Shown here: positions 1 through 34,787 of the stretch, piece after piece
Layout: the number at the start of each line of letters is the position of its first letter
Numbering within the stretch: the stretch's first letter is position 1
Assembly (NCBI GenBank): GCA_903876885.1
Contig: CAIRBP010000013.1
Span: forward strand, 1 to 34,787
Length of the DNA stretch: 34,787 bases
Reading direction: 5' to 3'
Origin: an uncultured Burkholderiales bacterium
GTDB lineage: Bacteria > Pseudomonadota > Gammaproteobacteria > Burkholderiales > Burkholderiaceae_C
Notes under the pieces: model-generated
Seen by the model: the letters and a program-made list of their open reading frames with translations, nothing else
Databases searched by the model: none
Told to the model about the DNA's origin: nothing
Translations under genes and position numbers: made by a program

Positions 1-68
1 ATTTCTTCCAACAAACCTACGTTGGAGTGTGCAAAGTTTTTGATAGAATCACCCTCTTTTCCTGAACT

Positions 69-153
<85 letters not shown>

Positions 154-811
154 AACACTTCACTTTTAATAGCGTTTAATCAATCATTCGAATTCAGTGC
201 ATCTTGTTTACAAAATCCACAGATTATCGACTGACCTGCATACAAACCCACTAATATGTAGTTTAACCTCTTTGCATGACAACAGTCCTACATAGGTATC
301 AAACCAATACCTGATCAACTTGATTGTTTTGCATTTCTTTATGTAGCTTTAATGCATACAAAACTAAAACGTAGACGCTAGACATAACCATACATTACCT
401 GAAATACGCCTTAACTAGCATTTCTAAAAATTTAACAGCTTTGTTTAACAATGCCATGCGACTCTAAAGTTGCCCAATTTCAGTATTTCTTAAGAGTGAT
501 TTTTATCTGTGTATAGTAAAAATGAGCTTTAATTTACAACTTAGAAATCTAAAAAATAAAAATAAGTTATTAAAATCAATCGCTTCCAATACAAAACTCA
601 CCATTTACCGCAATGACAGCTAACACTAATGTCTTAGTAACAACCTATGCTTTGCGATATGGATAGCGCACACAGCAGTAACACACAAGTAGGGCCTAAG
701 TGAAAAAGTATTAACTTTAAGGTCGATTAAAATATATGCGAATACCCCCTAAATGGGTGGATATTTATATATCATATTGCCCTTGCATCAACCTTACCTA
801 CGATTTTAGTA
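154..811. other. 658-base gene-free, AT-rich stretch
   Basis: No ORF of convincing length or composition on either strand. It contains a small possible hairpin at 294-312 (AGGTAT, 7-base loop, ATACCT) downstream of the tRNA, without a clear T-tract. The motif CCCCTAAA (746-753) followed by ATAT lies 58 bases before the channel start and recurs ahead of the other two channel genes. I recognise no sigma-70 promoter with good spacing and no RNA family. Confidence 0.6.
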
Positions 812-1699
812 ATGAACGCTGAAAACCAAGAAAATCCAACTAACCAAGCCAAATGGCAACTAAAAATCGAGAATGTTTTAGCCAAGCCCTTTTTGCAGCA
901 TGGAATAGTAGTACTTATCTTTCTAAATGCCATCTTACTTGGCATGGAAACTAGTCCTTGGATCATGAGTCAAATTGGAGAAGAATTACATATTCTTGAT
1001 CACGTTATTTTGGGTATCTTCATTTGTGAGCTGACATTATTGATGATTGCAAGAGGGTTAAATTTCTTCAAAGATCCGTGGTGTCTCTTTGACTTTATCG
1101 TTATCGCCATCGCGCTAATCCCGGCCTCCGAATCTCTCGCGGTTCTTCGTTCTCTTCGGGTGCTTCGAGTACTGCGTCTCATCAACAAAGTTGATAGCAT
1201 GCGTAAAGTAGTCAGGGGTCTATTGGGTTCTTTGGCGAGTTTGGGATCAGTTATGGGTCTTATGTTGATCGTGTTCTACGTATCTGCTGTAGTTACGACT
1301 AATTTGTTTGGCAAAGAATTCCCTGAGTTTTTTGGAAACCTAGGATCTAGCTTTTTCACTCTTTTCCAAGTTATGACACTGGAGAGTTGGTCTGACGGCA
1401 TTGCCAGACCGGTGATGGAGAAGTTCCCGAATTCTTGGATTTTCTTTGTGATCTTCATCATGATTGCCACGTTCGTAGTTGTAAATCTTTTTGTGGCTGC
1501 GATTGTTGACTCCTTTAGCGCTCATAGCGCAGCGGACAAAGAAGAGGAGAAAAGAATTCAAGACGAAGCTCAAAGACACCTTGAGGAACAAAGACTGTTA
1601 TTGCAAATAAATGAAGAATTTCACTCAATTAAAGCAGAACTTGACGAGGTCAAAGACATGATCAAGGGCATGGCTCAGGGCACTCTAATAGCTAAATAA
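812..1699 (+). CDS. One-domain voltage-gated cation channel (NaChBac/NavAb type), filter TLESWSD
   Basis: 295-residue ion transport protein (PF00520), one subunit of a presumed homotetrameric inner-membrane channel. S1 is near 30-45, S2 62-80, S3 88-104, S4 108-126 with four gating arginines at three-residue spacing (R113, R116, R119, R122), S5 about 140-165 and S6 208-235. The selectivity filter TLESWSD (189-195) keeps the TLESW core of the sodium channels NaChBac and NavAb, but ends in Asp. The C-terminal tail (about 243-288) is rich in E/K/R/L and looks like the coiled coil that tetramerises this family. No Shine-Dalgarno is visible before the ATG; no better start exists. It aligns without gaps to the protein at 13335-14210 over the first ~235 residues. 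Sodium selectivity is inferred from the filter. It may support motility, pH or osmotic responses. Confidence 0.93.
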   Translation: MNAENQENPTNQAKWQLKIENVLAKPFLQHGIVVLIFLNAILLGMETSPWIMSQIGEELHILDHVILGIFICELTLLMIARGLNFFKDPWCLFDFIVIAIALIPASESLAVLRSLRVLRVLRLINKVDSMRKVVRGLLGSLASLGSVMGLMLIVFYVSAVVTTNLFGKEFPEFFGNLGSSFFTLFQVMTLESWSDGIARPVMEKFPNSWIFFVIFIMIATFVVVNLFVAAIVDSFSAHSAADKEEEKRIQDEAQRHLEEQRLLLQINEEFHSIKAELDEVKDMIKGMAQGTLIAK

Positions 1700-1711
1700 A
1701 ATGCGAGGGTA

Positions 1712-1735
1712 CGCGCGTCTTGAATCTCACGCGCG
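1712..1735. terminator. GC-rich hairpin between convergent genes
   Basis: CGCGCGT (1712-1718), a 10-base loop, then ACGCGCG (1729-1735), between the end of the channel gene and the end of the M20 peptidase gene. On the - strand a T-rich stretch follows after about 8 bases; on the + strand none does. It may act as a terminator, best for the peptidase. Moderate to low confidence. Confidence 0.4.
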
Positions 1736-1775
1736 CAACCACATTCACACCCCAGACAACATTGAAGATGAACAA

Positions 1776-3326
1776 TTAGTTTGTTATGTAAGGTGTATTG
1801 AGTAGACCAAGCATCGTACGCATACCAGTTAAATAATTACCCATTCTTAGATTTTCATCATAAGCGTGCTGATTATTATCTGTATTTACAGTTGGAATAA
1901 TCACAAACGGCAGCCCCAGAGGGCCTACGATTTCATGGGTAGGAACTGTTGCCCCTGAGGCCCGAATAATCACCGGCTTTGCACCGCCCATATTAGCGTA
2001 GGCATTGGTTTGAGCAATTTCCACCCATCTCCTTACTGGAGTGTCTATAGGTTGGCGTGCCGCCTCAGCAGGCAATCCTTCTAAAATTTTAAGCAACCTT
2101 GGGAATTGTGCTCTCTCGGCGTCAGAGGGATCGTGATCGATTATGTGAAAGCCTTGTTTTTCAATATGCTTTCTTAATAATTCGGTTAAATACTGCGCAT
2201 TAGCCTCTGTTGTTGTTCGAATATCTATATCAGCAACGGCCTCCTTAGGGATAATATTTGCAGCCTCTTTTCCGACTCCCCCAGCAGATAAGCCCCTGAT
2301 GTTTAATGAGGGATACTGCAACGATCTTTGATAATTTGAAGCGACTTCATCAGCAGTTGCAATTCCTACGCGTTTTTTTAATGCAATTTCATCATCGCCA
2401 ACCGCATCGAGAACTTTTAAATCTTCAACACTCAATTTATTTCTTGAGTTATATCCTGGGATTATGATTTGTCCACGCTCATTTTTCATGCTGGATAAAA
2501 GCCGAGCTAAGTTAAAAGCTGGATTGGGAACATAGTTACCGTAGTGTCCACTATGCAAAGGAGCTTTAGGGCCATATACCGTTAGATTAAGTGTCTGAAC
2601 CCCTCTGTTTCCAAAAATAGCAGTTGGTCGTCCACTTGGGTGACTTGCCATATCGAAAATAACTAATGCATCAGCCTTAAGGAAATCTCTATTTTGTTTA
2701 ACCGCTTCTGGAATACCAGGCGAATTCACTTCTTCCTCACTATCCAGAATTACTTTAATATTGATCGCGGGATTAATGTTCGTAGATTTCATCAGATCTA
2801 AGGACGCCAAGAACATCATAATGGGTCCTTTATCATCTGATGCTGATCTAGCAAATACTCTAAGCTCAGGGTCGAAACCAGTATTCATTAGCTCCTGCAT
2901 TGAAACGATTTGCCATCTCCCGTCCTTGTCTTTTTTCTTCAAAACTGGTTGCCAAGGATCCGACTGCCCCCACTGAGCGGGAATAACGGGTTGCCCATCA
3001 AAATGAATATAAAAGAGGATGGTTTTCTTTGCCGGATCAAAAGCGTACTCAGCCATGACGAGAGGCTTGCCGTTGTTTGCAAACTGTTTAGTGGTGAAGC
3101 CTCTCTTTTGGAACAGACTCTCCAGTTGATTCGCATTCAACTTAATTCCCTCAACATTAGCAATCGAGTCATTAGGTATGGTCAGAAGGTTTAAATATTC
3201 AGGGAAACTATTTACAGCAGCAGTACGAATAGACTGCTCGTTAAGACCAACGGGTAGTTCTGCAAAGGCTGGGGACAGCAAACACAATTGAAAAAAAGTA
3301 ATTAATAATTTTTTTGAAATATTCAT
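1776..3326 (-). CDS. Secreted M20-family metallopeptidase/deacylase
   Basis: 516 residues with a Sec signal peptide (about 1-22, Ala-Phe-Ala before Glu), so it acts in the periplasm. M20 metal-binding motifs are present in order: His-x-Asp in FYIHFDGQPV (about 108-110), Asp in SASDDKG (about 164), the catalytic and metal Glu pair in DSEEEV (195-199), Asp in the IFDMASHPSG region, and a C-terminal His in NNQHAYDEN (about 487). The family cleaves peptides or N-acyl/carbamoyl amino acids using two zinc ions. The length fits the M20 group whose lid domain is inserted between metal ligands. The substrate cannot be read from the sequence. It is followed on the same strand by no close partner; the gene upstream (3455-4255) is 128 bases away. 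A peptide or amino-acid scavenging role is plausible. Confidence 0.88.
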   Translation of the reverse strand: MNISKKLLITFFQLCLLSPAFAELPVGLNEQSIRTAAVNSFPEYLNLLTIPNDSIANVEGIKLNANQLESLFQKRGFTTKQFANNGKPLVMAEYAFDPAKKTILFYIHFDGQPVIPAQWGQSDPWQPVLKKKDKDGRWQIVSMQELMNTGFDPELRVFARSASDDKGPIMMFLASLDLMKSTNINPAINIKVILDSEEEVNSPGIPEAVKQNRDFLKADALVIFDMASHPSGRPTAIFGNRGVQTLNLTVYGPKAPLHSGHYGNYVPNPAFNLARLLSSMKNERGQIIIPGYNSRNKLSVEDLKVLDAVGDDEIALKKRVGIATADEVASNYQRSLQYPSLNIRGLSAGGVGKEAANIIPKEAVADIDIRTTTEANAQYLTELLRKHIEKQGFHIIDHDPSDAERAQFPRLLKILEGLPAEAARQPIDTPVRRWVEIAQTNAYANMGGAKPVIIRASGATVPTHEIVGPLGLPFVIIPTVNTDNNQHAYDENLRMGNYLTGMRTMLGLLNTPYITN

Positions 3327-3454
3327 ACTTGAATCCGCGTAACTATTTTTTAAATAAGTGAGTGAAAATTTAACACGAAACAGATTTTTCTTTTACTTAG
3401 AACCAAAAGATAAGTTTACTTAATAGGAGCTAAAAAAGAAGATTGATCGAAAAA

Positions 3455-4255
3455 TTATTCATCATCTTTAACGCCTCTTAATCCGGCTCGTTCGATCATT
3501 TTCTTAAGTTGTCCGTTTCTTCTAAGTTCATCTATGAAGTTATTAACCACCAGCATGTCAACCGCTCTTGCTTTGGGAATTCCTAGCGCAATATGTTCAT
3601 AACCTAAAACATCATCTAAAACCTGCGCCTGCGCCCATTGATCGGCCATCTCAAAGAGGATGCCTTTATTTGTAGAAAAAGCGTCCAACTCTCCATTTTT
3701 TAGCATCCCAATTGCGCCAGCAATCGAGGTCGTTTGAACAATCGTGGCCAATTTAAGTATTTTGGGTAGCTCCATCTCTGATGAACTCCCCACACTTACC
3801 CCCACTCGGACCCCAGTTCGATCTATATCAACTGCAGATCGAATAGTCCCTTTTGAACTCACCAAATAACCGCGTTCAATTCGAACAACTGGTTTTGAGA
3901 ATTGGAGTGATTGGGCTCTAACGGGTGTTGCGTTTGTAAAGATAAGATCGACACTCCGGTCCTTGGCCGCATTAAACACATCAGCATTTTTGGGGTAAAC
4001 AATTGGGGCGTACTTAAGGCGCTGAGCTTTAGAAAATTCTAAACCTAACTCATAACCCAAGCCAACACGCTCATTAGTGCTAGGGTTGATGACGAGTGAG
4101 CTAGGGGATCCAGAATAAAGCCCCATCCTTAATTCACCGCTCGGAGCAAAATCTAGGGGCTCAGCATTTAATTCAAACCCTAAGAGGATGAAAATTAAGC
4201 CTAAACTCAACATGAGGAGTTTGCGCAAACTCATTCTCTCAATCCAAATATTCAT
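3455..4255 (-). CDS. Periplasmic solute-binding protein, SBP_bac_3-like
   Basis: 266 residues. An N-terminal hydrophobic segment (about 12-30, ending LNAEP) reads as a signal peptide. The body fits family-3 binding proteins: ELRMGLYSG opening strand, YELGLEFSKA helix, DLIFTNATPVRAQ ('D-x-x-x-x-x-x-T-x-x-R' motif), and the ELDAFSTNK hinge. The ATG start has an AGGAG Shine-Dalgarno 8 bases upstream, which favours it over the internal Met8. There are no permease or ATPase genes beside it, so it is an orphan receptor: it may feed a distant ABC transporter, or sense a ligand for a signalling protein. A 24-base perfect palindrome lies upstream at 4296-4319. Confidence 0.82.
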   Translation of the reverse strand: MNIWIERMSLRKLLMLSLGLIFILLGFELNAEPLDFAPSGELRMGLYSGSPSSLVINPSTNERVGLGYELGLEFSKAQRLKYAPIVYPKNADVFNAAKDRSVDLIFTNATPVRAQSLQFSKPVVRIERGYLVSSKGTIRSAVDIDRTGVRVGVSVGSSSEMELPKILKLATIVQTTSIAGAIGMLKNGELDAFSTNKGILFEMADQWAQAQVLDDVLGYEHIALGIPKARAVDMLVVNNFIDELRRNGQLKKMIERAGLRGVKDDE

Positions 4256-4295
4256 TTACTGCACTCCTTCCCTTGGCTTTCTAAAATACATAACG

Positions 4296-4319
4296 CAATG
4301 GGGCCCTAGGGCCCCATTG
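4296..4319. terminator. Perfect 24-base GC-rich palindrome
   Basis: Arms CAATGGGGCC (4296-4305) and GGCCCCATTG (4310-4319) with the central CTAG also self-complementary. It lies between the end of the dehydrogenase (4342) and the start of the solute-binding gene (4255) on the same strand. It could be a factor-independent terminator for the dehydrogenase, but neither side has a T-tract directly after the stem, so an mRNA-processing hairpin or a protein-binding palindrome is also possible. Confidence 0.55.
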
Positions 4320-4341
4320 GGATAAATAGGTTATACGGTAT

Positions 4342-5781
4342 TCAAATATCACAAACTATAGAAACAGACTTGGTATTCAAGTACGCCTCTAATGCCTCTG
4401 ATCCGCCTTCTGATCCGTAACCAGAATCCTTCACACCGCCGAAAGGCATCTCAGGCCAGGCAACTGCGGGTTGATTCATCCACAACATGCCAACTTGAAG
4501 TTGTTGAGCTAGTAGGTGGGCATTTTTTAAAGACTTCGTGAAGGCATAACTAGCTAATCCAAATGGCAGCCTATTGGATTCAGCAATTGCCTCATCCATA
4601 GTATTGAAAGTACGAATAGCCGCCATAGGTCCAAAAGGCTCATCATTAAAAACTTTTGCATCAAGAGCCACGTCGGAGAGAATTGTTGGTGCAAAGAAGT
4701 TACCCGTTGTTCCAATACGCTCTCCCCCTGCTGACACGGTGGCGCCCTTGCTGACGGCGTCTTTCGTAAATTCAGCCATCGCTGTTAGGCGGCGAGGATT
4801 TGCAAGTGGCCCCATGGTTGTTCCGTCCTCAAGCCCATTGCCGACTTTCAAGTTACCTGCTTGTTTTACCATTGCTTCAATAAACGACTTTTTCAGACTT
4901 GAATGAACTAAAAAACGGGTGGGAGAAATACAGACCTGCCCCGCATTTCGGAATTTTGCAGCGCCTGCGGACCTTGCTGCTAGCTCTACATCAGCATCTT
5001 CGCAGACTATCACAGGGGCGTGGCCACCTAACTCCATAGTCGCACGTTTCATATGTTGGCCGGCCATAGCAGCCAATTGTTTACCTACTGGAGTTGAACC
5101 TGTAAAGGTAATTTTTCGGATGATTGGATGGGGAATTAAATAGCTTGATATCTCAGCCGGATCTCCGTAAACCAAACCTATCACTCCAGCAGGAACGCCT
5201 GCATCCATAAACGCCTTTAGGAGACCTGCAGGTGAAGCTGGAGTCTCCTCTGGGGCTTTAACAATAATAGAGCATCCTGTAGCTAAAGCTGCACTCAGCT
5301 TACGAACAACTTGGTTAATTGGGAAGTTCCAAGGCGTAAAAGCTGCTACGGGACCCACTGGGTCTTTGAGGACCATTTGTTGAGCAGCTAAATTTCGCGC
5401 GGGAACTATTCTTCCGTAAACGCGTTTGCCCTCTTCTGCAAACCATTCAATAATATCGCTCGCCATGCCAATTTCAGCTTTTGACTCTGCCAGGGGTTTA
5501 CCTTGTTCTTGAGTCATCAAGGCAGCAATTTCCGCTGCACGCTCCCTTAGGAGACTAGCTGCCTGACGCATGATCTTGCAACGCTCAAAAGCGGGCGTCT
5601 TACGCCAAGCTTCAAATCCCTTTTGAGCCGCGATCAATGCGCGGTCTAAATCTTCCTTCCCTGCAAATGCAACTCGTCCAATTTCTTGGGATGTAGCAGG
5701 ATTGAGCACAGGCAGAGTTTTACCGCTTTTTGCATCACACCATTGGCCATCAATTAACAACTGAGTATTAGCATAGGTCAT
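4342..5781 (-). CDS. gabD: NAD(P)-dependent succinate-semialdehyde dehydrogenase family aldehyde dehydrogenase
   Basis: 479 residues, the full length of the aldehyde dehydrogenase superfamily. Visible motifs: FTPWNFP with the catalytic Asn (N152), cofactor motif TFTGSTPVG (225-233), general base Glu in MELGGHAP (E250), the nucleophile in [12 protein letters not shown] (C284), and NDEPFGP near the C-terminus. The family oxidises succinate semialdehyde to succinate. The close relative 2-oxoglutarate semialdehyde dehydrogenase, used in sugar-acid breakdown, cannot be excluded by eye. The ATG has only a weak purine-rich site. It is divergent from the AbrB-family permease at 6067 with a 285-base shared upstream region, so the two may be co-regulated. 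Confidence 0.87.
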
Positions 5782-5986
5782 TCTTGGGATCTTTCAAAGT
5801 TCATAAAGGAGAAAAAAAGAACCTTTTAAAAAAGGTCGTTGCAAAGTTTACCACCCTACCCAAAAATTGTCTGTAAAGGGCAACTACAACGATGATTTGG
5901 AATTTTTGGGTTCAAAATCAATCTAAACACTGAAATAGTGAAGCTAGCGTATTGATGCACATACTAAGCTTCAAATTCACGCGCAT

Positions 5987-5998
5987 AGGGAATTCCCT
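5987..5998. promoter_or_regulatory. 12-base palindrome in the gabD/abrB-family divergent region
   Basis: AGGGAATTCCCT is a perfect palindrome 69 bases before the AbrB-family start. It is a candidate operator in a divergent intergenic region of 285 bases (5782-6066). The same region holds a short A/T inverted repeat at 5821-5836 (ACCTTT/AAAGGT) in the gabD leader. A 12-base palindrome could arise by chance. Confidence 0.25.
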
Positions 5999-6066
5999 GA
6001 GTCAAGCACGGAAAAGTACACTACTTGGGTGTCACGGACTATGCAAGTCGTCTTTATTAAATTTTC

Positions 6067-7173
6067 ATGGCCCCCAACTCTTCATTTTCTACACAGTCAG
6101 TCAAAGCGTTTGATCTTTCAAAGTTACATCACTCAGTGCAGTGGATCTCACTTTTAATCATTACTTTACTCACTACTGCTTTTTGTGAATGGCTCTCATT
6201 GCCGGCAGCTCTCTTACTGGGTCCAATGTTTGGTGGCATCATTACTGAAACCCTGGGTGCTAAAGTTCGTTTGCCCAGGGTTTCGATGTACGTTTCTCAG
6301 GCAGTGATTGGTTGCCTTATTGCAAGCTCTATGAATCAAGACATATTAAACGTTTTTCTTGCGCAGTGGCCAATCCTAATCAGCGCTGTTTCAATGACTT
6401 TGATTGTAAGTATTGCCTTGGGTTGGGGAATTGGTAAGCTAGGCATACTCCCAGGAACAACAGCAATTTGGGGCTTACTCCCTGGGGCTGCCTCAGTGAT
6501 GGTCATGATGGCAGAGGATTACGGAGCAGATGCAAGGCTAGTGGCCTTCATGCAATACTTACGCGTATTATTGGTCACTCTTACAGCCTCGTTAGTTGCA
6601 AGGTTTTGGGTGCATTTACCAAGTACGGCAATACATGCCATTGTGTGGTTTGCCCCCATTCATGCTCAAGCCTTTGCGATTAGCCTTGGTGTAATTTGTA
6701 TTAGCTTATTAGCTATTTTTGCACCTTGGATCTCAGGTGGCGTTCTGATCCTGTCAATGTCACTTGGTGCTTATATTCAACTTCAAGGCTTTGCAAAACT
6801 TGAATTACCAATGTGGCTGTTAGCATTTGCATTTGCACTAGTCGGATGGAATATAGGACTCAGGTTTACTCGAGAAGTACTATTGGCCGCGGCTAAAGCG
6901 CTCCCACAAACGGTTCTCTCAATTGCCTTGTTAATTGTTTTTTGCATGGGTCTAGCTTTTGTACTGGTTAACGCTTTGGATATAGACCCTTTGAGTGCTT
7001 ATTTAGGAACGAGTCCCGGCGGGGTCGATTCTGCCGCCATTATTGCTGCCTCTACAAAGGTAAATATTGCCTTCGTGATGACATTACAAATCATGCGATT
7101 TCTTATTACACTCTTAATGGGGCCCACACTCTCACGCTATGTGGCCAATCAAGTTACAAAGAAAATCAATTAA
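6067..7173 (+). CDS. AbrB-family inner-membrane protein (putative permease)
   Basis: 368 residues and strongly hydrophobic, with about ten membrane segments. It shows the duplicated AbrB architecture (PF05145, once labelled ammonia monooxygenase): repeat 1 about 30-185 with LLLGPMFGG, LPGTTAIWGLLPGAASVMV and QYLRVLLV; repeat 2 about 205-355 with the matching GTSPGGVDSAAII and LQIMRFLITLL. The Pro-Gly motif near the middle of each half supports an inverted-repeat transporter fold. The substrate is unknown; family members often sit beside organic-acid genes. The next gene, a beta-hydroxyacid dehydrogenase, starts 22 bases after the stop (ATG at 7196), suggesting an operon. The start is the first ATG after the divergent region; no strong ribosome site is visible. 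Confidence 0.85.
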   Translation: MAPNSSFSTQSVKAFDLSKLHHSVQWISLLIITLLTTAFCEWLSLPAALLLGPMFGGIITETLGAKVRLPRVSMYVSQAVIGCLIASSMNQDILNVFLAQWPILISAVSMTLIVSIALGWGIGKLGILPGTTAIWGLLPGAASVMVMMAEDYGADARLVAFMQYLRVLLVTLTASLVARFWVHLPSTAIHAIVWFAPIHAQAFAISLGVICISLLAIFAPWISGGVLILSMSLGAYIQLQGFAKLELPMWLLAFAFALVGWNIGLRFTREVLLAAAKALPQTVLSIALLIVFCMGLAFVLVNALDIDPLSAYLGTSPGGVDSAAIIAASTKVNIAFVMTLQIMRFLITLLMGPTLSRYVANQVTKKIN

Positions 7174-7195
7174 TAATTTAATTAAAGCTCTGTTA

Positions 7196-8155
7196 ATGAA
7201 TAAAAAAACTATTAAACCAACTCAACCGCTTTTAGCTTCAACTGCAACTAACAATTTACCAAAGATTGGCATAGTTGGTTTAGGAATAATGGGCGGTGTT
7301 ATGGCAGAAACCTTGATTCAAAGAGGCTATAAGGTGGTGGGTTATGACATAGATCCAGTTGCAATGAAACGTTTGAAAAAGGCTGGAGGCAAGGCTGTAT
7401 TAAGCATAAAAGAGATTAGCATTGATTGCAGCGTTGTCATTGTGTCGCTTGCAACTTCAAGAGCCCTAAGCGATGTGGTCTCAGAGCTATCATCGGCACT
7501 AAAAGGAACTAAAAAATCATGTTTAGTTCTGGAGACTAGCACGCTTCCCTTAGCAGACAAAAGCTCAGCCAACGCTGCACTTACCAAAGCAGGTGCTTTG
7601 GTAATGGACTGTCCGATCAGCGGAACCGCTGCGAGGATGAAAGACCGTGCTTGGACTATCTATATCAGTGGACCCAAGAAAGCGCTCGCTACGGCAGAAC
7701 AAATTTTTAAAGTATTTACGGATAACGTCCCCTATGTCGGGAAGTTCGGCAGTGGAACAAAGATGAAGTATGCAGCCAATCATCTTGTTGCAATTTATAA
7801 CGTTGCGTACGCAGAGGTCGTAACGTTTGCCAGAAAAATGGATCTAGATCCAGCAGAAATGCTAAAGCTCTTTGGAAACTCTCCCGTACTTGGAACCGGT
7901 GTGATGAGACTTCGCATGCCATTTATGATTGAGCGCAACTATTCACCTCCAACCATGAAAATTCAAGTTTGGCAAAAAGACATGCAAGTTATAGGTGATA
8001 TGGCCAAGTCTGTCGATTGCCCTCTCCCGTTATTTACTGCTTGTGCGCCTATTTACACTTCTGCGATGGGGCAAGGATTGGCACTCGAGGATACTGCGTC
8101 AACGGCAGAGGTCTTAGGTTCAATGGCAGGAATTAAACCAAAGAAAAAAAAGTAG
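7196..8155 (+). CDS. NAD(P)-dependent beta-hydroxyacid dehydrogenase (3-hydroxyisobutyrate/tartronate-semialdehyde reductase family)
   Basis: 319 residues from the ATG at 7196. An upstream in-frame ATG at 7139 would overlap the permease by 35 bases and add 19 residues of no family character, so I chose 7196. The Rossmann motif GLGIMGGVM (about 28-36) is followed by an acidic residue (GYDID) that favours NAD. The substrate-binding motif DCPISGTAARM and the catalytic Lys in GTKMKYAANH (K191) are present; the usual Asn after the Lys is shifted by one position, as in a subgroup of the family. Likely reactions are reversible oxidation of a 3-hydroxyacid or reduction of tartronate semialdehyde to glycerate. 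The Lys-rich C-terminus (KPKKKK) is notable. Context with AbrB, Bug and glucarate dehydratase genes suggests organic-acid metabolism. Confidence 0.86.
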   Translation: MNKKTIKPTQPLLASTATNNLPKIGIVGLGIMGGVMAETLIQRGYKVVGYDIDPVAMKRLKKAGGKAVLSIKEISIDCSVVIVSLATSRALSDVVSELSSALKGTKKSCLVLETSTLPLADKSSANAALTKAGALVMDCPISGTAARMKDRAWTIYISGPKKALATAEQIFKVFTDNVPYVGKFGSGTKMKYAANHLVAIYNVAYAEVVTFARKMDLDPAEMLKLFGNSPVLGTGVMRLRMPFMIERNYSPPTMKIQVWQKDMQVIGDMAKSVDCPLPLFTACAPIYTSAMGQGLALEDTASTAEVLGSMAGIKPKKKK

Positions 8156-8224
8156 CGCAACCATATCACGACAACCTCTTTTTCGGTAATAGAAAACTAG
8201 ACTACACCGAACTCATTGTAAATT

Positions 8225-9301
8225 TTAGTCTGCTTTTATATTTGCAGACTTTACTACTGCGCCCCATTTGAGAATCTCTTTTTTTACATAAAGGCTAAAC
8301 TCTTCGGGTGAGTCTCCAACAGGCAAGGCACCTTCTTTACTCAAACGTTCGCCGACCTCTTTGAGTTTTAGAACCTCTATGACCTCTTTATTAATCTTAT
8401 GGACGAGCTCTTTAGGCATATTTGCTGGGCCAAATAATCCGACCCATGAGTACGCCTCATAGCCAGGTAAACCACTCTCTGAGATGGTCGGTGTTTCTGG
8501 AAGCGTTGGGATACGTTTAGCATTACCTATTGCCAAGGCATTTAATTGACCTGAGTGAACGTAAGGCAAGACGGGTGGAATACTACTAAAGAGCATCTGT
8601 ACCTGTCCCGAGAGTAAGTCCGTAAGGGCTGGTCCCTGGCCTTTATAGGGAACATGTACTAATTTAACATCGGCCATAGAGTTAAAAAGCTCACCCGCTA
8701 AATGTCCCGAGTTTCCAGCCCCGGGTGAGCAAAAGTACAGTTGGCCAGGCTTGGTTTTGGCTAAAGCAATTAGGTCTTTAATATTTTTAGAGGGAAGACT
8801 GGGATGAGTAACGAGTAATAGAGGCAGGCTAACTAAGTTAGTAATAGAGCTGAGGTCTTTGATTGGGTCATAGGGTAATTTTTCATAAAGACTTGGGTTA
8901 ACCGCAATCGGCCCTGCAGATGCAACGGCAAGCGTATAACCGTCGGCGGGAGAGGCTATGAGCGCTTGTAGCCCTACGATACCATTTGCACCGGCCTTAT
9001 TATCAATGACGATAGGTTGCCCTAGGCGCTCCGATAGTTTTTGGGCGATTACTCTTGCCACAACATCATTGCCACCACCTGCCGGAAAAGGCACAATTAA
9101 GCGAATTGGCTTACTGGGATATGTAGTTAAGTTTTGAGTCTGGGCAAAGGCGGGACTCGGAGCACAAACAAAAACCAAGAAATAAAAAATACAACTGAGT
9201 ATTGTACGGATTTGTAAAGTGACAAATTTAAACAATGCGGGTGAACGGTTGGACGTTTTCCTTATGGAAAACAAGTTATTTTTACCATTTATATTGATCA
9301 T
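8225..9301 (-). CDS. Bug-family (tripartite tricarboxylate transporter) periplasmic receptor
   Basis: 358 residues. A long N-terminus (about 1-53) ends in a signal peptide with cleavage after AFA. The Bug/TctC signature follows: YPSKPIRLIVPFPAGGGNDVVAR, RLGQPIVIDNKAGANG, GYTLAVASAGPIAVNPSLY, HVPYKGQGPALTDLLSGQVQM (each seen as a run in the sequence; quoted in part). Bug proteins bind carboxylates, amides or amino acids and deliver them to a TctA/TctB permease, or act as sensors. No TctA or TctB gene is in this window. The positively charged ~25-residue leader before the hydrophobic core is long; a later non-ATG start is possible. Divergent from a MarR-like gene at 9502 across 200 bases, which suggests local control. 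Confidence 0.9.
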   Translation of the reverse strand: MININGKNNLFSIRKTSNRSPALFKFVTLQIRTILSCIFYFLVFVCAPSPAFAQTQNLTTYPSKPIRLIVPFPAGGGNDVVARVIAQKLSERLGQPIVIDNKAGANGIVGLQALIASPADGYTLAVASAGPIAVNPSLYEKLPYDPIKDLSSITNLVSLPLLLVTHPSLPSKNIKDLIALAKTKPGQLYFCSPGAGNSGHLAGELFNSMADVKLVHVPYKGQGPALTDLLSGQVQMLFSSIPPVLPYVHSGQLNALAIGNAKRIPTLPETPTISESGLPGYEAYSWVGLFGPANMPKELVHKINKEVIEVLKLKEVGERLSKEGALPVGDSPEEFSLYVKKEILKWGAVVKSANIKAD

Positions 9302-9501
9302 AAATAAGTCTTAATTAGATAAAGTAAGTTTCTAAAAGTATAAGACATTGAAATAACCTATGAATCAGTAGGTAATTTCAAACGGCAATAACCCACAAAA
9401 TGAATTAAGTAAAGTTTTTAATGTTTGGGATATACAATGTTATAAATTGATTATTTTGAATTCAAATTTTTCTATTTATCACTTAAAAGAAAATCCTAAA
9501 T

Positions 9502-9852
9502 ATGTCGAAAAATCCTTACATACAATTTCTAAAGCTTTCTCAAACTCTGACATATAAAGAAATCGGTCATGAGTTGGATACGACTGCTATTAAATTACTA
9601 GAAATGATTACTATCAGCTATTCAAAAGAGGAGTCTTTAACGGTATCAGATGCAATGTCGCTCGAGTTCATGGGGTCTCCCGCAACTATGCACCGCAAAA
9701 TCGATGTGCTTAGAAAACAGGGTTGGATTGACTTGCTTCATGTTGGCGATGATCGCAGGACCAAGTACCTAGCTCCTACAAAAAAAGCAATGAAGTATTT
9801 TGAATCTCTATCCAAATTGATGGAAAAGGCTTGGTCCAAGGGTCAGAGCTGA
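9502..9852 (+). CDS. Small MarR-like winged-helix regulator
   Basis: 116 residues that fit a single winged-helix domain. The order is an N-terminal helix (FLKLSQTLT), a helix around DTTAIKLLEMITISY, then the helix-turn-helix region LTVSDAMSLEFMGSPATMHRKIDVLRKQGW. The wing IDLLHVGDDRRTKYLAPTKKA has the typical D-x-R tip. It is shorter than usual MarR proteins (about 140-150), lacking much of the dimerisation helices. It is divergent from one Bug gene (8225-9301) and convergent with another (9898-10905), so it may control uptake genes. The ATG lacks a strong Shine-Dalgarno. Ligand unknown. Confidence 0.75.
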   Translation: MSKNPYIQFLKLSQTLTYKEIGHELDTTAIKLLEMITISYSKEESLTVSDAMSLEFMGSPATMHRKIDVLRKQGWIDLLHVGDDRRTKYLAPTKKAMKYFESLSKLMEKAWSKGQS

Positions 9853-9897
9853 AACACGGTCCCAGGTACCAGGCAACGCGCTCCACTCTGTGTCAAA

Positions 9898-10905
9898 TTA
9901 TTGAATCTTAGCGCCTGAATCCTTAACTATTTTTGACCAAACAATTAGGTCCTCTTCAATTGTTTTAGCATATTGCTCTGGTGAAGTACCAACCACATCA
10001 TAGCCAATCGAATTCAGTTGAGCCTTAACTTTAGGCTCTCTCACAGCAGCATTGAAAACTGTATTTAATTTATCAATAATAGGTCTAGGTGTTCCAGCTG
10101 GAGCCAATAATCCATACCAGCCGTCCATTGCAAAATCTGGTAGCGACTCAGAAATAGTTGGTACGTTGGGTAAGAGCGGGGAACGCTTTGAACTTGCCAA
10201 GCCAAGAGCCCTAAATTTGCCCGCTTTAATTTGAGGGTACGATGTGGCAAAACTGTCAAACATCAAATCAATTTCACCGCCTAGGAGAGCAACAACAACT
10301 GGCCCACTACCCTTATAAGGAATGTGTTCCATTTTTATGCCTGCCTGCGCCTGAAGCATTTCACCCCCTAAGTGACTTGTATTCCCATTACCCGCAGAAC
10401 CAAACGACAACTTACCTGGATTAGCTTTCGCGTAGGCGATCAAATCACTCAGAGTTTTAAATGGTGAATCATCACGAACAACGATAAGTTGCGGTAGCCG
10501 TGCAAGAAGAGTTATGGGAATGAAATCTTTTCGCGTATCGTAAGGTAATGCTGGATAAAGAGACGGATTAATAACGTGCGCAGATAAAACCATCAAAAGC
10601 GTATATCCATCAGGCTTAGATTTAGCCAAAGCAGCAGTTGCAATTGTCCCACCCGCCCCGGCCTTATATTCAATAACGACAGGCTGACCCAATAGCTTTT
10701 GAAGGTCTCCCATCATCGGGCGCGCTAAAAAGTCAGCACTTCCTCCTGGAGCGTAGGGCAAAATAAGAGTAATTGGCTGTGCAGGGAAGCGTTGAGCAAC
10801 CAAGTTTTGTGCATGCGCAGAGCAAACAGAAATCAATGCTAATCCGACGCAAAATAAGGTCAGTAAATAATTGCGAGAAAGGGGAGAATGATTTTTTCTA
10901 CTCAT
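9898..10905 (-). CDS. Bug-family periplasmic receptor
   Basis: 335 residues with a signal peptide (about 1-32, ending AHA). Bug signature: FPAQPITLILPYAPGGSAD, LGQPVVIEYKAGAGGTIA, GYTLLMVLSAHVINPSLY, HIPYKGSGPVVVALLGGE, and the C-terminal GTSPEQYAKTI. It is on the same strand as, and 85 bases downstream of, the acyl-CoA dehydrogenase, so co-transcription is possible. The sequence differs clearly from the other two Bug proteins in the window, so it likely binds another ligand. No permease partner is nearby. Confidence 0.9.
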   Translation of the reverse strand: MSRKNHSPLSRNYLLTLFCVGLALISVCSAHAQNLVAQRFPAQPITLILPYAPGGSADFLARPMMGDLQKLLGQPVVIEYKAGAGGTIATAALAKSKPDGYTLLMVLSAHVINPSLYPALPYDTRKDFIPITLLARLPQLIVVRDDSPFKTLSDLIAYAKANPGKLSFGSAGNGNTSHLGGEMLQAQAGIKMEHIPYKGSGPVVVALLGGEIDLMFDSFATSYPQIKAGKFRALGLASSKRSPLLPNVPTISESLPDFAMDGWYGLLAPAGTPRPIIDKLNTVFNAAVREPKVKAQLNSIGYDVVGTSPEQYAKTIEEDLIVWSKIVKDSGAKIQ

Positions 10906-10990
10906 GACTTGCTTTCAAAAAGTGCACAGGTCTAACACAATAGCACATTGACGCAGATGACTTATATATTAAGTATGACTTAAATTAAGA

Positions 10991-12772
10991 CTAAAACTGA
11001 TCAATTCGCAGGCCATTAACCGACGCCCCCCCCCTCAGTATCGATTGAGCCAATGCTGGAACTAGGTTCAATAAATGTTCAGCGTGGAATTGAGCTGTTA
11101 CAACTTTTGCTGAATAAAAATCCTTATCCTCATCCATCTTATTTTCAGCAACCATCATAGCTTTTGCCATTTGCCAGGAAGTTAGTAAGTAGCCGCTAAG
11201 CATTAAATAAGGGACGCTACCAGCAAACACATTTTTTACTTCTGATTTGAAATGTGAAACAATAAATTTAACGACTGCTTCAAACGCTTGTCGAGCAGGA
11301 ATAAGATTAGCAAGCATCGCTTGACTGGCCTTTGAATTGCGTTGTGAAAGTTCAATCTCTGTTTGCTCAATCATCTTAGCTATGAGTTGGGCTACAGCAC
11401 CCTTATCCCTATAGGTCTTTCTTCCAACAAGGTCATTAGCCTGTATTGCGGTTGTACCTTCGTATATTGTTAATATGCGAGCGTCCCGGTAATACTGAGC
11501 AGCTCCCGTCTCCTCAATAAAACCCATACCGCCGTGTACTTGAACACCTAAGCTCGCTACTTGAATCGATATCTCTGTAGAAAACCCTTTAATCACCGGA
11601 ACCAAAAATTCATATAGTGCTAAGTTAGTTTTACGTTCATCTGGGTTTGAGCTGTAATGGGCTTTATCACTAAGACCTGCACCATAGTAGGCTAGTGCCC
11701 GTGCGCTCTCAGTGTACGCTCTCATCAAAGTCAGCATGCGTTTCACGTCTGGATGGTTAATGATGGCAACAGCACCATCTGAACCTTCCAAGTCTTTAGA
11801 TTGCAGACGGTCTTTGGCATATAAAACTGCTTTCTGATAAGCCATATCCGATATTGCGACCCCCTGCATTCCCACGCCAAAGCGTGCAGAGTTCATCATG
11901 ATGAACATATATTCCAAGCCGTGGTTTTCTTCACCAACTAAGTAACCCAAAGCACCAGACTTGTCCCCAAACTGAAGCACAGCTGTCGGGCTAGCTTTAA
12001 TTCCCAACTTATGCTCAATTGAAACACAGTAAGCATCGTTTCTCTCCCCAAGTGTTCCGTCTTCATTCACCATAAACTTGGGAACAACGAATAACGATAT
12101 TCCCTTCACCCCTTCAGGAGCATCGGGGGTTCGAGCCAAGACTAGGTGAATGATATTTTCTGCCATATCGTGCTCACCGTAGGTAATGTATATTTTAGTT
12201 CCATAAATTTTATAAAGACCATCACCTTGAGGGATGGCTCTTGAGCGAACCATTGACAAGTCTGAGCCAGCCTGAGGTTCAGTTAAATTCATTGTCCCGG
12301 TCCATTTGCCGCTTACCATATTGGGAAGGAATTTTTGCTTTAATTCATCACTTCCAGCAGTGAGTAATGCCTCTATTGCTCCATCGGTGAGTAAAGGGCA
12401 AAGCGCAAATGAAAGGTTAGCCGCATTTAGCATTTCGGTACAAGGGGTGGAAATCAGCTTTGGCAACCCCTGGCCGCCATAAGATACGGGGTGTAAGACC
12501 CCTTGCCAACCACCGGCTACAAACTGCTCGTACGCTGCCTTGAATCCTTTTGCAACACTGACTCGCCCATCACTAAAGGTGCTCGGGACTTTGTCTCCTT
12601 CCCAGTTTAGGGGGGCTAGGACTTCTGAGCAAAATTTGCCCGATTCTTCAAGAACTGCAGCCGCAGTTTCGATACCGTAATCTTCAAACCCCTCAATTTT
12701 TGCTATTTGATCTAGTCCAGCTAATTCATTCATTACAAAAAGCATATCTTTTATAGGGGCTTGATAACTCAT
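10991..12772 (-). CDS. Acyl-CoA dehydrogenase, long form with C-terminal extension (DmdC/AcdA-like)
   Basis: 593 residues, about 200 longer than classic acyl-CoA dehydrogenases, matching the group with an extra C-terminal domain (PF12806) that includes 3-methylmercaptopropionyl-CoA dehydrogenase DmdC. The FAD flavoprotein introduces a 2,3-double bond in acyl-CoA. Visible motifs: NLTEPQAGSDLSMVRSRA (FAD/substrate loop, about 157-174), GVQVHGGMGFIEETGAAQYY, and the catalytic-Glu region ILTIYEGTTAIQANDL. The start has GGAG 5 bases upstream. Substrate chain type cannot be told. A G9 tract on the coding strand (11026-11034) lies 11-13 codons from the stop. A TetR-type palindrome overlaps the candidate promoter at 12899-12936, which would fit a fatty-acid-type repressor. 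Confidence 0.9.
   Translation of the reverse strand: MSYQAPIKDMLFVMNELAGLDQIAKIEGFEDYGIETAAAVLEESGKFCSEVLAPLNWEGDKVPSTFSDGRVSVAKGFKAAYEQFVAGGWQGVLHPVSYGGQGLPKLISTPCTEMLNAANLSFALCPLLTDGAIEALLTAGSDELKQKFLPNMVSGKWTGTMNLTEPQAGSDLSMVRSRAIPQGDGLYKIYGTKIYITYGEHDMAENIIHLVLARTPDAPEGVKGISLFVVPKFMVNEDGTLGERNDAYCVSIEHKLGIKASPTAVLQFGDKSGALGYLVGEENHGLEYMFIMMNSARFGVGMQGVAISDMAYQKAVLYAKDRLQSKDLEGSDGAVAIINHPDVKRMLTLMRAYTESARALAYYGAGLSDKAHYSSNPDERKTNLALYEFLVPVIKGFSTEISIQVASLGVQVHGGMGFIEETGAAQYYRDARILTIYEGTTAIQANDLVGRKTYRDKGAVAQLIAKMIEQTEIELSQRNSKASQAMLANLIPARQAFEAVVKFIVSHFKSEVKNVFAGSVPYLMLSGYLLTSWQMAKAMMVAENKMDEDKDFYSAKVVTAQFHAEHLLNLVPALAQSILRGGASVNGLRIDQF
11026..11034. repeat. C9/G9 homopolymer in the acyl-CoA dehydrogenase 3' end
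   Basis: Nine consecutive C on the + strand (G9 on the coding strand), spanning codons for Arg-Gly-Gly-Ala near the C-terminus. A one-base slip would replace only about the last 12 residues. Confidence 0.8.
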
Positions 12773-12898
12773 AGAGACTCCAATTAAGGTTAAAACTTGA
12801 AGACGTTAAGGGATAAAAGTCTTATTGCACTGAACGTTGATAGAAATTAAACTCAACACTAGCCTCAACTACATGCAGGGCTGGCCGATGTATTCCAA

Positions 12899-12936
12899 AG
12901 TATAGCGAATATAAGTCAAATAGCACGATCGTTCTA
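12899..12936 (-). promoter_or_regulatory. Candidate promoter and TetR-type operator of the acyl-CoA dehydrogenase
   Basis: Palindrome TAGCACGATCGTTCTA at 12921-12936, imperfect only at one symmetrical pair. On the - strand a -10-like TATACT (12904-12899) lies 17 bases after CGTGCT, which would be the -35 hexamer and is inside the palindrome. A repressor bound here would block the promoter. ACG-n-n-CGT cores are typical of TetR-family regulators of acyl-CoA genes (family knowledge). The site is about 150 bases before the start codon. Confidence 0.5.
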
Positions 12937-13278
12937 AACTGTGTCGGACAATTAGTCGAATTTCGATTCGATTTATAAGCACTCTTCAAGGTATAAAAAA
13001 GACGGTAGAAACAAACCTGTTGAGATGTTGTTCGCGGTCTATAGTTATATTTCAGGAATACAACAAGACATACGATTTTCAAGAAATATGGCAAGCGCTG
13101 AAATAGCAAACCAACATATTCAAAAGCTATTGGATCTTCACAAGCCGAACTGACTAGCCTAATGCATTAAAAGTTAGTACATTTTAATTAGACTTTTTAA
13201 TTTAATTCCCAGATTTAAATCGGCAATTGACCCCTAAAATACGAGAATATCCTAATAAATTAATGTTTTGATCCAGGT

Positions 13279-13299
13279 TGTTGCACTTCAGTTGCAACA
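13279..13299 (+). promoter_or_regulatory. Inverted repeat in the leader of the second channel gene
   Basis: TGTTGCA (13279-13285), 7-base loop, TGCAACA (13293-13299). It ends 35 bases before the ATG. It may be an mRNA hairpin or an operator half-site pair. The other two channel genes lack it. Confidence 0.35.
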
Positions 13300-13334
13300 C
13301 AGACCAAACAACTGAATATAAGCTTAATTAAGAA

Positions 13335-14210
13335 ATGACTACTGTCGATAACGCAACCGATACCGCTACTGCTAAGTGGAAAATTTCTATTGAAAATTTT
13401 CTAGCACAACCGATGATTCAACATGGAATCGTTGCACTCATATTTCTGAATGCTGCGCTATTAGGCATGGAGACTAGTCCTTGGATTATGGGAGAAATAG
13501 GCGAAATTCTTCACATACTAGATCACGCAATTCTGTATATTTTTATTTTAGAGCTCTTGCTTCTTATGCTTGCTCGGGGACTTCACTTCTTTAAAGATCC
13601 TTGGTGTATTTTTGACTTTATAGTTATCGCTATCGCTATCATTCCCGCCTCTGAATCGCTTGCCGTACTCAGATCGTTGCGTGTACTGCGAGTGCTCAGA
13701 CTCATCAACAAAGTTGAGAGTATGAAAAAAGTAGTTCGAGGACTACTCGGATCTTTAGCAAGCCTTGGCTCAGTAATGGGACTGCTATTAGTTGTTTTTT
13801 ACGTAGCCTCTGTTGTGAGTACCAACCTCTTTGGAAAAGAATTTCCTGATTATTTCGGAAATTTAGGAGCTAGCCTATTTACGCTATTTCAAATCATGAC
13901 ATTAGAGAATTGGGCTGATGGTATAGCACGCCCAATTATGGAGAAATTTCCAATGGCATGGATATTCTTTTTGGTCTACATCATGCTTTCTACGTTCGTT
14001 GTGATTAATCTCTTTGTGGCAGCAATCGTTGATGCATTTAGCTCCATTAGCCACGCTGATGCTGCAGAAAAACAAGGCATCGAAGATGAAAAATTACGCA
14101 AATTAAAAGAACAAAGAATATTCGCGCAACTCGCAGATGAGTTTCAAGTAATCAAAACTGAAGTCCACCAACTCAAAGGACTGCTTGCGTCTTTACCCCC
14201 AAGACGATAG
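13335..14210 (+). CDS. One-domain voltage-gated cation channel, filter TLENWAD
   Basis: 291 residues, gap-free alignment with the protein at 812-1699 through S6, including the same S4 arginines (R113, R116, R119, R122) and the same residue numbers for the filter (189-195). The filter reads TLENWAD: the pore Glu is kept, Ser becomes Asn, and the last position is Asp as in calcium-type filters. S1-S6 as in the first paralogue. The C-terminal tail (about 240-285, with EKQGIEDEKLRKLKEQR) looks like a coiled coil but differs from the first paralogue. The ATG is preceded by AAGAA only. The filter change suggests altered sodium/calcium preference, but this is inference. Convergent with cysB, with 6 bases between the stop codons' outer ends. 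Confidence 0.93.
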   Translation: MTTVDNATDTATAKWKISIENFLAQPMIQHGIVALIFLNAALLGMETSPWIMGEIGEILHILDHAILYIFILELLLLMLARGLHFFKDPWCIFDFIVIAIAIIPASESLAVLRSLRVLRVLRLINKVESMKKVVRGLLGSLASLGSVMGLLLVVFYVASVVSTNLFGKEFPDYFGNLGASLFTLFQIMTLENWADGIARPIMEKFPMAWIFFLVYIMLSTFVVINLFVAAIVDAFSSISHADAAEKQGIEDEKLRKLKEQRIFAQLADEFQVIKTEVHQLKGLLASLPPRR

Positions 14211-14216
14211 ATAAAC

Positions 14217-15161
14217 TCAAAGCTCAGCTTGCTCAACTGGTTTCAAAGCGGCTTTAATCTCTAATTCAGTTAGGTTAGCCGAGCATAATTCAATAAATTT
14301 ATATGTAAAGCCACGAAGATAGTGGCCTCGCCTGAGAGCAATCCTAGTCGTGTTTGTTGCAAATAGATGATCGCTCTTCAAAATCCGAAGTTGAGTATCA
14401 CGCTCTTTTTGATAAGCCATTGAAGCGATTATCCCTATACCTATACCTAAACCTAACTCAACATAGGTTTTGATAACGTCCGCATCAAGTGCAGACATAA
14501 CGATATCAGGGGTAATATTAGCGTTAGAGAAAGTTTCATCAATTAATTTTCTACCCGTAAACCCTTCATGATAAGTTATAACTGGATATTCAGCCAAATC
14601 TTCAATATTCAAATTTTTGATTTTCTCAAGAGGATGTCCTTTGGGAAATATAACAGTATGATGCCAGGAGTAGAAGGGGAAACTTACTAGCTCAGGTATC
14701 TGCGACAAAGATTCAGTTGCAATTGCTAGATCAGCCTCACCATTTAAAAGTAACTCAGATATTTCCTTTGGACTGCCCTGATGTAGCGCAAGGTGAACCT
14801 TAGGAAATTCCTTTTTAAAAGAGCTGACAATTTGGGGTAAAACATACCGAGCCTGGGTATGCGTTGTAGCTACTGTCAATTGCCCCTTATCACTTTGACT
14901 AAATTGCTCAGCAAGTAATTTAATATTTTTAGTATCAATTAACATTCTCTCAACTATTGTCAAGAGCTCCTTGCCTGGGTCCGTTAATCCTAAAAGTCGC
15001 TTCCCTTTTCTAAGAAAGAGCTCGATCCCCAACTCATCTTCAAGGTCTTTAATGTGCTTGCTGACACCAGATTGCGAGGTGAAAAGCGCGTTTCCAACAT
15101 CAGTTAAGTTGTAATTACACTTTACAGTTTCACGGATAATTCGCAGTTGCTGAAAATTCAT
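14217..15161 (-). CDS. cysB: CysB-type LysR-family regulator of sulfur assimilation
   Basis: 314 residues. Winged helix-turn-helix at 1-60 with LTDVGNALFTSQSGVSKHIK, the recognition region typical of CysB/Cbl. The effector domain (about 92-290) has the CysB hallmark ATTHTQARYVLP, the Thr residues that bind sulfate or O-acetylserine derivatives. Closing segment TNTTRIALRRGHYLRGFTYKFIE also matches CysB. It activates sulfate uptake and reduction and cysteine synthesis genes when N-acetylserine accumulates. It sits 49 bases downstream of the cysteine synthase gene on the same strand, so the two may be co-transcribed and jointly controlled. Confidence 0.92.
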   Translation of the reverse strand: MNFQQLRIIRETVKCNYNLTDVGNALFTSQSGVSKHIKDLEDELGIELFLRKGKRLLGLTDPGKELLTIVERMLIDTKNIKLLAEQFSQSDKGQLTVATTHTQARYVLPQIVSSFKKEFPKVHLALHQGSPKEISELLLNGEADLAIATESLSQIPELVSFPFYSWHHTVIFPKGHPLEKIKNLNIEDLAEYPVITYHEGFTGRKLIDETFSNANITPDIVMSALDADVIKTYVELGLGIGIGIIASMAYQKERDTQLRILKSDHLFATNTTRIALRRGHYLRGFTYKFIELCSANLTELEIKAALKPVEQAEL

Positions 15162-15210
15162 TTTATTTTTATTTTAGAACTTTAAATTTTGGATATTGGG
15201 GCATCTATGT

Positions 15211-16185
15211 TCAAGAAATTGCAAGTCCTTGTTCGTTAAACAATCCCTCAAATAATGCTGAACTGAGATATCGCTCTGCAAGATCTGGGAGCACAACGAC
15301 AATTGTCTTACCAGCATATTCTGGTAACTTTGCCAAACGAATCGCAACAGCAGCTGCAGCACCACAGGAAATACCTACCAAAATCCCCTCCTCCCTAGCA
15401 AGCCTTTGAGCAACCTCTATCGCTTCCTCATTGGTTACTTGCTCTACTCGATCAATCAAGCTTAGATCAAGATTATCAGGAATAAAGCCTGCCCCAATGC
15501 CTTGGATTTTGTGAGGACCAGGTTTTAATTCCTCGCCTTTTCTTCTTTGGGTGATGACTGGGCTGGAGGTGGGCTCAACTGCAACTGATTCAATTTTTTT
15601 GTTCTTGGTGTTTTTTATATAGCGAGAAATACCTGTAATAGTTCCCCCTGTCCCAACACCCGCAACTATTACGTCAATGGCGCCATTGGTGTCATTCCAA
15701 ATTTCTGGTCCAGTTGTTTTCTCATGGATGGCGGGATTGGAAGGATTGCTGAATTGTTGCAAAAGTACGTATTTAGAATCAGATTTTGAGATTTCTAAGG
15801 CCTTTGCAATAGCGCCGTTCATGCCTTTGGCACCTTCAGTTAAGATAAGTTTAGCACCTAGTATTGTGAGGAGCTTTCGCCGCTCTATGCTCATTGTCTC
15901 TGGCATAGTCAGAGTCAAAGGTATCCCTTTTGCGGCGGCTACAAATGCGAGTGCTATTCCAGTATTACCACTTGTAGGCTCAATAAGCTCCTTTCCAGGA
16001 GGCAATAAACCGCGCTCTAAAGCATCATGGATCATAGCTGCTCCAATGCGGCACTTAACGGAATATGCTGGATTTCTTCCCTCAATTTTTGCAAGTACTG
16101 TTGCACCGGCATTACCCGTAATCCTATTAAGCTTAACTAAAGGGGTATTGCCGATTGAGAGTGAGTTATCTGCGTAAAGTGTCAT
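15211..16185 (-). CDS. cysK: Cysteine synthase (O-acetylserine sulfhydrylase)
   Basis: 324 residues. PLP enzyme that makes cysteine from O-acetylserine and sulfide. The PLP Lys is in [10 protein letters not shown] (K44), the substrate loop is [11 protein letters not shown] (about 66-76), and the phosphate loop is VGTGGTITG (about 176-184). The length and the [11 protein letters not shown] segment fit CysK; CysM is about 300 residues, but the two are hard to separate by eye. It lies just upstream of cysB on the same strand. A 51-codon ORF precedes it by 55 bases. Confidence 0.92.
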
Positions 16186-16240
16186 GATCTAAGCTCGTAT
16201 AGGGTTCTTGATTTAGGATTGATTAAGTGAACAACAGTTT

Positions 16241-16396
16241 TTAAGCTGCTAATTCCGCCATTTTGACAGTCGTCATGATAAAGAGGATCTGTCGCTTTAT
16301 TTTATTTCTTTCCTGAGTATTTTCAAGAGGTAATAAATCGTGTTGCTTGAGTAAATCTGTAATGATTGGGTTGTAGTGCTTTCTGATTTTTGACAT
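16241..16396 (-). CDS. Small protein of 51 residues upstream of cysK
   Basis: Complete ORF, ATG at 16396 and TAA at 16241, with a GGAG Shine-Dalgarno 6 bases upstream. The sequence begins MSKIRKHYNPIITDLLK and ends KMAELAA. It is basic, soluble-looking and helical (two predicted amphipathic helices, QHDLLPLENTQERNKIKRQ and the FIMTTVKMAEL part). It has no Cys, so it is not an obvious cysteine-attenuator leader peptide. Same strand as cysK with 55 bases between, so it may head the cysK-cysB transcript. I do not recognise the family. Ribosome site and composition support it being real. Confidence 0.6.
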   Translation of the reverse strand: MSKIRKHYNPIITDLLKQHDLLPLENTQERNKIKRQILFIMTTVKMAELAA

Positions 16397-16539
16397 AACT
16401 AACTCCGCCGAATTTGGTTTATGTCTTAATCTTAATTTAAAAGAGCTGAAATCAAACCAATTATTTCTAATAACAATATGCAGTAAACAGCTAAGAAAGA
16501 TAAAGATTATGTATTACCGCAGCCCCCTTTAAAACTCCA

Positions 16540-16734
16540 TCAAATTGTCTTTATGTCATTTCCTTTCAGGAGATGGGGACAAAAATCGCTCAGATTAAAG
16601 TATTTTGCACTTTTCTTGAGAAACAGCGCTAATACCTCAGGCCGATGAGTCAACTCGACTTTTAGACTTTCATCATTGTTTGAAGCGCTCGCACAATCCC
16701 AAAAAACGTCGAACTTGGTTTTCAAATTTAGCAT
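16540..16734 (-). CDS. Possible small protein of 64 residues, unknown
   Basis: ATG at 16734 preceded by a G6 run (AGGGGGG) 3-5 bases away; TGA at 16540. The protein starts MLNLKTKFDVFWDCAS and has a helical, charged middle (ELTHRPEVLALFLKKSAKYF). An in-frame TTG at 16764 is an alternative start. It follows gudD by 79 bases on the same strand. No recognised family and no coding support beyond the ORF and ribosome-like site. It could be chance. Confidence 0.3.
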   Translation of the reverse strand: MLNLKTKFDVFWDCASASNNDESLKVELTHRPEVLALFLKKSAKYFNLSDFCPHLLKGNDIKTI

Positions 16735-16813
16735 AATCCCCCCTAAAAGTGCTTTGATTTTCAATCCAAATAGGGGTTATATCTAATAAGAAAAATTTAT
16801 ATAGATATTATTT

Positions 16814-18148
16814 TTAACGGACCATGCAAGGTCGCTTGTTGTCAAATTTCCAATTCGGTATTAGATATTGCATAGCAACTGAATCATCCCTAGCTCCAAG
16901 ACCGTGTTTTAAGTAGAGCTGGTGAGCCGCTTCAACAGCTTGCATGTCTAACTCAACTCCTAAGCCAGGTTTTTGTGGAACTTGCACATGCCCATTTATT
17001 ATTTTCAAAGGATCCCTGGTCAAGCCTTGTCCGTCCTGCCAAATCCAGTGAGTATCAATTGCCGTTACTTTGCCTGGTGCTGCAGCAGCAACCTGAGTGA
17101 ACATTGCAAGAGAAACGTCAAAGTGATTATTGGAGTGCGAGCCCCAGGTTAACCCCCAGTCACGACAGGTTTGAGCAACGCGAACCGATCCTGCCATGGT
17201 CCAAAAATGAGGATCTGCAAGTGGAATATCAACGCTTTGAAGAGACAATGAATGGGTTAGTTGGCGCCAATCTGTTGCCACCATATTAGTAGCGGTAGGC
17301 AAGCCTGTTTCACGTCTAAATTCAGCCATGACCTCCCTACCGCTAAAACCCTCCTCCGCGCCGCAGGGGTCTTCAGCGTAAGCAACAACTCCGTGCATAT
17401 CCCTCATAAGTCTAACGGCGTCCTTAAGCAACCACCCTCCATTAGGATCTAATGTTACGCGAGCGGCAGGAAACCTTTCATGAAGGGCCTGGACTGCCTC
17501 AATTTCTGCTTCGCCGCTTAGGACCCCCCCCTTTAATTTGAAATCATTGAATCCGTATTTATCCCTTGCGGCTTCAGCTGTCCTTACGATGGCCTGGGGA
17601 GTCAATGCAACCTCATTTCTGAGGCGAAACCACTCGTTATCAGCACTTGCCTCGACACGGTAAGGGAGATTTGTTTTTGCTTTATCCCCAATATAGAACA
17701 AATATCCAAGCATCTCTACAGAGGAGCGTTGCTGCCCCTCCCCGAGTAAAGCGGCAATAGGCAAATTGAGAAACTGCCCCAACAAATCCAACATGGCAGA
17801 TTCCACAGCAGTTACTGCGTGTATGGTTGTTCTTAAATCAAAGGTTTGCAAACCTCGGCCTGAGGCGTCACGATCGGCAAATTGAGTTCGTATTTGTGTA
17901 AGTACTGACTGAACATTTGCGATACTTTGACCTATCACAATATCGCTTGCATCTTCAATGGTTTTTTGGATCTTCTCTCCTCCCGGTACCTCCCCTATGC
18001 CGGTACGGCCAGAATTGTCTGTTAATACGATTAAGTTCCTGGTGAAGAATGGACCGTGAGCACCTGATAGGTTAAGGAGCATGCTGTCATGTCCAGCAAT
18101 AGGTATTACTTTAAGCGATTTAATTATTGGCGATAAAGAAGTACCCAT
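16814..18148 (-). CDS. gudD: D-glucarate dehydratase
   Basis: 444 residues, the usual length. Enolase-superfamily enzyme that dehydrates D-glucarate (and L-idarate) to 5-keto-4-deoxy-D-glucarate. The N-terminal cap shows [19 protein letters not shown], close to known GudD. Catalytic residues: the Lys pair in FKLKGG (K204, K206), metal ligands D234 and N236 in LDPNGG, E259 in YAEDPCG, N288 in ATNMVATDW, and the His base H338 in [12 protein letters not shown]8 tract on the coding strand (17524-17531) encodes part of the KLKGGV motif. AGGA precedes the ATG by 9 bases. It is not in a tight operon (BPL_N gene is 167 bases upstream), but with the aldolase at 20014-20817 it would complete the route to pyruvate and tartronate semialdehyde. 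Confidence 0.93.
17524..17531. repeat. C8/G8 homopolymer inside gudD
   Basis: Eight C on the + strand (G8 on the coding strand), encoding Gly-Gly right after the catalytic KxK. Any slip truncates the enzyme at its active site. Confidence 0.75.
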
Positions 18149-18182
18149 GTAAAAATATCCTATAAGAAAGTTTTGATTTTAA

Positions 18183-18205
18183 CTCTCAACATCCAACTTT
18201 GAGAG
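18183..18205 (-). promoter_or_regulatory. Inverted repeat upstream of gudD
   Basis: CTCTCAA (18183-18189), 9 bases, TTGAGAG (18199-18205), 35 bases before the gudD start. It may be an operator or a leader hairpin. The spacing of 16 bases between arm centres would suit a dimeric regulator. Confidence 0.35.
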
Positions 18206-18315
18206 AGTACGGAATTTACGCTAAAAACCACTTTCGTCAACATCTGTGTTGAACTACTTATGCATTCAATGTAATTAAAAAACAAAAATATATTTGAATT
18301 TTATACAACTAACAA

Positions 18316-18993
18316 TTAAAACAAACTCAATTGTCGTTCGTTAATTAAGAAGTCTGCAATAAACGCATTTAACAAATCGTGATGCTCACCCCCGTGCCAA
18401 TGAGGTTTCATATACTTCTTTGTATACCAATTAAATTCACTTTCTAAATGGCAACCTATTAATCCTATTGAGCCCTGAACGATAGCCATAGGATCTCCGT
18501 TAGCATAGCTAGCAACTACCTCAAACTCTCCACCGACAAACGTTGGTCCATCATAAAAATACATACGTTTTTGTTGTCCGCGCCAAACAACAGGAACAGT
18601 TGTGCCGTAAGATGACCTTACATCAGCTCGATTACGCTTGATATATTGAACAACTCGGGTGCCCTTTAAAAAGTCAAAATAATAGTGATCTGCCCAATAA
18701 GCTCCCATACAAATCCCTAAGAACTTACCCCCTCTACTCATAAATTTCTTAATATCTTCCAAGTTAAGTTTCATGACTTGTTTGAATGCACTTGCATCTC
18801 CGTCACCACCAGGAAAGACAACCAAGTCTACAGAGTCAAAAAAATCCTCTGCAACTTTATATTTGGTCCAAACTTTGATCACATAGTTCGAAGACAACGA
18901 CCTTATAACCCCATTCACAGAATCAGTTGAACAGGTCGGGTGATGCAAAAATACAGCAATTATCCTCTTAGGCTCTTGTAGATCTGTACTCAT
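18316..18993 (-). CDS. BPL_N-domain (class I glutamine amidotransferase-like) protein
   Basis: 225 residues. Fold markers of class I amidotransferase-like proteins: LVVFPGGDGDASAF (about 57-70), nucleophile elbow GKFLGICMGAYWA with Cys95, and the late His motif IGCHLESEFNW. These match the biotin-protein ligase N-terminal domain family (PF09825), which has no known reaction and occurs alone or fused to biotin ligase; here it is alone. Upstream neighbour is the third channel (113 bases apart), downstream is gudD. Nothing links it firmly to either. It might act on a small amide or a nucleotide; unproven. Confidence 0.75.
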   Translation of the reverse strand: MSTDLQEPKRIIAVFLHHPTCSTDSVNGVIRSLSSNYVIKVWTKYKVAEDFFDSVDLVVFPGGDGDASAFKQVMKLNLEDIKKFMSRGGKFLGICMGAYWADHYYFDFLKGTRVVQYIKRNRADVRSSYGTTVPVVWRGQQKRMYFYDGPTFVGGEFEVVASYANGDPMAIVQGSIGLIGCHLESEFNWYTKKYMKPHWHGGEHHDLLNAFIADFLINERQLSLF

Positions 18994-19106
18994 TAATCAA
19001 GCCTTGTTTAAATCTTGATTTATAAATATCTTTGGCAATACAGCATTTTCAAATCAAGTGAATTTGTAGCTTTATTTTATATATTCTCCAAAGAGGATAA
19101 ATGTGC

Positions 19107-19916
19107 TTAAGAGTTGATTTTTTGAGTCAATTGCCCAATCAAATCTTGCTGCTTAATAATAAGGTTTTTTAATTCCTTAAGTTCTAATTTAACCTCATCT
19201 AACTCGCTAGCAGATTTATCATTTTGGTTACTAGCTGACAACGAATCAACAATTACTGCGATAAAAAGATTAACTACAACAAAGGTTGCGCAAAGAATAA
19301 AGAATAAGAAAAATACCCAAGCATAGGGGAATTTTTCCATAACAGGTCTTGCGATATCCCCGGCCCACCCCTCAAGAGTCATAACTTGAAATAGCGTAAA
19401 AAGACTGTGCTCGAGATCACCAAACCAATCCGGGAATGCCTCTCCAAAAATATTCGTAACAACGACTGAGGAGACATAAAAGACGACCAGTAAGAGTCCA
19501 AGCACTGAACCCAGGCTAGAGAGGGAGTTAAGCAACCCCCTGACAACTTTCCTCATACTCGCAACTTTATTAATCAGCCTAAGTACTCGAAGAACTCGCA
19601 AAGAGCGAAGAACCGATAAGGAATCGGAAGCTGGTACAAAGGAGATCGCAATAACAATAAAATCAAAAATACACCAGGGATCTTTGAAAAAATTGAAACC
19701 TCTTGCAAATATCATGAGCAACAATTCAATGACAAAAATGCCTAGAATGCCGTGATCTAGTAAATGGATAAGTTCACCCGACTGTCCCATAAGCTCATGA
19801 CGGGTCTCCAGCCCAAGCAACACCGCGTTAATTACGATAAGAACAATCATCGCATGTTGAAAAATGGGGTGATGTGTTAGCCGGTAGGCCGAATGCCTTA
19901 AAGAGTGTATGTTCAT
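19107..19916 (-). CDS. One-domain voltage-gated cation channel, filter TLEGWAG
   Basis: 269 residues, third paralogue, with shorter N-terminus. S4 arginines R104, R107, R110, R113 are intact. The filter is TLEGWAG (180-186): the pore Glu remains, the next residue is Gly, and the last position is Gly instead of Asp. As I recall, the calcium channel CavMr of Meiothermus ruber also has Gly after the Glu, but ends in Asp. The C-terminal tail (about 235-268, ELDEVKLELKELKNLIIK...) is a clear heptad-like coiled coil. No Shine-Dalgarno. It is 97 bases downstream of the aldolase gene on the same strand, so it could be read through from the catabolic operon or have its own promoter (CCCTAAA motif at 19935-19941). 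Confidence 0.92.
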   Translation of the reverse strand: MNIHSLRHSAYRLTHHPIFQHAMIVLIVINAVLLGLETRHELMGQSGELIHLLDHGILGIFVIELLLMIFARGFNFFKDPWCIFDFIVIAISFVPASDSLSVLRSLRVLRVLRLINKVASMRKVVRGLLNSLSSLGSVLGLLLVVFYVSSVVVTNIFGEAFPDWFGDLEHSLFTLFQVMTLEGWAGDIARPVMEKFPYAWVFFLFFILCATFVVVNLFIAVIVDSLSASNQNDKSASELDEVKLELKELKNLIIKQQDLIGQLTQKINS

Positions 19917-20013
19917 TTACTGAATATTAAAGTTTTTAGGGTTAATACGATTTTAACAAGACCTTCGAAATTCACCACGCAGCGGTGTGTTCCATACCAG
20001 GCTAAGTAAACAA

Positions 20014-20817
20014 TTAGTACTGGGTTGAATTATTGCCTACAGTCGGTATAGATGGACTCCATCCTGATAGACGTCCAATCTCCAATTTCACGTAATTGGA
20101 CATCGCAGATCGATCCGCTACAAGCATTACCATTTGAAATCCTTGATCAATAAATCGCTGTGTAAATTTAGAACTTCCAGTATGAATGCCAGCAATTACG
20201 TTGTGCTTCTTACAAGTTTCTAACATTCTGGTAACAACAGCAACGTGCTTTGGATCTTCATTATCCATTACAGCAGGAAGGCCAAGGGAGAGAGCCAAAT
20301 CTGTAGGGCCGATATAGGCTGCATCTACCCCAGGGGTAGAGATAATTTCATCCATCTTCTCAATCCCCTCTAAAGTCTCAATCATTACTACGCAGGCCAT
20401 CTCTTTATCAGCGTTTTTTTGATAATCAGCTCCTCCGTACATGAGCGCGCGGTTGGGACCGTTGCTGCGCATGCCTGTTGGCGGGTAACGACATGCAGCA
20501 ACAGCGCGCTCTGCCTCAGCGCGATTACTCACCATTGGAACAATCACACCGTAAGCACCCGCATCGAGTACTTTCATGATCACAGAGGGTTCGTTCCAAG
20601 GCACACGAACAAAAGGGGTAACAGAGGTTGTTGAAATTGCTGTCAGCATTGGGACAACATCTGAATAATCGATACAACCGTGTTGCATGTCAATACATAA
20701 CCAATCAACGCCTGTGTGAGCCATTACTTCAGCTGAGAAACCACTAGGTATAGATAACCAAGCTCCTACAGCTGGCTTGCCTTCACGCCATATTTTTTTA
20801 ATATTATTGATACGCAT
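20014..20817 (-). CDS. HpcH/HpaI-family aldolase (candidate 5-keto-4-deoxyglucarate aldolase)
   Basis: 267 residues, class II metal-dependent pyruvate aldolase. Motifs: GVDWLCIDMQHGCID (catalytic His in the D-x-Q-H-G motif), PFVRVPWNEP (Arg for pyruvate carboxylate), metal Glu in VMIETLEG and metal Asp in AYIGPTDLALSLG. The family includes GarL (5-keto-4-deoxyglucarate), HpaI and RhmA; the acceptor specificity cannot be read by eye. With gudD in the window, GarL-type cleavage to pyruvate and tartronate semialdehyde is the best guess. GGAG 7 bases before the ATG. Last gene of the five-gene operon, 58 bases after the amidohydrolase. Confidence 0.87.
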   Translation of the reverse strand: MRINNIKKIWREGKPAVGAWLSIPSGFSAEVMAHTGVDWLCIDMQHGCIDYSDVVPMLTAISTTSVTPFVRVPWNEPSVIMKVLDAGAYGVIVPMVSNRAEAERAVAACRYPPTGMRSNGPNRALMYGGADYQKNADKEMACVVMIETLEGIEKMDEIISTPGVDAAYIGPTDLALSLGLPAVMDNEDPKHVAVVTRMLETCKKHNVIAGIHTGSSKFTQRFIDQGFQMVMLVADRSAMSNYVKLEIGRLSGWSPSIPTVGNNSTQY

Positions 20818-20875
20818 TAATGGTCTCCAGATGATTGATTTTTAAATAAATAAGGGGTGTGTGAAAAATTTGAAT

Positions 20876-21772
20876 TTAAGCGGTAAAACGATACATGCTC
20901 TGGGGATTATGGACAAGAATTTGCTCCAACAAATCTGAGTTGGGTGCTATTTGTGACAGCGCATCCACAAGTACTCCGTCATCAGGAATATGTGTGTGGT
21001 TTGGATGCGGCCAATCCGTTCCCCACAGACATTGCTCTGGAAAACGCTCAACTAGCGTACGCGCAATTTGAGCTCCTGCAGTGTAACGCTCGTGTGGCAA
21101 AGCTAACGCATCGATTCTGTCAATTCCACTCACTTTAACGTGAAAATTCCTCTTATCCAATAGCTTCATTAAAGCTTGCACATCAGCGTGATTAATTCCC
21201 TTTACTGCGTCGATTCTCCCCATATGATCAATTACAACAGGGGTAGTACTTTTAATCAGAACAGGTCCTAGTTGGTGAATTAATTCGCTTTCAAAATGTA
21301 CTTGTAGATGAAGGTCAAACTTTTCCAATCGCGGCGTTAACGCAACCACCTCCTCTGCATTGGTTTGCCCAGAAATATGTTTCATAAAATGAAACCTAAC
21401 TCCTCTAAATCCAATATCGGCAAGTCGCTTTAACTCAGCATCGCTAACAGTTAGTGGGACTAAGGCTATACCTAAGTAGTTTCCTCCGCCTGCTTTGATA
21501 GCATCTTCAACCACGGAGTTATCTATACCGTGCACAACTGATTGAACAATCACGCAACGCTCGATTCCATACCTGCGGTGTAAATCAAACAGTGCCTCCT
21601 TTGGTGCGTCAACAGGGGTAATTTTACGATTCGGATCGAAAGGAAATATTGCTGCTGGTCCAAATATATGCACATGAGTGTCACAGGCATGAGCAGGCAG
21701 TCTCATCGCAGCGGTAGATGGACTCTCAAGATAAGTTCTAATAGGTGTTTCGCTGGGACTTAATGAAGACAT
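20876..21772 (-). CDS. Amidohydrolase, COG3618 family (2-pyrone-4,6-dicarboxylate hydrolase/sugar-acid lactonase-like)
   Basis: 298 residues, TIM-barrel metal hydrolase. Metal motif HACDTHVHIFGP (about 27-38), strand IDHMGRID (about 192-199), and the diagnostic C-terminal WGTDWPHPNHT (about 255-265) seen in LigI-type enzymes. LigI opens 2-pyrone-4,6-dicarboxylate without a metal; other members hydrolyse or isomerise aldaro- or aldonolactones. In this operon a sugar-acid lactonase is attractive, but an aromatic ring-cleavage role, supported by the neighbouring CMD-like gene, cannot be excluded. 18 bases after the CMD-like gene, so co-transcribed. Confidence 0.85.
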   Translation of the reverse strand: MSSLSPSETPIRTYLESPSTAAMRLPAHACDTHVHIFGPAAIFPFDPNRKITPVDAPKEALFDLHRRYGIERCVIVQSVVHGIDNSVVEDAIKAGGGNYLGIALVPLTVSDAELKRLADIGFRGVRFHFMKHISGQTNAEEVVALTPRLEKFDLHLQVHFESELIHQLGPVLIKSTTPVVIDHMGRIDAVKGINHADVQALMKLLDKRNFHVKVSGIDRIDALALPHERYTAGAQIARTLVERFPEQCLWGTDWPHPNHTHIPDDGVLVDALSQIAPNSDLLEQILVHNPQSMYRFTA

Positions 21773-21790
21773 CGATAATTTTTAAAATGA

Positions 21791-22318
21791 TTAGTGAGAA
21801 ATGTTAAGTGCTACTAAAAATCTAGAAACCATGTTGTATGCAGCTATAGTTGCTACTATTTCAACAATTTCTTTAGAGCTGTAGTAACTAAGTAAAGTCT
21901 TCATCAACTCCTCAGGCACCTTAACATCCCTTGTCATGTGATCGGTTAATCGCAAAAGTAGCCTTTCTTGGTCGGTAAAATCTTCTCCAAGTTGCATGAA
22001 TTTAATGAGGTCAATTTTCTCTTGAGGAACACCTGCTTTTAATGCATGAGGGACGTGAGCTTCGTACTCAAATTCTGCTTCATTTAAAACAGCAACTCTT
22101 AAGATCATCATTTCACGCAAATTAGGCAAAACAGAGGTCTTGTTTCTGACAGCAGTCAGCATCTGCTCCCAGCCTGCAGCGATCGGCTCACTGTTCAAAA
22201 GTACCTGATACAACAATGATATTCTCCCCCGCTCAGCCAAGATCCGGGTCTCTACCTCCTTCAAATGAGGATTAGCACCTGGAACAACTAAGGGAACGCG
22301 AACTTGATCTGAATTCAT
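21791..22318 (-). CDS. Carboxymuconolactone decarboxylase (CMD)-family protein
   Basis: 175 residues, all-helical CMD fold. The core motif LREMMILRVAVLNEAEFEYEAHVPHALKAG (quoted in part) has the Glu and His of the gamma-CMD type and no CxxC, so it is not an AhpD peroxidase. It may decarboxylate a lactone or act on a related intermediate. The start ATG overlaps the Bug stop codon in ATGA, giving translational coupling. Downstream is the lactonase-like amidohydrolase, which fits a lactone-processing step. Confidence 0.82.
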   Translation of the reverse strand: MNSDQVRVPLVVPGANPHLKEVETRILAERGRISLLYQVLLNSEPIAAGWEQMLTAVRNKTSVLPNLREMMILRVAVLNEAEFEYEAHVPHALKAGVPQEKIDLIKFMQLGEDFTDQERLLLRLTDHMTRDVKVPEELMKTLLSYYSSKEIVEIVATIAAYNMVSRFLVALNISH

Positions 22319-23280
22319 TCGTTGACCTTGATATTTTTTGCTTTAATTAATTTAGCCCATTTTTGAGTGTCTGCTTTTAAGATGGCCGCTAACTCCTCCG
22401 GTGTTGACCATTTTGGCTCCGTACCGGATTGTTCAAGTTTTGCAATAGTCGCAGGAGCTTCTAAAACCTTTTTGATATTTTTATTTAATTGATCAATTAG
22501 GGGTCTAGGTGTTTTAGACGATACGAAAATGCCGTACCAATTATTGGTGTCAACTGACTTTATCCCTAGCTCCTCAAATGTCTTTACGTCGGGGAGTTGT
22601 GAAATACGGTGTTTTGAAGCAATAGCAAGCGGTTTAAGTCGCCCTGCTTTGACGTAATTGATTACAGCGGGTACGTCTGCAAATTCTGCATCAACCTGTC
22701 CCCCCATGAGGTCGGTTAAAGCAGGGGCCATTCCGTTATACGGCACATGTAAAAGCTCAGTTCCTGTGGAGTCCTGTAGTTGCATCATTGCGAGGTGGGG
22801 AATGCTTCCGTTACCGGATGATCCAATAGCAGTTGTTTCTTTCTTGGCTTTTGCAGCTGCAATAAATTGAGCGGCATCATTGGCCGGATTTTTTGTATTG
22901 GTTACGAATAATTCTTCATTATTCACAACCAAGGTAACGGGCGAGAAATCTCGAACCATATCGTAAGACAATTTCTCAAAAAGCGCTGGATTGATAGCTG
23001 CTGCACCTACGCTAGTAATCCACATCGTATCGCCGTCGGGCTCAGAACGAATTACCTCCGCTGCGCCTATTGCCCCACTCGCTCCTGGTTTATTTTCAAC
23101 TAGAACCACACGCCCTAATTCCTTAGCAAGCGGCTCTGCGATAGCCCTAGCTACGAAATCAACTGGCCCCCCAGCAGCAAACGCAACAATAATCCTTACA
23201 GGCTTCTTGATTTGCTGAGCGCATGCAATTGAGCCAGCACTCAAAAGTATTATTAGACAAAATAATTTTTTTATTTTCAT
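22315..23280 (-). CDS. Bug-family periplasmic receptor
   Basis: 321 residues with a signal peptide (about 1-21, ending ACA; the Cys is within the signal peptide). Bug motifs: KPVRIIVAFAAGGPVDFVAR, LGRVVLVENKPGASGAIG, HVPYNGMAPALTDLMGGQ, YGIFVSSKTPRPL, and the C-terminal KWAKLIKAKNIKV. As a member of the catabolic operon (21 bases after the SDR gene, 4-base overlap with the CMD-like gene), it most likely captures the operon substrate, a carboxylic acid. No TctA/TctB here. Confidence 0.91.
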   Translation of the reverse strand: MKIKKLFCLIILLSAGSIACAQQIKKPVRIIVAFAAGGPVDFVARAIAEPLAKELGRVVLVENKPGASGAIGAAEVIRSEPDGDTMWITSVGAAAINPALFEKLSYDMVRDFSPVTLVVNNEELFVTNTKNPANDAAQFIAAAKAKKETTAIGSSGNGSIPHLAMMQLQDSTGTELLHVPYNGMAPALTDLMGGQVDAEFADVPAVINYVKAGRLKPLAIASKHRISQLPDVKTFEELGIKSVDTNNWYGIFVSSKTPRPLIDQLNKNIKKVLEAPATIAKLEQSGTEPKWSTPEELAAILKADTQKWAKLIKAKNIKVNE

Positions 23281-23301
23281 AGTTTAAATTTTTTGAACTG
23301 A

Positions 23302-24099
23302 TCAATCACACCGAACACTCATACCACCGTCAACCATAATCTCTGTTCCCGTAATGAACTGAGCTTCCTCACTGGCTAAAAATAAAGCAGCACTAGCGGT
23401 ATCTCTCCCATCACCCATAAATCCGAGGGGGATTCGCTTGATTCGCTGAGCAAGTAAAGCATCCACATCGCCTCCAGCTCTTTGCTTGGCCAAACGAAAT
23501 TCGACCATTGGAGTATGAAGTTGACCTGGGACCACAGTATTAACACGTATGCCTTGGCTTGCGTGTTGAACTGCCATTACTTTTGACATCTGAATTACAC
23601 CGGCCTTGGATGCAGCGTAAGCGACCTGAGCGCTCCCAGTCCAACGAATGCCAGAAGTTGAGGCTACATTAACAATTGCACCATGTTTTTTGGCGATCAT
23701 GATTGGAAGTACATACTTACAAGTTAAGAACACGCTCTTAAGATTAAATGCAATTTGGCTATCCCAAACCTCCTCACTCATCTCTATAGGTCCACCTGGA
23801 GCAGAACCACCAACGTTATTAATCAAAATATCCAACGTACCGAATTGATCTACGCAAGCTTGAACCATCTCTTTCACACTTTGAGAGCTAGTTACATCGC
23901 ATTCGTAAGTTTTTATAAATCTTATAGCATCTCCTGCTAAAGAAAGTGTCTCTTTTAAACGTTCTGGATCTCGATCAACCGCAAATACTTTTGCGCCCTC
24001 CTCTGCCAGACGCACAGCCATAGCTCTGCCATTACCCCAACCTGCCGCTACGCAGCCTGCGCCAGTGACAATTGCGACCTTACCTTCAAATCTTTTCAT
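23302..24099 (-). CDS. Short-chain dehydrogenase/reductase (classical SDR)
   Basis: 265 residues. Cofactor motif VTGAGCVAAGWGNGRA (11-26) has an insertion relative to the plain TGxxxGxG; a following Asp (AVDRD) favours NAD(H). NNVGG (94-98), the catalytic Ser in NVASTSG (about 147), Tyr161 and Lys165 in AYAASKAG complete the site. C-terminal GTEIMVDGGMSV is typical. First gene of the five-gene operon, so it may oxidise the incoming substrate to a lactone or keto acid. Start ATG has only a weak ribosome site. A TTCGGATATGT motif is 52-62 bases upstream (24151-24161). Confidence 0.88.
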   Translation of the reverse strand: MKRFEGKVAIVTGAGCVAAGWGNGRAMAVRLAEEGAKVFAVDRDPERLKETLSLAGDAIRFIKTYECDVTSSQSVKEMVQACVDQFGTLDILINNVGGSAPGGPIEMSEEVWDSQIAFNLKSVFLTCKYVLPIMIAKKHGAIVNVASTSGIRWTGSAQVAYAASKAGVIQMSKVMAVQHASQGIRVNTVVPGQLHTPMVEFRLAKQRAGGDVDALLAQRIKRIPLGFMGDGRDTASAALFLASEEAQFITGTEIMVDGGMSVRCD

Positions 24100-24150
24100 A
24101 TCTTAATAGTCAATAAGTATTAATTTAAATCAGATTCAAGTCTAGAGCTT

Positions 24151-24161
24151 ACATATCCGAA
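24151..24161 (-). promoter_or_regulatory. TTCGGATATGT motif upstream of the SDR operon
   Basis: Reads TTCGGATATGT on the - strand, 52-62 bases before the SDR start. The identical 11-mer is at 25767-25777 on the + strand, before the mreB-like/response regulator operon. Candidate binding site for the neighbouring response regulator. Confidence 0.35.
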
Positions 24162-24385
24162 GAGGGATAAACTCAAAGCATAAATCTAAGAGCAAAGCAC
24201 AATAATAATACTAAAGTATAAATATTCATCAGTTCCGGGAGTTGGCCGGGGCCAGGACGCTGTGCCATTCAAGTCTAAAAAGAATCCACAAACTAAGTTT
24301 AACTTAATTTAACTCTTTAGTAAGTAGTACAAAACTTTATCCAAGCCGTTTAATTTGCAGCAACAAGAAATTAATAAGACGTTAC

Positions 24386-25006
24386 TTAAATTAAATTCCT
24401 TATGGAATCGACCATTCTTAATAAGATCGGGGTCGAATTAGTCCCCATTTTTTTCATGACCCGAGCCTTATGAATTTTAAGGGTTGCCACAGTCACACCT
24501 AAACGTTGAGAGATATCTTTAATTTTAAATCCCTCAATTAAAAGCAAACAAACCTCTCGTTCACGTGGTGTTAATAATTGGTACTTTTCTGAGTATTGAA
24601 TTCGTAATTCACGTTCAGCACTTAGGTCTTTACTCTTTTGAAGAGCCTGGTTGATTGCCTTTTCCAGAACACTTAAATCAAATGGTTTTAGCAAGAAATC
24701 AACAGCGCCATTTTTCATTGCCGAAATGATTTCATTTTTTTCGCTCTCGCCACTAATAAAAATAATTGGTATCGATATTTTTTGTTCTATTAGTTGTTTT
24801 TGAAAATCAAGACCAGTTACGTTTTTCATACGCATATCTAACAAGATCACTGCTGGCTGATACTTTTTATCAAGATTCAGAAAATCTTTCGGACTCGCAA
24901 ATGTATGAACATCAAACCCTATGAATCCCAGCGATCTGGACAAGGAATTTCTCATCTCTAAATCATCATCTACGATGTACACATGACCTTTATTTTTATT
25001 ACTCAT
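24386..25006 (-). CDS. FixJ/NarL-type response regulator
   Basis: 206 residues from the ATG at 25006, which has AGGA 4 bases upstream; the in-frame GTG at 25009 is too close to it. Receiver domain 1-120: acidic pocket VDDD, phospho-acceptor Asp57 in VILLDMRM, Thr/Ser in FISGES, Lys in LLKPFD. LuxR-type helix-turn-helix at about 143-200: LTPREREVCLLLIEGFKIKD followed by LGVTVATLKIHKARVMKKM (in part). This is the FixJ/TtrR group, usually paired with a kinase. Gene is 16 bases after the mreB-like gene, so co-transcribed; the likely kinase is divergent at 25959. Likely targets include the downstream SDR operon (gap of 286 bases). Confidence 0.91.
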   Translation of the reverse strand: MSNKNKGHVYIVDDDLEMRNSLSRSLGFIGFDVHTFASPKDFLNLDKKYQPAVILLDMRMKNVTGLDFQKQLIEQKISIPIIFISGESEKNEIISAMKNGAVDFLLKPFDLSVLEKAINQALQKSKDLSAERELRIQYSEKYQLLTPREREVCLLLIEGFKIKDISQRLGVTVATLKIHKARVMKKMGTNSTPILLRMVDSIRNLI

Positions 25007-25022
25007 CACTTCCTCGCCTCAC

Positions 25023-25754
25023 TTAATCGTATGAGAAGATATTGGGCATCGCAAATCTCTCAAGCGCCATTCCACAACCTTTGACCACACACATTAGCGG
25101 ATCGTCGGCTATTGATACTGGTAACCCAGTGTTCTCCCGTATAAAGTGGCCTATACACTTTAAAATAGCTCCGCCTACCGTTAATATTACGCCTTTATCA
25201 GCAATATCAAAGTTGAGTCCGGAAGGGGTTTGTTCTAGTGCCAATTTAACTGCAGTTAACAAACCAGATAAAGGGGCTGCGACTGGTAACCCGACTCCCA
25301 AAGCTGCTGCCATAGGCTCCTCAATCAAATAAACTTGAACTGCCCCTGCACCAAGTGCAGACTCTTTGATCGCTGGCCGCTCAACTTGAGTAGAACCAGA
25401 CGGAACACAAATAACGATTCGAGGTCTGGGTCTAGGTCTAAAAAAAAATTCTCCATGTAAGGTTTTTATAACGTGCTTAAGCATTAACTCAGTCAAAGTG
25501 AAGTCTGCTATAACTCCGTCTTTCATTGGGCGAATAGCCTCTAAATTATTAGGCACCCTTCCTAGCATTGCCTTGGCTTCTGTACCCACCGCAACTACAC
25601 TAGTTTTTTGACTGAAATTACCCGAGCGTTTAACAACCACTGCGGAGGGTTCATTTAAAACTATGCCGCGATTTTTTGCAAAAATTAAAGTATTCGCTGT
25701 ACCTAAATCTATTGCAATATCGGTTGAAAATAGTTGTGTAAGCTTAGAAAGCAT
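25023..25754 (-). CDS. MreB-like actin-family protein with a central deletion
   Basis: 243 residues against about 347 for MreB. Residues 1-160 align with MreB: phosphate-1 loop DLGTANTL (16-23), IRPMKDGVIADF, CVPSGSTQVERPAIKESALG, LIEEPMAAALGVGLP. The sequence then jumps at about 160-166 to the late MreB part AVKLALEQTPSG, VILTVGGAIL, SIADDPLMCVVKGCGMALE. About 100 residues are absent, including the phosphate-2 loop (DIGGGTTE in MreB) and subdomain IIB. The adenosine motif is GGGA in MreB and VGGA here. The ORF is intact and in frame, so this is not a simple frameshift. Filament formation and normal ATP hydrolysis look unlikely. Co-operonic with a response regulator, it may have become a regulatory protein, or be a decaying paralogue. 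Confidence 0.85.
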   Translation of the reverse strand: MLSKLTQLFSTDIAIDLGTANTLIFAKNRGIVLNEPSAVVVKRSGNFSQKTSVVAVGTEAKAMLGRVPNNLEAIRPMKDGVIADFTLTELMLKHVIKTLHGEFFFRPRPRPRIVICVPSGSTQVERPAIKESALGAGAVQVYLIEEPMAAALGVGLPVAAPLSGLLTAVKLALEQTPSGLNFDIADKGVILTVGGAILKCIGHFIRENTGLPVSIADDPLMCVVKGCGMALERFAMPNIFSYD

Positions 25755-25766
25755 TTAATCCCAAAG

Positions 25767-25777
25767 TTCGGATATGT
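25767..25777 (+). promoter_or_regulatory. TTCGGATATGT motif before the mreB-like gene
   Basis: Reads TTCGGATATGT on the + strand, 13-23 bases before the mreB-like start, identical to the motif at 24151-24161. In the same 204-base divergent region, two direct copies of ATCCCGA lie at 25894-25900 and 25937-25943, 43 bases apart. Confidence 0.35.
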
Positions 25778-25958
25778 CGGTGCAAAGTGGAATACGCCAA
25801 CAACAAGATCATAAGTAGAATATTCGAAATTTAAGTACACCTTTCGTAGTATGAAATTACAGGGTATTTTGGAAAACAACAAAGTAATTAGATATCCCGA
25901 TCATGATATATGACAATTACAGTTTCAAATAATTTCATCCCGAAGTAGTACTTATTCC

Positions 25959-27395
25959 ATGAAAATTCAACTTGCACTTTATTTCTTTATATTGGGAACT
26001 ATCCAACTTGGGCTCTTAGTTGGTGTATACCACTACCGAGAAAATAAGGAATACTTAATTAAGAGCCAATACTGGACAGTCTCTTTAATAATAAACATAT
26101 TAGCTATTTTTGTTTTTGGCTTTGGGATTATTTTTATTACAAATATTCAAAGGCCAGATCTTAATTTCACTATTGCAAATGTATTGTTTTACTTTTCATC
26201 GTTACTGCAGATGTTTTTTTGCATTTCACTCAACAGAGTAATTACAAAAAAAGAAAAAATTATTTCATTAATTACTAGTCTTATATTTATATATTTATTT
26301 GACTATTTACGAAGAAATTCAGACTTTGAAAGTCGCACGATATTGATGTGCATCGTTATGAGTTTTTTTTATATCGTACAGATTAGACAATTATCCACGT
26401 TATATAAAAAAGATATTCAATCAAAGCAAATCAACTACTTGAAATATGCAACCACATTGGAGCTATTAGCAGCATTAACACGGATAGCTATCTTTCTAGT
26501 GCCAGCAGCACAAATTCGTGAAGTCGAACAAATCCCGGCAATTCTTACAGTTGTAACTATCTTTCAACTCGTCATGAATACGCTTTCATATATAGCAATT
26601 GGTGGATACTGGACAGAGAAAATTGCAATATCGAACTATCAATTTCACATTGAAAACGAAAGAATAAACCAACTTTTAAAGGAACAAAATAAACTAATCT
26701 ACAGTCTCTCAGTTGCCAATAAAACTGCCGCAACAGGTGCTCTTGCAGCTTCAATTGCTCACGAACTCAATCAGCCACTCGGGTCAAGCAATATAAATAT
26801 TCAACTCTTGAAATTAAAACTGGATAGTGGACACTTGGATCCAGAATTACTTGAAGAAATTTTGATCTCCTTACAAAATGACAATACTAGAGCTTCAACA
26901 ATCATCAAATCCCTGAGATCTATTTTTCTTGAAGAACAAATTGAGTATCAAAACATTCGTCTTGATAGTTTGATTGAATCAGTATTGCCAATAGTTCGGC
27001 CTGAAATCGAAAAAGCACACATTAATTTAGAGGTAGAACTCTCCTGTCACCCTTACATCAAATGTGTTCCAGCTCAAATCAAACAAATATTTTTAAACTT
27101 ATTCAATAACGCTATCTACTCGCTTAAAAAATCCAATTATTCTGAAAAATTAATAAAACTAACAGTGGCCATGGAGTCATCAAATTTACAAATTGATTTT
27201 TACGATAACGGAGCAGGTGTATCTGAGGAAAATCAAAAAGATTTGTTTGAGTTACTAAGCGGATCTAAAAAATCCGGAATGGGTCTTGGACTTTGGTTAA
27301 GCAGGCACATTGTGACCCATCACGGAGGAACACTTGAATATTTAAACGCACCGTATGGAGCGCTTTTTAGAATAAAGATGCACGCCACGGCGTAG
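25959..27395 (+). CDS. Membrane sensor histidine kinase
   Basis: 478 residues. The N-terminal ~220 residues contain about seven hydrophobic segments (near 5-24, 40-62, 70-92, 100-116, 127-142, 160-182, 192-216) with almost no periplasmic loop, so the signal is probably sensed in or at the membrane. Dimerisation helix with phospho-acceptor His268 in AASIAHELNQPLGSS, a FixL-like H-box. The ATPase domain has N-box LNLFNNAIYSL (about 379-389), DNGAG (416-420) and GMGLGLWLSRH (about 440-450). There is no PAS domain. Divergent from the mreB-like/response regulator operon and the obvious partner of that regulator. No strong Shine-Dalgarno. Confidence 0.91.
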   Translation: MKIQLALYFFILGTIQLGLLVGVYHYRENKEYLIKSQYWTVSLIINILAIFVFGFGIIFITNIQRPDLNFTIANVLFYFSSLLQMFFCISLNRVITKKEKIISLITSLIFIYLFDYLRRNSDFESRTILMCIVMSFFYIVQIRQLSTLYKKDIQSKQINYLKYATTLELLAALTRIAIFLVPAAQIREVEQIPAILTVVTIFQLVMNTLSYIAIGGYWTEKIAISNYQFHIENERINQLLKEQNKLIYSLSVANKTAATGALAASIAHELNQPLGSSNINIQLLKLKLDSGHLDPELLEEILISLQNDNTRASTIIKSLRSIFLEEQIEYQNIRLDSLIESVLPIVRPEIEKAHINLEVELSCHPYIKCVPAQIKQIFLNLFNNAIYSLKKSNYSEKLIKLTVAMESSNLQIDFYDNGAGVSEENQKDLFELLSGSKKSGMGLGLWLSRHIVTHHGGTLEYLNAPYGALFRIKMHATA

Positions 27396-27414
27396 CGTGA
27401 CGTGTGGTTCTACA

Positions 27415-27433
27415 CATGCTGAAAATAAGCATG
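27415..27433. terminator. Hairpin between convergent kinase and ahpF genes
   Basis: CATGCT (27415-27420), loop GAAAATA, AGCATG (27428-27433), then CTAGGATTTTT on the + strand. Reasonable weak terminator for the kinase gene; the T-run starts 5 bases after the stem. Confidence 0.5.
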
Positions 27434-27453
27434 CTAGGATTTTTCCAACATAA

Positions 27454-29043
27454 TTAAACTGTTGCAGGTTCTTTAAGCTTTGAACTCTCAGGCGTACGAA
27501 TTAAATAATCAAATGCACTCAGAGCTGCTTTAGAGCCCTCTCCAGCTGCAATGACAATTTGTTTATAAGGAACTGTTGTTACGTCCCCTGCAGCAAAAAC
27601 ACCAGGTAAATTAGTGTGGCATTTATCGTCAATCACAATCTCACCGAATTTACTTAGCTCAAGTGTTCCTTTCAAAAATTCAGTGTTTGGAACCAATCCA
27701 ATTTGTACAAATACGCCCTCTAAATGAACTAAATGCTCCTCTTGCGTTGAGCGATCTTTGTAACGCAATCCGTTAACCTTTTGGCCATCCCCAGTAATTT
27801 CCATAGTTTGAGCGTTAACATGAATAGTTACATTGGTCATGCTCTTAAGTTTAGTTACCAATACAGCATCAGCTTTTAGGCTATCTGCGAACTCAAAAAG
27901 AGTCACGTGTTCTACGACACCTGCTAAATCAATAGCGGCTTCTACGCCTGAGTTACCACCACCAATCACGGAGACACGCTTACCTTTAAATAGGGGACCA
28001 TCACAATGGGGACAGTAGGCAACCCCTTTGTTTTTGTACTCTTGTTCACCCGGTACATTTACATTTCTCCATCGAGCTCCAGTGGATAATATAAGGCTAC
28101 GTGTACTTAGAACTCCGGAGTTTTCCATTTGCACTTGTATTAAACCACCCACCTCATTGGCAGGAACAACTTTAACCGCTCTTTGTAAATTCATAATATC
28201 CACTTCGTAGTGTTTAACCTGAGCTTCTAAAGCGGCGGCAAACCTAGGACCGTCTGTTTCTAATACAGAGATGTAGTTTTCAATACCCATGGTGTCATTG
28301 ACTTGTCCGCCAAAGCGTTCAGCGGCTACACCAACTCTTAATCCTTTTCTTGCTGCGTAAACAGCAGAGGCTGCTCCGGCGGGTCCTCCGCCAACTATCA
28401 AAACATCAAATGGCTCTTTTTGATTGAGCTTGATTGCCTCACGCTCCACGGAGTTTGTATCCACCTTGGCTATGATCTCCTCCAAACTCATCCTCCCAGA
28501 GCCAAACACATTGTCATTCACATACACCATCGGGACAGCCATGACTTGGCGTGCTTCAACCTCTGCTTGATTTAAAGCCCCATCAACGATGGTTGTCTCA
28601 ATTTTAGGATTTAGAATAGCCATCAGCGTAGCTGCTTGGACTACATCGGGGCAGTTGTGACATGACAAAGACATGTAAACCTCGAACTTCATGTTCGAAT
28701 CAAGCGCTTTGATCTGCTCAATAACCTCTGGCTCTACTTTTGGTGGATGGCCACCAGTCCATAGTAAAGCTAAAACAAGCGATGTGAACTCATGGCCCAT
28801 TGGAATTGCAGCAAATCTTACACCCTTAGTGCTCCCCTTTGGGGTGATTAAGAAAGAGGGCTTGCGTTCATCAGTGCCAGTTTCGTCTACGGTTACTTTT
28901 TCCGAGAGCTCCGCTATTTCTTCCAAGAGAGTTCGTAATTCAGCACTTTTTTCAGTTGCATCGAGTGATGCAATCAAATGGATTGGGCTACGCAAATTTT
29001 GCAAGTAAGCCTGTAATTGTGTTTTCATTTGTGCATCTAACAT
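27454..29043 (-). CDS. ahpF: Alkyl hydroperoxide reductase subunit F
   Basis: 529 residues from the ATG at 29043, which has AAGGA 6 bases upstream; the TTG at 29049 is less likely. Electron donor of AhpC: N-terminal thioredoxin-like tandem domain (about 1-200) with redox CxxC in SCHNCPDV, then a FAD/NADH thioredoxin-reductase-like part with [10 protein letters not shown], redox CPHCDGP and [12 protein letters not shown], and the FAD-binding [14 protein letters not shown]. Full length. 125 bases downstream of ahpC on the same strand with a hairpin between, so the two are probably one transcript with attenuated ahpF expression. Confidence 0.95.
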
Positions 29044-29127
29044 GATCAATCCTTAAATTAGAAATTTGTCTTTAAAAATATTGTTTTTTAAATTGGAATA
29101 ATGGCTTCAATTATGAGATTTCCGAGG

Positions 29128-29153
29128 AAGGAGGCTTCTTTTAAAACCCCCTT
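29128..29153 (-). terminator. Hairpin in the ahpC-ahpF gap
   Basis: AAGGAGG (29128-29134) pairs with CCCCCTT (29147-29153), one G-U. It lies 16 bases after the ahpC stop, with no T-tract. Likely an mRNA-stabilising or partial attenuation hairpin, giving more AhpC than AhpF. Confidence 0.4.
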
Positions 29154-29168
29154 CAGCAGAGTGACTAA

Positions 29169-29732
29169 TTAAATCTTGCCAACTAAATCGAGTGAAGGAG
29201 TTAGTGTTTTTGCACCCTCGTTCCACTTAGCTGGGCAAACTTGACCTGGGTTGTTAGCAACGTACTGAGCAGCTTTTAACTTGCGTAGCGTTTCTTTAAC
29301 ATCACGAGCAATAGCGTTGTCATGTATTTCGGCAGTTTTGATTACGCCATCAGGATTGATGATAAAAGTTCCACGAAGTGCCAAACCCTCTTCCTCAATG
29401 TGCACACCAAAAGCACGTGTCAAATGATGCGTTGGATCGCCAATGAGTGGGAACTTAGCTTTACCTACTGCGGGTGAAGTCTCATGCCAAACTTTGTGTG
29501 AAAACTGTGTATCGGTGGTTACGATATAAACTTCCGCGCCAGCTTTTTGAAATTCTGCGTAGTTATCTGCAGCATCTTCCACTTCCGTTGGGCAGTTAAA
29601 TGTGAATGCCGCAGGCATAAAAATCATCACGGACCATTTTCCCTTGAAAGACGCGTCGGTGACTTCAATGAATTTTCCGTTGTGAAATGCTTGATTTTTA
29701 AAGGCTGGAATGTGAGTGTTGATCAGTGACAT
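29169..29732 (-). CDS. ahpC: Alkyl hydroperoxide reductase subunit C (2-Cys peroxiredoxin)
   Basis: 187 residues from the ATG at 29732, which has AAGGA 6-8 bases upstream; a longer frame starting at 29789 would cross the promoter/operator region and adds nothing recognisable. Peroxidatic Cys47 in FTFNCPTEVED, resolving Cys near 166 in GQVCPAKW, plus LRGTFIINPDG. Reduces hydrogen peroxide and organic hydroperoxides using AhpF. A 17-base palindrome (29765-29781) lies just after a strong -10 box, suggesting repression, possibly by an iron or peroxide sensor. Confidence 0.96.
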   Translation of the reverse strand: MSLINTHIPAFKNQAFHNGKFIEVTDASFKGKWSVMIFMPAAFTFNCPTEVEDAADNYAEFQKAGAEVYIVTTDTQFSHKVWHETSPAVGKAKFPLIGDPTHHLTRAFGVHIEEEGLALRGTFIINPDGVIKTAEIHDNAIARDVKETLRKLKAAQYVANNPGQVCPAKWNEGAKTLTPSLDLVGKI

Positions 29733-29764
29733 GTGTTTCCTTTTTTGATTGATAAAAACTATTA

Positions 29765-29816
29765 AATGAGAAATTCTCATTGACATCAATTATAGGCAAG
29801 CACTGGGGAAAACAAC
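29765..29816 (-). promoter_or_regulatory. ahpC promoter with a Fur-box-like palindrome
   Basis: On the - strand: -35-like TTGTTT/AGTTGT region (29810-29817), consensus -10 TATAAT (29794-29789), then the perfect palindrome AATGAGAA-T-TTCTCATT (29781-29765), covering about +1 to +17. The 8-1-8 form resembles Fur-family boxes. The position downstream of the -10 suggests repression. Confidence 0.6.
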
Positions 29817-29901
29817 TATTCGTCTGATTGTTAATATTTATAGCGGTAATTGAGGTTACCTAATACATAATTTAAAAGGACATTAAAAGCAATACAAAAC
29901 C

Positions 29902-29954
29902 ACCAAAAATAATACTTTGGTAATCATAAAATAAAAATCCCTGATTTTATTTTT
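29902..29954 (-). terminator. AT-rich hairpins after the flagellin gene
   Basis: Two inverted repeats downstream of the flagellin stop on the - strand: one at about 29928-29954 (AAAATAAAATC, loop AGG, GATTTTTATTTT with a bulged T), and ACCAAA/TTTGGT at 29902-29921 followed by T-rich sequence. Together they may terminate the flagellin transcript. Confidence 0.4.
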
Positions 29955-29958
29955 CACA

Positions 29959-32634
29959 CTAGGCGGACAATAGTTTAAGTACTGATTGCTCATTTGTATT
30001 AGCTTGAGCCAAAACTGCATTAGCCGCAGATTTAATGATTTGGTACTTTGCCAAATTCGAACTTGTGCTCGCGTAGTCAGTATCCTTAACACCGCTTTCT
30101 GTGATGTTAAGAAAGGTCGTCTGGGTCGTTAAATTATTAGACGTATAGGTCAACCTATTCATTTTTGCACCCATAACGGATTGATAAGCACTCAAATTAC
30201 CAATGACTGTATCAATTACAGAGAGTACGTTACTAGCGTTTTGTTGGGTTGCGATGTTGACTGTTCTTAAATTATTTGGAATTTCAGCATTTGAGCCTGC
30301 ATCCCCTGTAAGCGCACCCGTCACTGTTCCATTCGGTCCAAAGTCAGGCAAATCAATAATGATGGTTTGGTTTTGCTCGGCACCTACTTGAAAAGTCAAT
30401 CTTCCGACTTGATTCGTTATTTGAGTTGTGCTGGCTTGACCGCCAAACTTACCGACCTGAAAGCCTAAATTAGTGAATTGACTGTTTTGATCAAATCCGT
30501 TTAGACCGGTGGTAATTTCAATTGGCGTCGGAGGCAAAGGTGTCGGAATGTCCTGGAGTGCCTCAACATCTGTTGATTTAGGTATAGTTTGATTTTGAGA
30601 TATGAGCTGGATACCTCCGTAAACTGTTTGAGCTGCGTTTGAGTTAGCAGTTGCATTAGATATGCCCGTTACTCCGTTGGAGCTATTTTGGTTAATAGAG
30701 AACTGAGAAACATTTGCGCTAATGTTTGTGTTTCCCGAGAAAGTAACATCGCTCAAATTAAATACAGTGCCGGGCAATGTTGACGATATTTGTAGGTTAG
30801 TCCCGTTCGTATTTACGGCAATATTAGATAACCTGCCGCTATTGATTTCTCCCTGAATGGCTGCTGCTAATTTAATTGCAGCGTCATCGGAAGATGCGGA
30901 CTGCGCAGTTTGAATATTGACACCATTAATGTTGATACTTAGCCGCGCAGGCTGAAAGGGTGAGCTGCCCTGAAAATCGATTGTTGCGACTTGGGTTGGC
31001 TGATTAAAATCTCCTAAACCAAAACTAGAAGCAGATAGGCCGTCTACGCCAGAGTCAAACCAAGTGGATATATTTCTACCGTCAGAGTTAAGCGTTAAAG
31101 CAGTGTTAGTGGCGTTCTCAGTTGCAGTAACTCCAGTTAAATAAGTGTGCTGATTTATGGCATTCAACACGTTAGTCAGTCTGTCTGCTATCTGCTCCCC
31201 CTGAGTCAGGTTAACTTTGACCTCTACCCCGTTTACATACAGAGATTGAACTCCGTTCACAGACGTGTCAGTCGTTGTAGAAGAACCTACGATCGTTGCG
31301 GGAGTTGCCGTTGCTGCAACGCCAGTAAGTGATGTGCTAGAGTTAATTGCACTGGCAAGGGCAATGGCACTGGCCTGCGGATTGCTGCTTAGCGCAACTG
31401 AGTTTGACACGTGGTCATCTGCACTTGTCGTCGCTCGTATAGGTATCCCGTTAATGACTAAATCCCTGGGCTGTAGACCAAGTGTCTCAACACCCGATGC
31501 TGCTACAGATCGTCTAATAAGATTATGAACAGATTGATTCTTATCAAATGTTTCAGCTTCAAATCCGGAGTTACTGATAACTCCATTCGTTGCATAACTT
31601 AACGTTACAGGTACATTTGATTTCGTTTCCAATGAAATAGTTGAACTTTGATTCCCCTGCTTTATTCCAATGGCCGTAGAGAAATCACTGGGGTTGCCCT
31701 GCGTATTAAATGCAACCTCAATATTTCTTCCGTCTTGTGCAACTAAGGTTATACCCTGCGAATTTGATCCGGTATCCACCGCAGTGACGCCAGTCTGCGT
31801 AGTTAGCATATTGATCGCTTGAATTACAGTTTTACGCGTAATTGCAGGATTATTTGTAGACGAGGAGAAAATCTCAGTTGAAAAACCGTTGATAACTAAG
31901 CCCCCAGTAACTTGATTGGAATTTGTCATTGCAACCCCGGTGAATACATTTGGGTTTACAACAGCGGTTACACCGGTATGCGTGGTACCGTTGGGGTAGT
32001 TGGTCACGCGGTTAATAGCTGCAGCCTTAGCGATAGCACTCGCCGCTGCATTGTCAGAGGGTGATACGGTATCGTCGGTTCCAAGGGAAGGCCCAACATT
32101 AACTTTGTTAACGATCAAGTCTCCAGCCTTCATCACTGGTAGCGCAGATCCATTTGTGTACTGATACTGAGAAGTATTCTTTACTGCAGGTAATTCGCCA
32201 ATATTAGTACCTGGTGTTCCGTTCATAATCGAGATACCGTTCCACGCTGTCGTATTTGCAATACTAATGATTTGATTCTTTAACTGCTGGAACTCTAAAT
32301 CAGCATCAACTCTTTGTGGGTCGGTATATGACCCGTTTGCAGCCTCTAGAGCAAGCTCTCTCATCTTTTGCGTAATATCAGTGATATTTGTAGTTGCTCC
32401 ATCAGCAGTCTGAATAAGATTAGCAGCGTCGTTAGCGTTTTGATTCGCCTGCGTCAAACCAAGTATTTGCGACGTCATTCGGTTGGACAAAGCCAGACCC
32501 GCCGCATCGTCCTTTGCAGAGTTGATTTTCAGACCTGTAGATAACTGTTGCATCGCGCTGGACAACTTCCTCTCAGTCGCGGACATGGCAAGTTGAGCTA
32601 CGATGGAGTTGTAATTGGTATTAATTACAGTCAT
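29959..32634 (-). CDS. fliC: Very long flagellin with repeated central inserts
   Basis: 891 residues, against about 270-500 for most flagellins. N-terminal D0/D1 (1-140) is classical: VINTNYNSIVAQLAM, the KINSAKDDAAGLALSNRM motif (in part), and LALEAANG. The C-terminal D1/D0 (about 800-891) ends with SAANAVLAQANTNEQSVLKLL. The middle (about 172-618) holds five Flagellin_IN-like units of 50-65 residues: A units at 172-230 and 391-450, B units at 245-310 and 464-527, and a degenerate A at 565-618. It is rich in Ser, Thr, Asn and Gly and lacks Cys, as expected for a surface domain. No other flagellar gene is in the window, so it is a solitary filament gene; 'fliC' is assigned by class. Confidence 0.9.
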   Translation of the reverse strand: MTVINTNYNSIVAQLAMSATERKLSSAMQQLSTGLKINSAKDDAAGLALSNRMTSQILGLTQANQNANDAANLIQTADGATTNITDITQKMRELALEAANGSYTDPQRVDADLEFQQLKNQIISIANTTAWNGISIMNGTPGTNIGELPAVKNTSQYQYTNGSALPVMKAGDLIVNKVNVGPSLGTDDTVSPSDNAAASAIAKAAAINRVTNYPNGTTHTGVTAVVNPNVFTGVAMTNSNQVTGGLVINGFSTEIFSSSTNNPAITRKTVIQAINMLTTQTGVTAVDTGSNSQGITLVAQDGRNIEVAFNTQGNPSDFSTAIGIKQGNQSSTISLETKSNVPVTLSYATNGVISNSGFEAETFDKNQSVHNLIRRSVAASGVETLGLQPRDLVINGIPIRATTSADDHVSNSVALSSNPQASAIALASAINSSTSLTGVAATATPATIVGSSTTTDTSVNGVQSLYVNGVEVKVNLTQGEQIADRLTNVLNAINQHTYLTGVTATENATNTALTLNSDGRNISTWFDSGVDGLSASSFGLGDFNQPTQVATIDFQGSSPFQPARLSININGVNIQTAQSASSDDAAIKLAAAIQGEINSGRLSNIAVNTNGTNLQISSTLPGTVFNLSDVTFSGNTNISANVSQFSINQNSSNGVTGISNATANSNAAQTVYGGIQLISQNQTIPKSTDVEALQDIPTPLPPTPIEITTGLNGFDQNSQFTNLGFQVGKFGGQASTTQITNQVGRLTFQVGAEQNQTIIIDLPDFGPNGTVTGALTGDAGSNAEIPNNLRTVNIATQQNASNVLSVIDTVIGNLSAYQSVMGAKMNRLTYTSNNLTTQTTFLNITESGVKDTDYASTSSNLAKYQIIKSAANAVLAQANTNEQSVLKLLSA

Positions 32635-32817
32635 GATTTATTGCTTATGGGATTACACTCCGATAAAGCAAATTACCTGCCATACAAATACTCAATAAAT
32701 AATTAATAAGTATAGTTAATAAAAATATATTAATACTTTTAATCTAAATAAAATTTGACTTATCTGAGTAATGTTCAACTTTCAGACTAGCTTATAGTCA
32801 ATATTTAGATAGCAGAG

Positions 32818-34029
32818 CTAGGGATTTGTTACTTTGGAAACCTCCAACATTCTTAATTCCCAAGGAATGATTACCTTTGAGAATATAACCGGATCAGTCC
32901 ACCCTTTCATTTCACGACCAAGATGCCCGCCCTTTGGGTTGAGCCACAGTTCCTTGGGCGAGTCTCCACTTTGCATAAGTAGCTCAATGTCTGATAGCGG
33001 AACTTGAGTATCCTTTGCACCCGCAACCACTAAAGTAGGGGCAGTAGGTTTGCTTAATAAGCCCTGCGCCTTTAAAGACATTGCAGGCATTATTCTTTTT
33101 AAATCATCGATTGAATTAGCGCCCTCAAACACATTAACAAACGCTGGGGCCAAATCAAATAGATATTCTTTGTTACCAAGCGTTTTGGTTTGGAGAAAAT
33201 CAACAGAAAAGAATTCATCAATTGGTGGTGATTGGGAGACAGCACCTAAGAGTCGTGATCTCTCCACAATTGCGAGCTTGCTAGACCAATACCCGCCAAA
33301 ACTTACGCCCGAAACGATGATTCGATTTGGATCGATTTGAGGAAGTTTTTGCAAATAATCTAATACAGTTGAAAACATCCTTTCTGCATTAGGACTCACC
33401 TTTATTGGCGCTTGTCCAGTGCCTGGACCATCAACAGCAAAGTAACCCACACCAAGCTCAAGTATTTGGTTATAACTCTCCGCAACGGTTTCCTTGCGAC
33501 TATCTAGCCCACTTATTGCGAGAATGATGGGCACAGGTTTGGAAGATTTGGGTAGCCGCAAATAGCCAGTAATTGACTTCCCCTCAAAGGGTATCTGAAT
33601 GACTGTTAAAGCAGGGTTAAGAGTCTTTGAGTACTGGGCGTATGATTTGAGCGCATTTTCATAGGCCTGCACTTTACCAAGAGAGTTAGGAACAGGCCAC
33701 TGCGCCGTATAGTAAAGACGCCAAGCACGTTTGTACAAAAGTGCGGCTTCTGTTTGATTATCAACAAGTTTGGCACGGTCAGTGTATTTTTGTGCCACAT
33801 AACTCCATCCACTCGCCCACTCATCCCTATCCCTGGTTTTAATAAGCGTTAAGGCCTGTGAAACATCTAATGGATCAAGCCCGCCCATGGGATATGCACC
33901 CTTTTCCGCACGGAGTTGAGCTTCAACCTTGATTTCATCAATAGTTCTCTCTGGTGATTGAGCCCAAGTACAAAAATGTGGAATGATCAATAATAAATAG
34001 AGTGCAATTTTCTTATACCTAAGTTCCAT
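32818..34029 (-). CDS. Secreted alpha/beta hydrolase
   Basis: 403 residues with a signal peptide (about 1-23, ending TWAQ). A helical N-terminal region (about 25-140) precedes the hydrolase core. Core motifs: oxyanion turn AISGLDSRKE (in the 170s), nucleophile Ser243 in GVSFGGYW, Asp340 in GAKDTQVPL, His369 in KGGHLG. The layout resembles FrsA- and DHPON-hydrolase-like proteins, where the N-terminal helices form a lid. Substrate unknown: probably an ester or a C-C bond of a small molecule in the periplasm. No operon partner. Confidence 0.82.
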   Translation of the reverse strand: MELRYKKIALYLLLIIPHFCTWAQSPERTIDEIKVEAQLRAEKGAYPMGGLDPLDVSQALTLIKTRDRDEWASGWSYVAQKYTDRAKLVDNQTEAALLYKRAWRLYYTAQWPVPNSLGKVQAYENALKSYAQYSKTLNPALTVIQIPFEGKSITGYLRLPKSSKPVPIILAISGLDSRKETVAESYNQILELGVGYFAVDGPGTGQAPIKVSPNAERMFSTVLDYLQKLPQIDPNRIIVSGVSFGGYWSSKLAIVERSRLLGAVSQSPPIDEFFSVDFLQTKTLGNKEYLFDLAPAFVNVFEGANSIDDLKRIMPAMSLKAQGLLSKPTAPTLVVAGAKDTQVPLSDIELLMQSGDSPKELWLNPKGGHLGREMKGWTDPVIFSKVIIPWELRMLEVSKVTNP

Positions 34030-34263
34030 TTTATTAAACCCTTTAAATTAATTGAGCTGTAGAAAATTAACCCATAATTGCGAAAAATACTTAAACCTAA
34101 TGCTTTTATTGCACTAGATTTTTTAAAAGTTTAATAGAATCAACAGTGCCAATCTATAAGGAAAAACTAGCACCAACTAGTATATATTTTGAAGAGCCAG
34201 AGCTTTGGCTCTTAAACCTAGCCTACCGGCAAAACTTTTACACTTACATTGCAAAAAACCAAG

Positions 34264-34572
34264 ATGGACTCGTTTTGTAATTGGGATGGAACGACTCTCA
34301 CATTAAATGTTCTTGGTAACCCAGGTTCAAAAAAAACTTGCATCGGGAAAGTCAAAGGAAATCAACTCAAGATAAGTGTCAATGCATCGCCATTTCATGG
34401 ACAAGCTACTGACTACATGATTCAATTTCTCGCAAAAGAATTTGCAGTTAAAGCAAAAGATATTGAAGTTGTTTATGGCCAAACTCAGATAAATAAACAA
34501 CTGAAAATACATTTACCCAAAAAATGGCCAGTTGTAGTCTTTGAAGAATTAAAAAGACAAAAATCGATTTAA
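34264..34572 (+). CDS. DUF167/YggU-family protein
   Basis: 102 residues from the ATG at 34264; an in-frame TTG at 34249 would add five. Family marks of DUF167: LTLNVLGNPGSKKT, KISVNASPFHGQATDYMIQFLA (in part) with the 'G-x-A-N/T' region, and VYGQTQINKQLKI. The function is not known. Members often sit next to yggT or a PLP-homeostasis gene, not seen here. No strong Shine-Dalgarno. Confidence 0.8.
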   Translation: MDSFCNWDGTTLTLNVLGNPGSKKTCIGKVKGNQLKISVNASPFHGQATDYMIQFLAKEFAVKAKDIEVVYGQTQINKQLKIHLPKKWPVVVFEELKRQKSI

Positions 34573-34787
34573 CTAGCCATTTAGTATTTAGATAACCTAT
34601 TCACGCTGAGATTTAGATGAGTTATGCATCTGGAATTTGATAATTACAAAAATATAGGCATAAGGTATTACATTTATGGCAGATGTACCAAACGTCTTAA
34701 TTTAAACATTCACGACCTTATAACAAAAACTCATATTCATGTGAACTTTAAATGGTTCTCAGATTGTTGAAGGACGTTCAAAATCAG

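Follow-up and report, generated by a model that had tools for sequence, protein, structure and literature searches.

Three genes for one-domain voltage-gated channels lie close together in a stretch of 34,787 nt (hereafter the window) from the genome of a Limnohabitans species (Comamonadaceae), and their predicted selectivity filters all differ. The locus raises the question of where the three copies came from and whether they may have diverged in the ions that they conduct. The host is a freshwater bacterium, and its assembly comprises 2.2 Mb in 116 contigs and is 68% complete. Throughout, filter residues are numbered 1 to 7 and the residue that follows the filter is position 8. The channel genes, named A, B and C, are listed with their filters and two neighbouring features in Table 1.

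Table 1. Features of the window discussed in the text
Feature	Position	Strand	Basis or remark
Channel A, one-domain voltage-gated, 295 aa, filter TLESWSD-G	812..1699	+	ORF, PF00520
A filter and position 8, T-L-E-S-W-S-D-G, residues 189-196	1376..1399	+	T189/E191/W193; coordinates by hand
Channel B, one-domain voltage-gated, 291 aa, filter TLENWAD-G	13335..14210	+	ORF, PF00520
B filter and position 8, T-L-E-N-W-A-D-G	13899..13922	+	translation; coordinates by hand
Flanking genes of B: a LysR regulator and a CysM-like gene	14217..16185	-	beside B in relatives
BPL_N-domain protein, just downstream of C, same strand	18316..18993	-	adjacency kept in G059, G078 and G018
Channel C, one-domain voltage-gated, 269 aa, filter TLEGWAG-D, shorter C-terminus	19107..19916	-	ORF, PF00520
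C filter and position 8, T-L-E-G-W-A-G-D	19356..19379	-	translation; coordinates by hand

All three reading frames lie where a preliminary description of this DNA had placed them and are intact, and their products match PF00520 (Ion_trans; E = 1.9e-43 for A, 5.1e-45 for B and 1.7e-44 for C) over a one-domain six-transmembrane fold. The coding strand of C is the minus strand; over 19107-19916 it is open, and the plus strand there is interrupted by many stops. The preliminary description left the strand of C unmentioned. Identity across S1-S6 reaches 82% between A and B and 71% between A and C and between B and C, and the S4 segment with its regularly spaced arginines (VLRSLRVLRVLRLINK) is the same in A, B and C, which agrees with the shared architecture and identical S4 arginine spacing described before. 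The RxxRxxRxxR..K pattern of S4 recurs in 67 of 69 sequences from the genus. Ten PF00520 matches fall in nine ORFs of the source genome; besides A, B and C there are five further ones above the cut-off and a weak one under it. Among the K+ channels of the genus, many carry two voltage sensors.

The filters TLESWSD, TLENWAD and TLEGWAG were read from the translations exactly as first claimed. T1, E3 and W5 are kept in all three, Ser4 is found in A only and Met7 in none. The variable filter residues were also correctly stated in the earlier account, which missed, however, that the residue after the filter changes as well, being Gly in A, Gly in B and Asp in C. The carboxylate of C has therefore been moved one place outward and not lost.

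We asked whether the three loci exist outside this assembly. In two other genomes (G059 and G078) a single contig carries the order A-SBP-ALDH-AbrB-MarR-Bug-ACAD-B-LysR-CysM-enolase-BPL_N-C, and the window matches it apart from an added M20 peptidase gene, a HIBADH gene and another Bug gene. The names CysM, ALDH, ACAD, Bug, HIBADH, SBP and HpcH are assumed from our own reading of the ORFs. The LysR gene of G059 consists of two short pieces only. G018 and G060 hold the A-to-C gene order in parts, and a C gene was looked for between the enolase and HpcH genes of L135 and not found there. Every genome with B also has A (7/7), and every genome with C has both A and B (5/5). The A, B and C loci are kept in other species of the genus. 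For the close pair G059-G078, w (dN/dS) was 0.015, 0.029 and 0.033 for the three channels; this is the one usable pair, since dS elsewhere was not computable or above 1.8. Misassembly and pseudogenes were ruled out by the synteny in other genomes and the low w, which together make artefact and decay unlikely.

Copy number was then compared at several taxonomic depths. Within the genus, where a profile of A, B and C was searched at E up to 1e-25 and all candidates were scored, 47 of 84 genomes gave matches. We extracted 69 sequences, corresponding to one copy in 31 genomes (some of them incomplete), two in 10 and three in 6; G053 contributes its single sequence as a fragment, and a second, short fragment from G092 was left out of the 69. 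In the order, class and phylum samples at most six first-look candidates were scored per genome, and in one further search at most four, so that the copy numbers given for genomes beyond the genus may be too low. With this scoring, the order sample gave matches in 41 of 399 genomes, and the 40 besides the source genome comprised 39 with one copy and 1 with two. The class sample (E up to 1e-20) matched in 99 of 369 genomes, 87 of the 98 besides the source having one copy and 11 having two, and the phylum sample (E up to 1e-50) matched in 118 of 398, with three copies in the source genome only. No genome outside the genus carried three copies in the order and class samples at six or fewer scored candidates per genome, and the earlier remark that bacteria usually carry one such channel is borne out by these counts. 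Other genera of the same family are represented in the order sample by 11 listed genomes, all without a channel match. Pairs of adjacent channel genes with the filters TTEGWP-T/S and TM/SEGWP-D occur in another lineage of the phylum (family f255; G872, G908 and G929) and in G1011, and duplication accompanied by filter differences is thus recurrent.

To trace the origin of the copies we relied on a tree of 72 sequences from which the filter columns were excluded and the long-branched L095 and L083 pair (the latter being two sequences) were dropped. B forms one clade (99/100) that branches inside A-type genes; A is set apart from everything else by a single branch in just 2% of the bootstrap trees. 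C also forms one clade (100/100), located outside the group of A, B and TLESWSE genes (99/95). In the trees, A, B and C are all nested among canonical sequences with the filter TLESWSM; a first tree had included only in part the 43 of 62 named sequences that are unlike those of the genus (with 12 from the more distant part). The three channels are paralogues that arose within the genus, B having come from an A-like gene and C being an older branch. Between species, B has diverged further than A or C: most B pairs are 62-72% identical (89% for G000-G018), compared with 86-95% for A and 84-89% for C, and the B of the window is 64-72% identical to five orthologues and 89% to that of G018. In the close pair G059-G078 identity is 98-99% for all three. 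At least two different filters occur in 13 of the 16 multi-copy genomes of the genus, and these counts, together with the two clades, uphold the proposal of a lineage-internal duplication with filter divergence.

The 68 readable filters of the genus fall into 11 types; L096, a fragment without a filter, was left out of filter counts and trees. Position 4 is Ser in 45 sequences, Gly in 21 and Asn in 2, and position 7 is Asp in 40, Gln in 12, Glu in 9, Gly in 5, Ala in 1 and Asn in 1. Met7 is thus found in none of the 68, in contrast with 72 of 81 canonical sequences elsewhere, and Ser4 likewise occurs in 72 of those 81; the named part of this outside set comprises the best 80 out of 583 candidates, and its filter shares are therefore no survey. 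One outside sequence titled Limnohabitans (L181) has the filter TLESWSM and groups with a Hydrogenophaga sequence, outside those of the genus; the title may be imprecise, or else this lineage departs from the rest. When filters were mapped on the tree, filter followed clade for TLEGWAG, confined to C, and for TLEGWSQ, confined to another clade, and all seven A sequences read TLESWSD. The B clade, by contrast, is mixed and holds TLESWAD, TLENWAD, TLESWSA and TLESWSN. Positions 1 and 5 showed no changes within the genus, and positions 4, 6 and 7 changed 6, 4 and 7 times, where the average column has 7.05 changes. The filter frame is rigid, and its variable sites are ordinary in rate. Faster evolution of the filter positions is unsupported by these numbers, which tells against any strong claim that selection acted on them.

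A further pattern appeared when positions 4 and 8 were considered together. All eight residues of TLEGWAG-D are identical in the five C orthologues, and all 12 sequences of the TLEGWSQ clade have both Gly4 and an acidic residue at position 8. Over the genus, 17 of 21 Gly4 sequences have the acid (the exceptions are three sequences of G042 and one of G003), compared with 0 of 47 sequences with Ser4 or Asn4. Uniting C with the TLEGWSQ clade, as one shared gain of Gly4 would require, was rejected (p-AU 0.00087; this grouping was chosen after seeing a first tree), which implies that Gly4 was gained more than once. A first set (tree of 126 sequences) gave 4:0 independent pairs (p 0.125, not significant). 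We then enlarged the set with chosen, not all, sequences from the class and phylum samples; 44 of 300 were dropped from the large tree (L096, sequences below 180 aa, and AnclNav-like sequences recognised by their P2-helix pattern), and 17 gapped sequences, 14 of them with Gly4, were excluded from the table. Among the 239 ungapped canonical sequences used, 27 had Gly4 with the acid, 7 had Gly4 without it, 1 had another residue with the acid and 204 had neither. Of 10 independent pairs, 6.0 pointed in one direction and 0 in the other, with a median p of 0.031 (from 0.0156 to 0.125), compared with a median p of 0.63 for the control association of Gly4 with an acid at position 7. Met7 tends to go when Gly4 is present (4.7 pairs, median p 0.06). 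Of the 14 excluded Gly4 sequences, 10 carry an acidic residue at the aligned position and 4 do not. Since the enlarged set includes the first one, from which the idea arose, the association is suggestive, not strong. Overall, canonical bacterial channels have probably arrived at the combination of Gly4 and a position-8 acid on several occasions.

We next compared the three channels with characterised systems. Among one-domain PDB chains, the best matches bear the title "Ion transport protein", for example 5hvx and 3rvy, which we take to be NavMs and NavAb; four-domain Cav3 chains score above the one-domain entries as whole chains. Like the canonical NavAb-like BacNavs (NavMs, NavAb, NaChBac), A, B and C have one 6TM domain, four S4 arginines, a TxExW filter and a filter-to-S6 length of 29, a length found in 68 of 68 sequences of the genus and in 77 of 80 other canonical ones. 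They differ from them in the absence of Met7, in Asp7 of A and B, in Asn4 of B, in the Gly4-Gly7-Asp8 combination of C and in the presence of three paralogues within 19 kb.

For ion selectivity, we drew on three published sources. In CavMr, Gly4 determines Ca2+ selectivity and Val6 is also needed for it, while the D7M mutant stays Ca2+-selective, so that Asp7 is dispensable (PMC7041947); the same work states that canonical BacNavs are not seen to combine Gly4 with a residue 7 that is polar or acidic. For one-domain channels in general, a beacon glycine is associated with Ca2+ selectivity and a neutral non-glycine residue with Na+ permeation (review PMC10120453). In NavAb, S178G alone (TLEGWSM) favours Li+ over Na+ and still excludes Ca2+, so that a canonical channel with Gly4 does not necessarily admit Ca2+; M181A raises PCa/PNa to 0.36, and S178G with M181A reaches 0.47 (PMC12919392). 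These "LivAb" mutants resemble C in the Ser4 to Gly change and the loss of Met7, but are laboratory-made, whereas C is natural and also has Ala6, Gly7 and Asp8. With CavAb and CaChBac, A and B share the acid at position 7 but lack Asp4, which the Ca2+-selective designs TLDDWSD, TLEDWSD and TLEDWAD all have (PMC7041947, PMC10120453); the filter TLDDWSD is found in none of the three channels, Asp being found only at position 7 in A and B and only at position 8 in C.

C shares TLEGW, and with it the Ca2+ determinant Gly4, with CavMr (PMC7041947). It is placed, however, among TLESWSM channels and far from the AnclNav-like sequences, called so by filter and P2 helix. Ten such sequences split off on a branch of 3.48, in a tree without CavMr itself, and their filter-to-S6 length is 28 in 10 of 10, one residue shorter than in C, which carries its acid at position 8 and not 7. 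CavMr also has an extended L6 loop with a disulfide (PMC10120453), whereas the loop after the filter is short in A, B and C. On its tree placement and filter-to-S6 length, we rejected C as an AnclNav or CavMr orthologue.

From these published determinants we infer a division of labour that we regard as the probable explanation of the locus as a whole: duplication inside Limnohabitans would have produced paralogous canonical (NavAb-like) channels at fixed loci, with A and B mainly Na+-permeable and C Ca2+-permeable, weakly selective or Ca2+-preferring. Its observed basis consists of intact genes, a conserved voltage sensor, T1 and W5, the B and C clades, synteny and low w in the one usable pair. 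Each channel would be a homotetramer opening on depolarisation. A (Ser4, Asp7) and B (Asn4, Asp7) would allow some divalent leak, which the loss of Met7 may make larger than in TLESWSM channels. In C, Gly4, Gly7 and Asp8 would widen the filter mouth and place a carboxylate ring one residue further out; a real Ca2+ preference is possible if Asp8 acts as an outer carboxylate ring. The cell would thus combine Na+ entry triggered by depolarisation with a separate divalent entry. Recorded currents from A, B or C, and mentions of Limnohabitans voltage-gated channels or of the string TLESWSD, were not found in the literature searched.

A bolder version, possible if somewhat unlikely, is that C belongs to a second native type of bacterial Ca2+ channel that arose by convergence, its Gly4 and position-8 ring mimicking the Gly4, close to Asp7, of CavMr, which belongs to a different family branch. 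The coupling of Gly4 and acid in independent lineages and the published role of Gly4 (PMC7041947, PMC10120453) point this way. So does the filter-to-S6 segment of the AnclNav-like sequences, since with one residue fewer their acid at position 7 may sit where position 8 sits in C. Against it stand the modest 0.47 reached by the NavAb double mutant (PMC12919392), Ala6 of C in place of Val6 of CavMr, and the absence of CavMr itself from the alignment. The pair as a route to Ca2+ was not found among the matches listed in the literature searched, as far as the sources were available. The broader proposal, that Gly4 with a position-8 carboxylate is a convergent route to native Ca2+ channels and that Limnohabitans keeps one beside Na+-type sisters, is put forward tentatively and may well be wrong.

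It is also unlikely that the filters have simply drifted, with A, B and C all passing Na+ with similar selectivity and tolerating changes at positions 4, 6, 7 and 8. Drift would fit the average rate of positions 4, 6 and 7, the Ca2+ exclusion kept by NavAb S178G (PMC12919392), the two same-filter copies in each of three genomes (G061, G066 and G067) and the variation of the B filter between species at one locus. It fits poorly with the invariance of all eight residues of C, with the TLEGWSQ clade and the repeated joint appearance of Gly4 and the acid, and with the complete lack of Met7 in the genus compared with its prevalence among canonical sequences elsewhere.

The C-termini bear on whether the subunits mix. 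Heptad patterns, from which alone the coiled coils were read, are present in A, B and C; that of C is shorter, and the cores of A and B look similar in length and pattern. Identity in these regions is 36% for A-B, 26% for A-C and 23% for B-C, far below the 71-82% of S1-S6, a difference that, if anything, favours separate homotetramers and leaves the heterotetramers suggested in the preliminary description without support. CatSper is a channel with asymmetric filters. Co-assembly of A, B and C into mixed tetramers with such filters, although compatible with the similar S1-S6 and the A and B cores, is very improbable given the divergent C-termini and shorter coiled coil of C, the ~5-12 kb and other genes that separate the three genes, and the single sequence in 31 of the 47 channel-bearing genomes (some incomplete), in which homotetramers should work. 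Separate homotetramers would be the simpler reading, but A and B may mix.

Taken together, the A, B and C channels are a real and conserved set and a variant of a known family. They offer a natural experiment on how a Na+ filter becomes another, as close paralogues differ at positions 4, 6, 7 and 8 and sister species provide many natural filter variants. Should C conduct Ca2+, a few single-residue swaps between natural sisters would make it testable how Ca2+ selectivity originated, and voltage-gated Na+, Ca2+ and K+ conductances would be found together in one small bacterial genome.

Genomes of Limnohabitans, the genus to which the source genome is assigned, encode a K+ channel, roughly 530-580 aa long, in which a 6TM channel is preceded by an additional S1-S4 voltage sensor and whose selectivity filter reads SVGYGD, or SIGYGD in one case. 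An alignment of 19 rows showed that basic residues are retained in both S4 segments, R159, R162, R165, R168 and K171 being invariant in the first and R311, R314, R317, R320 and K323 in the second. By hand count, 74 of the 84 genus genomes contained a match to this two-sensor channel, taken as one starting at or before position 36 and ending at or after position 438 of 551. When the 300 genomes of the order sample were searched, scoring up to four candidates in each, a match of this span was found in genome G298 alone, besides the contig-cut copy of the window's own genome. No bacterial two-sensor K+ channel was found in the literature searched. Eukaryotic tandem Kv channels, as described in PMC7576140, consist of two complete 6TM repeats.

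Coordinates of K+ channel genes, channel gene neighbours and further genes of the window
Feature	Record	Position	Strand	Remark
Two-sensor K+ channel	L099	1004-2686	-	Limnohabitans
Two-sensor K+ channel	L099	7585-9240	-	Limnohabitans
Two-sensor K+ channel	L100	3200-4936	-	Limnohabitans
Two-sensor K+ channel	L101 and L102			Limnohabitans
Two-sensor K+ channel	L005	1-1476		window's own genome; incomplete, frame cut by contig start
Na+-type beside two-sensor K+ channel	L083	2052-5157
Na+-type beside two-sensor K+ channel	L059, L066, L067, L091, L093, L057, L023, L085
BPL_N-domain protein	window	18316-18993	-	adjoins channel C, same strand
MreB	window	25023-25754	-	243 aa; between response regulator and histidine kinase genes
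Flagellin	window	29959-32634	-	891 aa; Pfam domains at both the N- and the C-terminus

Regarding the other genes of the window, the BPL_N-domain protein also lies beside C in the relatives G059, G078 and G018, and is a possible partner of this channel. MreB seems to lack about 100 middle residues, its frames in relatives having approximately 346-359 aa, and the flagellin has a long middle without Pfam assignment.

Elsewhere, one-domain channels stand in adjacent pairs in another lineage of the phylum (G908, G929, G872 and G1011; loci L322-L325), with filters TTEGWP-T/S and TM/SEGWP-D. Locus L095 (G003) carries the odd filter TLDGWSD on a long branch. A Limnohabitans-type channel is also borne by a metagenome bin titled Rickettsia typhi (CALPPP020000001.1), a title that looks wrong.

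No two-sensor K+ channel neighbour was found for the one-domain channels A, B and C of the window. At L083 (G042), a single K+ gene is flanked by two channels, which have the odd filter TGDGWSD and lie on long branches. Of nine Na+-type channel frames in one Limnohabitans clade, eight directly adjoin or overlap with the frame of a two-sensor K+ channel on the same strand, with gaps taken stop to stop, and the ninth (G092) sits at a contig end. These abutting frames look like Na+/K+ channel operons.
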